The translations under genes were made by a program, and so were the position numbers. From Roseivivax isoporae LMG 25204 (GTDB taxonomy: Bacteria > Pseudomonadota > Alphaproteobacteria > Rhodobacterales > Rhodobacteraceae): a DNA stretch of 64,000 nt. Below the pieces are notes generated by a model that saw only the letters and a program-made list of their open reading frames with translations, ran no database searches and had not been told where the DNA came from. How positions within the stretch are numbered: the first letter of the stretch is position 1; every line of letters starts with the position of its first letter. The stretch lies in contig NZ_JAME01000014.1 in the NCBI RefSeq assembly GCF_000521865.1, positions 1 to 64,000 of the forward strand, in the 5' to 3' direction. Below, one piece after another: positions 1 to 64,000 of this stretch.

Positions 1-345
1 ACCGGCACCGACGTCGCCATCGACGCGGCCGACGTCGTGCTGATGTCGGGCGACGTCACCGGCGTTGCGAACGCGGTTGCGGTCAGCCGCGCCACCATGC
101 GCAACATCCGCCAGAACCTGTTCTGGGCGTTCGGCTACAACACCGCGCTGATCCCGGTGGCGGCGGGGGTGCTCTATCCGCTGAACGGCACGCTCCTGTC
201 GCCGGTGCTGGCCGCGGGCGCCATGGCGCTGTCGTCGGTCTTCGTGCTGTCGAACGCGCTGAGATTGCGGTGGACCGCACCCGCGCAGGCGGCGGAGCGG
301 GCGCCCCTCCGGGCGTCGCGTCCCGCCGCCGCTTCGGCCGCATGA
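1..345 (+). CDS. Heavy-metal P-type ATPase, C-terminal fragment
   Basis: The frame is open from base 1 and ends at 345, so only the last 114 residues are present. The fragment opens with [16 protein letters not shown], the conserved P-domain hinge motif of P1B ATPases (Cu+ or Zn2+/Cd2+ exporters). The last pair of membrane helices follows, at roughly residues 45-85. In the family the protein exports metal from the cytoplasm using an aspartyl-phosphate cycle. The metal-binding CPC/CPx motif and N-terminal domains lie outside the window, so the metal cannot be decided; the hinge resembles copper-type members. The tail after the last helix is Ala/Arg-rich and looks unstructured. Confidence 0.85.
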
Positions 346-422
346 GCCGCGAGATGGCGTGTTGCCGTGCCGGACGGGCAGTGCGATGGTGAGCCCTCAC
401 GGGGCCGGAGGCTGGACACGCG

Positions 423-1154
423 ATGACGGGCGGAACGCTACTGCTGACGGGGGCGAGCCGCGGAATCGGGCACGCCACGGTCAAGGTCTTCCAGGCGGCG
501 GGGTGGCGGGTGCTGACCGTGTCGCGCACGGCCTTCGACGAGCGCTGCCCGTGGCATGCGGGATCGACGGACCATTTCCAGGGTGACATCGCCGAGCCCG
601 GCTCGCGCGCGGCGCTCGTCGCGCAGGTGCGCGACACCCTCGGGCCCGAGGGGCTGACGGCCATCGTCAACAATGCCGGCATCTCGCCCAAGGGCCCCGA
701 CGGCGAACGCATGGGCATCGCCGAAAGCGACGACGGGCTCTGGCAGCAGGTGCTCGGCGTGAACCTGATCGGGCCCGCGGCGCTCATGCGCGACCTCCTG
801 CCGGAACTCGAGGCGGCGCGGGGCGCGGTGGTGAACGTGGGCTCGATCGTCGGCTCGCGCGTGCATCCCTTCGCCGGCGCGGCCTATGCCTGTTCCAAGG
901 CGGCGCTGGCCGCGCTCACCCGGGAAGCCGCGGCCGAACTCGGGCCGCGGGGCATCCGCGTCAACATGGTCACGCCCGGCGAGATCGAGACCGAGATCCT
1001 GTCGCCCGGGACCGAGGAGATGATCGCGGAGATCCCGCTGCGCCGTCTCGGCACGCCGGACGAGGTCGCGCGCGTGGTGCTGTTCCTGTGCTCGCCGCAG
1101 GCGTCCTACGTGAACGGCGCCTCAATCGACGTGAACGGGGGCCAGCACGCCTGA
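423..1154 (+). CDS. SDR family NAD(P)-dependent oxidoreductase
   Basis: This 243-residue protein has the classical short-chain dehydrogenase layout. The cofactor motif TGASRGIG is at residues 9-16, NNAG at 83-86, the catalytic Ser is near 141, and the YxxxK pair is Tyr155 and Lys159. The length is normal for a classical SDR. An Arg about 20 residues after the Gly motif (around residue 35) would favour NADP(H), but this is only a hint. The substrate cannot be read from the sequence. The gene stands alone on the plus strand between the ATPase and a convergent cell-wall hydrolase, so context does not help. Confidence 0.9.
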   Translation: MTGGTLLLTGASRGIGHATVKVFQAAGWRVLTVSRTAFDERCPWHAGSTDHFQGDIAEPGSRAALVAQVRDTLGPEGLTAIVNNAGISPKGPDGERMGIAESDDGLWQQVLGVNLIGPAALMRDLLPELEAARGAVVNVGSIVGSRVHPFAGAAYACSKAALAALTREAAAELGPRGIRVNMVTPGEIETEILSPGTEEMIAEIPLRRLGTPDEVARVVLFLCSPQASYVNGASIDVNGGQHA

Positions 1155-1162
1155 CGGGCGGC

Positions 1163-1687
1163 TCAGCCCCCGGTCAGGCCCTCGACCGGCGCGGGCGGTG
1201 TCGGCCGCGTGACGAGGTGCGGGCGGCGCTTCTCGTAGAAGGCGTTGCCGCCCGTGGTCACCACGTAATGCATGTTGTCATAGCCCGCCCGGTAGGTCGC
1301 CGCGTGGAAGAACCGCGCGCGCTCGATCATCGGGTGACGTTCGCCGGCGAGGGTCGCGATGGCCGTCTCGCGGGCGACGGCGGCCCAGGGGCCGTCCATG
1401 GTCCGGGTCAGGACGCCCGGCGCGAACTGGTTGGGCTGACCCACCACGGCGCAGACCGTGTCGGGAAAGTCGGGCGAGGCCAAGCGGTTCATCACCACGG
1501 TGCCGACCGCGACCATGCCGTCGCGGCTCGACCGGACGGATTCGAAGAACATCGCGCGCGCCATGCAGTCGACCTCGGTCTGGCGCAGCGACACGATCCG
1601 TTCCGACTGGCCGCAGGCCGAAAGCGCCACGAGCGCCGCAAGCCACAGGGCGCCCCGCCGCGCCGTCCGCTGCCGTTTCCCTGCCAT
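1163..1687 (-). CDS. SleB-like cell wall hydrolase, lipoprotein
   Basis: This 174-residue protein begins with a basic, hydrophobic signal and a lipobox-like ALSAC, so it is probably lipidated at Cys26. The body matches the Hydrolase_2/SleB fold (PF07486). It has the CMARAMFFES stretch containing the family's catalytic Glu, then VGTVVMNRLASPDFPDTVCAVV and a C-terminal HAATYRAGYDNMHYVV segment. Family members cleave peptidoglycan glycan strands and are widespread in alphaproteobacteria as solitary enzymes. The gene lies downstream of dctM in the same direction but is separated from it by two hairpins, so it is probably its own transcription unit. Confidence 0.82.
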   Translation of the reverse strand: MAGKRQRTARRGALWLAALVALSACGQSERIVSLRQTEVDCMARAMFFESVRSSRDGMVAVGTVVMNRLASPDFPDTVCAVVGQPNQFAPGVLTRTMDGPWAAVARETAIATLAGERHPMIERARFFHAATYRAGYDNMHYVVTTGGNAFYEKRRPHLVTRPTPPAPVEGLTGG

Positions 1688-1720
1688 TCCGTCCCCCCCG
1701 GTCGGTCCTGTCCTCTGTCG

Positions 1721-1769
1721 CGCCCGTCTCTAACGGGCGGGGGCCGGCGCGGCAATCGTCGCCGCGCCG
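1721..1769. terminator. Two GC-rich hairpins between dctM and the hydrolase gene
   Basis: Two perfect inverted repeats lie back to back. CGCCCGT/ACGGGCG (1721-1727 and 1733-1739) has a 5-nt loop, and CGGCGCGGC/GCCGCGCCG (1745-1753 and 1761-1769) has a 7-nt loop. They lie just after the dctM stop in its direction of transcription. Neither has a clear T-run, so termination rather than mRNA stabilisation is an inference. Confidence 0.5.
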
Positions 1770-1781
1770 CGCCGGCGGATC

Positions 1782-3098
1782 TCAGAGCCAGGCGATGCCC
1801 GGAAAGGCTATGAGCACCGCCAGCGCCAGCACCTGCAGCGCGATGAAGGGCAGGAGCGAGCGGAAGATGTCACCGAGGCTGATGTCGGGCGGCGCCACCG
1901 ATTTCAGGTAGAACGCTGCCGGCCCGAACGGCGGCGACAGGAAGCTCACCTGCATGTTCATGCAGAACACCACCCCGAACCAGACAGGGTCGAAGCCGAG
2001 GTCGGTGATGATCGGCACGAAGATCGGCATGGTCAGCAGCGCGATGCCCACCCAGTCGAGGAACATGCCCAGCACGAAGAGGATCACCATCATGAAGATG
2101 AGGATGACGTGGGGGTTGTCCGACACCCCGGTGATCAGCGCCGACACGAAATCGATGCCGCCCATGAGGTTGAACACGCCCACGAGCGCCGAGGCGCCGA
2201 TCCCGATCCAGACGATCATGCCCACGGTCTGCAGCGTCTGCAACGCCGCGTCCTTGAGCAGCGTGAAGGTGAACTCGCCGCGCACGACGGTGGACAGGAT
2301 CACGCCCGCGACCCCCACGGCCGAGGCCTCGGTCACGCTGGCGATGCCGCCGTAGATCGAGCCGAGCACCGCGATCACCACGAGGATCGGCAGGACGAGC
2401 CCGCGCAGGAGCCGGAGCTTTTCCGACGTGGACGGCGCGGGCCCGGTCAGCGCCGGCGCCGCCTTGGGGTCGAGCCAGGCGCGGATCAGCACGTAGGCCA
2501 CGTAGAACCCCGCGAGCATCAGGCCCGGGATGAGCGCCGCCTGGAAGAGGTCACCCACCGACACGTTCGCGGTCAGCCCGTAGATGATGAGCACGATGGA
2601 GGGCGGCACCATGGTCCCGAGCGCGCCGCCCGCGCAGACGACGCCGATGGCGAGGTTGCGGTCGTAGCCGAGCCGCAGCATCTGCGGCAGCGCGATCAGC
2701 CCCAGCAGAACGACCTCGCCCCCGATGATGCCCGACATGGCGGCGAGGATCACGGCGACGAAGATCGTCTGGATCGCGACGCCGCCGCGCAGCCGCCCGC
2801 CCACCAGCCGCATGGCGTCGAAGAGGTCGCGCGCGATGCCCGACCGGTCGAGAATCGCCGCCATCAGCACGAACATCGGCACCGACACGAAGACGAAGGA
2901 ACCGACGAAGGAATAGACCCGCGAGGTGATGAGCGGCACCGCCATCGGACCGAACCAGCCAAGCGCGAAGACGAGCGCCACGAGCAGCGTGACGAAGGCG
3001 AGCGGGATGCCCGTGACGAGCAGCACCAGCAGCATCGCGAACATCAGGAGCGTCGCGGGACCGACGCCCAGACCCTGCAGAGAACCGAAGATTTCCAT
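1782..3098 (-). CDS. dctM: TRAP transporter large permease (DctM)
   Basis: This 438-residue, very hydrophobic protein has about 12 membrane helices and the DctM signature regions, for example GIPLAFVTLL near the N-terminus, GGALGTMVPPSIVLIIYG mid-protein and the MFLDWVGIALLTMPIFVP segment near the C-terminus. In TRAP systems it forms the ion-coupled transport channel with DctQ and receives substrate from the periplasmic DctP. The start at MEIFGSL is chosen because its ATG overlaps the dctQ stop in a TGATG junction; the longer frame upstream is antisense-type sequence overlapping dctQ. It is the last gene of gntK-dctP-dctQ-dctM. Confidence 0.93.
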   Translation of the reverse strand: MEIFGSLQGLGVGPATLLMFAMLLVLLVTGIPLAFVTLLVALVFALGWFGPMAVPLITSRVYSFVGSFVFVSVPMFVLMAAILDRSGIARDLFDAMRLVGGRLRGGVAIQTIFVAVILAAMSGIIGGEVVLLGLIALPQMLRLGYDRNLAIGVVCAGGALGTMVPPSIVLIIYGLTANVSVGDLFQAALIPGLMLAGFYVAYVLIRAWLDPKAAPALTGPAPSTSEKLRLLRGLVLPILVVIAVLGSIYGGIASVTEASAVGVAGVILSTVVRGEFTFTLLKDAALQTLQTVGMIVWIGIGASALVGVFNLMGGIDFVSALITGVSDNPHVILIFMMVILFVLGMFLDWVGIALLTMPIFVPIITDLGFDPVWFGVVFCMNMQVSFLSPPFGPAAFYLKSVAPPDISLGDIFRSLLPFIALQVLALAVLIAFPGIAWL

Positions 3099-3652
3099 CA
3101 GCGGCGCCCCCGCGCATGGTTCCACGCCAGCACGACGAACTGGACGGCGAGCGCCGCCATCACCAGCAGGAGGAAGATCTTGACGAGGCCCGGATAGGGG
3201 GGGTTCCAGGCGCTGCCCGAGCGTTCCAGCCGGATCGCGCCGTCGGGCGCGAAGGCCGCGCGCGACACCATGAGCCACGCCGCCCACGCGAAGAACGCCG
3301 AGGCCACCGCGCAGACGGCGGAGATGGCGATGTCGAAGAGGCGCCGCATGCGCGGCCCGAGCGTGTCGTAGACCAGCACCACCCGGATGTGGCTGTCACG
3401 CGCGGCGCAGTAGAGCCCGCCATAGACGAAGGCGACCCCGCACAGGAACACAGTCGTCTCGTGCGCCCAGATCGTCGGGTCGTTGAACACGTAGCGCAGC
3501 ACGACCTCCTGGATCAGGATCAGCATCGCGACGACGATGCCCGCGGCAAAGACCAGTCCGCCGCGGTCGACCCAGCGTCCGAGCGCGCCCGCCTCGGGGA
3601 TCGCGCCGCGGTTCTCCCGCACGTCCGGGTGCTCCGGCTCGCTCTCGCTCAT
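3098..3652 (-). CDS. dctQ: TRAP transporter small permease (DctQ)
   Basis: This 184-residue protein has four predicted membrane helices, the normal DctQ size. Its helices include GGLVFAAGIVVAMLILIQEVVLR and the WAHETTVFLCGVAFVYGG segment typical of DctQ. It pairs with DctM in the inner membrane. A strong ribosome site (GGAGGAG) lies 6-7 bases before the ATG. The stop codon shares a base with the dctM start, indicating translational coupling. It follows dctP after a 63-bp gap containing a hairpin. Confidence 0.9.
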   Translation of the reverse strand: MSESEPEHPDVRENRGAIPEAGALGRWVDRGGLVFAAGIVVAMLILIQEVVLRYVFNDPTIWAHETTVFLCGVAFVYGGLYCAARDSHIRVVLVYDTLGPRMRRLFDIAISAVCAVASAFFAWAAWLMVSRAAFAPDGAIRLERSGSAWNPPYPGLVKIFLLLVMAALAVQFVVLAWNHARGRR

Positions 3653-3676
3653 GTGGTGTCTCCTCCCCCTTGCGGT

Positions 3677-3702
3677 CGGCGGGACGCGGAGGCGCCCCGC
3701 CG
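3677..3702 (-). terminator. Intercistronic hairpin between dctP and dctQ
   Basis: An inverted repeat CGGCGGG/CCCGCCG with a 12-nt loop lies between the dctP stop and the dctQ start. Such elements often let the binding-protein gene be expressed above the permease genes, by partial termination or 3' protection. That role is inferred here. Confidence 0.4.
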
Positions 3703-3715
3703 GATCGGTCCGGCC

Positions 3716-4729
3716 TCAGTTCAGCAGGCCCTGGCTCTCGAGATACGCGGTCAGCGCGTCGTAGACCTTCTGCGCGTTCTCCGACCGCTGGGCGACCTTC
3801 TCCCATTCGCCCTGGGCGATGGAGCGGAATTTGGCGCGCTCCTCGTCGGACCAGTCATGCACTGTCACCTCGCCCGAGGCTTTCGCTTCCTCGACCGCGG
3901 CCTGGTCCGCCTCGGCCAGCGCCGCGACCTGCGCCCGCGAGAAGTCGCGCACGGACTGGGTGAGCACGTCCTGCAGCTCGGCCGGCAGCGCGTCCCACTT
4001 CTGCTTGTTCATGCTGATCTCGACGAGCGGCATGGAGTGGAAGCCGGGATAGACCGGGTGCGGCGCCACGTCGTGCAGGCCCTGCGCCTGGTTGGTCGAG
4101 AACACGGTGTAGTCCGCGGCGTCGATCACGCCCTTGTCGAGCGAGGTGAAGACCTCGGAGCCGGGCAGGTTGACCGGCGAGGCGCCGGCCGCCGCGAAGA
4201 CCTGCTGCACCAGCCCCTCGGGCGCGCGCATCTTCAGGCCCTGCAGGTCGTCCACGCCCTCGAGCGGGACGGCCGAGACGAAGGATTCGAGGCCCGGGGT
4301 GGTCGCCCCGATGAAGTGCAGGCCGTAGGGTTCCACGAGCTCGTTCATGAGCTCGGCGCCGCCGCCGTCCTCCATGAAGCCGAACATCTCCTCGGGCGCG
4401 GACCACGCGCCGACCGGGTTCGCGATCAGGCCGAAGGCCGCGTCGCGCCCCGCGAAATAGGAGGTGTCGGTGACGTGCCCGTCGAGGATGCCCGCGGCGA
4501 TGGCGTCCTGCGTCTCGTTGTGCGCGACGATGGATTCGACCGGCAGGAGGTCGATCTCGATGGCGCCGTCCGACATCTCGGCGACGCTCTCGGCCCATTG
4601 CTGCTGCAGCTGGAAGTTCGGGTTGCCCGCGGGATCCGAGGACTGGAAGCGGAACGTGTGCTCCTGCGCAAGGACGGCGCCCGCGCTGAGGCTCAGCGCG
4701 GTCGCGGCGAGAAGGGTACGGATGGTCAT
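3716..4729 (-). CDS. dctP: TRAP transporter substrate-binding protein (DctP)
   Basis: This 337-residue protein has a Sec signal peptide (about residues 1-21, ending LSAGAVLAQ) and the DctP/YiaO-type fold. Typical stretches are LKMRAPEGLVQQVFAAAGASPV, with the conserved substrate-binding Arg, and GVIDAADYTVF. It should bind an organic acid in the periplasm and deliver it to DctQM. The ATG at 4729 is chosen because the signal peptide begins there; the upstream extension is not protein-like. The start lies 2 bp after the gntK stop, so the genes are co-transcribed. The gluconate link comes from gntK and the tandem operators, not from the binding site. Confidence 0.9.
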   Translation of the reverse strand: MTIRTLLAATALSLSAGAVLAQEHTFRFQSSDPAGNPNFQLQQQWAESVAEMSDGAIEIDLLPVESIVAHNETQDAIAAGILDGHVTDTSYFAGRDAAFGLIANPVGAWSAPEEMFGFMEDGGGAELMNELVEPYGLHFIGATTPGLESFVSAVPLEGVDDLQGLKMRAPEGLVQQVFAAAGASPVNLPGSEVFTSLDKGVIDAADYTVFSTNQAQGLHDVAPHPVYPGFHSMPLVEISMNKQKWDALPAELQDVLTQSVRDFSRAQVAALAEADQAAVEEAKASGEVTVHDWSDEERAKFRSIAQGEWEKVAQRSENAQKVYDALTAYLESQGLLN

Positions 4730-4731
4730 GG

Positions 4732-5268
4732 TCAGTTTCCTCCATCTGACATGTCGTGGGTCGAAAGGACGCCGGCCCCGAGAAAGGCCAGCGCGGCGTC
4801 GACGAGCCGCCCGGTCGGGGCGGCCACGTCGAGGTGAAGGCAGTCCGGTCCCGGCGCGGGCGGCTCCAGAAGCGCGAGCTGGCTGTCGAGCAGCGAGACC
4901 GGCATGAAGTGGTCGGTACGGGCCAGCATGCGCTCCGCGAGAAGCGCCCGGTCGCCGTAGAGGTGGATCAGCGTGATCGGGCCGATGCCCGCGCGCAGGC
5001 GATCGCGGTAGGATTCCTTCAGCGCCGAGCAGCTGACGATCGCCCCCGGCGTCGCCCGTGCCGCGGCGGCAATCGCGTCGAGCCACCCCGCCCGCATCTC
5101 GTCGGTCAGCGGGCGCTGCGCGCGCATGGCCGCCACGTTCTGCGGCGGATGAAAGCTGTCGCCCTCGAGGAACGGTCGCCCCGTGCGCCGCGCGAGCGCG
5201 GCCGCGAGCGTCGTCTTGCCGACGCCGCAGGTCCCCATGACGACGATGGTCCGCCCTTGGGCCGTCAT
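4732..5268 (-). CDS. gntK: Gluconokinase
   Basis: This 178-residue P-loop kinase has a Walker A motif GTCGVGKT at residues 12-19 followed by LEGDSFHPPQNVAAM and PLTDEMRAGWLDAI, both highly characteristic of gluconokinase of the GntK/IdnK type. The CSALKESYRDRLR segment is also diagnostic. It phosphorylates gluconate to 6-phosphogluconate, feeding the Entner-Doudoroff or pentose phosphate pathway. The ATG at 5268 has GGGAGG 7 bases upstream; an in-frame ATG 13 codons earlier would lie within the operator region and is rejected. It is the first gene of the operon. Confidence 0.93.
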   Translation of the reverse strand: MTAQGRTIVVMGTCGVGKTTLAAALARRTGRPFLEGDSFHPPQNVAAMRAQRPLTDEMRAGWLDAIAAAARATPGAIVSCSALKESYRDRLRAGIGPITLIHLYGDRALLAERMLARTDHFMPVSLLDSQLALLEPPAPGPDCLHLDVAAPTGRLVDAALAFLGAGVLSTHDMSDGGN

Positions 5269-5291
5269 GTGATCGCCTCCCTCGAATCTGT

Positions 5292-5327
5292 ATGACAGCG
5301 CTTTCATCTAGATGACAGCGCTGTCAT
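5292..5327. promoter_or_regulatory. Tandem LacI/GntR-type operators
   Basis: Two 16-bp palindromes lie in the divergent gap between gntK and the repressor gene. The first is ATGACAGCGCTTTCAT (5292-5307, imperfect) and the second ATGACAGCGCTGTCAT (5312-5327, perfect). Their centres are 20 bp apart, about two helical turns, so two repressor dimers could bind the same face. The central CG and ATGACA arms fit LacI-family operators. They probably autoregulate the repressor and control the gntK-dctPQM operon. Confidence 0.88.
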
Positions 5328-5370
5328 CTGTCAATAAAACGTTGCACGTGAACGTGCGGGGAGGTCGGTC

Positions 5371-6405
5371 TTGTCGGGAACGAAACTGCGGAGGGCTCGG
5401 CTCGCCGATGTGGCGCGGGCGGCAGGCGTCAGCGAATCCACGGTATCGCGCACGCTCCGCGACCCCACGCTGGTGGCCGAGGCGACGCGCCAGCGAATCC
5501 TCGCCGCCGTCGCCGCGACCGGCTACGTGCCGAGTTACGCGGCGCGCGCGCTGGCCTCGGGGCGCGCGGACGTGATCGGCGTGCTGGTTCCGTCGGTGAC
5601 GAACCACGTCTTCACCGACGTGCTCGAGGGCATCTATTCCGGGATCGAAGGCACGGGTTTCGACATCCAGCACGGCAACACGCGTTACCAGCCCGAGCTC
5701 GAGGAGGGCCTTCTGCGCGTCTTCCTCAGCCAGCGGCCCGCCGGGATGATCATCGCGGGCGTCGACCAGACCGACACCTCGCGGCGGCTCCTGGCCGACG
5801 CCCAGTGCCCGGTGGTGCAGATCATGGATATCGGTCCCGAACCCGTCGACATGATGGTGGGCTTCTCGCACGAGGCGGCGGCGCACGCGGCGACCCGGCA
5901 CCTTGTCGACGCGGGCTACCGCAATGTCGCGTTCCTTGGCGCGCAGATGGACCCGCGCACCCTGCGCCGCTTCGCCGGCTACCGCGCGGCCCTGTCCGAA
6001 GCCGGCATGTTCGACGCGGGACGGGTGGAGACCACGGCGGATCCGTCAAGCGTGACGGCGGGCGCGGCGCTCTTCGCGCGCCTCGCCGATCGGTGCCCCG
6101 AAGTGGACGCGGTCTTCTGCAACAACGACGACCTGGCGCTCGGCGTGCTGTTCGAGGCGCTGCGCCGCGGCTTCGACGTGCCTGACCGGCTCGGGCTCTG
6201 CGGCTTCAACGATTTCGAGTTCGCCGCGGCGAGCGAGCCGGGCATCACCAGCGTGCGCACGAACCGGCGCGAGATGGGACGCCGCGCGGTCGAGCTGCTG
6301 CTCGGCCGCCTCGACGGGACGGACCCGGCCGCGCGTGTGGTCGACCTGGGCTTCGAGGTCGTCGCGCGGCGCAGCACAGCCGGACGCGCCGCGATGCCCG
6401 CCTGA
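5371..6405 (+). CDS. LacI-family regulator of gluconate uptake and kinase (GntR-like)
   Basis: This 344-residue protein has an N-terminal LacI helix-turn-helix (residues about 8-55, LADVARAAGVSESTVSRTL with the hinge helix YVPSYAARALASGR) and a periplasmic-binding-protein-like sensor domain. Length and layout match GntR/LacI repressors. The TTG start at 5371 places the first helix correctly and sits behind a purine-rich stretch (GGGGAGGTCGG). It is divergent from gntK with two operators between, so it most likely represses that operon until gluconate or its phosphate binds. Confidence 0.9.
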   Translation: MSGTKLRRARLADVARAAGVSESTVSRTLRDPTLVAEATRQRILAAVAATGYVPSYAARALASGRADVIGVLVPSVTNHVFTDVLEGIYSGIEGTGFDIQHGNTRYQPELEEGLLRVFLSQRPAGMIIAGVDQTDTSRRLLADAQCPVVQIMDIGPEPVDMMVGFSHEAAAHAATRHLVDAGYRNVAFLGAQMDPRTLRRFAGYRAALSEAGMFDAGRVETTADPSSVTAGAALFARLADRCPEVDAVFCNNDDLALGVLFEALRRGFDVPDRLGLCGFNDFEFAAASEPGITSVRTNRREMGRRAVELLLGRLDGTDPAARVVDLGFEVVARRSTAGRAAMPA

Positions 6406-6417
6406 CGCGACCGGTCC

Positions 6418-6849
6418 TCAGGGCACGCGCCGCCCGGGCGGCGGCACCTGCAGCGTCTCGAGGTATCGCGCGACCGCAACGAGGTTCGCGCGCACCTCGC
6501 GGACCATCCCGTTGCCGCTGTCGAAGGGCACGCGCGGCCCCTCGGTCAGCGCGGGCACGACCGGCATGCCGGGCCGGGGCGTGGTGCGGCGCGCGTAGCC
6601 GTCGAGGATCGACATGACTTCGAGCACCGGCCAGACCCCGTCCCGCCGCGCCGCGATGCGCGTGAGATCCGCGGGCTGCAGGCCCGCCGCCGCCGGCCCG
6701 TCGCCCTGGCCGGACGCCCCGTGGCACCCCGCGCATTGGGCGAGGAACAGCGCGCGGCCCTGCACGACCCCGGACTCGGGCGGCGGTGTCTCGGGCCCGC
6801 ATGCCCCGAGGAGGATGCAGGCGAGAACGTGGACGGGGCGGACGGACAT
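6418..6849 (-). CDS. Small c-type cytochrome, lipoprotein-like
   Basis: This 143-residue protein has a short signal ending in a lipobox-like ILLGAC, so it may be membrane-anchored by lipid. One haem c site CAGCH lies near residue 40. The segment ADLTRIAARR...WPVLEVMSILDGYARR is shared with the cytochrome at 8391-8807, showing that the two are paralogues. The likely axial Met lies in PGMPVVPAL. It should carry electrons in the periplasm. AGAGGAG precedes the chosen ATG. The gene is divergent from the phasin-like gene, with an FNR-type box between, which suggests low-oxygen induction. Confidence 0.85.
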   Translation of the reverse strand: MSVRPVHVLACILLGACGPETPPPESGVVQGRALFLAQCAGCHGASGQGDGPAAAGLQPADLTRIAARRDGVWPVLEVMSILDGYARRTTPRPGMPVVPALTEGPRVPFDSGNGMVREVRANLVAVARYLETLQVPPPGRRVP

Positions 6850-6933
6850 GGGGCGGCTCCTCTGCATGCGGCACCGCCGCGGAACGGGCGCGGCGGGCAG
6901 GGGCCACCCTGACGTCCGCGCCGCGGCGCGTCG

Positions 6934-6947
6934 TTGACCTCGATCAA
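6934..6947. promoter_or_regulatory. FNR/FnrL-type box
   Basis: TTGAC-CTCG-ATCAA, a near-perfect FNR-family palindrome, lies in the 160-bp gap between the divergent cytochrome c gene and the phasin-like gene. In Rhodobacteraceae, FnrL activates genes at low oxygen through such sites. Which of the two genes it serves is not resolved. Confidence 0.8.
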
Positions 6948-7009
6948 CGCGCAGGGCGCGCGGACGCGGCAGGATGGACGCGCAAGCGGCGCATCGAAGG
7001 AGGAACATC

Positions 7010-7312
7010 ATGACGAGCGCGACGAAGACGGAGCCCGGTGCCGGGACGGCGGCGCCCGAGGTCCCGGCGGGCATCCGGGCGATGCAGGCATGGGTCGAGA
7101 TCGGCACGGAGCTCTGGGGCTTCCTGGCGGACCGGCTCCTGACCGATGTCGAGACGCAGCGCGCGCTCATGCGCTGCACCAATCCCATCGATGCGCAGGT
7201 GGCGCTCCTGCGGCACGGCCACCGGGCGCTCGAGGATTACCACCGCGAGGCCGGCCGGCTGGTGCAGATGCTGCATCGCGTGCCGGGGGCAGCCGAGGCG
7301 CTCGACGCCTGA
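7010..7312 (+). CDS. Small phasin-like protein
   Basis: This 100-residue protein is soluble, mostly helical and has no signal peptide. Its pattern of amphipathic helices (WVEIGTELWGFLADRLL, then CTNPIDAQVALLRHGHRALEDYHREAGRLVQML) resembles phasin-family proteins, which coat polyhydroxyalkanoate granules. The family assignment rests on pattern only. GAAGGAGG precedes the ATG. It lies downstream of an FNR-type box, in a cassette with cytochromes and a universal stress protein. That fits reports of small phasin-like proteins in oxygen-limited stress regulons, but the function here is inferred. Confidence 0.6.
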   Translation: MTSATKTEPGAGTAAPEVPAGIRAMQAWVEIGTELWGFLADRLLTDVETQRALMRCTNPIDAQVALLRHGHRALEDYHREAGRLVQMLHRVPGAAEALDA

Positions 7313-7357
7313 AGCGGTGCCCGGCCGCGGCGCGGAACGCCGCGGCCGGGAGGGTCC

Positions 7358-8185
7358 TCAATGGGCCACGAGCAGGTTCAGGTCGGTGCGCTGCAGCGCC
7401 TCGCGGGTGACGCCGCCGAGAAGGCTCTGGCGCAAGCGCGAATGGCCGTACGCGCCCATGACGACGAGCCCCGCGCCGATGTCGCGCGCGCAGGCGAGGA
7501 TGTCGCCCGCGACCGACCCGCTGCCCGCCTCCAGCGCGCGCACGTCCGCGTGCACGTCGTGGCGCGACAGGAAGGTCGCCGCGTCGCGCGCGCCCTCGAT
7601 CAGCGCCTGCCGCGTCGCGCCGTCCTTGACCGACACGGCAAGCGCCACGCTGTCCGCGGCCCGCAACACCGGCAGCGCCGCGCGCGCGGCCGCCAGCGCC
7701 ACCGCGCTGCCGTCCCACGCCACGAGCACGGTGCGGTAGTCGGGCTGGGCATCGTTCACGGCCACGAGAACCGGCAGCCGCGCATCGAACAGCATCGCGT
7801 CGAAGAACACCGAATCCCAGTCGCGCGCGCCGGGGCCCAGGGGCCGTGGCAGCACCGCGATGTCGGCGCAGCGCGACTGCCGGACGAAATCGCGCGCGGC
7901 GCCGCCCGCTGGGGCCGGGCGGGTCTGGCAGGTCCAGCGCACGCCCGACCGCTCGAGCCGCATGCGCGCCGCGTCGGCCAGCGTGTCGCACCGGTCCTGC
8001 GCGGTGCCGGCGGTGCGCACCAGCATCGCCGTGCCGTAGAGGCCGATGCCCGGCTCGACCTCCTCCTCGGCAAAGCAGCTGACGTCGAGATGCGCGTCCC
8101 AGTGCCGGGCGTGCTCGATGGCAGCGTCCAGCGCGTCGGAGCCGTGACGGTCGATGAGCGCGGTCGAAACGGTTCTGTAGGTCAT
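7358..8185 (-). CDS. Universal stress protein, two UspA domains
   Basis: This 275-residue protein contains two UspA folds in tandem. The second is the better conserved, with TVLVAWDGSAVALAAARAALPVL around residues 155-180 and the nucleotide-binding GxxGHSRLRQSLLGGVT motif near the C-terminus (GAYGHSRLRQSLLGG). The first domain is more degenerate. Tandem Usp proteins bind ATP and support survival under stasis or low oxygen. The start MTYRTV is chosen because it opens the first beta strand and has AGGAGG upstream. It is divergent from a cytochrome c gene with an FNR-type box in the gap. Confidence 0.88.
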   Translation of the reverse strand: MTYRTVSTALIDRHGSDALDAAIEHARHWDAHLDVSCFAEEEVEPGIGLYGTAMLVRTAGTAQDRCDTLADAARMRLERSGVRWTCQTRPAPAGGAARDFVRQSRCADIAVLPRPLGPGARDWDSVFFDAMLFDARLPVLVAVNDAQPDYRTVLVAWDGSAVALAAARAALPVLRAADSVALAVSVKDGATRQALIEGARDAATFLSRHDVHADVRALEAGSGSVAGDILACARDIGAGLVVMGAYGHSRLRQSLLGGVTREALQRTDLNLLVAH

Positions 8186-8295
8186 GGGCCTTCCTCCTGT
8201 CAGCGGTCCGGTGCGGGCAGCAGGGCGGGACGCCCTGCCGCGGCCGGTCCTGTCGAGTCGTGGGGGCATGATCGCTCGTGCGGACGGCCCGCGCG

Positions 8296-8309
8296 TTGAT
8301 GCGGATCAA
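8296..8309. promoter_or_regulatory. FNR/FnrL-type box
   Basis: TTGAT-GCGG-ATCAA is a perfect palindromic FNR-family site. It lies between the divergent uspA-like gene and the second cytochrome c gene, 82 bp before the cytochrome ATG. Together with the box at 6934 it marks the cassette as probably FnrL-controlled. Confidence 0.87.
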
Positions 8310-8390
8310 GGTCCGCGCGGACGATCCGCGCCATGCTCGGGCTCGCGCCCCGCGGCCGATCCGCCGGGGCAATCGCCGAGGAGAGAGACC

Positions 8391-8807
8391 ATGCGCCCCG
8401 TTGCCCTTGCCCTGACCGCCCTGCTCGCCGCGGCGCCGCTCCGCGCGGCACCCGACGACGACCCCTCGCCCGAGGCCGGGCACGAGGTCTATTCCGTCTT
8501 CTGCCAGAGCTGCCACGGCACCGGGGGCAGGGGCGACGGCGACTTCGCCGACCTGCTGTCGCGGCCCCCCGCGGACCTCACCCGCGTCGCCGCGCGCAAC
8601 GGCGGCACGTTCCCGGCGCTCGAGGTGATGCGCCGGATCGACGGGCGGGCCGATGTTCCGGGCCACGGCGTCATCATGCCGGTCTTCGGTCCGCTCTTCG
8701 AGCTCGAGGTGGCGATCACGCGCACCGAGTCGGGCCAGCCGGTCGTGACCAGCCGGTCGATCGCCGATCTCACCGCCTGGATCGAGAGCATCCAGGTCCC
8801 CGAATGA
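8391..8807 (+). CDS. Small c-type cytochrome, paralogue of the 6.4-kb one
   Basis: This 138-residue protein has a cleavable signal peptide (about residues 1-20, ending APLRA) and one haem c motif, CQSCH. The stretch [20 protein letters not shown] followed by RIDG repeats the same block as the cytochrome at 6418-6849. A Met-containing [10 protein letters not shown] supplies the likely axial ligand. It should be soluble in the periplasm, unlike its lipoprotein-like sister. GAGGAGAGAGA precedes the ATG. The stop overlaps the start of the next gene in an ATGA junction, so the two are translationally coupled. Confidence 0.87.
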
Positions 8808-9517
8808 CCGCAGCGCCCGAGGGGCGCGTCGCCTCTCCCGGGCCGCCCGCCCACCTGCGCGACGCCGTCTACGGCAGCATCGACGGCGCCGTGACCACGT
8901 TCGCTGTGGTGGCGGGCGTGCAGGGCGCGGACCTTCCGCAGCCGGTGATCCTGGTGCTGGGTCTCGCCAACCTCCTGGCCGACGGCGTGTCGATGGCGCT
9001 TGGCAACTATTCCGCGACCCGCACGGAGGCCGAGGACATCGCGCGGCTGCGCATGCTCGAGGCGCGGCGCATCGAGCATGCGCCGGACCGTGCGCGGGCG
9101 GATCTGGGAGCGCTCCTTGCCGCGCGGGGCTTCGACTCGGCGATCGTGCCCGCGGCGGTCGGGGCGTTCGAGCGGCGGCGCGACGCGTGGCTCGACCTCG
9201 TCCTGACCGACCGCTACGGCAAGTCGCTGGCCACGCCGCGGGCCGGCGCGGCGGCCCTGGTCACCTTCGCGGCCTTCGTCGCGGCGGGCGCGGTGCCGCT
9301 GCTGCCATTCGTGGCGGGCGCGCCGGCGCCCTTCGCCGCGGCGACGGTCGCGACCCTCGCCGCCTTCTTCGCCATCGGCGCGCTCAAGAGCCGCTGGTCG
9401 CTCCGGTCGTGGTGGCGCACCGGGATAGAGACGCTCCTCGTCGGGGGGACGGCGGCCGCGGTCGCCTACGCGGTCGGCGCTGCGCTGCGCGCGCTCGGGG
9501 CAGCGGGCAGCGGCTGA
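8804..9517 (+). CDS. VIT1/CCC1-family metal transporter
   Basis: This 237-residue membrane protein has about five helices and the VIT1/CCC1 N-terminal signature [24 protein letters not shown] followed by [23 protein letters not shown]. The cytosolic loop rich in acidic and basic residues sits between helices 2 and 3, as in the family. Family members move Fe2+ or Mn2+ out of the cytosol. The ATG is set by the ATGA overlap with the cytochrome gene. Coupling of a metal exporter to a haem protein in an FNR-box operon suggests iron handling at low oxygen; this is inference. Confidence 0.88.
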
Positions 9518-9536
9518 ACCCCGGCCTTCCCGGGGT
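9518..9536 (+). terminator. Hairpin after the VIT1-family gene
   Basis: ACCCCGG/CCGGGGT with a 5-nt loop starts immediately after the stop codon. There is no T-run, so it may stabilise the transcript end as well as terminate. Confidence 0.5.
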
Positions 9537-9654
9537 CGTCCGCCCGGTCACGTTCGTGTATCCTGCACGCCGCGCGGGTTGCAATCCGCCCGCCAGTCGG
9601 CATCTGGGGCCATGGGGCCGATCCCGTCGCGACAGGCAGCGAAGAGGACATCAC

Positions 9655-10836
9655 ATGAGCGCTCGAGAGACCGGGCAGCAGGGCGCCGGGGCGTCCGACC
9701 TGCGCTTCGACACGGATCGCGGATCGTCGCGGTCGTTCTGGATCGCGCTCCTGCTGCTTCTGGCGATCGTGGGCTGGATGGGCAGCGGCCTAGTCCTGCC
9801 CGGAGGTGACGAGGCGCCGGTCGCAACCGAGGCCGCGGCGCCCGAGCCGCCCTCGGTCCTGGTGCGGCAGTCCGAGGCGGAGCAGGTGACGCTGACATTC
9901 CGCGCGGAGGGGCAGGCGGAACCCGACCGCGACACCACCGTGCCCGCCGAGGCCGCCGGCAACGTGGTCGAGCTGCCGGTGCGGAAGGGCGACAGCGTCG
10001 AGCGGGACGAGGTGCTGGCGCGGCTCTCCTCGGACCAGGCGGAAGCCGCGCTGCGGCAGGCCGAGGAGGAGCTCGCGCGGGCGCGGCGCGAATTCGACAA
10101 TGCAAGCCAGCTGCTCGAGCGCGGCGTGGCGACGGCCGACCGCGTGGCGGAGGCGCGCGCCACGCTGGCGGCGGCCGAATCCCAGCTCGCGGCGGCGGAG
10201 CGGTCGCTGCAGGACCTGACCGTGCGCGCGCCCTTCGCCGGCCGGGTCGAGCGGCTCGACATCAACGAGGGCGAATATGTCGGGACCGGCGAGACCGTCG
10301 CCCGCATCGTCGACAACGATCCCCTGACCATCGCCGTGCAGGTGCCGCAGCAGGCCCTGAACCGTCTCGAGGAGGGGCAGTCGGCGCAGGTCAGCTTCAT
10401 CACCGGGCAGACGCGCGAGGGCACGGTGACCTTCGTCGGCACCGCCGCCGCGTCCGAGACGCGGACCTTCCTCGCCGAGATCGAGGTGCCGAACCCGGGC
10501 GGCGAGATCCCCGCGGGCGTGTCGGCGGGCATCGTCGTGCCTACCGGAACCGCGTCCGCGCATTTCGTGCAACCCTCGATCGTCTCCCTCGACCCCGACG
10601 GCGAGATCGGCGTGAAGACCGTCGAGGACGGACTCGTCCGGTTCCACCCGATCGAGGTGGTGCGGGCCGAGATCGACGGCGTCTGGGTGCGCGGCCTGCC
10701 CGACAGCGCGCGCATCATCACCGTCGGACAGGGTTTCGTCCGCGAGGGCGAGGAGGTCCGCGCCAGCGAGGCCGGAGAGGAGGACGCGGCGCCCGCGGCG
10801 GCGCAGGCCGACGCGGCACCGGAGATCACGGAATGA
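9655..10836 (+). CDS. RND efflux periplasmic adaptor (membrane fusion protein)
   Basis: This 393-residue adaptor has one N-terminal membrane anchor (about residues 25-45). The lipoyl/barrel-sandwich half motif follows (GNVVELPVRKGDSVERDEVLARL), then a long alpha-hairpin (about residues 120-180, with LERGVATADRVAEARATLAAAESQL) and the second lipoyl half VRAPFAGRVERLDINEGEYV. It connects an inner-membrane RND pump to an outer-membrane channel. The start at MSARET has GAAGAGG upstream. The stop overlaps the permease ATG (ATGA). No outer-membrane channel gene is adjacent. Confidence 0.92.
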   Translation: MSARETGQQGAGASDLRFDTDRGSSRSFWIALLLLLAIVGWMGSGLVLPGGDEAPVATEAAAPEPPSVLVRQSEAEQVTLTFRAEGQAEPDRDTTVPAEAAGNVVELPVRKGDSVERDEVLARLSSDQAEAALRQAEEELARARREFDNASQLLERGVATADRVAEARATLAAAESQLAAAERSLQDLTVRAPFAGRVERLDINEGEYVGTGETVARIVDNDPLTIAVQVPQQALNRLEEGQSAQVSFITGQTREGTVTFVGTAAASETRTFLAEIEVPNPGGEIPAGVSAGIVVPTGTASAHFVQPSIVSLDPDGEIGVKTVEDGLVRFHPIEVVRAEIDGVWVRGLPDSARIITVGQGFVREGEEVRASEAGEEDAAPAAAQADAAPEITE

Positions 10837-13800
10837 ACGCGATCATCGACGCCGCGTTCTCGCGCACCCGCGCGATGGTGATCGTGCTCGGCATGATCCT
10901 CGCCGTCGGCGCGATCGCCTACGTGGCGATCCCCAAGGAAGCGAACCCGGAAGTGCCGCTGCCGCTGGTCTACGTGTCGACCACGGTGGACGGGATCAGC
11001 CCGAGCGACGCCGAGCGGCTCCTGCTCGAGCCCATGGAGGCCGAGTTCGGGGCCATCGAGGGACTCGAGCAGATGTCGAGCGAGGCGGCCGAGGGCTTTG
11101 CCAGCGTGCAGCTCGAATTCGCCGCGGGCGGCGACATCGACGAGGCGCTCGACAAGGTGCGCGAGGCGGCGGACCGGGTCGAGAGCGACCTGCCGCAGGA
11201 CGCGACCGATCTCAACGTGACAGAGATCAACACCGCGCTCTTTCCCATCGTGACCGCGGTCCTGTCGGGCCCCGTGCCCGAGCGCACGCTGAACGACCTT
11301 GCCGACGCGGTGCAGGACCGGGTCGAGGCGCTGCCCGGCGTGCTCGAGGTCGACATCGGCGGCGCGCGCGAGGAATTCCTCGAGGTGCTGATCGATCCGA
11401 CGGTGTTCCAGACCTACAACCTCAGCTTCGAGACGCTCATCAGCCAGCTGCAGCGCAACAACCAGCTGATCGCGGCGGGCGCCATCGAGACCGGCGGCGG
11501 GCGCATCGTGCTGAAGGTGCCGGGCCTCATCGAGGATCTCGAGGACGTCATGGCGATGCCGGTGAAGGTCGAGGGCGACACCGTCGTGACCTTCGGCGAC
11601 GTGGCGACGGTACGTCGCGCCTTCGAGGATCCGACCGGGTTCGCCCGCATCGACGGGCAGCCGGCGCTTGCGCTCGAGGTGACGAAGCGGTCCGGCGCCA
11701 ACATCATCGACACGGTGGCCGCGACCCGCGACGCGATCGAGACGTTGCGCACGGACTGGCCCGAAAGCGTGCGCGTCACCTACCTGCAGGACCAGTCGGA
11801 GCAGGTGAAGACGCTGCTCTCGGACCTCGAATCGAACGTGATCGCGGCGGTGATCCTCGTGATGATCGTGATCGTCTTCGCGCTCGGGCTGCGCTCGGCG
11901 GTGCTGGTGGGGCTCGCCATCCCCGGCGCGTTCCTCGCGGGCGTCGCCGCGATCTGGGCGATGGGCTACACCATGAACATCGTCGTGCTGTTCGCGCTGA
12001 TCCTCGTCGTCGGCATGCTGGTCGACGGCGCCATCGTGACGGTCGAGCTGGCCGACCGCCGGCTGCACGAGGGCGACAGCCCCCGCGCGGCCTATGCCCA
12101 CGCGGCCAAGCGCATGGCATGGCCGGTCATCGCCTCGACCGCGACCACGCTCAGCGTGTTCTTCCCGCTGCTGTTCTGGACGGGCCTCATCGGGCAGTTC
12201 ATGAAATACCTGCCGATCACGGTGATCCTGACGCTGACCGCGTCGCTGTTCATGGCGCTGGTCTTCATTCCCGTGGTGGGCGGGGTGATCGGCCGGGCGC
12301 AGCCGCAGACCGCCGCGTCGAAGCGGGTGCTGCACGCGGCCGAGCACGGCGATCCGCGCGACGTGCCCGGGATCACCGGGCTCTATGTCCGGCTGCTGGA
12401 AAAGGCGATCCTGCGGCCGTGGACGACGGTCCTGCTGGCGCTGGCGCTCCTCCTCGGGGCGTTCTCGATCTACGGGCAGTTCGGGCGCGGGATCAGCTTC
12501 TTTCCCTCGGTCGAGCCCGAGTTCATGCAGGTGCAGGTTCGCGCGCGGGACAACCTGTCGATCTACGAGCGCGACGACCTCGTGCGCGAGGTCGAACGCC
12601 GGCTCCTCGGCTCCGAGGGGGTGGAAAGCGTCTATGCCCGGTCGACCATGAGCGCGGGCCGGGGCGACGAGGACGTGATCGGCACCCTCCAGCTCGATCT
12701 CGTGGACTGGCAGGCACGGCGTCCGGCCGCCGAGATCGCCGCGGACATCCGCACGGACATGGCCGACATCGCCGGCATCGAGGTGCAGGTCGAGACCGAG
12801 AGCGGCGGTCCGGCCAGCGGCAAGCCGGTGAACCTGCGCGTGTCCGCGCGCGACCCGGCGGTCCAGGCCGACGCGGTCGAGACCGTGCTCGCCACGATGG
12901 AGCGGGTGGGCGGCTTCACCGACGTCACCGACACTCGGCCGCTGCCGGGGGTCGAGGTCGCGATCAATGTCGACCGGGCCGAGGCCGCGCGCTTCGGCGC
13001 GGATGTGAGCCTCCTGGGGCAGGCGATCCAGCTCTTGACCCAGGGGATCACGGTGACCGACTACCGGCCCGCGGACGCGAACGGCGAGCTCGACGTGCGC
13101 GTGCGGTTCCCGAGCGACGACCGCTCGCTCGCCGAACTCGGGAACCTGCGGGTGCCGACGTCGGCCGGGCTCGTGCCGATCTCGAACTTCGTCTCTTTTG
13201 AACCTGTGGAGCGCGTCGGCGTGATCCGGCGGATCGACGAGCGCCGCGTGACCACGATCGAGGCCAACGTGGCGCAGGGGGCGCTGGTCAACGACCGGAT
13301 CGCGGAACTGCGTGGCGCGCTCGCGGGCGCGGACATGCCCGAGGACGCCGACGTGACCTTTGCCGGGGAGTCCGAGGACCAGCAGGAAAGCATGATGTTC
13401 CTCGCCGGCGCCTTCGTCGCGGCGATCGGGCTCATGTTCATGATCCTCGTCCTGCAGTTCAACAGCTTCTTCCAGGCACTTGTCGTGATGAGCGCGATCA
13501 TGTTCTCGGTCGCGGGCGTGCTCCTCGGGCTGGTGGTGACCGGGCGGCCCTTCGGGATCGTGATGGGCGGCGTGGGCGTGATCGCGCTCGCGGGGATCGT
13601 CGTGAACAACAACATCGTCCTCATCGACACCTACAACGACCTGAAACGGGCGGGCGCGGCTCCGCTCGAGGCGGCGCTCCGGACCGGGGCGCAGCGCCTG
13701 CGGCCGGTCTTCCTGACCTCGGCCACCACCGCGCTCGGGCTCCTGCCCATGGTGATCGGGCTCAATGTCGACTTCCTGTCGCGCGAGATCGTCTACGGCG

Positions 13801-13949
13801 CGCCCTCGACGCAGTACTGGACCGAGCTGTCGAGCGCGATCGCGGGCGGGCTCACGGTCGCGACGGTCCTGACGCTGGTGGTGACGCCCGCCATGCTGAT
13901 GCTGCGCGAACGGCCCCAGGCCCGCGCCGTCCGGACCGCCCCGGCCTGA
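10833..13949 (+). CDS. RND efflux permease, atypical proton-relay residues
   Basis: This 1038-residue protein has the 12-helix RND topology with two large periplasmic loops. It begins MNAIIDAAFSRTRAMVIVLGMIL and contains the conserved PKEANPEVPLPLVYV. In the fourth helix the usual VDDAIVVVEN of hydrophobe/amphiphile pumps reads VDGAIVTVEL. In the tenth helix the AcrB-type Lys position reads Asn (VVNNNIVLID). These changes mark a distinct RND subfamily whose coupling mechanism may differ from AcrB. Substrate is unknown. It is co-transcribed and translationally coupled with the adaptor. Confidence 0.92.
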   Translation: MNAIIDAAFSRTRAMVIVLGMILAVGAIAYVAIPKEANPEVPLPLVYVSTTVDGISPSDAERLLLEPMEAEFGAIEGLEQMSSEAAEGFASVQLEFAAGGDIDEALDKVREAADRVESDLPQDATDLNVTEINTALFPIVTAVLSGPVPERTLNDLADAVQDRVEALPGVLEVDIGGAREEFLEVLIDPTVFQTYNLSFETLISQLQRNNQLIAAGAIETGGGRIVLKVPGLIEDLEDVMAMPVKVEGDTVVTFGDVATVRRAFEDPTGFARIDGQPALALEVTKRSGANIIDTVAATRDAIETLRTDWPESVRVTYLQDQSEQVKTLLSDLESNVIAAVILVMIVIVFALGLRSAVLVGLAIPGAFLAGVAAIWAMGYTMNIVVLFALILVVGMLVDGAIVTVELADRRLHEGDSPRAAYAHAAKRMAWPVIASTATTLSVFFPLLFWTGLIGQFMKYLPITVILTLTASLFMALVFIPVVGGVIGRAQPQTAASKRVLHAAEHGDPRDVPGITGLYVRLLEKAILRPWTTVLLALALLLGAFSIYGQFGRGISFFPSVEPEFMQVQVRARDNLSIYERDDLVREVERRLLGSEGVESVYARSTMSAGRGDEDVIGTLQLDLVDWQARRPAAEIAADIRTDMADIAGIEVQVETESGGPASGKPVNLRVSARDPAVQADAVETVLATMERVGGFTDVTDTRPLPGVEVAINVDRAEAARFGADVSLLGQAIQLLTQGITVTDYRPADANGELDVRVRFPSDDRSLAELGNLRVPTSAGLVPISNFVSFEPVERVGVIRRIDERRVTTIEANVAQGALVNDRIAELRGALAGADMPEDADVTFAGESEDQQESMMFLAGAFVAAIGLMFMILVLQFNSFFQALVVMSAIMFSVAGVLLGLVVTGRPFGIVMGGVGVIALAGIVVNNNIVLIDTYNDLKRAGAAPLEAALRTGAQRLRPVFLTSATTALGLLPMVIGLNVDFLSREIVYGAPSTQYWTELSSAIAGGLTVATVLTLVVTPAMLMLRERPQARAVRTAPA

Positions 13950-14052
13950 TCCTGACCGAAAGGCGGAGGGAAATGCTCGAATGGTGCTCTCGCGTTGATC
14001 ACGTGCGCATGAACTCATGCCCGCACCTGCATGAACGAGGGAGTAACGAGCG

Positions 14053-15072
14053 ATGCCCGTCGGCTACACAACCTTTGGCACACCGGAGGCGCGGACCATC
14101 GGGGTGCGCGACCCGATCCTCGTGGGTCTCGGCGACGCGACCTACGATTTCGGCGTCACCGCCAACAAGAGCTTCCTGTGGTCGTTCCTCGACGGCGACC
14201 CGACCAACAACGGGACCTGGGCCTCGCTGCCGCAGCTGCTCGCGTTCTCGCCGATCGCGCGCGGCGACAAGGTGCTGACGGATTTCGACCCCGACGCCCA
14301 CGTCCTGCGCTTCGACCTGATGGGCAGCTATTTCGGCAAGACCTGCCTGCAGATCGACAGCTCGGAAGAGTTCACCGACTTTCTCGCGCTGGTCGACGCG
14401 GCCGGCGCGGCGAAGGGCCACGGCCAGAGCTACGTGACCGTGCACGGCAACGACATCGTCGTGCGCATCGACGCCGACAAGAGCGGCCTCGGCGACCTGC
14501 GGCTGACCTTCGACGACCTGGCCGACGGCGTCGACCTTTCCGGCCTGCTCAAGGTGGTGGACTTCGACGACTTCGCCCTGCCGGACGGCGGCGAGGCGTC
14601 GCTGCTCGAACTGAACGGCGGCAGCAACTGCTATGCGGGCTTCGAGTGGTCGCAGCTCGGCATCTTCAATCCCGCGGGCGACGCGCAGATCGGCTACGAC
14701 CCCACCTCGGACCCGAACGTGGGTTTCATCGGCGAGAAGGACGGGACCGATCAGCCCGGCTACGACGGCTACGGAGCGGAAGCCGGCTCACCGCTCGAGA
14801 TCTACAGCGCGGACGCGTTCAACTTCGTCAGCGCCGCGTTCAACGCGGTGAACGTCGATGCCAGCGCCGTCGAGCGGGTGATCACCGTCACCGCCTACGC
14901 GGACGGCATCGCGGAAGCGGTGGGGCAGATCAGCTTCGTCGCCGACAACGTCGGCGCGCAGGAGATCATCGCGTTCGGCAGCCAGCTCGACGGCGAGCGG
15001 TTCGAGAACATCAACCGCCTCGTGATCGACGCCGACGGCTATTTCGGCATCGACGACCTCACCTACATCTGA
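14053..15072 (+). CDS. Unrecognised acidic protein
   Basis: No family is recognised for this 339-residue protein. It is strongly acidic (Asp-rich), has no signal peptide or membrane helix, and consists of short beta-rich stretches such as GDATYDFGVTANKSFLWSFL and SYVTVHGNDIVVRIDADKSG. The C-terminus reads NRLVIDADGYFGIDDLTYI, similar in style to the DDLTY/DDFxF strands that end many beta-sandwich, carbohydrate-binding-like domains. Acidic composition and lack of a Sec signal would fit a type I-secreted protein, but no glycine-rich calcium repeats are present. A good ribosome site (GGGAGTAACGAG) precedes the ATG. It is monocistronic with a strong terminator. Confidence 0.75.
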   Translation: MPVGYTTFGTPEARTIGVRDPILVGLGDATYDFGVTANKSFLWSFLDGDPTNNGTWASLPQLLAFSPIARGDKVLTDFDPDAHVLRFDLMGSYFGKTCLQIDSSEEFTDFLALVDAAGAAKGHGQSYVTVHGNDIVVRIDADKSGLGDLRLTFDDLADGVDLSGLLKVVDFDDFALPDGGEASLLELNGGSNCYAGFEWSQLGIFNPAGDAQIGYDPTSDPNVGFIGEKDGTDQPGYDGYGAEAGSPLEIYSADAFNFVSAAFNAVNVDASAVERVITVTAYADGIAEAVGQISFVADNVGAQEIIAFGSQLDGERFENINRLVIDADGYFGIDDLTYI

Positions 15073-15119
15073 CGCAAACCCCGCGCGCGGCCGTCCGGTC
15101 GCGCGCATGCGGTTTTGCG
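15073..15119 (+). terminator. Strong extended hairpin terminator
   Basis: A long inverted repeat starts one base after the stop codon. Its outer arms are CGCAAA and TTTTGCG, and its inner arms are GCGCGCGGCC and GGTCGCGCGC around a GTCC loop. The TTTT in the 3' arm gives a partial U-run. It ends the unit of the acidic protein, and its symmetry would also serve the convergent kinase gene. Confidence 0.75.
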
Positions 15120-15138
15120 GATAATCTGTCTTATGTAA

Positions 15139-15792
15139 TCATCCGGGCGAGCGAGGCGTCATGACGTAATCCGCCGCCCGGCTCGAGGTGCGGACAAGGC
15201 GTCCGTTCGGCAGGTCGTTCTGCTCGAGCTTGGCGCGGATCGCTTCCGGCGCCAGGCCGTGGCCGGTCCAGCGGGCCTCGAGGCGGCGGCGCAGCTCGTC
15301 CTCGGCCACGTCGATGAACACGGTCAGGTCGAACACGCCCGCAAGCCGGGTCCAGGGATCGCGGTCGAGCAGCAGGTAGTTCCCCTCGGCGAGGATCAGG
15401 TCGGCGGAGGCCGGGATCGCCCGCGCGCCGGCACGCGCGACCTCGATGCCGCGGTCGAAGACCGGGACGATGACCTCGTCCTCGTCCTGCGCCCTGAGCC
15501 GCCGCAGGACATGGTAGAATCCGCCCACGTCGAAGGTTTCGGGCGCGCCCTTGCGCGCCAGGAGGCCCCGCGCGGTCAGGAGACCGTCGTCGTAGTGGAA
15601 GCCGTCCATGGGCAGGACCGCGGCGCGACCCGGCGTTCGGGCCTCGAGCGCGGCGAGGATCGTGTCGGCCGCCGTAGACTTGCCCGATCCCGGCGCGCCC
15701 ACGATCCCGACGAGGGTGCGGCGGTCGCGCGGCATTCCGGCCAGCCGGTCGACCAGCTGCGCCTCGGTGGTGGGCATGGGGGATGCGGTCAT
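15139..15792 (-). CDS. P-loop kinase of the uridine/pantothenate-kinase type
   Basis: This 217-residue protein has Walker A GAPGSGKST at residues 32-40. LPMDGFHYDDGLL follows, typical of the PRK/URK/PanK group, where the Asp-Gly-Phe-His segment binds substrate, and LILAEGNYLLLDRDPW follows later. A lid Arg segment (RRRLEARWTGHGL) and a final RxADYVM complete the fold. Relatives are annotated as nucleoside or fructose-transport-associated kinases; the substrate cannot be told here. The ATG at 15792 has GGAGG upstream. It lies downstream of katG in the same direction, 110 bp away, with no obvious shared function. Confidence 0.8.
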   Translation of the reverse strand: MTASPMPTTEAQLVDRLAGMPRDRRTLVGIVGAPGSGKSTAADTILAALEARTPGRAAVLPMDGFHYDDGLLTARGLLARKGAPETFDVGGFYHVLRRLRAQDEDEVIVPVFDRGIEVARAGARAIPASADLILAEGNYLLLDRDPWTRLAGVFDLTVFIDVAEDELRRRLEARWTGHGLAPEAIRAKLEQNDLPNGRLVRTSSRAADYVMTPRSPG

Positions 15793-15902
15793 GGCGCGGC
15801 CTCCGTTCGGCACAAAAGGCGGCCCGCCGCGGACAGGCCGCGAAATGTGGGGGCGCCGCCGGAAGGCCGGCGACGCCCCTCACTCGCATGCGGTGCGCCG
15901 CG

Positions 15903-18170
<2,268 letters not shown>

Positions 18171-18405
18171 TCAGTCCGAGGGACCCCGCCGGCATTCTGG
18201 CGAAAACGTGTGTCGCGTCGAAGAACACGACAACCCTTGACGCGCGGGTTCCGGGGTCCGGGCGGCGATGCGCCCCGTCCCGAAGACAGGTCCGATCCCG
18301 CGTCCCGCGATTCCCGCATGTCCGTTTCGCAACATGCCCGTCTGCTAGCAGATCGTGTCCATTGGCAAAAGTTGCATTTTCCGATCGTCGCGATAACTCT
18401 GCCTT

Positions 18406-19332
18406 ATGAGCAACCTCACCCTGAAGCAGCTCCGCTATTTCGAGGCGCTGTCCAGGCATGGCCATTTCGGCCGCGCCGCCGAGGCCTGCGCGATCTCGCA
18501 GCCGGCCCTGTCGGTGCAGATCCGCGAACTCGAGGCGTCGCTCGGGGTGACGCTGTTCGAGCGCGGCGCCCGGCAGGTGCGGCTGACCGGGTTCGGCGAG
18601 GATTTCGCGCTGCGCGCCCGCGAGATCCTGCGCGCCGTGGACGAACTGGGCGACCTTGCCCGCGCCGCACGCGAGGGCCTTTCGGGCCGGTTGCGGATCG
18701 GCGTCATCCCGACCATCGCGCCGTACCTCCTGCCCCGGATCGTCGGCGCGATCGCGCACGCCTATCCCGACCTCGACGTGCACGTGCGGGAATCCGTGAC
18801 GCCGCGGCTGGTGGACGAATTGCGCGCCGGGCGGCTCGACGCGGCCATCGTCGCGCTGCCGATCTCCGAACCGGACCTGACGGAGGTGGCGCTCTTTTCC
18901 GAGGCGCTGGTGCTCGTGCGCACGGCCGAGGAGGCCGGCCTGCCGCCGCCGCCGCCGGACCGTCTGCGCGACATGCGGCTGCTGCTGCTGGAGGAAGGGC
19001 ACTGTTTCCGCGACCAGGCGCTGTCGTTCTGCAGCATGCGCCCTGCCCTGCCCCGCGACGGCCTCGACGGATCGTCCCTGTCGACGCTGGTGCAGATGGT
19101 CGGCGCGGGCCTCGGCGTCACGCTGATCCCCGAGATGGCGGTGCCGGTCGAGACGCGGTCGGCCGACGTGTCGGTCACCCGCTTCGCCGCGCCGGAACCG
19201 ACCCGGACCGTGGGCATGGTCTGGCGCGGGTCCTCGCCCCTCCAGGGCCAGCTGTCGCAGCTCGCCGCCATCGTGCAATCGGCGGCTCAGGACCGACCTG
19301 CGGATCTTGCGAAGCCGGCCCGCTCGGACTAA
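18406..19332 (+). CDS. oxyR: Hydrogen-peroxide-sensing LysR regulator OxyR
   Basis: This 308-residue LysR-type protein has its N-terminal helix-turn-helix at about residues 16-37 (RHGHFGRAAEACAISQPALSVQI). The redox cysteines of OxyR are present in GHCFRDQALSFC, Cys200 and Cys209, which form the peroxide-induced disulfide. LTLIPEMAVP near the C-terminus is also OxyR-like. It should activate katG on the opposite strand. There is no strong ribosome site before the ATG, only CTCTGCCTT. Confidence 0.93.
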   Translation: MSNLTLKQLRYFEALSRHGHFGRAAEACAISQPALSVQIRELEASLGVTLFERGARQVRLTGFGEDFALRAREILRAVDELGDLARAAREGLSGRLRIGVIPTIAPYLLPRIVGAIAHAYPDLDVHVRESVTPRLVDELRAGRLDAAIVALPISEPDLTEVALFSEALVLVRTAEEAGLPPPPPDRLRDMRLLLLEEGHCFRDQALSFCSMRPALPRDGLDGSSLSTLVQMVGAGLGVTLIPEMAVPVETRSADVSVTRFAAPEPTRTVGMVWRGSSPLQGQLSQLAAIVQSAAQDRPADLAKPARSD

Positions 19333-19350
19333 GTTGATCGGACTAAGTCC
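19324..19350. promoter_or_regulatory. Direct repeat and palindrome before the toxin-antitoxin operon
   Basis: The 11-mer TCGGACTAAGT occurs at 19324-19334, overlapping the end of oxyR, and again at 19338-19348. The second copy forms the palindrome GGACTAAGTCC (19340-19350). It ends 11 bases before the antitoxin ATG. Phd-type antitoxins autorepress by binding palindromes at their promoter, so this is a plausible operator. Confidence 0.6.
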
Positions 19351-19361
19351 GGGAGAGCGCC

Positions 19362-19598
19362 ATGAAGGTGGTCAACATCCACGATGCCAAGACCAACCTG
19401 TCCCGGCTGATCGCCGCGGCGGTCGCCGGGGAGCCGTTCGTCATCGCGCGGGCGGGCAAGCCGCTCGTGAAGGTGGAGGCGATCGCCGAGGCGCCGCGCG
19501 CGGCCGGGCGCCTCGACATCCTGAAGGGCGCGATGCGCGTGCCCGACGATTTCGACCGCATGGGCGGCGAGGACATCGCGGACCTCTTCGGCGGATGA
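19362..19598 (+). CDS. Phd/YefM-family antitoxin
   Basis: This 78-residue protein begins MKVVNIHDAKTNLSRLIAAA, the Phd/YefM DNA-binding fold, followed by GEPFVIARAGKPLVKVEAI. The C-terminal tail (PDDFDRMGGEDIADLFGG) is acidic and would wrap the toxin. It neutralises the PIN-domain toxin encoded next and probably represses its own operon. GGGAGAG precedes the ATG. The stop overlaps the toxin start in an ATGA junction, ensuring antitoxin is made first. Confidence 0.92.
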   Translation: MKVVNIHDAKTNLSRLIAAAVAGEPFVIARAGKPLVKVEAIAEAPRAAGRLDILKGAMRVPDDFDRMGGEDIADLFGG

Positions 19599-19981
19599 GC
19601 CTCCTTCTCGACACGCATGTCCTGCTGTGGGCCGCGGGCGCGTCGGAGCGTCTGCCCGTCGCGGTGCGGGCGCGTATCGACGATCCGGCCGAGACGCCGG
19701 TCTTCAGCGCCGCGAGCCTCTGGGAGATCGCGATCAAGTCCGCGCTCGACCGCCCGGATTTCGAGGTGGACGGCGCGCGCCTGCGGCAGGCGCTGCTTGC
19801 CGCAGGCTACGTGGAACTCGCCGTGACGGGGCTGCACGCGCTCGAGACCGGCCGGCTGCCGCCGATCCACCGCGATCCGTTCGACCGGATCCTCGTGGCG
19901 CAGGCGCGCGTGGAGGGGCTGACGCTCCTGACCGCGGACGCGCAGGTCGCGCGCTATCCCGGCCCGGTCGAGGCGATCTGA
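19595..19981 (+). CDS. VapC-like PIN-domain toxin
   Basis: This 128-residue PIN-domain ribonuclease has an N-terminal LLLDTHVLLWAA with the first catalytic Asp. The second acidic residue lies in SAASLWEIAIKSAL, and the third and fourth lie in HRDPFDRILVAQA and LLTADAQV. The length is typical for VapC paired with Phd-type antitoxins. It would cleave RNA when freed from the antitoxin. The ATG is set by the 4-bp overlap with the antitoxin gene. Such pairs are common stabilisation modules on plasmids and chromids, which fits the replication module 6 kb away. Confidence 0.92.
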   Translation: MSLLLDTHVLLWAAGASERLPVAVRARIDDPAETPVFSAASLWEIAIKSALDRPDFEVDGARLRQALLAAGYVELAVTGLHALETGRLPPIHRDPFDRILVAQARVEGLTLLTADAQVARYPGPVEAI

Positions 19982-19984
19982 CCC

Positions 19985-22147
19985 TCACGCCTCGGGCAGG
20001 GGCAGCGTCACCTCGGCCAGAGTCCCCTCGCCCGGCGTGGACTTGAACCGGACATCGCCGCCCATGATGCGCGACAGCCCTGCGACGATGGTCAGCCCGA
20101 GCCCCGATCCGCTGTGGCGCCGCGTGGTGCTGCGGTCCGCCTGCCAGAACGGCTCCATGAGCTGCGCGAGACGGGCTTCCTCGACCCCCTGCCCCGTATC
20201 GGTCACGGTCAGGACCACCGGGCGTCCCTTGCGGGCCGACACGGTGACGGTGACGACGCCCGTCTCGGTGAACTTGATGGCGTTGCTCGCGAGGTTGCGC
20301 AGGATCTGCGCCACGCGCGCCGGATCGCCAAGCCGTTCGATGTCCGCCTCGGCCGAGGCGAAGACCTCCCATTCGAGGCCCTTCTCCTCGGCCTGCTGCG
20401 CGAAGGCCGCGTCGATCTGCGCGGCGATGTCGGCTGGCCGGAAAGCGAGCGTTTCGAGCCGCATCTCGCCCCCGTCGAGCCGCGCCGCGTCGAGCACGTC
20501 GTTCAGCATGTCGAGCAGCATCCGGCCTGAATTGCGGATGACGTCGACCTTGCGCGCCTGCTCCGGCGCGAGCTGTCCGTCCGACAGCAGTTCGGCCATG
20601 CCGAGCACGCCGTTCAGGGGCGTCCGGATTTCGTGGCTCATCAGCGCGAGGAACTGCGACTTGGCCCGGTTCGCGGCCTCGGCGCGCTCGATCTGCGCAC
20701 GCAGCGCCTCGGTCGCGCGCTCCTCCTCGGTCACGTCCGTGACGCTGCACACGACCTTCGTCCCCTCGGAATCGGTAAAGGGCAGCGCGTTGATCGAAAT
20801 GATCCTGCGCGAGCCATCCGGCAGCACGAGTGCCACGCGCACGTTGTTTACGGCCGACCCCGAACGCAGCGCCTGCGCCGCCGGGTACTCCTCCGGGCGG
20901 AGCTTCTTGCCGTCGAGGTCCACGAGGTGCCAGACCGGTCGGTCGATCCCCCACGACAGGATGTCCTTCTGCGAGCGGCCGGTGATCTTCTCGGCCTCGT
21001 GGTTGGCGTAGAGGATGCGTCCGTCCGCGGCGATGATGAAGAAGCCGATGCCGCTGCTTTCCATCACGTTGACGAGGTGGTCGCGCTCCTCGGTCAGCGC
21101 GTCCGAGAGCTGCAGCAGGTCGGTCGCGTCCCGCAGCGTCAGCACCCAGCCCATGACCCGGACCCGCCGGTGCAGCGGCCGGTGGATCGGGATGAGACGC
21201 ATGTCGATGGCCCGGCCCTCCATGCGCACGAGGTGGGGCGCCGGCGCCTCGTCGTCATCGATGTGGCGCGCCGCGTAGTCCCAGATCGGCCCGCCCCTGG
21301 GCAGCGGCTGGCCCGCCCGCCCGAGCGCCGGACCGAGCAGGTCGCGCGCCGCGTCGTTGCAGCCCGACAGCGTGCCGTCGACGCCGTAGACGATGACCGC
21401 GTCGAGCGCGTTGCGGAACAGCACCTCGCAGCCGATCGTGTCGAGGTCGAGCACCCGGCTGACGAGGAGGATGCCGCCCAGCAGAAGGAAGGTGAACACG
21501 AACAGGAACGGCGTCGGATCGAAGCCGAAGATGGTGAGCCCGAAGACGACGTAGCCGAAATTCCCGGCGAGCGGGATCAGCGTCACGAAGAACAGCGTTC
21601 GGAAGAACGGACGGTAGAGCACCTGCGCGCGCAGCGAGGCGTAGGCGAGAACCCCGACAGTGTAGATCAACGCGACGTAGAGGAACGCCGCCGCGAGGTA
21701 GAACAGCGGCCCGTGCTCGTAATCGTTGTAGGCAAGCCCCGAGTCCCCGACGAGCCGCGTGCCCTGCCCGTAGAACGCCCAGTGCCAGCCGTTCGTCGCG
21801 GCGAGCAGCGTCACCACGACAGGTGCGGCGAAGACCGCCGCCCAGTAGCGCCGGTCCCGGTCGTGCCGCGTCTCGAAGCAGAAATCGGTCAGGAACATGG
21901 CCCAGGCGGCCGGCACCAGCGCGATCCCCGGCCACGTCGCCTGCGCCCAGACGAGTTTCGCGTCGCGCGTCTCGGCCGACAGTTCGAGCGCCGCGGCGCA
22001 AAGCCACCAGATGACCGCCACCAGGGTGACGAGGAAGAACGGCTTGCCGTTGAAGAACGCGCGGGCGAACAGGCCGAGCACCAGGACGGCCATCGCCGCG
22101 GCGTTGCCGAGCGCGAAGAGGACGGGTGTCTGGGCGAGGTCGATCAC
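19985..22147 (-). CDS. 7TM-PAS sensor histidine kinase
   Basis: This protein of about 720 residues has seven N-terminal membrane helices (residues about 1-230, HisKA_7TM type). A degenerate PAS follows (DAVIVYGVDGTLSGCN), then a second PAS (GIGFFIIAADGRILYANHEAEKITG), a HisKA domain with phospho-acceptor His505 in SHEIRTPLNG, and a HATPase domain with GSGLGLTIV. There is no receiver domain. The GTG at 22147 is chosen since the upstream frame overlaps the preceding kinase gene; its ribosome site is weak, so the start is uncertain. It is downstream of, and probably co-transcribed with, the hybrid kinase. Confidence 0.88.
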   Translation of the reverse strand: MIDLAQTPVLFALGNAAAMAVLVLGLFARAFFNGKPFFLVTLVAVIWWLCAAALELSAETRDAKLVWAQATWPGIALVPAAWAMFLTDFCFETRHDRDRRYWAAVFAAPVVVTLLAATNGWHWAFYGQGTRLVGDSGLAYNDYEHGPLFYLAAAFLYVALIYTVGVLAYASLRAQVLYRPFFRTLFFVTLIPLAGNFGYVVFGLTIFGFDPTPFLFVFTFLLLGGILLVSRVLDLDTIGCEVLFRNALDAVIVYGVDGTLSGCNDAARDLLGPALGRAGQPLPRGGPIWDYAARHIDDDEAPAPHLVRMEGRAIDMRLIPIHRPLHRRVRVMGWVLTLRDATDLLQLSDALTEERDHLVNVMESSGIGFFIIAADGRILYANHEAEKITGRSQKDILSWGIDRPVWHLVDLDGKKLRPEEYPAAQALRSGSAVNNVRVALVLPDGSRRIISINALPFTDSEGTKVVCSVTDVTEEERATEALRAQIERAEAANRAKSQFLALMSHEIRTPLNGVLGMAELLSDGQLAPEQARKVDVIRNSGRMLLDMLNDVLDAARLDGGEMRLETLAFRPADIAAQIDAAFAQQAEEKGLEWEVFASAEADIERLGDPARVAQILRNLASNAIKFTETGVVTVTVSARKGRPVVLTVTDTGQGVEEARLAQLMEPFWQADRSTTRRHSGSGLGLTIVAGLSRIMGGDVRFKSTPGEGTLAEVTLPLPEA

Positions 22148-22190
22148 GGGCGCACCAATCGTGCGCCGCGCGGCCGTGGCGTGGAAGTCT

Positions 22191-25832
<3,642 letters not shown>

Positions 25833-26212
25833 CTGGGGCACCCCTGAACGGCATGACGCGATCACGATCCGGTAATACAGGGCCGGGCCACGAAGCCCTG
25901 GCGGCGCAACGTCGCCACGGCGTGACGCGACCCTGTTATGAATTGCGCATCACCGCGTCAATACAACTGCGGAGCGGCACCGTCCGCAGTCCGCCCGGTG
26001 CGGCATCGAGGTTCCGGCCCGCGATCGAGCGCCCTGCCCCGCCCCGGTCCCCGCGGGGACGGCCGGGACCTTGCGGGGTGGGTTCGGCGCATTCGGGCGG
26101 ATGAACCCCCGAAATGCCTTGCAGGGATGCGCGGAAACAAACCAAGGCATATTTTCCGTCACTCCGGACGTCGTTCTTCGAGGCGCACGATCCGCCCGAC
26201 CGCGACGCCAAC
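25833..26212. other. 380-bp intergenic region between parB and the hybrid kinase
   Basis: No gene is visible. The region contains one copy of the 14-bp partition palindrome (26047-26060) and AT-richer stretches around 25930-25975 and 26150 that could hold the kinase promoter and the end of parB mRNA. A plus-strand frame beginning near 25938 has no protein-like features. Confidence 0.6.
26047..26060. repeat. parS-like palindrome, copy 1 (intergenic)
   Basis: GTCCCCGCGGGGAC, a perfect 14-bp palindrome, lies downstream of parB. It is identical to copies at 26334, 27222 and 28622 and one base different from the copy at 27617. The cluster of copies in and around parAB marks it as the likely centromere bound by the ParB-like protein. 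Confidence 0.8.
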
Positions 26213-27310
26213 CTACTCGTCGAGCGACGCCATGAACGCCGCGACCGCGCGCTCGAGCCGGTGCCGGTCGATGCCGGAGAAGTCGCGGTCTGCGGCGATC
26301 TCCACCCTGCCCTGCCGCGCCGACAGGCGCACCGTCCCCGCGGGGACAGCGACCCGGAGCGTGGTCTTGGCCGCCGCATCGGGCGCGGTCTTGGCCGGCG
26401 CCTTGGCCCCCGAACGCGGTTCCGCCGCGGGCGCCGCGAGACCGCGCAGGACCGCGAGTTCCGCCTCCGCGTCGGCGGGCCTCGCGCGCGCCAGCGCGCG
26501 CCGCACCGCGTCGGCGAACCCGGGCTCGGCCCGCATCCGCTTCTCGAGATCGAGCCCCAGAGCGCGCGGCAGCGCCTCGGGGAAAGACAGCGCATCGCCC
26601 AGCCCCGACAGGAGCGCCGCGAAGTTGCGGACATAGACCCGCTTCTGCCGCCCGGCAGACGCGAAGAGCGTCGCGACCGCCGCCTCGACGGTGTCCGCCG
26701 ACGTCTCGGGATCCTCGGCATAGGCGAGCGCGAGCCGGGCCATCTCCGCGAACGAGATGTCGCGGCGCACGAGGTTCTCGTCGACCATCCGGCGGTAAAG
26801 CGCCTCGAGCGCCTCGCCGCTCGCGACGATGCCCGCGGGAATCGTCGCGAAGGCTTCGTCACCGGTCTCGTCGTGGAGTTCCCGGTAGGCGCTGAGACGG
26901 CGGAAGCCCTGCACCAGTTCGTAATGCTCGCCCACCGCCTCGACCCGGATCGGGTTCGACAGACCGATCTCTCGGATCGACAGTTTCAGCTCCTCGAGGT
27001 CGGGATCGGGACCCGCCCCGCGGTCGCGGGTCAGCTTCGTCGTGCGGACCTTGTCCAGCGGGATCAGGTCGGTGATGAGCCCCGCCCGTTTCAGCCGGAC
27101 GTGTTCGTGCGCAAGCCTGTCGTTCTCCTCGCGGATGGCGCGTTCGGTGTCCGCCCGGGCGCGCAGGGCATCGGCATTTTCCGAGATCGCCGCCGCCATG
27201 GGCGAACGGCGCGACTCTCCTGTCCCCGCGGGGACACCCGGGTCCGAGCGCTCCGGAACCTGCGGCTCCTCGTCGGGGAAATCGATGTCGAAGACGCGGC
27301 GCTTGCTCAT
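26213..27310 (-). CDS. ParB-like plasmid/chromid partition protein
   Basis: This 365-residue protein has a ParB N-terminal nuclease-like domain (about residues 80-170). It includes LIPLDKVRTTKL, ELKLSIREIGLSNPIRVEAVG and YELVQGFRRLSAYRELH, which correspond to ParB boxes I and II. A helix-turn-helix region follows (VDENLVRRDISFAEMARLALAYA). The C-terminal half is Ala-rich and may dimerise. It should bind the GTCCCCGCGGGGAC sites and work with the ParA upstream. The ATG at 27310 forms an ATGA overlap with the parA stop. Two palindrome copies and a 30-bp near-palindrome lie inside its coding sequence. Confidence 0.9.
   Translation of the reverse strand: MSKRRVFDIDFPDEEPQVPERSDPGVPAGTGESRRSPMAAAISENADALRARADTERAIREENDRLAHEHVRLKRAGLITDLIPLDKVRTTKLTRDRGAGPDPDLEELKLSIREIGLSNPIRVEAVGEHYELVQGFRRLSAYRELHDETGDEAFATIPAGIVASGEALEALYRRMVDENLVRRDISFAEMARLALAYAEDPETSADTVEAAVATLFASAGRQKRVYVRNFAALLSGLGDALSFPEALPRALGLDLEKRMRAEPGFADAVRRALARARPADAEAELAVLRGLAAPAAEPRSGAKAPAKTAPDAAAKTTLRVAVPAGTVRLSARQGRVEIAADRDFSGIDRHRLERAVAAFMASLDE
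26334..26347. repeat. parS-like palindrome, copy 2 (inside parB)
   Basis: A perfect GTCCCCGCGGGGAC lies within the 3' part of parB, where it encodes V-P-A-G-T (residues VAVPAGTVRL). It has the same codon phase as the other coding copies. Confidence 0.8.
26821..26850. repeat. 30-bp near-perfect palindrome inside parB
   Basis: Arms TCGCGACGAT and ATCGTCGCGA flank a CCCGCGGG core, and 28 of 30 bases are symmetric; only positions 11 and 20 do not pair. The core resembles the middle of the parS-like palindrome. It encodes the segment ATIPAGIVAS. It may be a further protein-binding site or a cruciform. Confidence 0.7.
27222..27235. repeat. parS-like palindrome, copy 3 (inside parB)
   Basis: A perfect GTCCCCGCGGGGAC, extended to the 16-bp palindrome TGTCCCCGCGGGGACA at 27221-27236, lies in the 5' part of parB. 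It again encodes V-P-A-G-T (PGVPAGTGES). Confidence 0.82.
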
Positions 27311-28611
27311 GCGGCCTCCTCCAGCTCGGTCCATGCCTCGATGGCGTGGCCCTTGAACTCGTCATAGGCGCGATCGAACGACGCCCGCGCCCGTCGCCAG
27401 GTCTCGCGCGTCATCTCGCGGTAATCGATCTCGTAGATCGAGGACAGGAAACGACCCGATTGCTCGACCGCGCGTGTCATCTCGATCGGATGCTCGGTCA
27501 TGCGGTCGCCGAACACCTTCTGGAAGGCGGCGCGCATCGCCCGATGCAGGTCGTTGCCGGATTCGTAGCGCGTCAGCAGGAAGCGGATGTCCCGGAACGC
27601 CTTGGGCAGACCCATCGTTCCCGCGGGGACAATCGAGGAAAACGCCGACAGATCCTCGAGCGCTTCGGAAAGCTGGCCGATGAAGGACGTCGTGGAATCG
27701 TATTCCCAGTAGCCGGGACCGGACGGGATGTAGAGGATGTCGGCCGCGAACACCGCGTTCATCGACTGGTAGCCGATGGCCGGCGGGCAGTCGAACAGAA
27801 CCATGTCGTAGGCATCGGGCGGCAGTGCATCGAGATAGCGCGACACCGCGGCGAAGAACGACCATTCCGGGTTCAGGTGCCGGTACTGCGCCGAGGCGAA
27901 CTCGACGAAGGCCGCGTTCGCACAGGACGGGATGATGTCGATGGTGGACCAGCTCGTCCGCTTGATGAAGTCGGTGTAGCGCAGATCCGACAGGCCCATC
28001 GACGTGACCGTTTCGGGCAGCCGTCGCTGGGGCAGGGCGGAACCGCTCTCGGCCCCGCGCGCGTTCGAGTTCATGCGGTTCGTCTCGCGCACGAGGTCAC
28101 GCGCCATGATGCCCCACACCGTGTATTCCTCGGTGACATCCGACAGCCCCATGGAATGGCTGAGCGTCGCCTGCGGATCGAAGTCCACGCAGAGGACCCG
28201 GTAGCCGTCGAGCGCCGCCGCGTGCGCGAAATGCAGCGCCACGGTCGACTTGCCGGCCCCGCCCTTGAAGTTCGCGATCGCCGCCCGGATGGCCCGGCGG
28301 CCCGGCGGCCGGTACGGCATCATCGATCGTCGGTTCACCTTGAGCCGGCGCCGGATCTCGTTCAGTTCGTCCAGCGTGTACCAACGCTGGCGCCCCTCTT
28401 CCTCCACGTGCCCCTGGGGCAGGGAGGGATCGGCCGCCAGCCGGCCCCGCAGCGTCGACTGGTTGACGCGAAAGATCAGTTCGGCCGCCTCCCAGCTCGA
28501 GAAGCGCCGCAGCGTCTTGGTGTTCTCCGGTGAAAAGGTCTGCTGCCGGATCCAGCCCTGCATCTTGAGCGACTGTGCCTGCAGCCGCGCGAGGTCCTCA
28601 TGCGTGAACAT
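27307..28611 (-). CDS. ParA-like partition ATPase
   Basis: This 434-residue protein has an N-terminal helix-turn-helix-like extension (WEAAELIFRVNQSTLRGRL and YTLDELNEIRRRL). The deviant Walker A motif is FKGGAGKST near residue 122, then VLCVDFDPQATLSHSMG, and Walker B is DMVLFDCPPAIG. This is the large ParA type used by low-copy replicons of alphaproteobacteria; the extension normally binds the operon's own promoter. GGAGGCAGG directly precedes the ATG at 28611. The stop overlaps the parB start. It drives segregation of the replicon together with ParB and the palindromes. Confidence 0.93.
   Translation of the reverse strand: MFTHEDLARLQAQSLKMQGWIRQQTFSPENTKTLRRFSSWEAAELIFRVNQSTLRGRLAADPSLPQGHVEEEGRQRWYTLDELNEIRRRLKVNRRSMMPYRPPGRRAIRAAIANFKGGAGKSTVALHFAHAAALDGYRVLCVDFDPQATLSHSMGLSDVTEEYTVWGIMARDLVRETNRMNSNARGAESGSALPQRRLPETVTSMGLSDLRYTDFIKRTSWSTIDIIPSCANAAFVEFASAQYRHLNPEWSFFAAVSRYLDALPPDAYDMVLFDCPPAIGYQSMNAVFAADILYIPSGPGYWEYDSTTSFIGQLSEALEDLSAFSSIVPAGTMGLPKAFRDIRFLLTRYESGNDLHRAMRAAFQKVFGDRMTEHPIEMTRAVEQSGRFLSSIYEIDYREMTRETWRRARASFDRAYDEFKGHAIEAWTELEEAA
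27617..27630. repeat. parS-like palindrome, copy 4, one mismatch (inside parA)
   Basis: GTTCCCGCGGGGAC differs from the consensus in one arm base. It lies in parA and encodes V-P-A-G-T (IVPAGTMG), in the same phase as the copies in parB. Confidence 0.65.
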
Positions 28612-28621
28612 CCTGCCTCCT

Positions 28622-28635
28622 GTCCCCGCGGGGAC
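28622..28635. repeat. parS-like palindrome, copy 5 (upstream of parA)
   Basis: A perfect GTCCCCGCGGGGAC lies 10 bp upstream of the parA start codon. Binding there would cover the parA ribosome site or promoter, so it may serve both partition and autoregulation. Confidence 0.8.
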
Positions 28636-28804
28636 GCTAATTGCTCGATGCCGATCATTTACGCCGGATTTGCGATTCATGCAAAACCCATTATCGTCGA
28701 ACCATCGAGATGAGGATTTCTGCGTATCGTCCTGACGACACAGGGCTTCGCAGGACCTGACAGCGGCGGGCGATTCGCGGACCCCGGGCGCAAGGACGCA
28801 TCAG

Positions 28805-28887
28805 ATTGCGGGACAGCGATCGGCCCGCAGCAAGATATTGGGGGACAAAAGCACCCCGATTACGGGACATCCAGCCTGTCCCCCAAT
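28805..28887. repeat. Iteron-like 11-bp repeats
   Basis: Four related 11-mers lie within 83 bp. Three are direct: ATTGCGGGACA (28805-28815), ATTGGGGGACA (28837-28847) and ATTACGGGACA (28859-28869). One is inverted, TGTCCCCCAAT (28877-28887). The second and fourth extend to a 12-bp inverted pair (TATTGGGGGACA and its complement). Spacing of the direct copies is 32 and 22 bp, three and two helical turns. They probably bind the DnaA-like initiator. Confidence 0.7.
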
Positions 28888-28951
28888 ACCAAGACGATAC
28901 CGTTTTTCTTGAATTGATCCGGGTTCGGGGGCCGACCGGACATCGGATTGC

Positions 28952-28980
28952 TTGACAGAATCGGAAAACAGGACGCTAAT
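28952..28980 (+). promoter_or_regulatory. Likely promoter of the DnaA-like initiator gene
   Basis: TTGACA (28952-28957) is followed after 17 bp by GCTAAT (28975-28980), a good match to the housekeeping promoter consensus. Its position rules out the TTG at 28952 as the gene start and supports the ATG at 29099. Confidence 0.6.
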
Positions 28981-29098
28981 CGCCCCACGATCACGAAAGT
29001 CGCCGAGTTCCCCGACGACCCCCCGTGACGAGGGCCGGAAGAGCCCGACCAAGAGGCACGGCGCCCGAGGGGCGTCCGGACAGGCAAAGGGCAGGGCG

Positions 29099-29782
29099 AT
29101 GCGCGCCACCAGACCCGCCGGGCGGAACGCACCGGCGCTGAAATACGACATCCTGACCGCCATGGGCACGCATGCCTTGCGTCTGTCCAAGGGGCCTCAA
29201 TGCCTTGTGCTGCGATTCATCACCCTTCTGACCGCCCGCTACAACTGGATGCGCAACGAGCTCTGCGTCGGGCAGCGTGAGATCGCTGCGCTCTGGAATG
29301 TCGACGAACGGACGGTGAAGCGGGAGATGGCGAAACTGCGCGCCATGGGATGGATCCGGGTGCGCCGTCAGGGCGCACGGGGCAGGGTGACGGAATACCA
29401 GCTCGACCTCGACGTCATCCTCGAGGCGACGCGGCCCTGCTGGCCCGCGGTGGGTCCCGACTACGCGCTGCGGATGGAGGGAACCGACGCGCCGCCCCGC
29501 AACGTCGTCGCGTTGCCGCCGCGGGGCGAGGTGGCGCCGCCCGACGTGACCGAGGGCACCGAATGGGCGCTGGCCCGGGCCGTGCTGCACGCCGAGGATC
29601 CGGCCGGTTACGGCGCATGGTTCGCGGCGCTTGTCCGGGAGGGCAGGGCAGGGGGGCGGCTTGTCCTGCGCGCGCCCTCGCGGTTCCACGCGACCTACGT
29701 GGCGACGCACTTCGCCACGGCGCTGCTGGCGGCGTGCCGGTCGGTCGACGAGGACGTCGACGACGTGGCGGTGATCGCGTGA
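29099..29782 (+). CDS. DnaA-like plasmid/chromid replication initiator
   Basis: This 227-residue protein has an N-terminal winged-helix region (about residues 15-105, with CVGQREIAALWNVDERTVKREMAKLRAMGWI). The C-terminal part (about 165-225) resembles DnaA domain I: WALARAVLHAEDPAGYGAWFAALV, then LVLRAPSRFHATYVATHFATALL. There is no AAA+ ATPase domain. This combination is known as the DnaA-like replicase of Rhodobacterales extrachromosomal replicons. The ATG has AAGGGCAGGG upstream. Iteron-like repeats precede it, and parA-parB are divergent. It ends 11 bp before the stop of the convergent fliJ gene. Confidence 0.85.
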   Translation: MRATRPAGRNAPALKYDILTAMGTHALRLSKGPQCLVLRFITLLTARYNWMRNELCVGQREIAALWNVDERTVKREMAKLRAMGWIRVRRQGARGRVTEYQLDLDVILEATRPCWPAVGPDYALRMEGTDAPPRNVVALPPRGEVAPPDVTEGTEWALARAVLHAEDPAGYGAWFAALVREGRAGGRLVLRAPSRFHATYVATHFATALLAACRSVDEDVDDVAVIA

Positions 29783-29793
29783 GGGGCCGGGCC

Positions 29794-30213
29794 TCAATCC
29801 GCGTCGGGAAACCGCGTCAGGAAGGGGTCGAGGTCCGCGCGCTCAGCCGCGGCCGTCGCCTGATCCGCCTCTGCGCGCCGGCGGGCACGCAAGGTTTCCG
29901 AGGTCTTGGCCTCGCGGAACGCTTCGGCCACGCGGTCGGTCGCGCGGTCGATCTCAGGGCGCATGCGCACGGCGGCGGCGGACAGCCGCTGCGTCTCGGC
30001 GCTGAGCGCGCGCATCCAGGCCGCGCGGTAGGGCGCGCCCTCGGCGTCGGGCGCGGTCCGGTCCTCCAGCATCTGCGTCAGAAGCGCGTCGCGGTCCCGC
30101 ACGAGCCGCGACTCCTCGGCGCGGAGCGCGCCGAGCTCGCGGGCGGCGTCCTCGACCGCGAGCCGGTTCAGCCGGCCGAGCAGCGCGAGCGTGCGGTCGC
30201 GTCGGCGCGTCAT
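29794..30213 (-). CDS. fliJ: FliJ-like flagellar export chaperone
   Basis: This 139-residue, highly charged, almost entirely helical protein has a coiled-coil pattern (DRTLALLGRLNRLAVEDAARELGALRAEESRL). Size and shape match FliJ, which joins the FliI ATPase to the export gate, but FliJ sequences are poorly conserved and the call relies partly on context. It is the third gene of motA-small protein-fliJ. Its start overlaps the preceding stop (ATGA). fliI itself is not in the window. Confidence 0.65.
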   Translation of the reverse strand: MTRRRDRTLALLGRLNRLAVEDAARELGALRAEESRLVRDRDALLTQMLEDRTAPDAEGAPYRAAWMRALSAETQRLSAAAVRMRPEIDRATDRVAEAFREAKTSETLRARRRAEADQATAAAERADLDPFLTRFPDAD

Positions 30214-30434
30214 TCCGACCCGGCATCCTGCTTGGGCATCGAGGCCCGGTCGACGAGGCGCTCCCGCATCCGCTCGAGCACCTCCTCGGGCAGGCCGCTG
30301 TCGGGGACCGGCCGGGTGACGACGAAGGGCGCGCCCTCTTCCGGCGCCGCGTCCTGCGGTGCGTCGTCGGTGGGGGCCGACGCCGTCCAGCCGGCGCCCG
30401 GCAGCAGCAGGAGAACAAGGAGCAGCCGCCGCAT
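30210..30434 (-). CDS. Small exported protein of unknown function in the motA operon
   Basis: This 74-residue protein begins MRRLLLVLLLLPGAGWTAS, a clear signal peptide of about 19 residues. The remaining 55 residues are acidic, Pro/Asp-rich and probably unstructured, ending in a short basic helix (LPEEVLERMRERLVDRAS). No family is recognised. Its start overlaps the motA stop (TGATG) and its stop overlaps the fliJ start, so it is translated with both. A periplasmic role near the stator or basal body is inferred from position only. Confidence 0.7.
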   Translation of the reverse strand: MRRLLLVLLLLPGAGWTASAPTDDAPQDAAPEEGAPFVVTRPVPDSGLPEEVLERMRERLVDRASMPKQDAGSE

Positions 30435-31303
30435 CACGCCGCCTGCGCCAGCTCTTTCTGCGAGGCCTCGACGGTGTAGAAGTCCGGCTGCTTCGGCGTC
30501 GGGATGTTGCCGCGCCCGATCTCGATGCAGATGTTGGGCGGGTGGTCCGACACCATCGCCACGAACACGTCGCGGATGATGAGGTAGTAGGCGTGGTCCT
30601 CCTCCTCGATCTGCTTCAGCCGGCCGGCGATGGGCTGGACGATGCAGTAGGCGAGGAACACGCCGAGAAAGGTCCCGACCAGCGCGCCACCGATCATGCC
30701 GCCCAGGATCTCGGGCGGCTGGTCGATCGAGGACATGGTCTTGATCACGCCGAGGACCGCCGCGACGATCCCGATCGCGGGCAGCCCGTCTGCCATGGTC
30801 TGGATCGCGCCCACGGGCACGAGCGATTCCTTGTGATGCTTGCGGATCTTGCGGTTGATGACCTCCTCCGTCTGGAACCGGTCGTCGAACTGCATCGCGA
30901 GCATGCGGAAGCTGTCGGTGATGAGGTCGATGGCGAAATGGTCCGCCAGGATCCTCGGGTAGCGCTGGAAGATGTCCGACTCCTTCGGCGCCTCGATGTG
31001 CGGATCGAGTTCGAGGATGCCCTTCGTCTTGTAGATGCGGGCCATCTCGAACAGCAGTGCCAGCAGATCCGAATAGTCCGCCGCGCTCCACTTCGGGCCC
31101 TTGATCACCTTGCCGAAGCCCTTGCCGGCCGACTTCACCACGCTGAAGGAGTTGGCGATCACGAAGGCGCCGATCGCAGCGCCCCCGATCATCATGCCCT
31201 CGTAGGGCAGGGCGTGCAGGACGATGTCCATCTTGCCGCCCGACAGCATGAAGCCTCCGAACACGAGTCCGAAGACCATCACCACGCCGATGAGAATGGT
31301 CAT
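30434..31303 (-). CDS. motA: Flagellar stator protein MotA
   Basis: This 289-residue protein has four membrane helices, two near the N-terminus and two around residues 170-220 (GLPAIGIVAAVLGVIKTMSS and GGALVGTFLGVFLAYCIVQP). The large cytoplasmic loop carries the charged stretch KHHKESLVPVGAIQTMADG. It forms the ion channel and torque unit with MotB, encoded at 36434 on the other strand. The ATG is supported by AAAGAGG upstream and by the first helix MTILIGVVMVFGLVFGG. It is the first gene of motA-unknown-fliJ, transcribed away from the AT-rich 31.4-kb promoter region. Confidence 0.95.
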   Translation of the reverse strand: MTILIGVVMVFGLVFGGFMLSGGKMDIVLHALPYEGMMIGGAAIGAFVIANSFSVVKSAGKGFGKVIKGPKWSAADYSDLLALLFEMARIYKTKGILELDPHIEAPKESDIFQRYPRILADHFAIDLITDSFRMLAMQFDDRFQTEEVINRKIRKHHKESLVPVGAIQTMADGLPAIGIVAAVLGVIKTMSSIDQPPEILGGMIGGALVGTFLGVFLAYCIVQPIAGRLKQIEEEDHAYYLIIRDVFVAMVSDHPPNICIEIGRGNIPTPKQPDFYTVEASQKELAQAA

Positions 31304-31377
31304 TGTGTTGCCTCTTTCACTGCCTCGGGCCCGTTCGTGCCGAGCCGGATCATTTTTTGTTAGTGTTTGACACGCGG

Positions 31378-31397
31378 ACAAGTATAAACAAGAATAA
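31378..31397. promoter_or_regulatory. Tandem 10-bp box, motA/31438 divergent promoter
   Basis: ACAAGTATAA is followed immediately by ACAAGAATAA. These two head-to-tail decamers are in a very AT-rich stretch between motA and the divergent unknown gene at 31438. The same decamer family (RCAAGWATAA) occurs at 44.7, 51.4 and 61.75 kb. Ten-base tandem repeats are the usual target of OmpR/PhoB-type regulators; FtcR is the local candidate. Confidence 0.6.
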
Positions 31398-31437
31398 ATA
31401 GAAAAAACGCAAAAAATAAAACGGGCTTGAGGCAGAA

Positions 31438-32469
31438 ATGGATCGTCTGGCTTATCTCTTCGAGGAGGCCGAGCTCGACGGCATGGTCGCGGACTGGCCG
31501 CCGGGCATGCGGCTTGCGCTGTGTCTTGAAAAAGGCGGCGCCATGCAGATCGTGCTCTACCGCTCCGACGAGGTCGACCGCGTGGCCGAACGGATCGCGA
31601 CCGCGACCGGCTGGAGCGCGGGCAGCTTCGCCGCGGTGCCGCAGCTCGGCGACCTGCCGCGCATGCGCATCCTCTATTCCGAGGCGCAGTGGTTCCTGCA
31701 CGTCGTCGCGGCGACCGACGGCCTGGGCGACATGGCGCGCGCCTATCTCGACCCGCCGAAGCCGCCGCAGCCGGCCCTGCCGCGCACCGTCCCGCTGGCC
31801 CGCGCACCGATCGCCTCGAGCGGGCTCGTTCCGCGCCGCGTGCTGGGGCAGCGCCGCGCCGGCGAGGCGCTGCCCGACGGCTACCGCCCCGCCCGCGAGA
31901 TGACCGGCCGCAAGGCCGAGTTCGTGGCCGGCCGGCTCTCGACCTCGGGCGCCCGCATCCGGCTGACCATCGAGCCTGACGCCGCGGACGAACGCACCCT
32001 GCCGGTGCGCGCGCGGCCGAACGGCTACCGCGACGACCTGCGCGCCTTCGTCCTCGACGTGGCGGCGCTCGACGGTTGGGTGCCGGGCACGGCCGCGATG
32101 ATCGACATGCCGATGGAGGATTTCCCGAAACCGCTCGCGGACCGCTTTGCCCGGCGCAGCCACGTGGCCGAGGTGACGGTCACGTCCGACGGCATCTTCG
32201 TGCAGCCGGGCGCGCCCGAGCTTGCCGGCACGCCCGGCTCCGAACCGGCGCGGCCGCCCCGGACCGGCCGGCGGGGCTGGTCGCTCCGCGCCGCGGCGCT
32301 GGCCGTCGTGGGACTCGCCGTCGTGTCGGGAACCGTGGTGACCGCGCTCACCCTGCGGGAAGACCCGCTGGCGGCGCGGCTCGCCTACAGCCCGGCCGAC
32401 GGCAACACTGCCCTGAACGTGCTCGAGGCCTTTGCCCTGTCGTCGAACGCAGACGGAGACGGACCATGA
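31438..32469 (+). CDS. Unknown protein with C-terminal membrane helix, first gene of modification operon
   Basis: No family is recognised for this 343-residue protein. The N-terminal 100 residues form a small mixed fold (MDRLAYLFEEAELDGMVADW). A Pro/Ala-rich linker follows, then a second domain rich in beta strands (about 160-260, GYRDDLRAFVLDVAALDGWVPG). One membrane helix lies at about 283-303 and a short tail follows. GAGGCAG precedes the ATG. It overlaps the downstream glycosyltransferase gene in an ATGA junction and is divergent from motA. It may be a PilZ-like or membrane-associated flagellar factor, but no diagnostic motif supports that. Confidence 0.75.
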   Translation: MDRLAYLFEEAELDGMVADWPPGMRLALCLEKGGAMQIVLYRSDEVDRVAERIATATGWSAGSFAAVPQLGDLPRMRILYSEAQWFLHVVAATDGLGDMARAYLDPPKPPQPALPRTVPLARAPIASSGLVPRRVLGQRRAGEALPDGYRPAREMTGRKAEFVAGRLSTSGARIRLTIEPDAADERTLPVRARPNGYRDDLRAFVLDVAALDGWVPGTAAMIDMPMEDFPKPLADRFARRSHVAEVTVTSDGIFVQPGAPELAGTPGSEPARPPRTGRRGWSLRAAALAVVGLAVVSGTVVTALTLREDPLAARLAYSPADGNTALNVLEAFALSSNADGDGP

Positions 32470-33761
32470 TCTGCGCCATCATCACGCCCGTCGGTCCGGG
32501 ACATGCCGAAAGCTTCGCGCGCATCTGCGCGCCCTCGGTGACGCGGGCGCGCGACTGGTCCATGGGGCCGTTCTCCGAGATCCGGCACCTGATGATGGAC
32601 GACACCGAGGGGCGGCATGGCCGGTCGCGGCGGCGCAACGACGCCCTGGCGCAGGCGCTCGCCGACGGAGTGGACTGGGTGTTCTTCCTCGATGCGGATG
32701 ACGTCATGACGCCCAACGCCTTCGCGGCCTTCGGGGGGGTGCTGGACGCGGAACCCGACCTCGACGCCGTCTGGGGCCTGATCTGCGAACAGGACCCGCA
32801 GGGCGAGCCGCAGCTGCGCGCGGGCCAGCCCGAACGGATCGACGACCGCGCGGGCTTCCTGTCGGTCGCGCCGTATCTCGCCGTCCAGATCGGCGCCTTC
32901 GTGCGCACCGGGGTCGCCGCCGCCATCGGTTTCGACACGGACATGGACACGGGCGAGGACTACAGGTTCTATCGCGCGCTCTGGAACGGACACCGCTGCG
33001 CAAAGCGGCCCGAAATCTTCTTCCTCAACCGCCGGGGTTCCCACAGCACCGGCCCGCGCGCCGCCACAGGGCGCGACTGGTCGGACAGCGTCACCGCGCA
33101 ATGGCGCGAGGAAGTGCAGCGCGCCTCGGTCCGCGTCACGGTCCGGCACGGCGGCAGCGACCTCGTCCTGCGCCTGACCGATCCCGCCGATCCCGATCAG
33201 GTGCCGCTGCTCAGGGGCGAGATGCCCATGGGCGCCTTCCTCGAGCGGATCGAGCCGCGCCTGCCGCTCGGCCTCTCGATGCTCGTTGCGGGCGCGGTGA
33301 GGGGACCCGTCGCGCTCTGGGCGTTGCGCCATCTCGGCGCGTCGCAGGTGCAACTTGCCGACGCGGACGCCGCGGCGCTCGATGCGCTGCGCGCCGAGGC
33401 TGACGCGAACGACGTCTCCGCGCGCCTGTCGCCCCGTCTCCTGTCCCTAGGCGCTGTCGCGCCCGCGGGCGATCCGGATGTCCGGCCCGAGGCGCCGGTC
33501 ATGCCCGACCGCGTCGACCTCCTGCACGTGGCGCAGGGCATCGCGACGCCCGAACATCTGGCCGGGCGCCTCGCCCCGGTGATCGCGCGGCACCGTCCCG
33601 CGATCCTCGCCGAGGTGCCGCAGGAGGGCATCCTGAGCTTTGCCCGCGGCTGGTGCCGAAAGGCCGGCTACGAGCTCGTCGACAGCGCCGAGGTGCGCGA
33701 CGGCATGATCTATTTCGCCCTGCCATCGGAGACCCACGATGCCCCAGACGAGAGCCGCTGA
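32466..33761 (+). CDS. Glycosyltransferase fused to FkbM-like methyltransferase-type domain
   Basis: This is a 431-residue protein. The N-terminal half (about 1-215) is a GT-A glycosyltransferase with RRRNDALAQALADGVDWVFFLDADD, where DAD is the metal/nucleotide-sugar motif. The C-terminal half has a Rossmann-like strand (LSMLVAGAVRGPVALWALRHLGASQVQLADAD) and VDLLHVAQGIATPEHLAGRLAPVIARHRPAILAEV, which resembles FkbM-type methyltransferases with a degenerate SAM loop. The start is set by an ATGA overlap. It overlaps the next gene by 23 bp. Within a flagellar cluster the likely target is flagellin or another filament protein. Confidence 0.72.
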   Translation: MICAIITPVGPGHAESFARICAPSVTRARDWSMGPFSEIRHLMMDDTEGRHGRSRRRNDALAQALADGVDWVFFLDADDVMTPNAFAAFGGVLDAEPDLDAVWGLICEQDPQGEPQLRAGQPERIDDRAGFLSVAPYLAVQIGAFVRTGVAAAIGFDTDMDTGEDYRFYRALWNGHRCAKRPEIFFLNRRGSHSTGPRAATGRDWSDSVTAQWREEVQRASVRVTVRHGGSDLVLRLTDPADPDQVPLLRGEMPMGAFLERIEPRLPLGLSMLVAGAVRGPVALWALRHLGASQVQLADADAAALDALRAEADANDVSARLSPRLLSLGAVAPAGDPDVRPEAPVMPDRVDLLHVAQGIATPEHLAGRLAPVIARHRPAILAEVPQEGILSFARGWCRKAGYELVDSAEVRDGMIYFALPSETHDAPDESR

Positions 33762-35556
33762 GCGGCGCACTTCCGGCGCCGTCGACCACCGTGCCACCAC
33801 CGCCTACGCCGCGCTTGCGGCGAACGACCTGCCGCGCGCGGTGCGGCTCGCGCACGGGTTGACCCAGGCGCGGCCGGACCGCCCCGACGGCTGGCTCGTG
33901 CTCGGCGGCGCCGCGCTGGCGCGGAACGAGGCCTCGGCTGCGCTGCGCTTCTTCACCGAGGCCGCGCGCGTCGCCCCCGGGGACGCGCTTGCCCACGAGG
34001 GTCTGGCCAAGGCGCAGCTTCTGTCCGGTGATCCGGTGCGGTCGCTCGCGGCCGCAGAGGAGGCGCTGACGCGCGGCAGTTCCGATGTGGGCCTCGTGCG
34101 GATCTACATGGAACTCATGATGCTCTTCGGCTGGAGCGGCCGGATGGACGAGGCGGCGGGCGTCGCGATCCGCCGCAACCGCGACATCGTGCTGGTGCGG
34201 CTTCTCGCGAACGCGCTGCTCGGCGCCGACCGCCCGGCGGCGGCGGTCGAGTGGCTGAACCTGTCGTGGGAAATCGACCCGGCCGCGCCCGAGAGCGCCG
34301 ACATGCGGCTCCTGGCGCTCCTCCTGACCCACCAGTTCGACGCCGCGCTCGCCTTCCACGCGGAATGCCGCGACGCCGGCCGGGCCAGCGACTTCCAGGT
34401 GGGCTGCGCCATGCGTGCTCTGCGCGAGACCGGCCGCCACGGCGCGGCGCTCGCGCTCTTCGACGAGCATCCGTTCGAGGACCTGATGGCCTACAAGATC
34501 GCGGCCTCCGTCGCGGCCAACATCCACCAGGACCTCGGCGACGCCGCCCGCGCCGAGGCCGCCTACCGCGAGGCCATCACGCTGACGACGATGCCCGGGC
34601 CGGTGCCCAAGGCGTTCGGCGCGTTCCTCTTCCGGCAGCGGCGCCTCGCGGAGGGTCTGCCGTACTACGCGCGGCGGATCCCCGAATCCGGGCGCCGCGT
34701 GATCGCCGAGGCGAACGCCGCGCCCGAGAACCTCGCCGCGCGCGACCGTGTCTTCCTGTTCGGCGAACAGGGCATCGGCGACCAGCTGGCGCTCCTGACG
34801 CTGCTCCGGGACACGCCGCTCGACCCCGCGCGGCAGGAACTGTTCCTCGTCACCGACGAGCGCTTCGCGGCGGTGCTCGAGGGCTCGCCGCTCGGCCTGA
34901 CCGTGCTGCCCGAAGCACGCGTTACCCGCATGCTCGGTGCGATCGACGGCCGCGAGATCGTCTACCTTGGCGATCTCGTGCGCTACCTCGCCCCCGAGGC
35001 ACGGCGTCCCGCGCCGATCCTGCGCCCGGATCCGGGCCGGGTCGAGGGCATCCGCCGGCGATATCTTGCCGAAGCGCCGAACGGACGAATCTTTGGTGTT
35101 GCATGGTCCACCGGCAACCCGATCGGCCATCTGCGCAACCTCCCGCTCGAGCGGGTGCTGGCGCCGATCCCCGCCGGATCGCTGGTGGTCGACCTGCAAT
35201 ATGGCGACCATGCGGCCGAGATCGCGGCGGCCCGCGCGGCCCGGCCCGACCTCGCCTTCGTGACTGATCCCGAAATCGACCAGATGCACGATCTTGCGGG
35301 TTTTGCAGCGCAGATTGCCGCGCTGGACACGGTGGTAAGCATCGACAACACCACTGTCCATGTCTGCGGTGCGCTCGGGCATCCCGATACCCACGTGCTG
35401 CTGCCGACCGGGTCGGAATGCATGTGGTACTGGGGCGCGGAGGGCACCCGCGATCCGTGGTACGGCGCCCTGACCCTGCACCGGCAGCCGCGCTTCGGCG
35501 ACTGGGACGCGGCGCTCGCGTCGGTTGCCGCCGCGCTGGCGGGGACGGCGGCGTGA
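33739..35556 (+). CDS. TPR protein with GT9/OGT-like glycosyltransferase domain
   Basis: This 605-residue protein has about six tetratricopeptide-like repeats in its N-terminal half (for example GWLVLGGAALARNEASAALRFFTEAARVAPGDALAHEGLA). Its C-terminal domain (about 330-600) is like heptosyltransferase/O-GlcNAc-transferase: DRVFLFGEQGIGDQLALLTLL, GVAWSTGNPIGH, and AALDTVVSIDNTTVHVCGALG with LLPTGSECMWYWG. Such TPR-GT proteins glycosylate proteins or surface sugars. GGAGACC precedes the ATG. It ends the three-gene operon opposite motA. Confidence 0.82.
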   Translation: MPQTRAAERRTSGAVDHRATTAYAALAANDLPRAVRLAHGLTQARPDRPDGWLVLGGAALARNEASAALRFFTEAARVAPGDALAHEGLAKAQLLSGDPVRSLAAAEEALTRGSSDVGLVRIYMELMMLFGWSGRMDEAAGVAIRRNRDIVLVRLLANALLGADRPAAAVEWLNLSWEIDPAAPESADMRLLALLLTHQFDAALAFHAECRDAGRASDFQVGCAMRALRETGRHGAALALFDEHPFEDLMAYKIAASVAANIHQDLGDAARAEAAYREAITLTTMPGPVPKAFGAFLFRQRRLAEGLPYYARRIPESGRRVIAEANAAPENLAARDRVFLFGEQGIGDQLALLTLLRDTPLDPARQELFLVTDERFAAVLEGSPLGLTVLPEARVTRMLGAIDGREIVYLGDLVRYLAPEARRPAPILRPDPGRVEGIRRRYLAEAPNGRIFGVAWSTGNPIGHLRNLPLERVLAPIPAGSLVVDLQYGDHAAEIAAARAARPDLAFVTDPEIDQMHDLAGFAAQIAALDTVVSIDNTTVHVCGALGHPDTHVLLPTGSECMWYWGAEGTRDPWYGALTLHRQPRFGDWDAALASVAAALAGTAA

Positions 35557-35931
35557 GCGGCGACATTCCGCGTAGGTCCGTTGGCGCCATCGGCCAAACG
35601 CCGCCTTACCTCAAAATCGTGCAGACTTTGACTTATTCTTAAACAGCTATCCGTATATTGTTTGCAAAGACTGACCTCAGGCCAAGGATAGGATCGGCAG
35701 GCAAAGGTATCGCTTACGTGAGTTCCGGAACTTCGGCGCCGCGCGGATGTTCAAGAAGGAGTGGAAACGCTGTTTCTTGCCCGTCTTGTGAAGGCCGGCG
35801 TTCGGGCAATGTGCGTGGTCGGTTCCGGAACTTCCGCGGTGCGCAGAACGCAATCCGCCGGCCAAGAGGTGACCGGTCTGCAGGGCCCCGTGTGGAGCAC
35901 GGGCGCTGCGGGATCGCAAGAAGAGGTTGAA
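35557..35931. other. 375-bp leader upstream of the MucR-like gene
   Basis: The first half is AT-rich and contains TTATTCTTAA (35633-35642), a partial match on the minus strand to the flagellar decamer. The 13-mer GTTCCGGAACTTC occurs at 35722-35734 and again at 35822-35834, exactly 100 bp apart; the first is part of the palindrome AGTTCCGGAACT. Open frames here are short and not protein-like. The region probably carries the mucR-like gene's promoter and regulatory sites. Confidence 0.6.
35722..35834. repeat. Two copies of GTTCCGGAACTTC, 100 bp apart
   Basis: The copies at 35722-35734 and 35822-35834 share 13 identical bases, and a looser GC-rich similarity continues downstream of both. Each has the 10-bp palindrome GTTCCGGAAC. 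They may be operator sites that loop, or a remnant of a local duplication. Confidence 0.6.
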
Positions 35932-36393
35932 ATGACCACAAACGACAAGAACCGGGATTTCATCGCGTCCATCGTGGCGGCCTATGCCGCGCGTCCGGAT
36001 GCCAAGCCCGACGACATCGTGGACCTCGCGCGCAAGCTGGAACGCGAATTCGGCTCCGCCGGAGATCCCGCGCCTGCCGAGGCGCCCGAGGCGCGGCCGG
36101 CCACGGATGTGCGGCCGGCGCTTCCCCTCGACCAGGCGCTGACCCGCGACAAGGTCTTCTGCCTGTGCTGCGGCAAGGGGTTCAAGATGCTGAAGCGTCA
36201 CCTCGGGTCCGAGCACGGCCTGACGGAGGCGCAGTACCGCCGCATGTTCGGCTTGTCCGACGACACGCCGCTGGTCGCGCCCAGCTATTCCGAACGCAAG
36301 GCCGAGTACGCGCGCCGCGCGGGCCTCGGCAAGCACGAGCGGACGCAGGCGCAGACCCGCGACGCCGACCAGGACGTGCAGCTGCCGTCCTGA
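35932..36393 (+). CDS. MucR/Ros-type zinc-finger regulator
   Basis: This 153-residue protein has the MucR/Ros zinc finger Cys77-x2-Cys80-x9-His90-x4-His95 (CLCCGKGFKMLKRHLGSEHG), followed by LTEAQYRRMFGLSDDTPLVAPSYSERK, the family's conserved C-terminal block. A linker rich in Pro/Ala separates it from an N-terminal helical oligomerisation region. MucR proteins bind AT-rich DNA and repress or activate motility, exopolysaccharide and cell-cycle genes in alphaproteobacteria. AAGAGG precedes the ATG. It lies between the modification operon and motB, so it likely regulates this cluster and its own AT-rich leader. Confidence 0.9.
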   Translation: MTTNDKNRDFIASIVAAYAARPDAKPDDIVDLARKLEREFGSAGDPAPAEAPEARPATDVRPALPLDQALTRDKVFCLCCGKGFKMLKRHLGSEHGLTEAQYRRMFGLSDDTPLVAPSYSERKAEYARRAGLGKHERTQAQTRDADQDVQLPS

Positions 36394-36433
36394 TCCGACC
36401 CCGGCCGCCTGAGCACAGCACGGAGCCACAGAG

Positions 36434-37423
36434 ATGGCAGAGCAGCAGATCATCGTGAAACGGTCCGAGGAGGACGATCACGACAGCCATCACGGCGGTG
36501 GCTGGAAGGTCGCCTATGCGGACTTCATGACCGCCATGATGGCGTTCTTCCTGCTGCTGTGGATCCTCAACGCGGCGGATGAGGACAAGCTCAAGGGCAT
36601 CGCCGAATACTTCACGCCGGTCCTGTTGACCGAGGGCGGCGGTGGGCCGAACGTGCTGAACGGGGACCTCCTCGAAGCGAGCGGCCGTCTGGTGGGAGGC
36701 GCGGACCCGGCCAAGGAGCCGCCGGAGTTCCCGACCTTCGGGCAGGAGGATCCGCTCAAGGTCTTCGACAGCCGGCTGCGCTACGAGGACTCGCCCGATG
36801 TCGTGGTGGAATATTCCGACGAACCCGCGCCGGCGCCCGCGCCGGTCGAAGCCGGCGCGCAGTCCGAAAGCGGCGCCGCAGCCGGGATGACGGCCGAGGG
36901 TGTCGATGCCGAGACCGCGACGCAGGTCGCCGCGGCGGCAGAGGCACTGGCGGCGCAGGAGGCGGCGCTCGACGCGGTCGAGCGCGAGATCGCCGCCGCG
37001 GTCGCCACGCGCTCGGAATTCGACGGGCTGTCGCGGAACCTGCGCATCGACCGCACCGAGCGTGGCCTGCTGGTGCAGATCGTGGACGATGCCGGTCAGT
37101 CGATGTTCACGTCGGGCAGCGCGCGCATCGCGCCGCGAACCCGCGCGCTGATCGAGGCGATCGGCGGCGCCATCGCCGACATGCCGAACGCCGTCGAAAT
37201 CTCCGGTCACACGGACGCGGTGCCGTTCGCCAATTCGGCCGCATATGACAACTGGGAGTTGTCTTCTGACCGTGCGAACGCGACGCGACGCGTGCTTGTC
37301 GCGGCCGGGCTCGATCCGCTGCGCGTGCAGCGCGTAACCGGCATGGCCGATACTGCGCCACTCGTGCGCGACCCCGAGGCGCCCGAGAACAGGCGGATCA
37401 GCGTCCTTCTCCTTGCGCCTTGA
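36434..37423 (+). CDS. motB: Flagellar stator protein MotB
   Basis: This 329-residue protein has one N-terminal helix (about 28-48) with the ion-accepting Asp30 in YADFMTAMMAFFLLLWIL. A long acidic, Ala-rich linker follows (about 130-190). The OmpA/MotB peptidoglycan-binding domain includes ISGHTDAVPF and NWELSSDRANATRRVL. It anchors the stator to the cell wall and completes the proton channel with MotA. The linker is longer than in enteric MotB. It follows the mucR-like gene by 40 bp and is likely co-transcribed with it. motA is in a separate, divergent operon. Confidence 0.95.
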   Translation: MAEQQIIVKRSEEDDHDSHHGGGWKVAYADFMTAMMAFFLLLWILNAADEDKLKGIAEYFTPVLLTEGGGGPNVLNGDLLEASGRLVGGADPAKEPPEFPTFGQEDPLKVFDSRLRYEDSPDVVVEYSDEPAPAPAPVEAGAQSESGAAAGMTAEGVDAETATQVAAAAEALAAQEAALDAVEREIAAAVATRSEFDGLSRNLRIDRTERGLLVQIVDDAGQSMFTSGSARIAPRTRALIEAIGGAIADMPNAVEISGHTDAVPFANSAAYDNWELSSDRANATRRVLVAAGLDPLRVQRVTGMADTAPLVRDPEAPENRRISVLLLAP

Positions 37424-37468
37424 CGAAGAACGCCTCGCAACCCCCTGAAATGTGATCCATTTGCCACG

Positions 37469-37488
37469 CCGCAACCTCTCCGTTGCGG
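37469..37488 (+). terminator. Hairpin after motB
   Basis: CCGCAAC/GTTGCGG with a 6-nt loop lies 46 bp after the motB stop codon. A short TTATTTT follows about 20 bp later. It is probably the end of the mucR-motB unit. Confidence 0.55.
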
Positions 37489-37561
37489 GGCCCGGCGAAC
37501 GAGCCGATTATTTTGCGCCGTCGTGTAAAGCGTTTTAAAACAATAACTTAAATGGTGAATC

Positions 37562-37576
37562 TTAAGGGGACCTTAA
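37562..37576. promoter_or_regulatory. CtrA-type site TTAA-N7-TTAA
   Basis: TTAA-GGGGACC-TTAA is a perfect full CtrA recognition site, 130 bp upstream of the unknown gene at 37707. Another TTAA pair with a 9-bp gap lies just before it. In Roseobacters the CckA-ChpT-CtrA relay is needed for motility, so this is a plausible entry point of that control into the cluster. Confidence 0.7.
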
Positions 37577-37706
37577 CTGACACCGCGTAACTTACCCGTT
37601 TTGCGGGTGGCGAAAATTAGACTTTTGAAAGTCTGCACTTTGCCGATTCGTTAATTCCGGGTACAGATCAAGAAAAGTAATGAAAAAAAACTGGTACGAG
37701 CGGTAA

Positions 37707-38396
37707 ATGAACAGGCGAGCACTGCTAGAAAGCGTGTGGGCCGGCCAAGTATGCTTGGCTTCCGGACCTACTTCCTTGCGTTTTTCTGAAATCATGAACG
37801 GCCTTCTGCCCGTCCGGTCCGTGTTCCTGCGGACCTCGGCGCCGATGGTCGACGGCGTCACCGTGATGACCGACGACGCCTTTGTCCTCACGGACCTGCC
37901 CCTCGGCGACCTCCTGGCCGAAGAGCTGAACATCGACGTCCCCGGCCAGTCGATCGTGTTCATCCTTCCCGGGACCTGCCTGGACGAACGGACGAGCGAC
38001 GCGGAACTGTCGCTGACGGCGGGCCGCGCCGTGGCGCAGGCGTTGCGGCTGCTGGTGGCCGACGGCAATCTGAGCTTCGCCCGCGAGGCGAGCGCCCTGG
38101 TCGAGGCGGCGCGCATCTACGGCACGATCGCGACGGCACACCGGCTCGAGGCCCTGGGCCTCGAGCCCGCATCGTTCTGTGCGGGGCTTGCGGCCGAGCT
38201 TCAGCCCGACGTGGCCCGGCACGGGCCCCCGGACGCCCGCAATGGCGGCGCGGCCCGCATCTTTGCCGTCGAGGCGATGCTCGCCAGCGGGTGCCGGATG
38301 GCTTTCGGCCTCTTCGCCCGCATGATGCTTGCGATCCATGCCGGTCCCGCCGGCGCCCCGACCGATGCATCGGCGCGACAGAGTGGGCCTGTTTAA
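37707..38396 (+). CDS. Unknown protein downstream of a CtrA-type site
   Basis: No family is recognised for this 229-residue protein. The first half has short beta strands and acidic loops (RTSAPMVDGVTVMTDDAFVLTDLPLGDLLAEEL). The second half is helical and Ala-rich (LTAGRAVAQALRLLVADGNLSFAREASALVEAARIYG). It has no signal peptide. An internal ATG at 37794 (MNGLLPVRSVFL) is an equally likely start. Its place between motB and a sigma factor, behind a CtrA box, suggests a regulatory or polarity role in motility; this is inference. Confidence 0.65.
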   Translation: MNRRALLESVWAGQVCLASGPTSLRFSEIMNGLLPVRSVFLRTSAPMVDGVTVMTDDAFVLTDLPLGDLLAEELNIDVPGQSIVFILPGTCLDERTSDAELSLTAGRAVAQALRLLVADGNLSFAREASALVEAARIYGTIATAHRLEALGLEPASFCAGLAAELQPDVARHGPPDARNGGAARIFAVEAMLASGCRMAFGLFARMMLAIHAGPAGAPTDASARQSGPV

Positions 38397-38407
38397 TCCA
38401 AGCTAAA
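38393..38407. promoter_or_regulatory. CtrA-like site with one mismatch, upstream of the sigma gene
   Basis: TTAA-TCCAAGC-TAAA matches the CtrA full site except for one base in the second half. It overlaps the end of the preceding gene and lies 76 bp before the sigma-factor ATG, inside an AT-rich region that probably holds its promoter. Confidence 0.45.
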
Positions 38408-38482
38408 CCATAGTTTTCTTTGTTCGGAATTTGGTCTGTGTTTCTCTGTCCTTACAAAACAAAAAAGTTTGGGGCAGGAACC

Positions 38483-39199
38483 ATGTTCACCACGTTCGGC
38501 GCCGCGCTGCGGCAGCCGCTTCTCGACCATGAATCCGAACGGGACGCCATCCGCCGCTGGCAGACGGCACGGGACCGTGCCGCGCTCGAGATCCTGTTGC
38601 GATCGCACGCGCGACAGGTCTGGTCCCTCGCGCGGCGCTGGACTGACAATCCCGCGCATCTCGAGGATCTCGTGGCCGAAGGCATGATCGGCCTCATGCG
38701 GGCGGCGGGCCAGTTCGACCTCGACCGCGACGTCCGCTTCGCCACCTACGCCAAGTGGTGCGTGCGCAGCGAACTGGCGGCCGCGCGTGCCCGGCTTGCC
38801 GGAGTGGGCGAGGCCTCGGCGGGCGACGCCGCCGGCATGCGGGACGTGCCGCTTCCGCACGTTCAGGGCCAGCTTGCCCTCGACACCGCGTCCGAGGACG
38901 GCCTGTCCGCCCTCGACCGGCTGCCGAGCGAAGCGCTGTCGCCGGAAGAGGAGGTGCTGCAGCGCTCGAGCGAACAGGCGTGGCGGCAGGTGCTCGACGC
39001 GGCACTGTCCGAACTCGACGACATGGAAGCCGAGATCGTCCAGCGGCGCCGCCTTCAGGTGGTGCCTGAGCCGCTCGCCGACATGGCCCGCGACCTCGGG
39101 CTTACCGTCGTGCGCCTGCGCCAGATCGAGACCCGCGCGTTGAACCGGCTGCGGCACCTGCTGATGGCGCGCGGCTTCTGCATGTCGTTGCTGCATTGA
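38483..39199 (+). CDS. RpoH-like sigma factor in the flagellar cluster
   Basis: This is a 238-residue sigma-70-family factor. Region 2 reads LLRSHARQVWSLARRW, then LEDLVAEGMIGLMRAAGQFDLDRDVRFATYAKWCVRSEL, close to the RpoH pattern. Region 4 reads LDDMEAEIVQRRRLQ and LADMARDLGLTVVRLRQIETRALNRLRHLL, also RpoH-like. It is about 60 residues shorter than RpoH (near 298), mostly between regions 2 and 4. GGGGCAGGAA precedes the ATG. It overlaps fliK (TTGA). No FliA is seen, so this may be the cluster's own sigma factor. Confidence 0.82.
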   Translation: MFTTFGAALRQPLLDHESERDAIRRWQTARDRAALEILLRSHARQVWSLARRWTDNPAHLEDLVAEGMIGLMRAAGQFDLDRDVRFATYAKWCVRSELAAARARLAGVGEASAGDAAGMRDVPLPHVQGQLALDTASEDGLSALDRLPSEALSPEEEVLQRSSEQAWRQVLDAALSELDDMEAEIVQRRRLQVVPEPLADMARDLGLTVVRLRQIETRALNRLRHLLMARGFCMSLLH

Positions 39200-40344
39200 T
39201 CCGGGCTTTCGACCTCCTGCAGGGCGCGGCACCGCCCGGCGGCAGCACCCCGGCGCTGCAGGCGCTCCGTCCGGGCGGAGCGTTTCCGAGCCTTCTCAGC
39301 GGCGACGCGACGCGCCCGCAGCCCGCGGCCCCTAAGGACATGCCGCGGCTGACGCCCGAGGAGGCGGAGACGCTGGCGGAGACTCTGCGCAAGGTCGCGG
39401 ACGACCTCGCCGCGACGCTCGATCCGGACATGCCGCTGTCTGCGGCCGGTCTGGACCGCATGGCGCAGGACGCGATGGCGGCCTTCGCCGCGGCGCTTGC
39501 GGAGTTCGACGCGGCCCACGGCACCTCGGTCGCGCCGGCGCTCGGGGCGGCGCTGGCGGAACGGCTGTCCGACTCGGCCGCCGCCGCGCCAGATGCCGCG
39601 CTCCGCATGCTCGACCGCAAGCTCGGCGCGATGGCGGAGATGCTGCAGAAATTCGCGGCAGGCGGGCCGGGGCAGGGGGGCGACGCCCGCGTGCCCGGAA
39701 CGCCGTCCGCGATCCTGGCCGTGGCCGGCCGGACCGAAGCCGCGCCGGGCGGGCAGGCCATGGGCCTCCAGTCCGCCGGGCCGGAGCTTCCGACCCGCGG
39801 GGCCGAGGCCGCGATGGTGACGCGGGCCGACCCGATCATGCCGCCGCTGTCGCCCGAGGCCCGCGGGCCGGTGCCGGCCGTGCAGGCGATGGCGCAGCCC
39901 GAGGCGGCGCCGCGCGCCGAACCGCCGACGCCGCACGAGTTGTCCCGCCACCTCATGGCGCAGATCGCGAGGTCGAGCGTGACCGAGGGGCGCACGCGGA
40001 TCGAGCTGTCGCCGGCCGGGCTCGGCGCACTCGAGATCGAGATCGAGACCGGGGCAGACGGTCAGCTGCGGGCGGTCCTGCGGGCCGAGAACCCTGCGGT
40101 GCTGGCCGCCCTGCGCGGCGACCGTGCGGGTCTTGCCGCCGCCATGAGCGATGGCGGACTGGCGCTCAACGACGCCGGCCTCGACTTCGAGGACCTGGGC
40201 GAACCGCGCCACGGGGCGGCTGAGAACGCCGACCTCCCGCGCGGGGGACGTCCCGGTGACGACGCGACCGACGAGCCGCCGCCGCCCGACCCGGTGCGAC
40301 CGCACCGCACCGGCGGAACCGGACGGCTCGACATCCTGACCTGA
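39196..40344 (+). CDS. fliK: Flagellar hook-length control protein FliK
   Basis: This 382-residue protein has an Ala/Pro-rich N-terminal region and a C-terminal Flg_hook domain (about 240-330). The domain includes RSSVTEGRTRIELSPAGLGALEIEIE and LRAENPAVLAALRGDRAGLAAAMSDGGL. FliK is exported during hook assembly and switches substrate specificity when the hook reaches its length. The TTG start overlaps the sigma-factor stop, implying translational coupling. It is followed by flgD, the hook cap, which supports the call. Confidence 0.87.
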   Translation: MIRAFDLLQGAAPPGGSTPALQALRPGGAFPSLLSGDATRPQPAAPKDMPRLTPEEAETLAETLRKVADDLAATLDPDMPLSAAGLDRMAQDAMAAFAAALAEFDAAHGTSVAPALGAALAERLSDSAAAAPDAALRMLDRKLGAMAEMLQKFAAGGPGQGGDARVPGTPSAILAVAGRTEAAPGGQAMGLQSAGPELPTRGAEAAMVTRADPIMPPLSPEARGPVPAVQAMAQPEAAPRAEPPTPHELSRHLMAQIARSSVTEGRTRIELSPAGLGALEIEIETGADGQLRAVLRAENPAVLAALRGDRAGLAAAMSDGGLALNDAGLDFEDLGEPRHGAAENADLPRGGRPGDDATDEPPPPDPVRPHRTGGTGRLDILT

Positions 40345-40356
40345 AGGGAAACGCCC

Positions 40357-41031
40357 ATGACCATCGACCCGACCACCGGCGCGGCCCTGTCCGCCTCGAC
40401 GACACCCCGTGCCGATACCGCGCGGGCGACGCTCGGCGCCGATTACGAAAGCTTCCTGAAGCTCCTGACCGCGCAGGTCTCGAACCAGGACCCGCTCGAG
40501 CCCATGGATTCCACGACCTTCGTTTCGCAGCTCGCGCAGCTGAGCCAGGTGGAGCAGTCGATCCAGACCAATGCCGGGCTCGAACGCATCGGCGCGCAGC
40601 TCGCCGCCTTCGGTGCGGTGTCGGAGGCGGGGATGATCGGCCGCACCGTGCGCGCGCCGGGTGACACCTTCACGCTTGCGGACGGCGGCACCGTTCAGCT
40701 GGGCTTCGAGCTTTCGAAGGATGCGGAGGCCGTCACGGCGACGGTGGTGCATCCCGACGGCACCGCGCTGCGCCAGCTCGAGAACCTGCCGGCGACGTCC
40801 GGCACGCGCCACACCGTCACCTGGGACGGCAAGGACTTCCAGGGGCTGCCCCTGCCTGCAGGCGAGTACCGCATCCGGTTGAACGCGCGCGACGCGGCCG
40901 GCGACGCCGTGTCCTACACGAGCTTCACCCAGGGCAAGGTCGACAGCGTCGTGTTCAAGGACGGCACGCCGATGCTGCGGCTCACGAGCGGCGAGGAAGT
41001 GCCCTCCTCGCTGGTGGTCGAGATCCGCTGA
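40357..41031 (+). CDS. flgD: Flagellar hook cap/assembly protein FlgD
   Basis: This 224-residue protein opens with the FlgD export and N-terminal block (YESFLKLLTAQVSNQDPLEPMDSTTFVSQLAQLSQVEQ at about residues 29-66). The Ig-like and Tudor-like C-terminal domains follow (TVTWDGKDFQGLPLPAGEYRI). It caps the growing hook so that FlgE can polymerise. It lies 12 bp after fliK in the sigma-fliK-flgD operon and converges on the FliL-like gene. Confidence 0.94.
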   Translation: MTIDPTTGAALSASTTPRADTARATLGADYESFLKLLTAQVSNQDPLEPMDSTTFVSQLAQLSQVEQSIQTNAGLERIGAQLAAFGAVSEAGMIGRTVRAPGDTFTLADGGTVQLGFELSKDAEAVTATVVHPDGTALRQLENLPATSGTRHTVTWDGKDFQGLPLPAGEYRIRLNARDAAGDAVSYTSFTQGKVDSVVFKDGTPMLRLTSGEEVPSSLVVEIR

Positions 41032-41055
41032 CCCGGCGCGGCCGGACGCCCGATC

Positions 41056-41622
41056 TCAGGCGTTCGGCACGTCGTGCTTGTAGAACTGCAGCAGCAGCAC
41101 GTCCTCGACGCCGGGCTGAAGCTCGGCGAGCGCGTCGCGCAAATGCGCCGACAGCGCTTCGGTGTCGATGGCCGGGCCCTTGAACGCATCCGACTTGGCG
41201 CGCTCGGTCAACTCGACCAGAAGCGCGTCGCGGAACCGGATCGTGTGGTCGAGCGTGCCGTATGCCTGCGCCTGTTCCGGGCTTTCCATCGCGATGCCGA
41301 ACTCGACCACGATGTAGCTCGTGCTGCGTGCCTTGCGGACGGGCACCGTCATGCGGCCCACGCGGATCACGCGGCCCTCGAGCATCGGCTTCGGCAGCGC
41401 CGTCTCGTCGGAGCGCGCGGCGGCCTGGACGATGTCGGCATCCTCGGCCGGCGCTTCCGCGTGGGTCTCGGCATGCGGGGCAGGGCGCTCCTGCGCGGCA
41501 TGCCTCGTGGCGGGCGACGTGCTCGCGTGGTCGTTCGGCGTCTCGAAGACCAGACCGGCACCGAAGCCCGCGGCGACGCAGATCGTCGGCAGGCCGACGA
41601 GAAGGCAGAGGATTCTGAACAT
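41056..41622 (-). CDS. FliL-like second paralogue in the flg operon
   Basis: This 188-residue protein has an N-terminal membrane anchor (MFRILCLLVGLPTICVAAGFGAGL), an acidic/His-rich linker and a C-terminal domain with the FliL layout: TSYIVVEFGIAMESPEQAQAY, IRFRDALLVELTERAKSDAF and HLRDALAELQPGVEDVLLLQFYKHDVP. A classical FliL is encoded at 61800, so this is a second, diverged member. FliL proteins sit around the stator in the inner membrane and periplasm. It is the last gene of flgF-flgG-flgA-flgH, 80 bp behind flgH. Confidence 0.65.
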   Translation of the reverse strand: MFRILCLLVGLPTICVAAGFGAGLVFETPNDHASTSPATRHAAQERPAPHAETHAEAPAEDADIVQAAARSDETALPKPMLEGRVIRVGRMTVPVRKARSTSYIVVEFGIAMESPEQAQAYGTLDHTIRFRDALLVELTERAKSDAFKGPAIDTEALSAHLRDALAELQPGVEDVLLLQFYKHDVPNA

Positions 41623-41702
41623 GGGACTCCGGTCTGCAGCCGTTTCTGTACGAGACGCAGACTGGACGCCGATTCAGGCGAAACCTTGTCCTTGAGGGAC
41701 AG

Positions 41703-42452
41703 TTAATAAGGAAGGATCACGTCCATCACGCCTTCGCCGTAGCTGACCTGCTGCTGCCGCGACAGCTGTCCCTCGCCGCCATAGGTGATGCGCGCCTCGG
41801 CGATCTTGTCGTACCGGATCGAGTTGTCGCGCTGGATGTCCTCGGGCCGGATGATGCCCGCGACGCGCAGGTCGCGCAGTTCGTGGTTGACCTTTACCTC
41901 CTGCCGGCCGGCGATCACGAGGTTGCCGTTCGGCAGCTTGTCGACCACCAGCGCGGCCACGCGCAGGTTCACCGTCTCGTTGCGCCGGATCCGGCCGGAC
42001 CCGGTCGCGCTCTGCCCGCCAGACACCGCGATCAGGTCCTTGTCGGCAAGGTCCTCCTCGTCGACGCCGGGCAGGATCTGCCCCAGCTGCCGGCCGTAGC
42101 CGAAGAGCGAGGGCGTGCCGAGGTTGACCTGCCCGTCGCGCTCGCGCTCGGTCTCGTTGCGCAGCGACGCGCCGTCGTCGATCTCGATCACGATGGTCAG
42201 GAGGTCGCCGACCTCCTCCGCGCGCTGGTCGGCGAAGAACCCGCCGGAACCCGTCTGCCACAGCGACGCCTCCTCGGCGCGGTAGGCGACGCGGGACACT
42301 TCTGGCGGCGGCATCGGCACCTGCACGCGTTCGAGCTGCTGGACGCCGGTGCCCACCTGCGACGGTTGCGGGTCGAGCCCGGCATGGAAGCCGCCGCAGC
42401 CCGACGCGACGAGCGCGGCCGCAAGCGGGGAAAGCCTGGTCACGATCTTCAT
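41703..42452 (-). CDS. flgH: Flagellar L-ring protein FlgH
   Basis: This 249-residue lipoprotein has a signal and lipobox LVASGC (Cys19). FlgH-type stretches follow: SLWQTGSGGFFADQRAEEVGDLLTIVIEID, TGSGRIRRNETVNLRVAALVVDKLPNGNLVI and GIIRPEDIQRDNSI. It forms the L ring in the outer membrane. The start overlaps the flgA stop by 4 bp. The order flgF-flgG-flgA-flgH is standard for Rhodobacteraceae. Confidence 0.96.
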   Translation of the reverse strand: MKIVTRLSPLAAALVASGCGGFHAGLDPQPSQVGTGVQQLERVQVPMPPPEVSRVAYRAEEASLWQTGSGGFFADQRAEEVGDLLTIVIEIDDGASLRNETERERDGQVNLGTPSLFGYGRQLGQILPGVDEEDLADKDLIAVSGGQSATGSGRIRRNETVNLRVAALVVDKLPNGNLVIAGRQEVKVNHELRDLRVAGIIRPEDIQRDNSIRYDKIAEARITYGGEGQLSRQQQVSYGEGVMDVILPY

Positions 42453-43108
42453 CGCGTCACCGTCACGCTGCCGTCGGCGCCCGCGACGCCGATCACCGTC
42501 TGGTTGCTCACCACGTTGACCACCTTCACCTCCTGGCCTTCATGGGCGTCGCGCAGGGCGCGTCCCGGCGCGCTCAGCGCAAGCTGCCCGTCGTCGAAGC
42601 GGATCGTCACCGACTGTCCGCGGGCGACGACGAGGGGTTTCTGGATCGACTGCGCCATGACCGGCCGCCCCTGGGCCAGCATCGAGCGCACCTCCATGCC
42701 GACGAGCCGTTCGGCCTGCGGCACGGCGAAGCTGCCGAGCCGGCCCTGCGGCAGCTCGATCACCTGCAGATCGTCGGCGGTCACGATGTCGCCGGGCATG
42801 AGCCGCCGCACGGGCACCGCGACCGGCACCCGCACCACCGCGTAGCCGGTCAGCCGGTGGATGGTGCCGCCGTCGTCCACCGCATTGGCGATGAACTGGC
42901 CGGTCTCCTCGTCCATCCAGTAGGCCGAGAGGACCATCGCGTCCTCGACGCCCGCATGGGTGAAGGTGACGCGCACCTCGCCCTCGTCGGGAAAGCGGGG
43001 GCCGAGCGCCTCGCGCGTCCTCTCCTCGACCAGCACCGCGACCGCCTCGGCCGCGGCGGCCGAAGCCGCCACGGCGAGCGTCCCGGCGATGAGTGCCGCG
43101 CGGATCAT
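42449..43108 (-). CDS. flgA: P-ring assembly chaperone FlgA
   Basis: This 219-residue protein has a signal peptide (AGTLAVAASAAAAEA) and a C-terminal SAF/FlgA domain: VPVRRLMPGDIVTADDLQVIELP, RLVGMEVRSMLAQGRPVMAQSI and QSVTIRFDDGQLALSAPGRAL. FlgA helps FlgI form the P ring in the periplasm. It overlaps flgG upstream and flgH downstream, each by 4 bp, so the three are translationally coupled. Confidence 0.95.
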   Translation of the reverse strand: MIRAALIAGTLAVAASAAAAEAVAVLVEERTREALGPRFPDEGEVRVTFTHAGVEDAMVLSAYWMDEETGQFIANAVDDGGTIHRLTGYAVVRVPVAVPVRRLMPGDIVTADDLQVIELPQGRLGSFAVPQAERLVGMEVRSMLAQGRPVMAQSIQKPLVVARGQSVTIRFDDGQLALSAPGRALRDAHEGQEVKVVNVVSNQTVIGVAGADGSVTVTR

Positions 43109-43890
43109 TTGATCTGGTTCGCCGTCGACATCATCTGGTCGGCGGTCTCGATCGTCTTCGAGTTCATCTCGTAGGCGCGCTGCGCCGAGATCAGGTCGGT
43201 GATCTGCTGGATGATGTTGACGTTGGAATTCTCGAGGTAGCCCTGCCGCACCACGCCGATCCCCGGATCACCCGGGTTCGCGGCCTGCGCGTCGCCCGAG
43301 GCCACCGTCGCCTCGAGCAGGTTCGAGCCGAGCGCCCGCAGCCCGCTGTCGTTCACGAAGGTGGCGAGCGTCAGGCGGCCGAGCTCGACCGGCTGGGGGT
43401 CGTTCTCGACGAAGGCCGACACCGTGCCGTCCTCGGCGATGTCGAGCTGCACGGTGTTCTCGGGGACCACGATGCCCGGGTCGACCTCGTAGCCCTGCAG
43501 CGTCACGAGTTGCCCCTCGGCCGAGATCTGGAACGCGCCGTCGCGGGTATAGGCCTGTCCGCCGTCCGGCATCAGCACCGTGAAATAGCCGCGCCCGTCG
43601 ATGGCGATGTCGGTCTGGTTCTCGGTCTGCGCGAGGCCGCCCTGCGTGTTCAGGCGCACGACGCCCGCGGTCCGCACGCCGAGACCCACGTCGACGCCGG
43701 TCGGCCGGGCGGACCCGGCCTCGGCGGTCAGTGTCCCCTCGCGCTGGCGGTTCTCGTAGATCAGGTCCTGGAACGCCGCGCGCCGCGCCTTGAAGCCCGT
43801 GGTGTTCGCGTTGGCGATGTTGTTCGAGATGACGTCGACGTTCGTCTGCTGCGCCAGCATGCCGGTCGCGGCGATACCAAGTGCCTTCAT
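43105..43890 (-). CDS. flgG: Distal rod protein FlgG
   Basis: This 261-residue protein begins MKALGIAATGMLAQQTNVDVISNNIANANTTGFK, the N-terminal rod signature, and ends with NIIQQITDLISAQRAYEMNSKTIETADQM, the C-terminal signature. The length matches FlgG. It builds the distal rod that drives the hook. GAGGAGAC precedes the ATG. It lies 41 bp behind flgF and overlaps flgA. Confidence 0.97.
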   Translation of the reverse strand: MKALGIAATGMLAQQTNVDVISNNIANANTTGFKARRAAFQDLIYENRQREGTLTAEAGSARPTGVDVGLGVRTAGVVRLNTQGGLAQTENQTDIAIDGRGYFTVLMPDGGQAYTRDGAFQISAEGQLVTLQGYEVDPGIVVPENTVQLDIAEDGTVSAFVENDPQPVELGRLTLATFVNDSGLRALGSNLLEATVASGDAQAANPGDPGIGVVRQGYLENSNVNIIQQITDLISAQRAYEMNSKTIETADQMMSTANQIK

Positions 43891-43931
43891 GGGTCAGTCT
43901 CCTCTGGAGGAACGCGCGGTCCGCGCAAGGG

Positions 43932-44675
43932 TCAGGCCGGACGGCCCAGCCGCTGGATCGTGTCGCGCTGCAGGTCGCTCGCCGTCTGCGTGAGCTTGGT
44001 CGCCCGCTCGTAGGCCCGCTGGATCTCGATCATGCGGGTCATCTCGACCACCGGCTGCACGTTGCTGCCCTCGACCGCGCCCTGGATCATGCGCGTGGCC
44101 GCGGCCGGAACCGCCGCCGCCGCGCCGTCCGGCGCCACGAAGAGCCCGTTGCCGAGCCGTTCGAAGGATTGCAGGTCGGGAATGTCGAAGAGCCCGATGC
44201 GGCCCAGCATCGCGCCGTCGGCGCCGGTCATCGTGCCGTCCTCGGCGATCGACACCGTCGTTGCCAGTTCCCGCGCGAGCGCCACAGGCGCACCGCCCGC
44301 GTCGAGAATGCGGGCGCCGGCGAGCGTCACGAGGTTGCCCTGCGCGTCGACCGTGAGCCGCCCGTCGCGCCCGTAGGCGCGCTGGCCGTCCTCGGTCTCG
44401 TAGCCGAACCAGCCCGCCCCCTCGATCGCGAGGTCGAGCGGGTTGCCGCTGTGCTTGAGCGCGCCCTGCGCCGGGTCGACATAGGACCCGCCGTCGACCA
44501 CGTAGGACATGTCGCCCTCAGGCCCCGCCGCGGCGTTGTGCACGTAAGATTCGAAGGCGACACGCTCGCGCTTGAAGCCCGCCGTGTCGGCGTTCGCGAT
44601 GTTGTTCGCTGTGACATCCAGATCGCGCCGCAACGCGGCCGCGAGCGATATCGGTATGTAAGCCGAACTCTCCAT
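43932..44675 (-). CDS. flgF: Proximal rod protein FlgF
   Basis: This 247-residue rod protein has an N-terminal RRDLDVTANNIANADTAGFKRERVAF and a C-terminal VVEMTRMIEIQRAYERATKLTQTASDLQ. The size and the central AIEGAGWFGYETEDGQRAYGRDG fit FlgF. It is the first gene of the flgF-flgG-flgA-flgH-FliL-like operon, transcribed away from the AT-rich 44.7-kb region with the decamer boxes. Confidence 0.95.
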   Translation of the reverse strand: MESSAYIPISLAAALRRDLDVTANNIANADTAGFKRERVAFESYVHNAAAGPEGDMSYVVDGGSYVDPAQGALKHSGNPLDLAIEGAGWFGYETEDGQRAYGRDGRLTVDAQGNLVTLAGARILDAGGAPVALARELATTVSIAEDGTMTGADGAMLGRIGLFDIPDLQSFERLGNGLFVAPDGAAAAVPAAATRMIQGAVEGSNVQPVVEMTRMIEIQRAYERATKLTQTASDLQRDTIQRLGRPA

Positions 44676-44708
44676 GACTCGTCTGCTGCCTGCCTCTGGC
44701 TGCTTTTA

Positions 44709-44763
44709 TTATACTTGCTTATTTTGAATAAATGACCGATTTTTACGGTTACAGCAAGTATAG
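44709..44763. promoter_or_regulatory. Decamer boxes in the flgF/44774 divergent promoter
   Basis: On the minus strand TTCAAAATAA and GCAAGTATAA lie head to tail (44709-44728), facing flgF. On the plus strand GCAAGTATAG (44754-44763) lies 10 bp before the GTG at 44774. They match the RCAAGWATAA family seen at 31.4, 51.4 and 61.75 kb. Confidence 0.55.
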
Positions 44764-44773
44764 AGTTGATCTC

Positions 44774-46636
44774 GTGTCCGTCTATTCTTGGATCTTTCTC
44801 GCGCTGGCCGGTGGAACCGGGTCGTCGTTGTCGTTGCCGGGGGTGCCCCCGGCCGATCTCGCACGCCCTGAGACCCCGCTCGTCTGGCCCGGTGCTGCGC
44901 CCGACGACGTCGCCGCCCCCCCGGACGCGGCCGAGACGGTTCCGCCCACGCCGCCCGCGCCGCGGCGGCTGCCCGCGCTCGACCTTGGCCCGCTCGCCGA
45001 GGCTCCGTATCTCGAGACCCGCGCCGGCATGCTCGAGGCGCTGGCGGCGGCGCGCGAGTCGCACCGCGCCGGGGTCCTGATCGGCCTCGCTCGCCTGCAC
45101 CTCGCCCACGGCATGTTTCCCGAGGCGCGGTCGTTCCTGCGTCGCGCCGAGGCCGCGGGCGAGGCGTCGCCGGTCTCCGAGGTGCTGGACCTGGCGCTCC
45201 GGGCCTTCGATCCCCGGCGGCACGACCCGGTCCCGGCGGCGGACGCGGCTCCCGAGGGGCCGGACGTGCCGCTCTTTTCGGCGCTCCTTGCGATCGCCGA
45301 GGGGCCGACCGGCCCCATCCCGGACTTCGCCGAGGCCATCGACCGCATCGACGCGCTGCCCGTGGCGCTGCAGGCGGTGGCGCTGCCGCCGATGCTCGAC
45401 CACGCGGTCGGCGCCGAGCGCTGGTGGGAGGCGCGCAAGCTCGCCGGCCGGTTCGAGGAGATCGACGCGCTGCGCGAGGGCAGCGTCTACCACTACCAGC
45501 TCGGCCGCGTGGCGGAGGCCGGACGCGAGGACGTCGCGGCCTTCGACAGCTACCTGCGCGCGGCCACGGGGCGGGACGCCGCCGCGCAGCGCGCGCGGCT
45601 CGCCCTCGTCGCGCTCGGCCAGCGGACCGGCACGCTCGAGCCGGCCGAGGCGGCCGAAATGCTGCGCGCGGCGCGCAGGCTCTGGCAGGGCGGGCCGCTC
45701 GGGCGGCAGACGCTGGCCGCGCTCGCGGCCGCGGACCTCGCGGCGGGCGACCGGGTCTCGGCGCTCGTCGTGCTGCACGACATCCTGCGCGCCTATCCCG
45801 ACTCGCTCGACGCCCAGAAGGCGCGCGCCGAGGCCGAGGCGCTCCTGGCGCAGGTCTACGGCGAGGGGCTGTCGGGCATCATGCCGCTGCCGGTCTTCAT
45901 GCAGGCGCACCAGCGTCTGGCCGAAGATTTCCGCATGTCGGGCCTCTTCGATGCCTATTCCGAGTCCTATGCCGGGCTCCTGATGTCGCACGGCTTCACC
46001 GCCGCGGCGGCAGAGGAGCTGTCGGTGCTGCGCGACCACGTGGCGGTGGCGCAGGACCTGGGGCTCGGGAAGGCGGAGCCCGCGCGGGACGACCGGCTGC
46101 GGCTGGCCGAGGCCGAGGCGCTGATCGCCGGCGGGCGACCCGAGGAGGCGGTGCCGCTCCTGGCCGCGCCTCTCGGCGCCGAGAATCCCGAGCTGTCCGA
46201 GCGGCTCTTGCACCTGCGCGCAAGCGTCTTCGAGGCGTCGGGCGACACCGAGGCGCTTCTCGACGCGACGCCGCCCGAGCCGTCGGAGCGGTTCCTGCGG
46301 CTCAAGGCCGATGCGCTCTTCGCCCGCGAAAGCTGGTCCGAGGCCTACGAGACCTACCGCGCGCTCTGGGAGCGGGCGCCGGCCGCCATGGCGCCCTCGC
46401 GCGCCGCGCGCATGCTGCTTGCCGCCCATCGCAGCGGCAGCAGCGCCGACATCGGCGCGATCGTCGACGCGTTGCCGCAGCTGGCCGAGACGCCCCACTG
46501 GGCGGCCATCGCCCGCGAGCTCGCCGCCGACCGGCCTGAGCTCCTGCCACTGCGGCAGAGCATGGTCGAAGCCGAGATCGCCGACGCGCTGCGCACGGTC
46601 GAGCGCATCGACAGCCTGTCCGAGCCCGACGGCTGA
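44774..46636 (+). CDS. Exported TPR-type protein of the flagellar cluster, unknown
   Basis: This protein of about 620 residues starts with a signal-like segment (YSWIFLALAGG) and a Pro/Ala-rich stretch. About 450 residues of helix-turn-helix repeats of TPR/Sel1 style follow, such as AGVLIGLARLHLAHGMFPEARSFLRRAEAAGE. No specific family is recognised. An ATG at 44732 would extend it by 14 codons, but the promoter-like boxes lie inside that stretch, so the GTG at 44774 is preferred. It is divergent from flgF and followed by flgE, so a periplasmic structural or assembly role in the flagellum is inferred. Confidence 0.75.
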   Translation: MSVYSWIFLALAGGTGSSLSLPGVPPADLARPETPLVWPGAAPDDVAAPPDAAETVPPTPPAPRRLPALDLGPLAEAPYLETRAGMLEALAAARESHRAGVLIGLARLHLAHGMFPEARSFLRRAEAAGEASPVSEVLDLALRAFDPRRHDPVPAADAAPEGPDVPLFSALLAIAEGPTGPIPDFAEAIDRIDALPVALQAVALPPMLDHAVGAERWWEARKLAGRFEEIDALREGSVYHYQLGRVAEAGREDVAAFDSYLRAATGRDAAAQRARLALVALGQRTGTLEPAEAAEMLRAARRLWQGGPLGRQTLAALAAADLAAGDRVSALVVLHDILRAYPDSLDAQKARAEAEALLAQVYGEGLSGIMPLPVFMQAHQRLAEDFRMSGLFDAYSESYAGLLMSHGFTAAAAEELSVLRDHVAVAQDLGLGKAEPARDDRLRLAEAEALIAGGRPEEAVPLLAAPLGAENPELSERLLHLRASVFEASGDTEALLDATPPEPSERFLRLKADALFARESWSEAYETYRALWERAPAAMAPSRAARMLLAAHRSGSSADIGAIVDALPQLAETPHWAAIARELAADRPELLPLRQSMVEAEIADALRTVERIDSLSEPDG

Positions 46637-46762
46637 GGATTGTGGCCAAGGACAGGTCAAGGAATAGCGCGGCAATTCTTTAAACCAGATGAAATCTTTG
46701 CCGCCCATCTTGGACCCGAGGCAGGTCCCACAACACCCGGCAAACGGGACAGGAGACAGACG

Positions 46763-48067
46763 ATGAGCATTTCGCAAGCCATGCAGATCGGCGTCAGCGG
46801 CCTGACGGCGAACGCCGATCGCGTCGGCAACATCTCGCAGAACATTGCGAACGCGAATACCGACGGCTACCGCCGCAGCTTCTCGCAGCTCGTGACCGAG
46901 GTCACCATGAGCCAGGCAAGTTCCAGCGGGGCGGGTGTGCGCGCCGAGGACCGCGCCGAGGTCACGCGCGGCGGCGCCGTGCGCAATACCGGCACCGCGA
47001 CCGACCTCGCGATCTCGGGCGACGGGTTCTTCGCCGTGTCGCGCAACGCGAACGACACCAACCAGGCGAACTACATGCTGACGCGGGCCGGGTCCTTCCG
47101 CGCCGACGACGACGGCAACCTCGTGAACGCGGCCGGCTTCTACCTGTCGGGCTACGCCTACGGACCGGACGGCACGCTCGGCACGCCCGACGGCGCGAGC
47201 TTCGGCGACCTCCAGACGGTGAACGTGGGCGGGCGGTCGATCAACGGCGAGGCCTCGACCGCGATGCGCCTCGCGGGCAACCTGCCGTCGCAGGCCACGG
47301 GTCTCGCCACGCCGGGCGATCCGTTCGCGTCCTCGGCCGAATACTACACGCCGCTCGGCGCGGCGGAGCGGCTGCGCTTTTCCTGGCAGCCGGGTGCGGC
47401 CGACAACGCCTGGTCGCTGACGGTCTCCGACGATGCCGGCCTGCCGCTCGGCTCGGTCGACGTGAGCTTCAACGACAGCGGCGCTGCGGCAGGCGCACCG
47501 GCCGCCTATGCCAACGTCACGAACCTCGCCACGGCGCCGTCGGCCTTCGCCTTCGACGTGGCGACAGGCACCGCGACGATCACCGTCGACAACGGCACGG
47601 CCCCCCAGGACATCACCCTCGACCTCGGCACACCGGGCACGTTCGACGGGATCACCCAGTTCGCCGGCGACTATACCGGCCTCTCGACCGATGTGGACGG
47701 CCGCGAGGCGGGCGTGCTGGCCCGCACCGAGATCGACGAGACGGGCACCGTCTACGGCATCTTCGACAACGGGGCTCGCGTGCCGCTCTACCAGATCCCG
47801 CTCGCGACGGTTCCGAACGCCAACGGCCTCGCCCGCGTGGACGGCAACGCGTTCCGGCTGTCGCAGGACAGCGGCCCGCTGAACCTGCTCGCGGCCGGCA
47901 CCGCCGGCGCAGGCAGCATCAGCGGCGGCGCGCTCGAGGGATCGAATGTCGAGGTCACCTCCGAGCTGACCGACCTCATCCAGGCACAGCGCGCCTATTC
48001 CTCGAACGCCAAGATCGTGACCACCTCGAACGAGATGCTGGAAGAGACGCTGCAGCTCAAGCGCTGA
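46763..48067 (+). CDS. flgE: Flagellar hook protein FlgE
   Basis: This 434-residue protein has the N-terminal rod/hook signature (MQIGVSGLTANADRVGNISQNIANANTDGYRR) and the C-terminal SELTDLIQAQRAYSSNAKIVTTSNEMLEETLQLKR. The central flagellin-like variable domains and the length fit FlgE. It polymerises into the hook. The ATG at 46763 has AGGAGACAGACG upstream. A 126-bp gap separates it from the TPR gene; flgK and flgL follow. Confidence 0.96.
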   Translation: MSISQAMQIGVSGLTANADRVGNISQNIANANTDGYRRSFSQLVTEVTMSQASSSGAGVRAEDRAEVTRGGAVRNTGTATDLAISGDGFFAVSRNANDTNQANYMLTRAGSFRADDDGNLVNAAGFYLSGYAYGPDGTLGTPDGASFGDLQTVNVGGRSINGEASTAMRLAGNLPSQATGLATPGDPFASSAEYYTPLGAAERLRFSWQPGAADNAWSLTVSDDAGLPLGSVDVSFNDSGAAAGAPAAYANVTNLATAPSAFAFDVATGTATITVDNGTAPQDITLDLGTPGTFDGITQFAGDYTGLSTDVDGREAGVLARTEIDETGTVYGIFDNGARVPLYQIPLATVPNANGLARVDGNAFRLSQDSGPLNLLAAGTAGAGSISGGALEGSNVEVTSELTDLIQAQRAYSSNAKIVTTSNEMLEETLQLKR

Positions 48068-48103
48068 GCCTGATCTCTCGCCCGCGCAACAGGGACGCCC
48101 GCC

Positions 48104-49519
48104 ATGAGCATCACCTCCGCCTACATGACCAGCCGCAGCGGCCTGACCGTCGCCGCGGGACAGGCAGAACTGGCCTCGTCGAACATCGCCAATGCCGGTC
48201 GCGCCGGGTATGTCCGGCGTGACGCCGCGACCAGCGAGGCGCGGTTCGGCGGCGGCGCCGAGATCACCGCGATCCGGCGCGACGTGGACCTGACGCTGCA
48301 GTCCCGGCAGCGGATCGAGGGGGCGGGCGCGGCGTTCCAGACCGCGACGGCCTCGGGGCTCGCGGTCTATACCCGCGCGCTCGGGGAACCGGGCGACGGG
48401 CGCAACCTCGGCGACCGGATCGGCGAGTTGCAATCCCGGCTCGACCTCCTGTCGGCTGAGCCGGGCGACGCCAACGCGCAGGCCGCGGTGGTGCGCGCCG
48501 CGGCGGCGCTGAGCGACACGCTGAACGAGAGCGCGCGTGCCGCGGACACCGCGCGCGAGACCGCGGGCAACGCGATCGATGCCGACATCCTCGAGGCGAA
48601 CGACCTCCTGGGCGACATCGCGGCCCTCGATTCGCAGATCCGCCTGCAGCCGGGCGGCGACATGTCCGCAGCGGGTCTGCGCGACCGCCGCGACGCGGCG
48701 CTCGAGCGGCTTTCGCAGATCATGGACGTGCGGGTACAGACCCGGTCGGACGGCGGCATCGACCTGCACGCCGCGGGCGGCGCGGCGCTGGTCGAGGACG
48801 GCGAGGCGGCGACGCTCGTCTACGATCCCGGCAGCGGAACGCTCAGCGCGGGCGGCGTCGACGTGACGCCCGGCCGCGAGGGTGCGCGCGGCATCTCGAC
48901 CGGATCGCTGTCGGCGCAGATCGTCCTGCGCGACCAGACGCTGCCGGAGATGGCGGCGGCGCTCGACGAGCTGGCCCGCGGCGTCATCGCCACCTTCGAG
49001 GCGGCGGACGCGAGCCTCGCGCCGGGGCAGGCGGGCCTCTTCACCGATGCCGGCGGCGCGCTCGATCCCGCCGCGACCGGGGGCCTCGCCGGGCGGATCG
49101 CGGTCAACGACGCCGTGCGGCCCGAGGCCGGCGGCGACGTGCGCCGGGTGCGCGACGGAATTGGCGCCCCCGCGGCAGGGGCAGAGTCGGACCCGACGCA
49201 GGTCCTGGCCTTCTCCGACGCTCTGAGCGGGACGCAATCCTTCGACGCTTCATTCGGCTTCGGCGGATCGGTCCGGGTGGGCGACTTCGCCGCGCGGCTC
49301 ATCTCGGACCAGGCGGGCGCCACCTCGGCGGCCTCCAGCGCGGCCGAGGCGCAGCGCGCAGCCGTGGCCTCGATCGCGGCGGAACGCGCCGCGGCCGAAG
49401 GCGTGAACATCGACGACGAGCTGCAGAAGCTGCTGGCCATCGAACAATCCTACGCCGCCAACTCGCAGGTCATCACCGCGCTCACGCGCATGGTCGACAC
49501 CCTGCTCGCGGCGGTCTGA
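48104..49519 (+). CDS. flgK: Hook-filament junction protein FlgK
   Basis: This 471-residue protein has an N-terminal SRSGLTVAAGQAELASSNIANAGRAGYVRR and a C-terminal VNIDDELQKLLAIEQSYAANSQVITALTRMVDTLL, both characteristic of FlgK. The middle has the long coiled region LNESARAADTARETAGNAIDADILEANDLLGDIAALDSQI. It joins hook to filament with FlgL, encoded 13 bp downstream. Confidence 0.95.
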   Translation: MSITSAYMTSRSGLTVAAGQAELASSNIANAGRAGYVRRDAATSEARFGGGAEITAIRRDVDLTLQSRQRIEGAGAAFQTATASGLAVYTRALGEPGDGRNLGDRIGELQSRLDLLSAEPGDANAQAAVVRAAAALSDTLNESARAADTARETAGNAIDADILEANDLLGDIAALDSQIRLQPGGDMSAAGLRDRRDAALERLSQIMDVRVQTRSDGGIDLHAAGGAALVEDGEAATLVYDPGSGTLSAGGVDVTPGREGARGISTGSLSAQIVLRDQTLPEMAAALDELARGVIATFEAADASLAPGQAGLFTDAGGALDPAATGGLAGRIAVNDAVRPEAGGDVRRVRDGIGAPAAGAESDPTQVLAFSDALSGTQSFDASFGFGGSVRVGDFAARLISDQAGATSAASSAAEAQRAAVASIAAERAAAEGVNIDDELQKLLAIEQSYAANSQVITALTRMVDTLLAAV

Positions 49520-49532
49520 GAAAGGCAGCACC

Positions 49533-50570
49533 ATGGGGATCCCGATTTCCGCTCCGGCAACCTTCGCCTCGCAGATGATGCGGCGCGAGAGCGTCGCGCG
49601 CCTGCAGGGCGAGATCGACCGCGCCGCCCAGGAAGTGTCGACAGGCCGCCACGCCGACGCCTACGGCGCGCTCGGCACGCAGGCCGGCCGCGCCATCGGC
49701 CTGCATGCCGAACTCGCGCGGGTCGACACGTTCCTGTCGTCGAACAAGATGATCGAGGGTCGGCTCGCGGCGATGGAGGACGCGCTCGGCGCCATGTCCG
49801 AGACCGCGCAATCGGTGCTCACGCTGGCCGTCCCGAACCGGGACGAGCCCGCGTTCAGCGCGGCGGAACTCCAGGTCGCGGCGCGCGACGCGCTGACCCG
49901 GATCGCAGACATCTCGAACACCACCCATGCCGGGCGGCGGCTCTTCTCGGGTGTCGACAGCGACGGCCCCGGGCTCGTGTCCTGGGGCAGCGCCGGCAGT
50001 GGCGGCACCTCGCCCGAGGCGGCGATGCAGGCGATCGTCGCGGGCGGCCCGGCCTCCGCGGCCGATGCGGCGGCGAAATCCGCGGCGGTCGAGGCGCTGT
50101 TCTCGGGCGGCTACGAGGGCGTGTTCTACGAGGGCGCGCCGGCAACCGGGCCGCGCCTGTCGGCTGCGATCGACACCGGCGCGGTGCTGGAATACGGCAT
50201 CCAGGCCGATGACCCGGGCTTCCGCGACGTGGTGCGCGGCCTGTCGATGCTGGCGTCCACGGACGTGTCGCAGATCGAGGACCCGGAGGCCTATGCCGCG
50301 TGGATGGGCGATGCGCTCGACGCGCTGTCGCGCGGGATCGACGGCCTGATCCAGGGCGAGGCCCGCACCGGCGAGGCGCGCGGCCATCTCGAGGCGACGA
50401 CGCTGCGCCTGCAGGACCGGCGCGACCTGCTGCACGGGGAATCGAACGCGCTCGAGGGGGTCGATCCCTACGAGGCCGCGACCCGCATGAGCGACCTCGA
50501 GACGCGGCTGCAGGCAAGCTACGCGGTCACCGCGCGGCTGGCGCAGATGTCGTTCCTGAACTTCCTCTGA
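49533..50570 (+). CDS. flgL: Hook-filament junction protein FlgL
   Basis: This 345-residue flagellin-like protein has an N-terminal ASQMMRRESVARLQGEIDRAAQEVSTGRHAD and a C-terminal VDPYEAATRMSDLETRLQASYAVTARLAQMSFLNFL. ISNTTHAGRRLFSGV is typical of FlgL. It sits between FlgK and the flagellin filament. It ends the flgE-flgK-flgL run and converges on ftcR. Confidence 0.93.
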   Translation: MGIPISAPATFASQMMRRESVARLQGEIDRAAQEVSTGRHADAYGALGTQAGRAIGLHAELARVDTFLSSNKMIEGRLAAMEDALGAMSETAQSVLTLAVPNRDEPAFSAAELQVAARDALTRIADISNTTHAGRRLFSGVDSDGPGLVSWGSAGSGGTSPEAAMQAIVAGGPASAADAAAKSAAVEALFSGGYEGVFYEGAPATGPRLSAAIDTGAVLEYGIQADDPGFRDVVRGLSMLASTDVSQIEDPEAYAAWMGDALDALSRGIDGLIQGEARTGEARGHLEATTLRLQDRRDLLHGESNALEGVDPYEAATRMSDLETRLQASYAVTARLAQMSFLNFL

Positions 50571-50594
50571 CCATGGGTCGCGGGACGGCGGCGG

Positions 50595-51305
50595 TCACTC
50601 CGCCGCCGTCGCCTGCACCGGTTGCGGCGCGGTGAGCTTGTAGCCCCTCCGGTGCACCGTCTCGATGTAGACGTGGCCCGACGCCGCCGCCGCGGACAGC
50701 TTCTTCCGGATCTTGCAGATGTAGACGTCGATCACCTTGTCGAAGGGTTGGTCCTCGGACAGGCCGTAGACGGCGTCGTAGAGCACCTGCTTCGACACCA
50801 CCCGCGTCGCGTTCAGCGCCAGGTGGCGCAGGATCGCGTGCTCGCGCCGCGACAGGTGCACCGCCACGCCGCAGACGTCGGGATTGCGGCCGTCGAAGTA
50901 GACGGTGACCTCGCCCACGGTGGTGCTTTCGGCGGCGTGACCGCCGGCGCGTCGCAGGATCGAGTTGATGCGCGACCGCATCTCCACAGCCTTGATCGGC
51001 AACACCACGTCGTCGTCAGCGCCGGCATCGAGCGAGTCGGCCGTGGCGCGCGCGTTGCGCAGGTCGCGCATCACCAGGATCGGACCGTGCAGCTCCGCGC
51101 GCCTGAGGTTACGGATGTAGTCGAGCGTCTCCGGCGTGTCCGCCAGCAGGAATGCCGCCCCCTCGGGGCAGGCCACCCGCAGCGTTTCGGGCGGGCGGTC
51201 GAGGAAGCGGGCATCCGCGGGCACGGCGACGATGTCGGCCCGCGCAAGCTCGTCGGCCAGCCCCCGGTGCCGCGCGTCGCGCGGTTCGTAGAGATAGATG
51301 TTCAT
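50595..51305 (-). CDS. ftcR: FtcR-like flagellar response regulator
   Basis: This 236-residue OmpR-type regulator has an N-terminal receiver-like domain (1-115) and a C-terminal winged helix (about 135-225) with VHLSRREHAILRHLALNATRVVSKQVLYDAVYG and YICKIRKKLSAAAASGHVYIETVHRRGYKL. The receiver is atypical: after the first strand there is only Glu7 instead of an acidic pair, while an Asp near 55 and the Lys in LPIKAVE are kept. FtcR controls flagellar genes in Brucella and relatives. It is divergent from flgI across an AT-rich region rich in ACAAGA motifs. Confidence 0.88.
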   Translation of the reverse strand: MNIYLYEPRDARHRGLADELARADIVAVPADARFLDRPPETLRVACPEGAAFLLADTPETLDYIRNLRRAELHGPILVMRDLRNARATADSLDAGADDDVVLPIKAVEMRSRINSILRRAGGHAAESTTVGEVTVYFDGRNPDVCGVAVHLSRREHAILRHLALNATRVVSKQVLYDAVYGLSEDQPFDKVIDVYICKIRKKLSAAAASGHVYIETVHRRGYKLTAPQPVQATAAE

Positions 51306-51386
51306 CTTGTTCTGCCTCAGGTCGCGCGGACGGTCTCTTTTCCGGATTCCGCCGCCCTGCGCATTTCTGCTCTTCTTGTGACCCCT

Positions 51387-51460
51387 ATAAGAATAGACAA
51401 GAATAAAAATGGCAAGAATTGTTTTTTGTTCTGTCATTTCTTGTCCATATGTGGTCTTGT
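51387..51460. promoter_or_regulatory. Decamer boxes in the ftcR/flgI divergent promoter
   Basis: ATAAGAATAG and ACAAGAATAA lie head to tail at 51387-51406. GGCAAGAATT (51411-51420) and inverted copies CATTTCTTGT (51435-51444) and a looser one ending at 51460 follow. This is the densest cluster of the RCAAGWATAA family in the window and sits directly upstream of ftcR, suggesting autoregulation. Confidence 0.6.
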
Positions 51461-51493
51461 TCACGCAAAAGAGGCAGGAAAAACGAGGCAGAG

Positions 51494-52612
51494 ATGGCGC
51501 GCTGGAAATTCGGCGCGCGGGCCGTCTGGGCCGTCCTCGCGCTGTGTGCGGGGCTGGTCGCGGAAGGCGCCGTCGCGCAGGTGCGGATCAAGGACATCGC
51601 CACCTTCGAAGGGGTGCGCGAGAACCAGCTCGTGGGATACGGGCTCGTGGTCGGCCTCAACGGCACGGGCGACAGCCTGCGCAACAGCCCGTTCACCGAG
51701 AAGAGCATCGAGGGCATGCTGGAACGCCTGGGTGTCGGCAACCTGTCGGACGACAACATCCGCACGCAGAACACCGCCGCGGTGATGGTGACGGCGATGC
51801 TGCCGCCCTTCGCGCGCCGGGGATCGACCATCGACGTGGTCGTGTCGTCGCTCGGCGATGCGAGTTCGCTCCGGGGCGGGACGCTGATCGTCACGCCGCT
51901 GTCCGGCGCGGACGGCGAGGTCTACGCCGTGGCTCAGGGCCCGATCGCGGTCGCGGGCTACGCCGCGCAGGGCCTCAACGCCTCGATCGTCGAGGGCGTG
52001 CCCACGGTGGCCCGGATCGAGAACGGCGCGACGGTCGAGAACGAGATCGGCTTCGAGCTTGATTCGCTGCGCTCGATCCGGATCGCGTTGCGCGATCCCG
52101 ACTTCACAACAGCGGTGCGCGTGGCCGACGCGATCAACCGCGCGCTTGGCGGCAATACCGCCCGCGCGCTCGACCCTTCGACGGTCGAGGTCGAGCCATA
52201 CGGCAAGACCGACCTCATGGGCGCGATGGCCGCGATCGAGCGGCTCGAGGTCGAACCCGACGTGCGTGCCAAGGTGGTCATCGACGCGCGGTCCGGCACC
52301 ATCGTCATGGGCGGCAACGTCCGCATCGACGAGGTGGCGGTCAGCCAGGGCGGCCTCACCGTCATGGTGCGCGAGGAGATCCAGGTCAGCCAGCCCGAAC
52401 CGATCTCGATCGGTGAGACGGTCGTGGTGCCGCAGACCACGGTGGAGGTCACCGAACAGCCGGCACGATTCGCCATTCTCGACGGCGGCGTGAGCCTGCA
52501 GCGGCTGGTGGACGGGCTGAACGCCATCGGCGTCGGCGCGACCGAGACGATCTCGATCCTGCAGGCGATCAAGGCGGCGGGCGCGCTGCACGCCGACATG
52601 GAAATCATCTGA
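51494..52612 (+). CDS. flgI: Flagellar P-ring protein FlgI
   Basis: This 372-residue protein has a signal peptide ending GAVAQ at about residue 28. Classical FlgI blocks follow: VRIKDIATFEGVRENQLVGYGLVVGLNGTGD, TAVMVTAMLPPFARRGSTIDVVVSSLGDA and LVDGLNAIGVGATETISILQAIKAAGALHA. It forms the periplasmic P ring. The ATG at 51494 is chosen over a start 25 codons upstream because GAGGCAGAG precedes it and the signal peptide begins there. It is the first gene of flgI-flgJ-FlgN-like. Confidence 0.96.
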   Translation: MARWKFGARAVWAVLALCAGLVAEGAVAQVRIKDIATFEGVRENQLVGYGLVVGLNGTGDSLRNSPFTEKSIEGMLERLGVGNLSDDNIRTQNTAAVMVTAMLPPFARRGSTIDVVVSSLGDASSLRGGTLIVTPLSGADGEVYAVAQGPIAVAGYAAQGLNASIVEGVPTVARIENGATVENEIGFELDSLRSIRIALRDPDFTTAVRVADAINRALGGNTARALDPSTVEVEPYGKTDLMGAMAAIERLEVEPDVRAKVVIDARSGTIVMGGNVRIDEVAVSQGGLTVMVREEIQVSQPEPISIGETVVVPQTTVEVTEQPARFAILDGGVSLQRLVDGLNAIGVGATETISILQAIKAAGALHADMEII

Positions 52613-52620
52613 GGCAGATC

Positions 52621-52914
52621 ATGGACATACCCGTGTCGATCCCGCCGCTCGCGCCGATGGCGTCGCGGCCCGAGAATGCCGCCGATCCCGCGCAGGCCGC
52701 CCGCGACTTCGAGGCTGCCTTCCTGTCGCAGGCGGTGGACCAGATGCTGCAGACCGCGGGCGAGGACATCATGGGCGGCGGCCAGGCCGGCGAGGCGTGG
52801 CGGTCCTTCCTGTCGAACGCGGTCGCGGACGCCATCGCCGACCAGTCGCGCACCGGCATCGCCCAGAGCGTCGCGGCGGCCATCGGCGCCTATCGCCGGG
52901 GGGCGGGCGCATGA
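52621..52914 (+). CDS. flgJ: FlgJ-type rod-binding protein (N-terminal domain only)
   Basis: This 97-residue protein corresponds to the rod-binding domain of FlgJ: AARDFEAAFLSQAVDQMLQTAG and AWRSFLSNAVADAIADQSRTGIAQSVAAAI. The C-terminal muramidase domain of enteric FlgJ is absent, as usual in alphaproteobacteria. It caps the rod during assembly. It starts 8 bp after flgI and overlaps the next gene by 4 bp. Confidence 0.88.
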   Translation: MDIPVSIPPLAPMASRPENAADPAQAARDFEAAFLSQAVDQMLQTAGEDIMGGGQAGEAWRSFLSNAVADAIADQSRTGIAQSVAAAIGAYRRGAGA

Positions 52915-53300
52915 TCGGGCGCAAGGGCGATCCGGACCTGCACGCGCTCCGCGCGCTGCTGGAACGCGAGAACACGGCACTCGACCGCGGCGACACGCGC
53001 AAGGCGCTGGCCCTCGTGCCCGAGAAGGAGGCGCTGCTGTCGCGGCTCGAAAGCCGCGGCACCGACCTGCGCGCGCGCGCCGAGGCCGACGCCGCGCTGC
53101 GCGCGTCGCTTCTGTCGCTGCAGGCGCTGCTGGCGCGGAACGCCGCGCGCATCGACCGGCTGCGCATTGCCGCGGGCGAGATGGCGGCCGACCTCGTGCG
53201 CCTGCGCGAGCGGCACGGGCTCGGCGGGCTTTATGGCCGGGACGGCGACGCACGCCAGAAAGACGTGGCCGCGATGCCACGCATCGATCGGGAGGTCTGA
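52911..53300 (+). CDS. FlgN-like flagellar chaperone
   Basis: This 129-residue, almost entirely helical protein (LHALRALLERENTALDRGDTRKALALVPEKEALLSRLE) has the size and coiled pattern of FlgN, the export chaperone for FlgK and FlgL. The match is by pattern and position, since FlgN is weakly conserved. The start is fixed by an ATGA overlap with flgJ. Flagellin follows after 114 bp. Confidence 0.68.
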   Translation: MIGRKGDPDLHALRALLERENTALDRGDTRKALALVPEKEALLSRLESRGTDLRARAEADAALRASLLSLQALLARNAARIDRLRIAAGEMAADLVRLRERHGLGGLYGRDGDARQKDVAAMPRIDREV

Positions 53301-53304
53301 CGTT

Positions 53305-53334
53305 AACTTCGGTGAAACTTCTTCACCCAACTTC
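53305..53334. promoter_or_regulatory. AACTTC repeats and hairpin upstream of flagellin
   Basis: The hexamer AACTTC occurs at 53305, 53316 and 53329. The middle copy lies in the loop of an inverted repeat GGTGAA/TTCACC (53311-53316 and 53322-53327). It could be a regulator site for the flagellin promoter, a 3' hairpin of the upstream operon, or part of the flagellin leader. Confidence 0.45.
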
Positions 53335-53414
53335 CGACACGTGGACCTGACAAAGAAGGTCTGCAGGCCGTCAGAAGGACAGCCAAGAAACAGGAAAGTA
53401 CAGGAGCAGAAACC

Positions 53415-54278
53415 ATGTCTTCCATCAATACCAACGCTTCGGCGATGACCGCGCTGTCCACCCTCCGCAACATCAACCGCGACCTCGAGGGCGCGCAGGA
53501 CCGCATCTCGACCGGCCTCAAGATTTCCTCGGGCAAGGACAACGCCGCCTATTTCGCCATCTCCAAGACGATGAGCGGCGACAGCAGCATGTACAAGGCG
53601 ATCGACGAGAGCCTGACGCTGCAGCAGAACTCGGTCTCGACCGCGCGCCTTGGTGCCGAAACCGTTGCCGACCTGGCCGACGAGTTCCTCGAGCGCGTCG
53701 CGTTCGCCCAGGGCTCGGCCGGTGACCAGTCCGCGCGCACGGACATCCAGACCGAACTGAACGAGCTGGCGGCACGGATCCAGACCGTGATCGACCAGTC
53801 CACGTTCAACGGCGAGAGCCTCGTGAAGGGGGCCGTCGACAGCGTCACCGCGGTGACCGTCGTCACCGGCATCACCCGCAGCGCATCGGGCGTCAGCACC
53901 ACGACGATCACCTACGACCGTCAGGACCTGACCGCCATCCAGTCGACGCTGGCCAACATCGACATCAGCAGCGCGGCTTCGGCGGCCTCGGCCGCCACGG
54001 TGCTGTCGCAGGCGCTCACCGATGCGCAGGGCGCGCTCGACGCGGCGATCACGTCGGCCACCGCGCTCGGCGTGGCGGAAAAGTCGATCGAGACCCAGAA
54101 GCAGTTCCTCGGCGAACTGACCGACCGGATCGACGTCGGCGTGGGCTCGATGGTCGACGCCAACATGGAGGAAGAGGCCGCGCGGCTTCAGGCTCTGCAG
54201 GTGCAGCAGCAGCTCGCCACGCAGTCCCTGTCGATCGCCAACCAGGCCCCGCAGAACATCCTCAGCCTCTTTCGCTGA
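53415..54278 (+). CDS. fliC: Flagellin
   Basis: This 287-residue flagellin begins MSSINTNASAMTALSTLRNINRDLEGAQDRISTGLKI with GKDNAAYFAISKTM. It ends with DRIDVGVGSMVDANMEEEAARLQALQVQQQLATQSLSIANQAPQNILSLFR. The variable centre is short (about residues 140-180, Ser/Thr-rich), as in alphaproteobacterial flagellins. Those Ser/Thr residues are candidate glycosylation or sulfation sites given the transferases in the cluster. It is followed by a 12-bp-stem hairpin and then flaF and flbT. Confidence 0.97.
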   Translation: MSSINTNASAMTALSTLRNINRDLEGAQDRISTGLKISSGKDNAAYFAISKTMSGDSSMYKAIDESLTLQQNSVSTARLGAETVADLADEFLERVAFAQGSAGDQSARTDIQTELNELAARIQTVIDQSTFNGESLVKGAVDSVTAVTVVTGITRSASGVSTTTITYDRQDLTAIQSTLANIDISSAASAASAATVLSQALTDAQGALDAAITSATALGVAEKSIETQKQFLGELTDRIDVGVGSMVDANMEEEAARLQALQVQQQLATQSLSIANQAPQNILSLFR

Positions 54279-54311
54279 CCGGGTCTCTTCTCCGTTCGAG
54301 TAACGAGTGAC

Positions 54312-54338
54312 GTCGGACCCGGCACCGCCGGGTCCGAC
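54312..54338 (+). terminator. Perfect 12-bp-stem hairpin after flagellin
   Basis: GTCGGACCCGGC and GCCGGGTCCGAC pair perfectly around an ACC loop, 33 bp after the flagellin stop. No T-run follows, so it may act mainly as a 3' stabiliser or partial terminator, setting flagellin mRNA above flaF-flbT. Confidence 0.8.
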
Positions 54339-54404
54339 TGACGAACGGCCGGACACAGAAGCCGGTCCAACGGGCGAACAGACCAGAAGAGGCAAGAGGA
54401 AAAC

Positions 54405-54803
54405 ATGAGCATCGCAGCCTACAAGCAGACGATCCGGGAAAGCGAATCGCCCCGTCAGATCGAACGCCGCGTGCTGACCCGCGTCACCGCCGCCCTCGAG
54501 CGGCACGCGGAAGGGTTCGACACCGCCGTCCCGGGACGGCGCCATTTCATCCTAGCGCAGGGCCTGCGCGAGGCGCTGACCGACAACCAGGCGCTGTGGC
54601 GCGCGCTGCGCCACGACCTCGCCGACAGCGGCAACCGCCTGCCCGAGGGCATCCGCGCCGCGCTCATCTCGATCTCGCTCTGGGTCGACCGCCAGTCGAC
54701 GCAGGTCCTGGGCGGCAAGCCCGGCCTCGACGCCCTGATCGAGGTCAATCGCCGCATCATCGCCGGCCTCGCGGGCCAGGCGCCGCGTCCAGGGGAGGTG
54801 TGA
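54405..54803 (+). CDS. flaF: Flagellar biosynthesis regulator FlaF
   Basis: This 132-residue helical protein begins MSIAAYKQTIRESESPRQIERRVLTRVTAALE and contains LAQGLREALTDNQALWRALRHDLAD and ALISISLWVDRQSTQVL, the FlaF pattern. In Caulobacter FlaF is needed for flagellin production and export, opposing FlbT. GAAGAGGCAAGAGG precedes the ATG. It lies between flagellin and flbT, the conserved alphaproteobacterial order. Confidence 0.92.
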   Translation: MSIAAYKQTIRESESPRQIERRVLTRVTAALERHAEGFDTAVPGRRHFILAQGLREALTDNQALWRALRHDLADSGNRLPEGIRAALISISLWVDRQSTQVLGGKPGLDALIEVNRRIIAGLAGQAPRPGEV

Positions 54804-54807
54804 TCCG

Positions 54808-55260
54808 ATGCCGCTCAGCCTCACGCTCCGGCCGAACGAACGGTTGGTGGTCAACGGGTGCGCGATCCGCAACTCGAACCGCCGTCACACCATCCTCATC
54901 GAAAGCCGCGCGGATGTCGTGCGCTCCTCCGACCTGCTCGAGGAAAGCTCCGCGAACACGCCGGTGACCCGCGTCTACTTCAAGATCCAGACCGCGCTCA
55001 TCTACGCCAAGATGCGCGACGACCTCGTGCCGCTGATCCAGCGCGGACTGGCCGAGCTTGCCACCGTGTTCGGCGGCGCCTCTCTGTCGGCGATCTTCGA
55101 GGCGGCCAACTATGTCAGCCAGGCCAATTACTACATGGCGCTGGCCGAACTGCGCCCGGTGATCGAGCACGAGGCCAAGCTGCTCGAGAAGATCGCGCAC
55201 AAGACCGGGGAAGACGCCGGCTCGATTCCGAGCGAGGCGGCGGGGATCGCGGCGGAATGA
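54808..55260 (+). CDS. flbT: Flagellin post-transcriptional regulator FlbT
   Basis: This 150-residue protein begins MPLSLTLRPNERLVVNGCAIRNSNRRHTILIES and continues with FKIQTALIYAKMRDDLVPLIQ, typical of FlbT. In Caulobacter it binds the flagellin mRNA leader and promotes decay until the hook is built. The flagellin leader lies 1.4 kb upstream. It starts 4 bp after flaF and overlaps the next gene by 4 bp. Confidence 0.93.
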   Translation: MPLSLTLRPNERLVVNGCAIRNSNRRHTILIESRADVVRSSDLLEESSANTPVTRVYFKIQTALIYAKMRDDLVPLIQRGLAELATVFGGASLSAIFEAANYVSQANYYMALAELRPVIEHEAKLLEKIAHKTGEDAGSIPSEAAGIAAE

Positions 55261-56084
55261 TCCCGATCGGCGGCATGACCGGGCAGACGGCCCTGACGCT
55301 GGTCAAGGCCACCGAGGACCGCGCGCGCGAGCTGATCCGGACATCGGCGCAGCACGAGCGCGCGATCTCGCATTTCCGCGAGAACATCGCCGACGTGAAC
55401 TCGGTGGACGACCTGATGGCCGACCCCGAGCTCTACGGCTTCGTCATGCGCGCCTTCGATCTCGAGGACCAGATCTTCGGCAAGGCGCTCATGTCCAAGA
55501 TGCTGAAGAGCGACATCGCCGAGCCCGATGCGCTGGTGAACCGGCTGTCCGACCCCCGGTTCAAGGAACTCTACAACGCGCTCGGCTTCGGTCCCGAGGG
55601 GGTCAACACGCTCAACACGATCAGCAGCCGCTGGCGCGAGGAGGTGGTCGACCGCTACGTGACACGGCAGATGATCGACACCTACAACGACCAGAACGAG
55701 ACGGTCGGCCGCGCGCTCGACTTCCGCGAGAAGATCGGCGGCGTCAGGAACTACTTCGACATCCTCAAGGACCAGGACCTGTCGGTGGTCATGCGCACCG
55801 CATTCGGCATCCCCGATGCGGTGGCGGGCATCGACATCGACCGCCAGGCCGAGATCCTCGCCGACAAGTTCGACCTCGAGTCCCTCAAAGACCCCGAGGA
55901 GATCGACCGCATCATGCGGCTCTACGTGACGCTGACCGACGCGAGGAACGGCGTGGCCGGCCTGTCCGCCGGAAGCGCCGCGGTGCAGATGCTGTCGACC
56001 GGCCTGAACAGGGGCGGCGCGTTCACGCCCATCACCATCGACATCGCCGCGATCAGCGCGCGGCCCGCGAACCCCTACGGCTGA
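55257..56084 (+). CDS. DUF1217 flagellar-associated protein
   Basis: This 275-residue helical protein has the DUF1217 (PF06748) pattern common in alphaproteobacterial flagellar clusters: ENIADVNSVDDLMADPELYGFVMRAFDLEDQIFGKALMSKML and DLSVVMRTAFGIPDAVAGIDIDRQAEIL. Its role is unproven; several members precede filament genes and may be exported or filament-associated. The start is fixed by the ATGA overlap with flbT. Confidence 0.85.
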   Translation: MIPIGGMTGQTALTLVKATEDRARELIRTSAQHERAISHFRENIADVNSVDDLMADPELYGFVMRAFDLEDQIFGKALMSKMLKSDIAEPDALVNRLSDPRFKELYNALGFGPEGVNTLNTISSRWREEVVDRYVTRQMIDTYNDQNETVGRALDFREKIGGVRNYFDILKDQDLSVVMRTAFGIPDAVAGIDIDRQAEILADKFDLESLKDPEEIDRIMRLYVTLTDARNGVAGLSAGSAAVQMLSTGLNRGGAFTPITIDIAAISARPANPYG

Positions 56085-56103
56085 ACCCGGACAGGAGATT
56101 CCC

Positions 56104-56835
56104 ATGGACCGACACATCCTCATCGCGGGGCAGGGCCGGGCCGGCACGACGCTCTTCTACAACATGCTGCGCCAGACGCTGCAGGGCTTCAGGCTGCCCG
56201 CGCGCGAGGTGCCCGCGGCGGGCTACGTCGCGCTGCCGGGCAGCTACGTGACCAAGCGCCCGCTCGACATCTTCGACATCCCGGGCATCCTGAAGCTCAA
56301 CGACAACCAGAAACGCGTGGACCTGATCGTGTCGCTGCGCGACCCGCGCGACCTTTTGACAAGCCGCCATGCGAGCGTGCCGGACGACTATTTCTGCCAT
56401 GCGGACCGCACCTACTTCGTGCCGCCCGACGGCAGCGCGCCGATGCTGACGAACCCGGGCCTCATCCCGACGCACCACGCCATCGCCGAGGTCGCCATGT
56501 CGGGCGTCTTTCCGCAGGGCGTGTTCCTGCTGAAATACGAACGCCTCGTGGCCGACCCCGAGGCGATGCAGGCGCAGCTCGCCCGCGACCTCGGGCTCGA
56601 GTTCGAGGGCCGCTTCTCGGATTTCCACAAGGCCGAGATCCCGGCCGACCTGCAGCGCGCGCTGAACGGCGTGCGGCCGGTGCAGCGCACCGAGATCCCG
56701 CGCTGGCAACGCCCCGAGCACCGCGCGCGCATCATCGACCAGTTCACCCGGTTCCCGGAACTCTTCGACATCCTCGTGGCGCTCGACTACGAGGACGACA
56801 ACCGCTGGTTCGACAGCTTCCGCGCCGCCGCCTGA
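56104..56835 (+). CDS. Sulfotransferase-like P-loop protein
   Basis: This 243-residue protein has the sulfotransferase fold. The N-terminal 5'-phosphosulfate loop is GQGRAGTTLFYNML (residues 9-22), and the 3'-phosphate-binding segment is VDLIVSLRDPRDLLTSRHAS (about 77-96). A segment LKYERLVADPEAMQAQLARDLGL is typical of the family. It would move sulfate from PAPS to a hydroxyl or amine. It is last in the flagellin-flaF-flbT-DUF1217 run, 19 bp after the preceding gene, so flagellin or a flagellin glycan is a plausible target; that is inference. Confidence 0.8.
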   Translation: MDRHILIAGQGRAGTTLFYNMLRQTLQGFRLPAREVPAAGYVALPGSYVTKRPLDIFDIPGILKLNDNQKRVDLIVSLRDPRDLLTSRHASVPDDYFCHADRTYFVPPDGSAPMLTNPGLIPTHHAIAEVAMSGVFPQGVFLLKYERLVADPEAMQAQLARDLGLEFEGRFSDFHKAEIPADLQRALNGVRPVQRTEIPRWQRPEHRARIIDQFTRFPELFDILVALDYEDDNRWFDSFRAAA

Positions 56836-56841
56836 GGCACC

Positions 56842-56875
56842 GCGCGCGGCACCGGGGCTGCCCGGACCCGCGCGC
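56842..56875. terminator. Bidirectional hairpin between the sulfotransferase and fliG
   Basis: Outer arms GCGCGCGG and CCGCGCGC (56842-56849 and 56868-56875) enclose an inner hairpin CCGGG/CCCGG (56852-56856 and 56861-56865). It lies in the 51-bp gap between convergent genes and probably ends both transcripts. Confidence 0.7.
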
Positions 56876-56886
56876 AGGCCGGGCCC

Positions 56887-57951
56887 TCAGCCCATCAGTT
56901 CCTCTTCCTCGGCGCCGATCGGCAGGACGATGACCTCGTCCGCCGCGAGCTGGCGCGCGCAGTCCAGCATCGCCGTCTGCGCGGCACGCACGTCGCGCGC
57001 GCGCACCTGGCCCATGGTGCGCAGCTCGTCCTCGAGCATGTCGCGCGACCGCTGGGGCAGGGCGGCGAAGAAGCGTTCCAGTACCGCGGCCTTCGCGCCC
57101 TTCAGCGCCATGGGCAGGGTGTTGCCGTCCACGCCGCGCATCACCCGCACGAGGCTCTGGGTGTCGAGCTTCACCAGGTCGTCGAAGGTGAACATCTTCT
57201 GGCGGATCGCCGGGAAGTCGTCGGGCATCTTCTCCTCGAGCCTCGGGGCGAGCCGTTCGAACGTGTCGTTGTCGAGCCGGTTGAAGAGCTCGGCCATCCG
57301 CTTTTCCTTCTCGGCGGCGGTCGGCTGCGCGGCGACCTCGGCCATGTCGCGGTTCAGCGCCTCCTCGATGTGGCGCATCATGTGGTGCGGCACGGCGTCC
57401 ATGCGGATCATGCGCTCGAGGATGCTGATCATGCGCTCCTCGCCGAGGAGCGGCAGCACGTTCGCCGCGACCGACGTCACGAGGTTCGACAGGATCGCGG
57501 CGGCTGTCTGGTCGTGCTCGCCGCGCAGGTAGTTCGCGATCGTGGTCTCGTTCAGCGCGCTGAACCGGGCCCAGAGGTCGCGTTCCTGCAGGGGCCCCCG
57601 GATCTCGCGCAGGATCGAGCTGACCTGGTCCTCGGGCAGCACCTTGCGCAGCATGGATTCCGCCATGGTGTACGAGCCGACGACGCTGCCGCCATTCGCG
57701 ACGGTCTCGCCGAATTCGCGCATGACCTTCTCGACCGAGGGCGCGGGGATGATGCCGAGTCCTGCCATCGCGTGGGTGATCTTTCGGATCTCGTCCTCCG
57801 AGAGCCGTTTCATCAGGGTGGTGCCGCGTTCCTCGCCGAGGCAGAGGAACAGCACCGCCGCCTTTTCGGGGCCGCGCAGGGATTGCGGCAGGCCCGATGT
57901 CGCGCGGGCCGGGGTGGAGATGGTCTTGCGTTCCATGGTTGCGGCGCTCAT
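56887..57951 (-). CDS. fliG: Flagellar motor switch protein FliG
   Basis: This 354-residue protein has the three FliG domains. The N-terminal part has GPEKAAVLFLCLGEERGTTLMKRLSEDEI. The middle has the EHDQTAAAILSNLVTSVAANVL stretch, similar to the conserved EHPQ motif region. The C-terminal torque domain has FTFDDLVKLDTQSLVRVMRGVDGNTLPMALKGAK. It transmits torque from the stator and sets rotation direction with FliM and FliN. It is the last gene of fliF-fliH-fliN-fliP-fliG. Confidence 0.95.
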   Translation of the reverse strand: MSAATMERKTISTPARATSGLPQSLRGPEKAAVLFLCLGEERGTTLMKRLSEDEIRKITHAMAGLGIIPAPSVEKVMREFGETVANGGSVVGSYTMAESMLRKVLPEDQVSSILREIRGPLQERDLWARFSALNETTIANYLRGEHDQTAAAILSNLVTSVAANVLPLLGEERMISILERMIRMDAVPHHMMRHIEEALNRDMAEVAAQPTAAEKEKRMAELFNRLDNDTFERLAPRLEEKMPDDFPAIRQKMFTFDDLVKLDTQSLVRVMRGVDGNTLPMALKGAKAAVLERFFAALPQRSRDMLEDELRTMGQVRARDVRAAQTAMLDCARQLAADEVIVLPIGAEEEELMG

Positions 57952-57976
57952 CGCTCTCGCTCCCTCTGCGTTGCGT

Positions 57977-58798
57977 TCATCCGCCGCCCGCGAGCGGCAG
58001 ATAGCTTTCCATCAGGCTGCCCGCGAGCATGTACCAACCGTCGATCAGCACGAAGAAGATCACCTTGAACGGCAGCGAGATCAGGACGGGGGGAAGCATC
58101 ATCATGCCCGCGCTCATCAGGATCGAGGCCACGATCAGGTCGATCGCCACGAAGGGCAGGTAGATCAGGAAACCGATGGCGAAGGCGCGCCGCAGCTCCG
58201 AGATCATGAAGGCCGGGACCAGCGACCGCCAGCTCGCCTCATCGGCGGTCGCGGCGGGCGGCTCGTTCGCCTCGGGCGTCGCGCCCTCGGACCGCGCCGC
58301 GATGTCCTCGAACAGCGCCAGGTCCTTCGGCCGCGTGTTGGCGAACATGAAGGTCTTGAACGGTGCCCCCATGCGCTCGATCGCCTGCCGCTCGGTGATC
58401 GTGTTCTCGAGCAGCGGCTCGAGGCCGTCCTCCCACGCGTCGACGAGGACCGGCTGCATGACGAAGAACGTCATGAAGAGCGCCATCGCCGACAGCACCA
58501 TGTTGGGTGGCGTCTGGTTGAGCCCGAGCGCCGAGCGCAGGATCGAGAACACGATGACGAAGCGCGTGAAGCTCGTCATCACGACAAGGAGCCCCGGCGC
58601 GATCGACAGCACCGTGAAGAGCGCCAGCAGCTGGACGATGCGGCCCGAGAGCTGCGCGTTCTCGTCCGATCCGGGCTGCGCGTCCGACAGCGCGTCGGAG
58701 AGCGCACCGAGAAAGCCGCCGGCCTCCTGTGCCGTGGCGGGCAGGGCCGCGAGCGCGAGGAGCGCCGCGGCGGAAAGGAGGGCGGCAGCCCGGCTCAT
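57977..58798 (-). CDS. fliP: Flagellar export gate protein FliP
   Basis: This 273-residue protein has a cleavable signal peptide (ALLALAALPATAQ) and four membrane helices with FliP signatures: LFTVLSIAPGLLVVMTSFTRFVIVFSILRSALG, LMTFFVMQPVL-type sequence and FAIGFLIYLPFVAIDLIVASILMSAGMMMLPP. It forms the core of the type III export gate with FliQ and FliR, which are not in the window. It starts 4 bp after fliN. Confidence 0.96.
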   Translation of the reverse strand: MSRAAALLSAAALLALAALPATAQEAGGFLGALSDALSDAQPGSDENAQLSGRIVQLLALFTVLSIAPGLLVVMTSFTRFVIVFSILRSALGLNQTPPNMVLSAMALFMTFFVMQPVLVDAWEDGLEPLLENTITERQAIERMGAPFKTFMFANTRPKDLALFEDIAARSEGATPEANEPPAATADEASWRSLVPAFMISELRRAFAIGFLIYLPFVAIDLIVASILMSAGMMMLPPVLISLPFKVIFFVLIDGWYMLAGSLMESYLPLAGGG

Positions 58799-58802
58799 GC
58801 GC

Positions 58803-59258
58803 TCAGAATTCGCTCACGTGGTCGCGCACGATCTCGGTCAGGGACACGCCGATGCGGTCGCCCGCGAGCTTGACCAGTTCCCCGCGCGCCACGAGGCGGT
58901 CGTTGACCACCAGCTCCACCGGCTCCCCGATCCGCTGGTCGAGCTCGATCACCGATCCGCGCGTCAGCTTCAGCAGCGTCGAGATCGGCATGCGGCAATC
59001 GCCCAGCACCACCTTGACCTCGAGATCGACGTTCAGCATCGCCTGGATGCTGCGGCCCGCCACGCCGTCGCCCTCGGGCTTCGCAGTGGTGGTGACCGAC
59101 TGGCTCTCGTCGAATTCCGGGATCGTCGCGCCGAAATCCTGGTCGCCGGTGGCATCGTCCGCGGCAGCGGGCGCCTCGGCCACGCCGACGCCGGCGGATG
59201 CCTCGCGGGGCTCCTCTGCGGGCTTGCCGCGCGGGCTCGTCTTCCTGTCGTCACTCAT
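58803..59258 (-). CDS. fliN: Flagellar motor switch protein FliN
   Basis: This is a 151-residue protein. The acidic N-terminal 75 residues look disordered. The C-terminal SpoA domain reads LNVDLEVKVVLGDCRMPISTLLKLTRGSVIELDQRIGEPVELVVNDRLVARGELVKLAGDRIGVSLTEIV, the FliN signature. It builds the C ring with FliG and FliM. It overlaps the FliH-like gene by 8 bp. Confidence 0.95.
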   Translation of the reverse strand: MSDDRKTSPRGKPAEEPREASAGVGVAEAPAAADDATGDQDFGATIPEFDESQSVTTTAKPEGDGVAGRSIQAMLNVDLEVKVVLGDCRMPISTLLKLTRGSVIELDQRIGEPVELVVNDRLVARGELVKLAGDRIGVSLTEIVRDHVSEF

Positions 59259-59919
59259 CGGCTATGCTCCGTCCCGGTGCCGGCCTGACGCCGGTCTCCT
59301 TCGCCTCGCGCAGCGTCGCGATCACGCGGTCGCAGAGCGACGCAAAGTGCGTTTCCATGAACCCGTTGTTCCATTCCACCCGGCCGTCGCCGGGCCCGAG
59401 CGTGTCGTCGCGGATGATCTCGATCCGCGCGTCGAGCCCGAGCGCCTCGGCCTCCGCCTCGATCCCGGGGCCAAGCCGCTCGGCGCTGTCGGAGGACAGG
59501 CGCACGCGCACGCGGCCCGCCCCGAGCGTGAGCTTGAGCGCCGCCAGCACCTCGGTCCGGAGGCGCCCGGGTCCGAGCCTGCCCAGGATTTCCGGCGCGA
59601 ACTTCTCGCAGAGCGCAAAGGCGAAGTCGGCGGCGTCGGCCTCGAGCTGTGCGCGGTGCAGGTCGGTCGCCGCGACGAGGTCCTGCATGCCGGCGGCCAG
59701 CGTGCCGAGCGCCGAGAGCCTCAGGCGCTGCATCTCGGCGTGGGCTTCGGCCATCGCGATGCGGTGTCCCTCGACGCGCCCGTCCTCGAACCCTTCGCGA
59801 CGCGCGGCCTCGATGCGGCCGAGAATCTCGTCCTCGGCCGCGTCCTCGGCGGCGATGCCCACGCCGCCGCGCTCGATCTCGATCTCCCGGTCGAAGTCCC
59901 GGTCAAAGACGAAGCGCAT
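59251..59919 (-). CDS. fliH: FliH-like flagellar export regulator
   Basis: This 222-residue helical protein has an N-terminal acidic stretch, a central Ala/Glu-rich coiled coil (GFEDGRVEGHRIAMAEAHAEMQRLRLSALG) and a C-terminal domain with LGAGRVRVRLSSDSAERLGPGIEAEAEALG and VEWNNGFMETHFASL. This is the FliH/YscL layout, although the sequence is weakly conserved. FliH regulates the FliI ATPase. It starts 3 bp after fliF and overlaps fliN. Confidence 0.8.
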   Translation of the reverse strand: MRFVFDRDFDREIEIERGGVGIAAEDAAEDEILGRIEAARREGFEDGRVEGHRIAMAEAHAEMQRLRLSALGTLAAGMQDLVAATDLHRAQLEADAADFAFALCEKFAPEILGRLGPGRLRTEVLAALKLTLGAGRVRVRLSSDSAERLGPGIEAEAEALGLDARIEIIRDDTLGPGDGRVEWNNGFMETHFASLCDRVIATLREAKETGVRPAPGRSIADE

Positions 59920-59922
59920 GGA

Positions 59923-61635
59923 TCAGGCCCCCTCGGCCAGCCAGTGGCGCAGCACCCGGATCGACTCGTCGGGTTCGGCGTCCACCAGTTCCCCCACCGA
60001 CTGGACGCGGCGGCGGCGCACGCCCCCGCGGACCGACGCGAGGGACACGAGGTCGTCGGGCGCGTCGTCGTCGATGATGCCGTCGAGGGCGGGCTCGATG
60101 CGCGTCACGCGCCCGTCGTCGCCGGTGATCATGCGCCGGCCGGGATTGGCCGGGATTTGCGGCCGCGCCACGTCGGTGCCGACCTGCTGCGGCGCGGCCT
60201 CGCCCTTCGGCAGGGCCGCCGCGTCGGCGTCCGGTGCGGGCGCCGGCGGCGCGTCGAGCGCGCGGCGCAGCGCGGGTCGCACCGCGAAGACGAGGATCGC
60301 CACCACGATGGCGAGCGCCAGCACGCCGCGCAGGATCGACATCATGTTCCGCGCGAGAAGGTCGCCCAGCAGGCTGCCCTGCGCGAGGCCGGTATCCTCC
60401 TCGAAGGTCATGAACTGCAGCGATTCCACCGACACCGTGTCGCCGCGCTCGGCATCGAAGCCGATGGCGGAGCGCACGAGCCGCTCGATGCGCTCGATCT
60501 CCTCCGGGGTGCGCTCGCGGTAGACGGCGGCGCCGTTCGGACCGGTCTCGTAGATGCCGTTGACCAGCACCGCGACCGACACGCGCTCCACGTCGCCCGG
60601 CTCGCGCACCGTCTCGGACAGGGTCGATCCGATCTCGTAGTTCACGATCTCGTCCGACTGGGTCGACCGCGAGGAGGACCGCGGCCCGTCCTCGGCCGCA
60701 TCGGCCAATTCGGGCGGCAGCTGGTTCGCGACGCCGACCTGGCCCGCGGCGGCCTCCGAGCCCTCGGTCGCCTCCTCCCGCGTCTCGGTCGAGCGGATCA
60801 CCTGCTGGTCGGGGTCGAAGCTTTCCTGCCGGATGACCTGCCGCTCGGTGCTGAGGTCCACGCGCGCCTGCACCCGCACGTTTGCGGCGCCCACGCGCGC
60901 GGCGAGGATCTCGGTCACGCTGCGCGACAGGCGCTCCTCCATGGCGGCCTGGTCGCTTGTCACCGCCGCCTCGCCGGGCAGGTCGCTGTCGCGCCCGAGG
61001 ATCGTCTCGCCGCTGGCCGACAGCACGGTGACGGCGCCGGGAGACATGTCGGGCACGGCCGAGGCCACGAGCGCGCGGATCGCCAGCGCCTGCCGCCGGC
61101 TGATCGCGTAGCCGGCGCGCGACCGCACGATGACCGACGCGGTGGCCTCGGGACGGGTGCGCGAGAAGGCCTCGCGTTCGGGAATGACGAGGTGAACGCG
61201 CGCGGCCTCGATCCCGTCGATGGTGCGGACCGAGCGCGACAGCTCGCCCTCGAGCGCGCGGAGCCGGTTCACCCGCTGCATGAAGGTGTTCATGCCAAGC
61301 CCGCTTGCGTCGTCGAACAGCTCCCAGCCGGGCGTGCCCTGCGAGGGCAGACCCTGGTCGGCGAGCGTCATGCGGGCCCGGGCGATGTCGGCCTCGGGCA
61401 CGCTGACCACCGATCCTGCGCGGTCGAGCTCGACGCGGAAGCCCGCCTGCTCCAACGTGCTGACGATGCGGCTCGCCGATGCCGGGTCGAGGTCGCCGTA
61501 GAGCGGCCGGAAGGACGGTGTCATCACCGTGCCGAGCCCGAGCACCAGGAGGAGCACGAGACCGACGCCTGTCGCACCAAGGGCGATCAGTCGCCCGCGG
61601 CCGAGCGCCATGAGATTCTGAGTGAGCACGTTCAC
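59923..61635 (-). CDS. fliF: Flagellar MS-ring protein FliF
   Basis: This protein of about 570 residues has an N-terminal membrane helix (GATGVGLVLLLVLGLGTV) and the YscJ/FliF domain (FRPLYGDLDPASASRIVSTLEQAGFRVEL). MNTFMQRVNRLRALEGELSRSV and PDMSPGAVTVLSASGETI follow, then a second helix (GVLALAIVVAILVFAVRPALRR). The C-terminal FliG-binding tail reads ESIRVLRHWLAEG. The GTG at 61635 with AGGCAGAG upstream is used; a GTG 10 codons earlier (61665) is possible. It heads fliF-fliH-fliN-fliP-fliG. Confidence 0.95.
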   Translation of the reverse strand: MNVLTQNLMALGRGRLIALGATGVGLVLLLVLGLGTVMTPSFRPLYGDLDPASASRIVSTLEQAGFRVELDRAGSVVSVPEADIARARMTLADQGLPSQGTPGWELFDDASGLGMNTFMQRVNRLRALEGELSRSVRTIDGIEAARVHLVIPEREAFSRTRPEATASVIVRSRAGYAISRRQALAIRALVASAVPDMSPGAVTVLSASGETILGRDSDLPGEAAVTSDQAAMEERLSRSVTEILAARVGAANVRVQARVDLSTERQVIRQESFDPDQQVIRSTETREEATEGSEAAAGQVGVANQLPPELADAAEDGPRSSSRSTQSDEIVNYEIGSTLSETVREPGDVERVSVAVLVNGIYETGPNGAAVYRERTPEEIERIERLVRSAIGFDAERGDTVSVESLQFMTFEEDTGLAQGSLLGDLLARNMMSILRGVLALAIVVAILVFAVRPALRRALDAPPAPAPDADAAALPKGEAAPQQVGTDVARPQIPANPGRRMITGDDGRVTRIEPALDGIIDDDAPDDLVSLASVRGGVRRRRVQSVGELVDAEPDESIRVLRHWLAEGA

Positions 61636-61722
61636 AGCTGCTCTGCCTGTTTCTGCCTCGTGCACGTTGTATGCCGGTGAATTTTTCTTATCCGGCCGTG
61701 CTTATCCATGATCGTGACCTTT

Positions 61723-61770
61723 TTATTCTTGTGCGTCAATTGTAAATTTGCCAAGATTAGACAAGAACAA
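61723..61770. promoter_or_regulatory. Decamer boxes in the fliF/fliL divergent promoter
   Basis: CCAAGATTAG and ACAAGAACAA lie head to tail at 61751-61770, facing fliL. TTATTCTTGT (61723-61732), the exact complement of ACAAGAATAA, faces fliF. These match the decamer family at 31.4, 44.7 and 51.4 kb. Confidence 0.6.
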
Positions 61771-61799
61771 AGCAAACCATAAGTCGGGCAGGACATACG

Positions 61800-62348
61800 G
61801 TGGCGGACGAGGAGAAGCCGAAACGCCCTCTGAAGCGGCGCGTGCTGATCGCAGCCGCCCTTCTGGCGTTCTGCGCCGTGGCGGGCGCCGGCGGCATGGC
61901 GATCGCCATGGGGCCGCAATCCTTCCTTGCGCTCGTCATGGGCACGCCCGCGGACGCGGAAGCGGCCGAGGCGCCGGGCGAGACCGGCGGGCCCGCCGAG
62001 GGCTCCCGCGAGCACGTCAAGGCTGGCGAGGTCACCATCGTGCCGCTCGACGAGATGATCGTGAACATCACCGCCATCACGCTCACCGGACGCAAGACCA
62101 CGCGCTTTCTCAAGCTCGACCTCGCCCTCGTGGTCGATCCGGGCCGGGATGGTGCCGACCGGGTCGCCGATCGCGGCCTGTTCCTGCGCGACACGATCCA
62201 GGACTACCTGCGCCAGCTGACCGAGGACGATCTCGACGGCAGCGCGGGGCTCGCGCTGCTCAAGGCGGAAATCCTGCGCCGCGCGCGCGCCGTGACCGAG
62301 AGCGACGCACCCCGCGAGGTGCTCATTGCCGACATGGTGATCCAATGA
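61800..62348 (+). CDS. fliL: Flagellar basal body-associated protein FliL
   Basis: This 182-residue protein has a short cytoplasmic N-terminus, one membrane helix (VLIAAALLAFCAVAGAGGMAIAMG) and a periplasmic domain with VTIVPLDEMIVNITAITLTGRKTTRFLKLDLALVV and LFLRDTIQDYLRQLTEDDLDGSAGLALLKAEIL, the FliL pattern. It supports stator function. The start is a GTG with GGGCAGG upstream. It overlaps fliM by 4 bp (ATGA). Confidence 0.94.
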   Translation: MADEEKPKRPLKRRVLIAAALLAFCAVAGAGGMAIAMGPQSFLALVMGTPADAEAAEAPGETGGPAEGSREHVKAGEVTIVPLDEMIVNITAITLTGRKTTRFLKLDLALVVDPGRDGADRVADRGLFLRDTIQDYLRQLTEDDLDGSAGLALLKAEILRRARAVTESDAPREVLIADMVIQ

Positions 62349-63265
62349 ACAAGGCCGCAACCGAGGGCTTCAGCCTCGAGGAGGAGATCATCCGCGTCAC
62401 CGCGGAGAACATCGAGCGCCTGCCGATGCTCGAGCCGATCTTCGAGCGTCACGTGCAGAACCTCGCGGCCGCGATGAAGGGCTTCTCGGGCGTGCCTGCC
62501 GAGGCCGAGCTGGTCGGGCTCGACTACGCCGGCGTGGGGGCCGCGCTGGCGGGCATCGGTCCGCACTGGCTGGCCATCGTCTGCGAGGCGCAGCCCTGGG
62601 ACGGAAGCTTTGCCGTCGCGATCGATCCGAACCTCCTTTTCTCGCTCCTCGAGATCCTGCTCGGCGGCCGGGCGGCCGATCCGGGCGAATGGGTCCCGCG
62701 CAGCTTCACCTCGATCGAGAAACGGCTCGCCACGCAGATCTGCGGGCTGGTGCTGTCCGAGCTCTCGACCGCCTTCGCGCCGGTCGAGAAGGCGAGCTTC
62801 CACGTCTCGCATTTCGAGAGCAGCCCGCAGGCCACGATGATCGCGCCGGCCAAGAGTCCCTGCGTCAAGGTCACGCTGAACGTGACGCTCGAGGGGCGCG
62901 GCGGCGAGCTGGCCATCGTCCTGCCGCACAACACCCTGCACCCGGTACGCGACAAGCTGTCCGAACTGGTGATGGGCGAGAGCATCGGCACCGAGGACGG
63001 CTGGCAGGACCGCATGGAACAGGCCCTGTCGGACACGAGCGTGCGCCTGACCGCGATCCTGCAGACGCTGCGCGTGCCGCTGTCCGATGCGCTCGCGTGG
63101 CGCAAGGGACAGGTGCTCGATCTCGGCATCGGGCCCGACGACGAGGTTGCGGTCGCGGCGAGCGGGCGGACATTGCTGCGCGGGGCCATGGGCCGGCGGC
63201 GGAGCGGGGCCGCGGCCCTGCGGGTGACGGAAATCCTTTTTGACAGGAACGGGGTAATCAGATGA
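62345..63265 (+). CDS. fliM: Flagellar motor switch protein FliM
   Basis: This 306-residue protein has the FliM middle domain (LPMLEPIFERHVQNLAAAMKGFSG, LLFSLLEILLGGRAADPGEWVPRSFTSIEKRLA) and a C-terminal SpoA domain (LTAILQTLRVPLSDALAWRKGQVLDLGIGPDDEVAVAASGRTLLRGAMG). The N-terminal CheY-binding peptide is not obvious. It couples FliG and FliN in the C ring. Overlaps join it to fliL upstream and to the next gene downstream. Confidence 0.94.
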   Translation: MNKAATEGFSLEEEIIRVTAENIERLPMLEPIFERHVQNLAAAMKGFSGVPAEAELVGLDYAGVGAALAGIGPHWLAIVCEAQPWDGSFAVAIDPNLLFSLLEILLGGRAADPGEWVPRSFTSIEKRLATQICGLVLSELSTAFAPVEKASFHVSHFESSPQATMIAPAKSPCVKVTLNVTLEGRGGELAIVLPHNTLHPVRDKLSELVMGESIGTEDGWQDRMEQALSDTSVRLTAILQTLRVPLSDALAWRKGQVLDLGIGPDDEVAVAASGRTLLRGAMGRRRSGAAALRVTEILFDRNGVIR

Positions 63266-63639
63266 CCGGTCTCTTCATCGACATGATGATCATGGCACTC
63301 CTTCTCGGCGCGATCGGCTTCGGCCTCGTGCTGGAGCGTCGCGTGCGCCGGCTGATGCAGGTCCTGCAGGAGCTGCAGCCGGCGGTGGACCAGTTCGCCC
63401 AGGCCGTGGACCGGACCGAGGAGACCGTGGTGGCGCTCCGCGGTCGCACATCCGGCCGCGAGGCCCCGGCGCCGCAGCCCGAGACCGCGGCCACGCGGCT
63501 CTCGCCGCTGCCGACCATGCGCAACCTGCGCAACCAGGCGGCGCGGGCGATGCAGGCCGGCACCGGCGTCGCGGCGGTCGAGGGCAAGGCCGACATGGTG
63601 CGGTCCTTCTTCGAGACGGCGCAGCGGAGGCAGTCGTGA
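63262..63639 (+). CDS. PflI-like (DUF6468-type) flagellar positioning protein
   Basis: This 125-residue protein has one N-terminal membrane helix (MMIMALLLGAIGFGLVLERRVRRLMQVLQ) and a helical, partly Pro-rich cytoplasmic region. Size, topology and position right after fliL-fliM match the Caulobacter PflI family, involved in flagellar positioning. The assignment relies mainly on synteny and topology. Its start overlaps the fliM stop, and its own stop overlaps the next gene (GTGA). Confidence 0.62.
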   Translation: MTGLFIDMMIMALLLGAIGFGLVLERRVRRLMQVLQELQPAVDQFAQAVDRTEETVVALRGRTSGREAPAPQPETAATRLSPLPTMRNLRNQAARAMQAGTGVAAVEGKADMVRSFFETAQRRQS

Positions 63640-64000
63640 TCCGGCCCTCCCGGACGCAGATCCTCTTCGGCACGCTCGCCTGTGCCGGGATCCTGCGCGC
63701 GGCGATCGGGGCATGGTCCGATGCGCCCGGTGGTGGCGGGGACATGTTCGTGGGCCGGGCGGAGGCCGCCGATGTCGCGGAGGATCCGGCGCCGACGCAA
63801 ACGGCTGACAGCGCCGAGGACGGCGGGCCGCAGGACGTGGGCGCGCTCGCCGACGAGATCCTCGCCCGCGGCTGCACCATTCCCGAGACTCTCCTGTCGG
63901 CGATCAAGACCGAACGCGGGCTCCTGGCCGCGCAGAAGGACCGGCTCGATGCGCGCGCGGCCGAGATCGAGCTCGCCGCCGAGCAGCTCGAGGTCGAGAA
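63636..64000 (+). CDS. MotE-like protein, 5' part (runs off the window)
   Basis: The GTG start overlaps the preceding stop, and the frame stays open to base 64000, giving 121 residues. It begins with a hydrophobic signal or anchor (ILFGTLACAGILRAAIGAW), then an acidic linker, then CTIPETLLSAIKTERGLLAAQKDRLDARAAEIELAAEQLEVE. This is a coiled coil like that of MotE/MgtE-N-type proteins that follow fliM in alphaproteobacteria. MotE acts as a periplasmic stator-associated chaperone in rhizobia. The C-terminal domain is outside the window. Confidence 0.6.
   Translation, partial: MIRPSRTQILFGTLACAGILRAAIGAWSDAPGGGGDMFVGRAEAADVAEDPAPTQTADSAEDGGPQDVGALADEILARGCTIPETLLSAIKTERGLLAAQKDRLDARAAEIELAAEQLEVE

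Follow-up and report, generated by a model that had tools for sequence, protein, structure and literature searches.

The flagellar cluster described here lies in the first 64,000 nucleotides of a contig of Roseivivax isoporae LMG 25204 (this whole stretch is called the window below) and, by kinship and by gene order, belongs to the mobile fla2-type of the Rhodobacterales. Compared with the fla2 reference on plasmid pMaD5 of Marinovum algicola DG898, its FlgI is 78.5% identical and the gene order is the same, fliK being preceded by a sigma-70 gene and a response-regulator gene lying between flgL and flgI. Clusters of the fla2 type are frequently found on plasmids and are horizontally transferred (PMC12363192). 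Passages of that paper give neither an operator motif nor a reader for fla2, the words 'MucR' and 'FtcR' do not occur in its main text, and how a Rhodobacterales cell with two flagellar clusters coordinates their expression is posed there as a question, with first indications only. The genes on which our analysis centred are as follows:

30434–31303, minus strand: motA, left side of gap 1
31438–32469, plus strand: ORF343, conserved, function not recognised, right side of gap 1
35932–36393, plus strand: Ros/MucR-type Cys2His2 zinc-finger protein P0002, candidate reader, upstream of motB
38480–39199, plus strand: sigma-70 family factor, nearest models RpoH-like, start uncertain (ORF from 38420)
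43932–44675, minus strand: flgF, left side of gap 2, followed by flgG, flgA and flgH on the same strand
44732–46636, plus strand: TPR ORF, start codon uncertain, right side of gap 2, followed by flgE, flgK and flgL
50595–51305, minus strand: ftcR-like OmpR-type regulator P0001, in which a Trans_reg_C domain was found
51494–52612, plus strand: flgI, right side of gap 3
59923–61665, minus strand: fliF, left side of gap 4
61800–62348, plus strand: fliL, right side of gap 4, followed by fliM

The four gaps are AT-rich islands (GC 0.42–0.47) in a window of 70% GC, and the original prediction was that they share one decamer, RCAAGWATAA, often in exact head-to-tail repeats. The sharing was confirmed: five of the six exact matches in the 4.9-Mb genome lie in the four gaps, the other being inside an unrelated ORF (L006), and all seven matches in the window with at most one mismatch lie within the gaps, compared with a mean of 0.64 and a maximum of 3 in 100 dinucleotide shuffles of the window. 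The excess is local rather than genome-wide, because a reversed control pattern reaches five matches across the genome. The box has the core CAAGNATA and then R; its outer bases are loose. As to the repeats, a 10-bp tandem pair is present in three of the four gaps, but only that in the motA/ORF343 gap (around 31378–31398) consists of exact RCAAGWATAA, and the site at 44709–44763 is not a head-to-tail repeat at all, its two boxes lying on opposite strands, 47 bp apart; a third box in the same gap (44781–44790, minus strand) had been overlooked. The boxes in the window are:

31379–31398, plus strand: tandem boxes CAAGTATAAA / CAAGAATAAA, motA/ORF343 divergent gap (31304–31437)
35632–35641, minus strand: relaxed box, gap before the MucR-like gene
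35683–35692, plus strand: box CAAGGATAGG, gap before the MucR-like gene
38445–38454, minus strand: relaxed box, upstream of the sigma gene
44708–44717, minus strand: box CAAGTATAAT, flgF/TPR-ORF gap
44755–44764, plus strand: box CAAGTATAGA, flgF/TPR-ORF gap
44781–44790, minus strand: box CAAGAATAGA, at or inside the TPR ORF start
51388–51407, plus strand: tandem boxes TAAGAATAGA / CAAGAATAAA, ftcR/flgI gap, the pair beginning TAAG
51413–51422, plus strand: third box CAAGAATTGT, relaxed, ftcR/flgI gap
61722–61731, minus strand: box CAAGAATAAA, fliF/fliL gap
61752–61771, plus strand: tandem boxes CAAGATTAGA / CAAGAACAAA, relaxed, fliF/fliL gap

In unrelated AT-rich sequence, where an equal frequency of the motif was to count against the prediction, the boxes proved rarer than in the flagellar gaps: 15 tiles of 150 bp with GC below 0.50 (2,250 bases, from 400 kb of this genome and the rest of the window) held one CAAGNATA, three relaxed boxes and no RCAAGWATAA, compared with 7, 11 and 5, respectively, in the four gaps (596 bases). 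The pattern CAAGNATARA occurs six more times outside the cluster in this genome; matches C16 and C20 are inside ORFs, C19 and C26 are ambiguously placed, and C4 and C24 are in gaps before ORFs. At least two of the six thus precede genes that, judged by eye, do not resemble motility genes, a point against the reader proposed below.

A search upstream in homologous clusters, which had been suggested as a check, found the same box enriched in the same gaps. The top de novo 8-mer of these gaps in related fla2 clusters is CAAGAATA, and CAAGNATA occurs 86 times in 74 gaps, at least once in 55 of them, compared with a mean of 1.8 and a maximum of 6 in 100 shuffles of the gaps (the count leaves out L070, L072, L073, L074, L077 and L078, which are the same contigs or near copies, and G015 and G280, from which the cluster is absent). 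Same-strand distances between boxes cluster at 10, 20–22, 29–34 and 42 bp and are phased at 10.5 bp (R 0.68 for 55 distances and 0.60 for the 32 non-redundant ones); none of 5000 uniform draws was as high, and for non-redundant convergent pairs p was 0.0008.

The boxes are also restricted to particular operons. Counted cluster by cluster in the 130 bp before each gene, a strict box precedes motA in 15 of 16 clusters, ORF343 in 13 of 14, fliF in 21 of 22, fliL in 11 of 14, flgI in 27 of 34, ftcR in 23 of 29 and flgF in 16 of 31, while the sigma gene has a strict box in 5 of 14 clusters and a relaxed one in 13 of 14. No strict box was found in the 130 bp before flagellin (31 clusters), flaF (29), motB (19) or flgK (32), and the flagellin regions, with a mean GC of 0.50, contain a single relaxed box. 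The boxes thus precede basal-body, motor and regulator operons and are nearly absent before flagellin and flaF. In 20 fla1-type loci of 16–20 kb, that of the same genome included, they are at background (12 CAAGNATA against 16 for the reversed control), and two Azospirillaceae flagellar loci have none. The tandem pattern with up to two mismatches is unspecific outside the cluster, because 51 of 345 family genomes matched, mostly with single scattered matches; allowing at most one mismatch, with the N positions free, gave 14 matches in 61 genomes (reversed control, 6), of which six were in the fla2 clusters of G000, G005 and G008. A literature search found no published account of the box motif or of a fla2 reader: the four box spellings, as whole words, returned one unrelated paper only, and neither motif nor reader appears in passages of PMC9456535, PMC8639532, PMC8781033, PMC9779718, PMC8857273, PMC12363192, PMC12843797 and PMC13297338. 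Because the box is shared by divergent operons, conserved, restricted to fla2 and helically phased, co-regulation is likely; that one regulator serves the divergent operons, as was originally proposed, is upheld at the level of the cis element, and a shared regulon of the boxed fla2 operons is well supported.

As to its reader, we judge it an evenly balanced proposition that the CAAGNATA boxes are operators of one fla2-borne regulator of the early operons, the likeliest candidate being the Ros/MucR-type protein encoded beside motB. P0002 matches PF05443 with E 8.6e-31, scores 107 bits against the ROS_MUCR model (curated cut-off 25.4) and matches Ros87 (2jsp) with E 7.7e-16; it has the zinc ligands C-X2-C-X9-H-X3/4-H, in CLCCGKGFKMLKRHLGSEH, and shares with the Ros/MucR silencers the domain, the Cys2His2 finger and the FK.LKRHL stretch of Ros87. 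The ligands are intact in all 21 fla2 MucR-like entries (20 loci, G209 counting twice), those of ftcR-less clusters included, and the gene was found in every fetched cluster holding the motB region. Among the matches listed for the 345 family genomes, the 18 with a MucR-like gene at E ≤ 2.2e-36 are the same 18 that have a fla2 FlgI (at least 67% identity in 17 of them; in G171, two pieces with 70% and 62%), and the next MucR match is at 8.2e-31 and 49%. Of 11 genomes examined with weaker FlgI matches, nine are at 41–52%, and G171 is split over two contigs and was counted as fla2; G252, a borderline case from a genome 75% complete with FlgI at 61% over 146 residues, has no MucR match at 1e-15. 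The cluster on the annotated Loktanella plasmid contains no annotated DNA-binding regulator other than the MucR-like gene. One annotated, boxless Azospirillaceae locus lists no MucR gene, such gene tables being incomplete. Co-occurrence does not single out the MucR-like gene among the core genes of fla2.

The link to MucR failed two indirect checks. The resemblance of the boxes to Ros-box arms, good by eye, disappeared on PWM comparison, in which 68% and 95% of shuffled arms scored as high (the box PWM was built on a pattern chosen in advance, which partly accounts for its fixed columns), and the gaps before 20 MucR paralogues outside fla2 (33–49% identity) yielded 10 relaxed boxes over 6,000 bases, a frequency close to that of AT-rich tiles. 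Before the fla2 mucR genes themselves boxes are sparse (29 relaxed and 10 strict in 7,600 bases before 19 genes), five of the 19 having none upstream. Published MucR proteins are described, in passages of PMC9779718 and PMC8857273, as binding AT-rich DNA of little consensus, the latter reporting T runs with 10–11 bp periodicity at MucR1 sites, whereas here a cluster-borne paralogue is paired with a defined CAAGNATA box that does not match the Ros box.

Under the proposed mechanism, one regulator would travel with the fla2 cluster and control, through the CAAGNATA boxes, motA, ORF343, flgF onward, the TPR ORF and flgE onward, flgI, fliF and fliL–fliM, and also ftcR and the sigma gene where these are present; that these operons form an early class is a suggestion, as are the roles given below to FtcR and the sigma factor. 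The MucR-like protein would bind as a multimer to several boxes aligned on the same side of the helix, whichever way they point, and would hold the boxed promoters down. It is proposed to bind the arrays, probably as a repressor, a role suggested by where the boxes lie and by what the family usually does: in the motA/ORF343 gap TTGACA lies 22 bp ahead of the second box, so that this box would fall at the −10 position of the ORF343 promoter. Because mucR lies downstream of ORF343, the protein may limit itself. FtcR and the sigma factor would form a dispensable extra tier beneath this switch. The fuller picture, in which the transferable cluster's own Ros/MucR protein reads phased CAAGNATA arrays and the FtcR–sigma tier is removable and was co-lost several times, we offer more tentatively. 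If the zinc-finger protein does read the boxes, Ros/MucR proteins can act as specific regulators, and a family known as global silencers of low specificity would have a cluster-specific use on operator arrays.

Another fla2-conserved protein (ORF229, ORF343 or one so far unrecognised), or else a host factor of the carriers, may be the reader instead, which we consider rather unlikely. By tblastn, ORF343 and ORF229 are present in most clusters covering them, the five ftcR-less genomes included, and neither has a convincing match in Pfam or NCBIfam. However, the sequence of ORF343 suggests a membrane helix at its C-terminus. A DNA-binding domain was recognised in neither, although their single-sequence AlphaFold models (mean pLDDT 40.8 and 35.8) are too poor for a judgement. 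Since fla2 moves between hosts, often on plasmids, a reader carried by the cluster is favoured over a host factor.

The original prediction gave the boxes to FtcR, the OmpR-type regulator, as activator of all the operons. Direct repeats of 10 bp fit OmpR-type sites, ftcR itself has a strict box in most clusters (23 of 29, as above), and the flgI gap is boxless in two ftcR-less clusters, G014 and that of the Loktanella plasmid, which are near copies of each other. Homologues regulate flagella elsewhere: in the FtcR/Rem regulon of the Rhizobiales the OmpR-type gene likewise lies inside the flagellar cluster, and in Brucella MucR represses flagellar genes through ftcR (PMC9779718). The spacing need not be specific to OmpR-type sites: boxes lie on both strands and at several helical multiples, 13 of the 55 same-strand pairs being spaced 10 bp, with many at 20–34 bp and other boxes on opposite strands. 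Unlike the FtcR/Rem regulon, however, the boxes are independent of ftcR. Six fla2 clusters lack the gene (G209, G202, G139, G294, G014 and the Loktanella plasmid) and keep a similar density in the motA, flgF and fliF gaps, with 2.80, 2.00 and 3.17 relaxed boxes per 150 bp (n = 5, 6 and 6), compared with 2.08, 2.20 and 2.55 (n = 12, 15 and 11) where FtcR is present. On a 40-row tree (made by a quick method, G340 and L064 filling only 20% of columns), the ftcR label changes six times, at least five of them forced by well-supported branches. FtcR was found in at least 13 of the 345 family genomes, a lower bound since the best eight candidates per genome were scored; a second search of the five ftcR-less genomes, in which every candidate was scored, revealed no substitute FtcR, only partial matches of 24–41% to other regulators. 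Of the two boxless Azospirillaceae loci, one has an FtcR relative in its cluster. In P0001 no receiver domain matched at E 0.001, and its NCBIfam response-regulator matches are below cut-off, the nearest being the CtrA model. The ChIP-seq motif published for Brucella FtcR, TGTGGGCA (PMC9456535), differs from the boxes, although it is the motif of the Brucella protein and may not be that of P0001. FtcR is therefore probably not the reader, and that it is, with another regulator having taken over in the ftcR-less clusters, we regard as distinctly unlikely and have rejected as the main hypothesis, correcting an attractive assignment by association. The box list, the natural clusters with and without ftcR and a single candidate reader make fla2 control directly testable.

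A core-promoter role for the box in place of an operator role, whether as the −10 recognised by the cluster's sigma factor or as a TATNCT −10 read from the reverse strand, is very unlikely. TATNCTTG resembles a −10 hexamer, and TTGA lies exactly 22 bp before 8 of 90 boxes, seven of them in motA gaps, which puts AAGNAT at the −10 position there; but the other boxes lack such a −35, no fixed distance emerges for the reverse strand (no distance is shared by more than 3 of 98), and gaps hold several boxes on both strands. Moreover, all six ftcR-less clusters also lack the sigma gene, yet keep their boxes. We rejected this reading for want of a consistent −35 distance beyond the motA gaps.

Still less credible is control by CtrA, with the boxes as degenerate CtrA sites. 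CtrA controls flagella in other Rhodobacterales, including divergent promoters in Rhodobacter sphaeroides, likewise a case of a second flagellar system (PMC6180460, in part); CtrA-like response regulators seem present throughout the searched genomes (36–39% partial matches to FtcR, whose nearest NCBIfam model is, as noted, CtrA), and TTAA-N7-TTAA is overrepresented in the gaps, with 14 strand counts where shuffles average 1.0. These sites are, however, confined to 5 of the 74 gaps, on which ground we rejected the reading; the box has no TTAA, and boxes are lacking in fla1 loci. That the boxes are a compositional accident of AT-rich gaps, despite the GC contrast with the window, is refuted by the shuffles, the AT-rich tiles of the same genome, the flagellin upstream regions and the conservation in relatives, and can be set aside.

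Beyond the window, at about position 70,596 of the contig, a further box lies at the 5′ end of an ORF that diverges from flgB; going by the gene order of relatives, we take this ORF for fliI.

Pfam and NCBIfam matches gave, as the flagellar genes of the window, motA, motB, a sigma-70 gene, fliK, flgD, flgH, flgA, flgG, flgF, flgE, flgK, flgL, an OmpR-type gene (ftcR), flgI, a flagellin gene, flaF, flbT, a DUF1217 gene, fliG, fliP, fliN, fliF, fliL and fliM; 'ftcR' is the label of the original prediction, a name rather than an established orthology to the Brucella gene. The encoded FlgI shares 78.5% identity with its counterpart in the Marinovum algicola pMaD5 cluster, which has the same gene order and is the fla2 reference (PMC12363192). 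A second flagellar cluster of the same genome (L127, G000:C8:119571-120647; FlgI 54% identical) contained no boxes within the 20 kb seen. Related clusters on the Azospirillaceae plasmids L151 and L152 (FlgI 57-61% identical) are also without boxes, and this lineage is a possible source of fla2.

The AT-rich decamer RCAAGWATAA had been placed in four divergent flagellar gaps, and this placement was borne out: with up to one mismatch it matches the window seven times (0.64 expected), always inside the motA/ORF343, flgF/TPR-ORF, ftcR/flgI and fliF/fliL gaps. Five of the six exact matches in the genome lie in these gaps and the other in an unrelated ORF, while the looser form CAAGNATARA occurs 12 times, six of them in the gaps. 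The six outside comprise two within ORFs, two in gaps preceding ORFs and two of ambiguous placement, and none of them precedes a recognised motility gene, the neighbours being judged by eye only. Nor is the motif simply a property of AT-rich DNA, as AT-rich tiles elsewhere in the genome were far poorer in boxes. Where the TPR ORF after flgF begins (44732-44815) is ambiguous; the third box of this gap would fall at or within the 5' end of the ORF. Beyond the window, a box, CAAGGATAGT, lies at L125:6597 (contig C14, about 70,596), where an ORF that diverges from flgB begins; this ORF is taken for fliI from the gene order of relatives, and the regulon may thus include a fifth gap.

Fla2 clusters from genomes of the same genus and family, together with 17 related FtcR loci, provided 74 divergent gaps (26 ftcR/flgI, 23 flgF, 13 fliF and 12 motA). 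In these, 86 copies of CAAGNATA were counted, whereas shuffles averaged 1.8, a figure that overstates the significance because related sequences are not independent; the gaps have nevertheless diverged, and the number and position of boxes vary among them. With the window left out, the top-enriched 8-mer found de novo was CAAGAATA, in 34 of 70 gaps (0.68 expected). Distances between same-strand boxes were 10 bp (13 pairs), 20-22 bp (9), 29-34 bp (22), 42 bp (3) and others (8); convergent pairs were phased too, and divergent pairs, which were too few, gave a non-redundant p of 0.09. Phased CAAGNATA boxes before fla2 operons are close to certain as a fact of sequence, and they likely mark a shared regulon. 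We counted boxes per cluster in the 130 bp upstream of 23 gene starts.

Clusters with a box upstream (strict boxes unless stated)
motA: 15/16
ORF343: 13/14
ftcR: 23/29
flgI: 27/34
fliF: 21/22
fliL: 11/14
flgF: 16/31 (less common, as for the three genes below)
sigma gene: strict 5/14, relaxed 13/14
flgE: strict 5/32, relaxed 18/32
fliG: 4/27

Over the same 130 bp, strict boxes were absent ahead of flagellin (0/31), flaF (0/29), motB (0/19), flgD (0/21), flgK (0/32), flgL (0/32), flgH (0/30) and fliM (0/16). Twenty fla1-type loci of 16-20 kb, which need not span every fla1 operon and of which four came from genomes also possessing a fla2 cluster, held 12 occurrences of CAAGNATA, and the reversed control occurred 16 times.

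Genes bearing on the reader of the boxes
31438-32469 (+): ORF343, conserved
35932-36393 (+): MucR-like protein
38480-39199: sigma-70 gene
50595-51305 (-): ftcR

The original prediction had FtcR as the candidate reader, and this was not supported. FtcR is present in 13 of the 18 family genomes with a fla2 FlgI; the fla2 clusters of the other five lack an FtcR-like gene, and elsewhere these genomes gave only partial matches to other regulators. The Loktanella salsilacus plasmid cluster, nearly identical in the tree to that of genome G014, has neither a response regulator nor a sigma gene in its annotation, and no FtcR match by tblastn. Every examined motA, flgF and fliF gap of the ftcR-less clusters retains at least one relaxed box, at similar density; the flgI gap of G014 and Loktanella has none. 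On a tree of FlgI, FlgG, FlgE, FlgK and FlgF (40 loci), the FtcR label requires six changes, at least five of them forced by well-supported branches, one of which may involve the Azospirillum row. The boxes therefore outlasted ftcR several times, provided that these changes were losses rather than gains, and FtcR is disfavoured as their reader.

Six fla2 clusters lack both the sigma-70 gene and ftcR. Among clusters spanning both places, 14 have both, one (G170) FtcR alone and six neither (Fisher p 0.00013, or 0.0004 if G014 and Loktanella are counted as one), and the shared absence suggests a functional pair. FtcR and the sigma factor probably form a single functional tier that is in turn governed by the boxes.

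A Ros/MucR zinc-finger protein is the product of the gene directly upstream of motB. At E <= 2.2e-36 it was found in 18 of 345 family genomes, identical to the 18 with a fla2 FlgI (the incomplete genome G252 being left undecided), although co-occurrence by itself cannot single it out as the reader. All 21 entries, from 20 loci, retain its zinc ligands intact, and the Loktanella cluster has no other annotated DNA-binding regulator. The gene lies downstream of ORF343, whose promoter bears the best tandem boxes. TTGA stands 22 bp ahead of seven boxes of motA gaps, and a protein bound at such a box would therefore cover a -10 region. The promoter boxes and gene order suggest that the MucR-like protein, bound ahead of ORF343, would repress this promoter with feedback on its own gene. 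Against such a reader, the boxes ahead of the MucR-like gene itself are sparse; no resemblance of the boxes to the Ros box was found, nor any boxes beyond background at other MucR paralogues. We give the cluster-borne Ros/MucR protein, the best candidate, about an even chance of being the reader. Two further features concern L148:3127-3789 and clusters G124, G304, G076, G169, G353 and G120: some clusters have another response-regulator-like gene close to the MucR-like gene, and seven contain a second, weaker MucR-like ORF.

A stem-loop with an AGAA(N) loop lies at 53370-53380 (+), upstream of the flagellin gene at 53415. Of 33 clusters, 31 have such a stem-loop 38-46 nt ahead of the flagellin start, compared with 1, 4, 5, 7 and 19 for five other loop tetramers, the 19 belonging to GAAA, which overlaps AGAAA. 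The stem shows paired base changes (GTC/GAC, GCC/GGC, GAC/GTC, GGA/TCC), and the structure is possibly the mRNA target of FlbT, which is encoded nearby.
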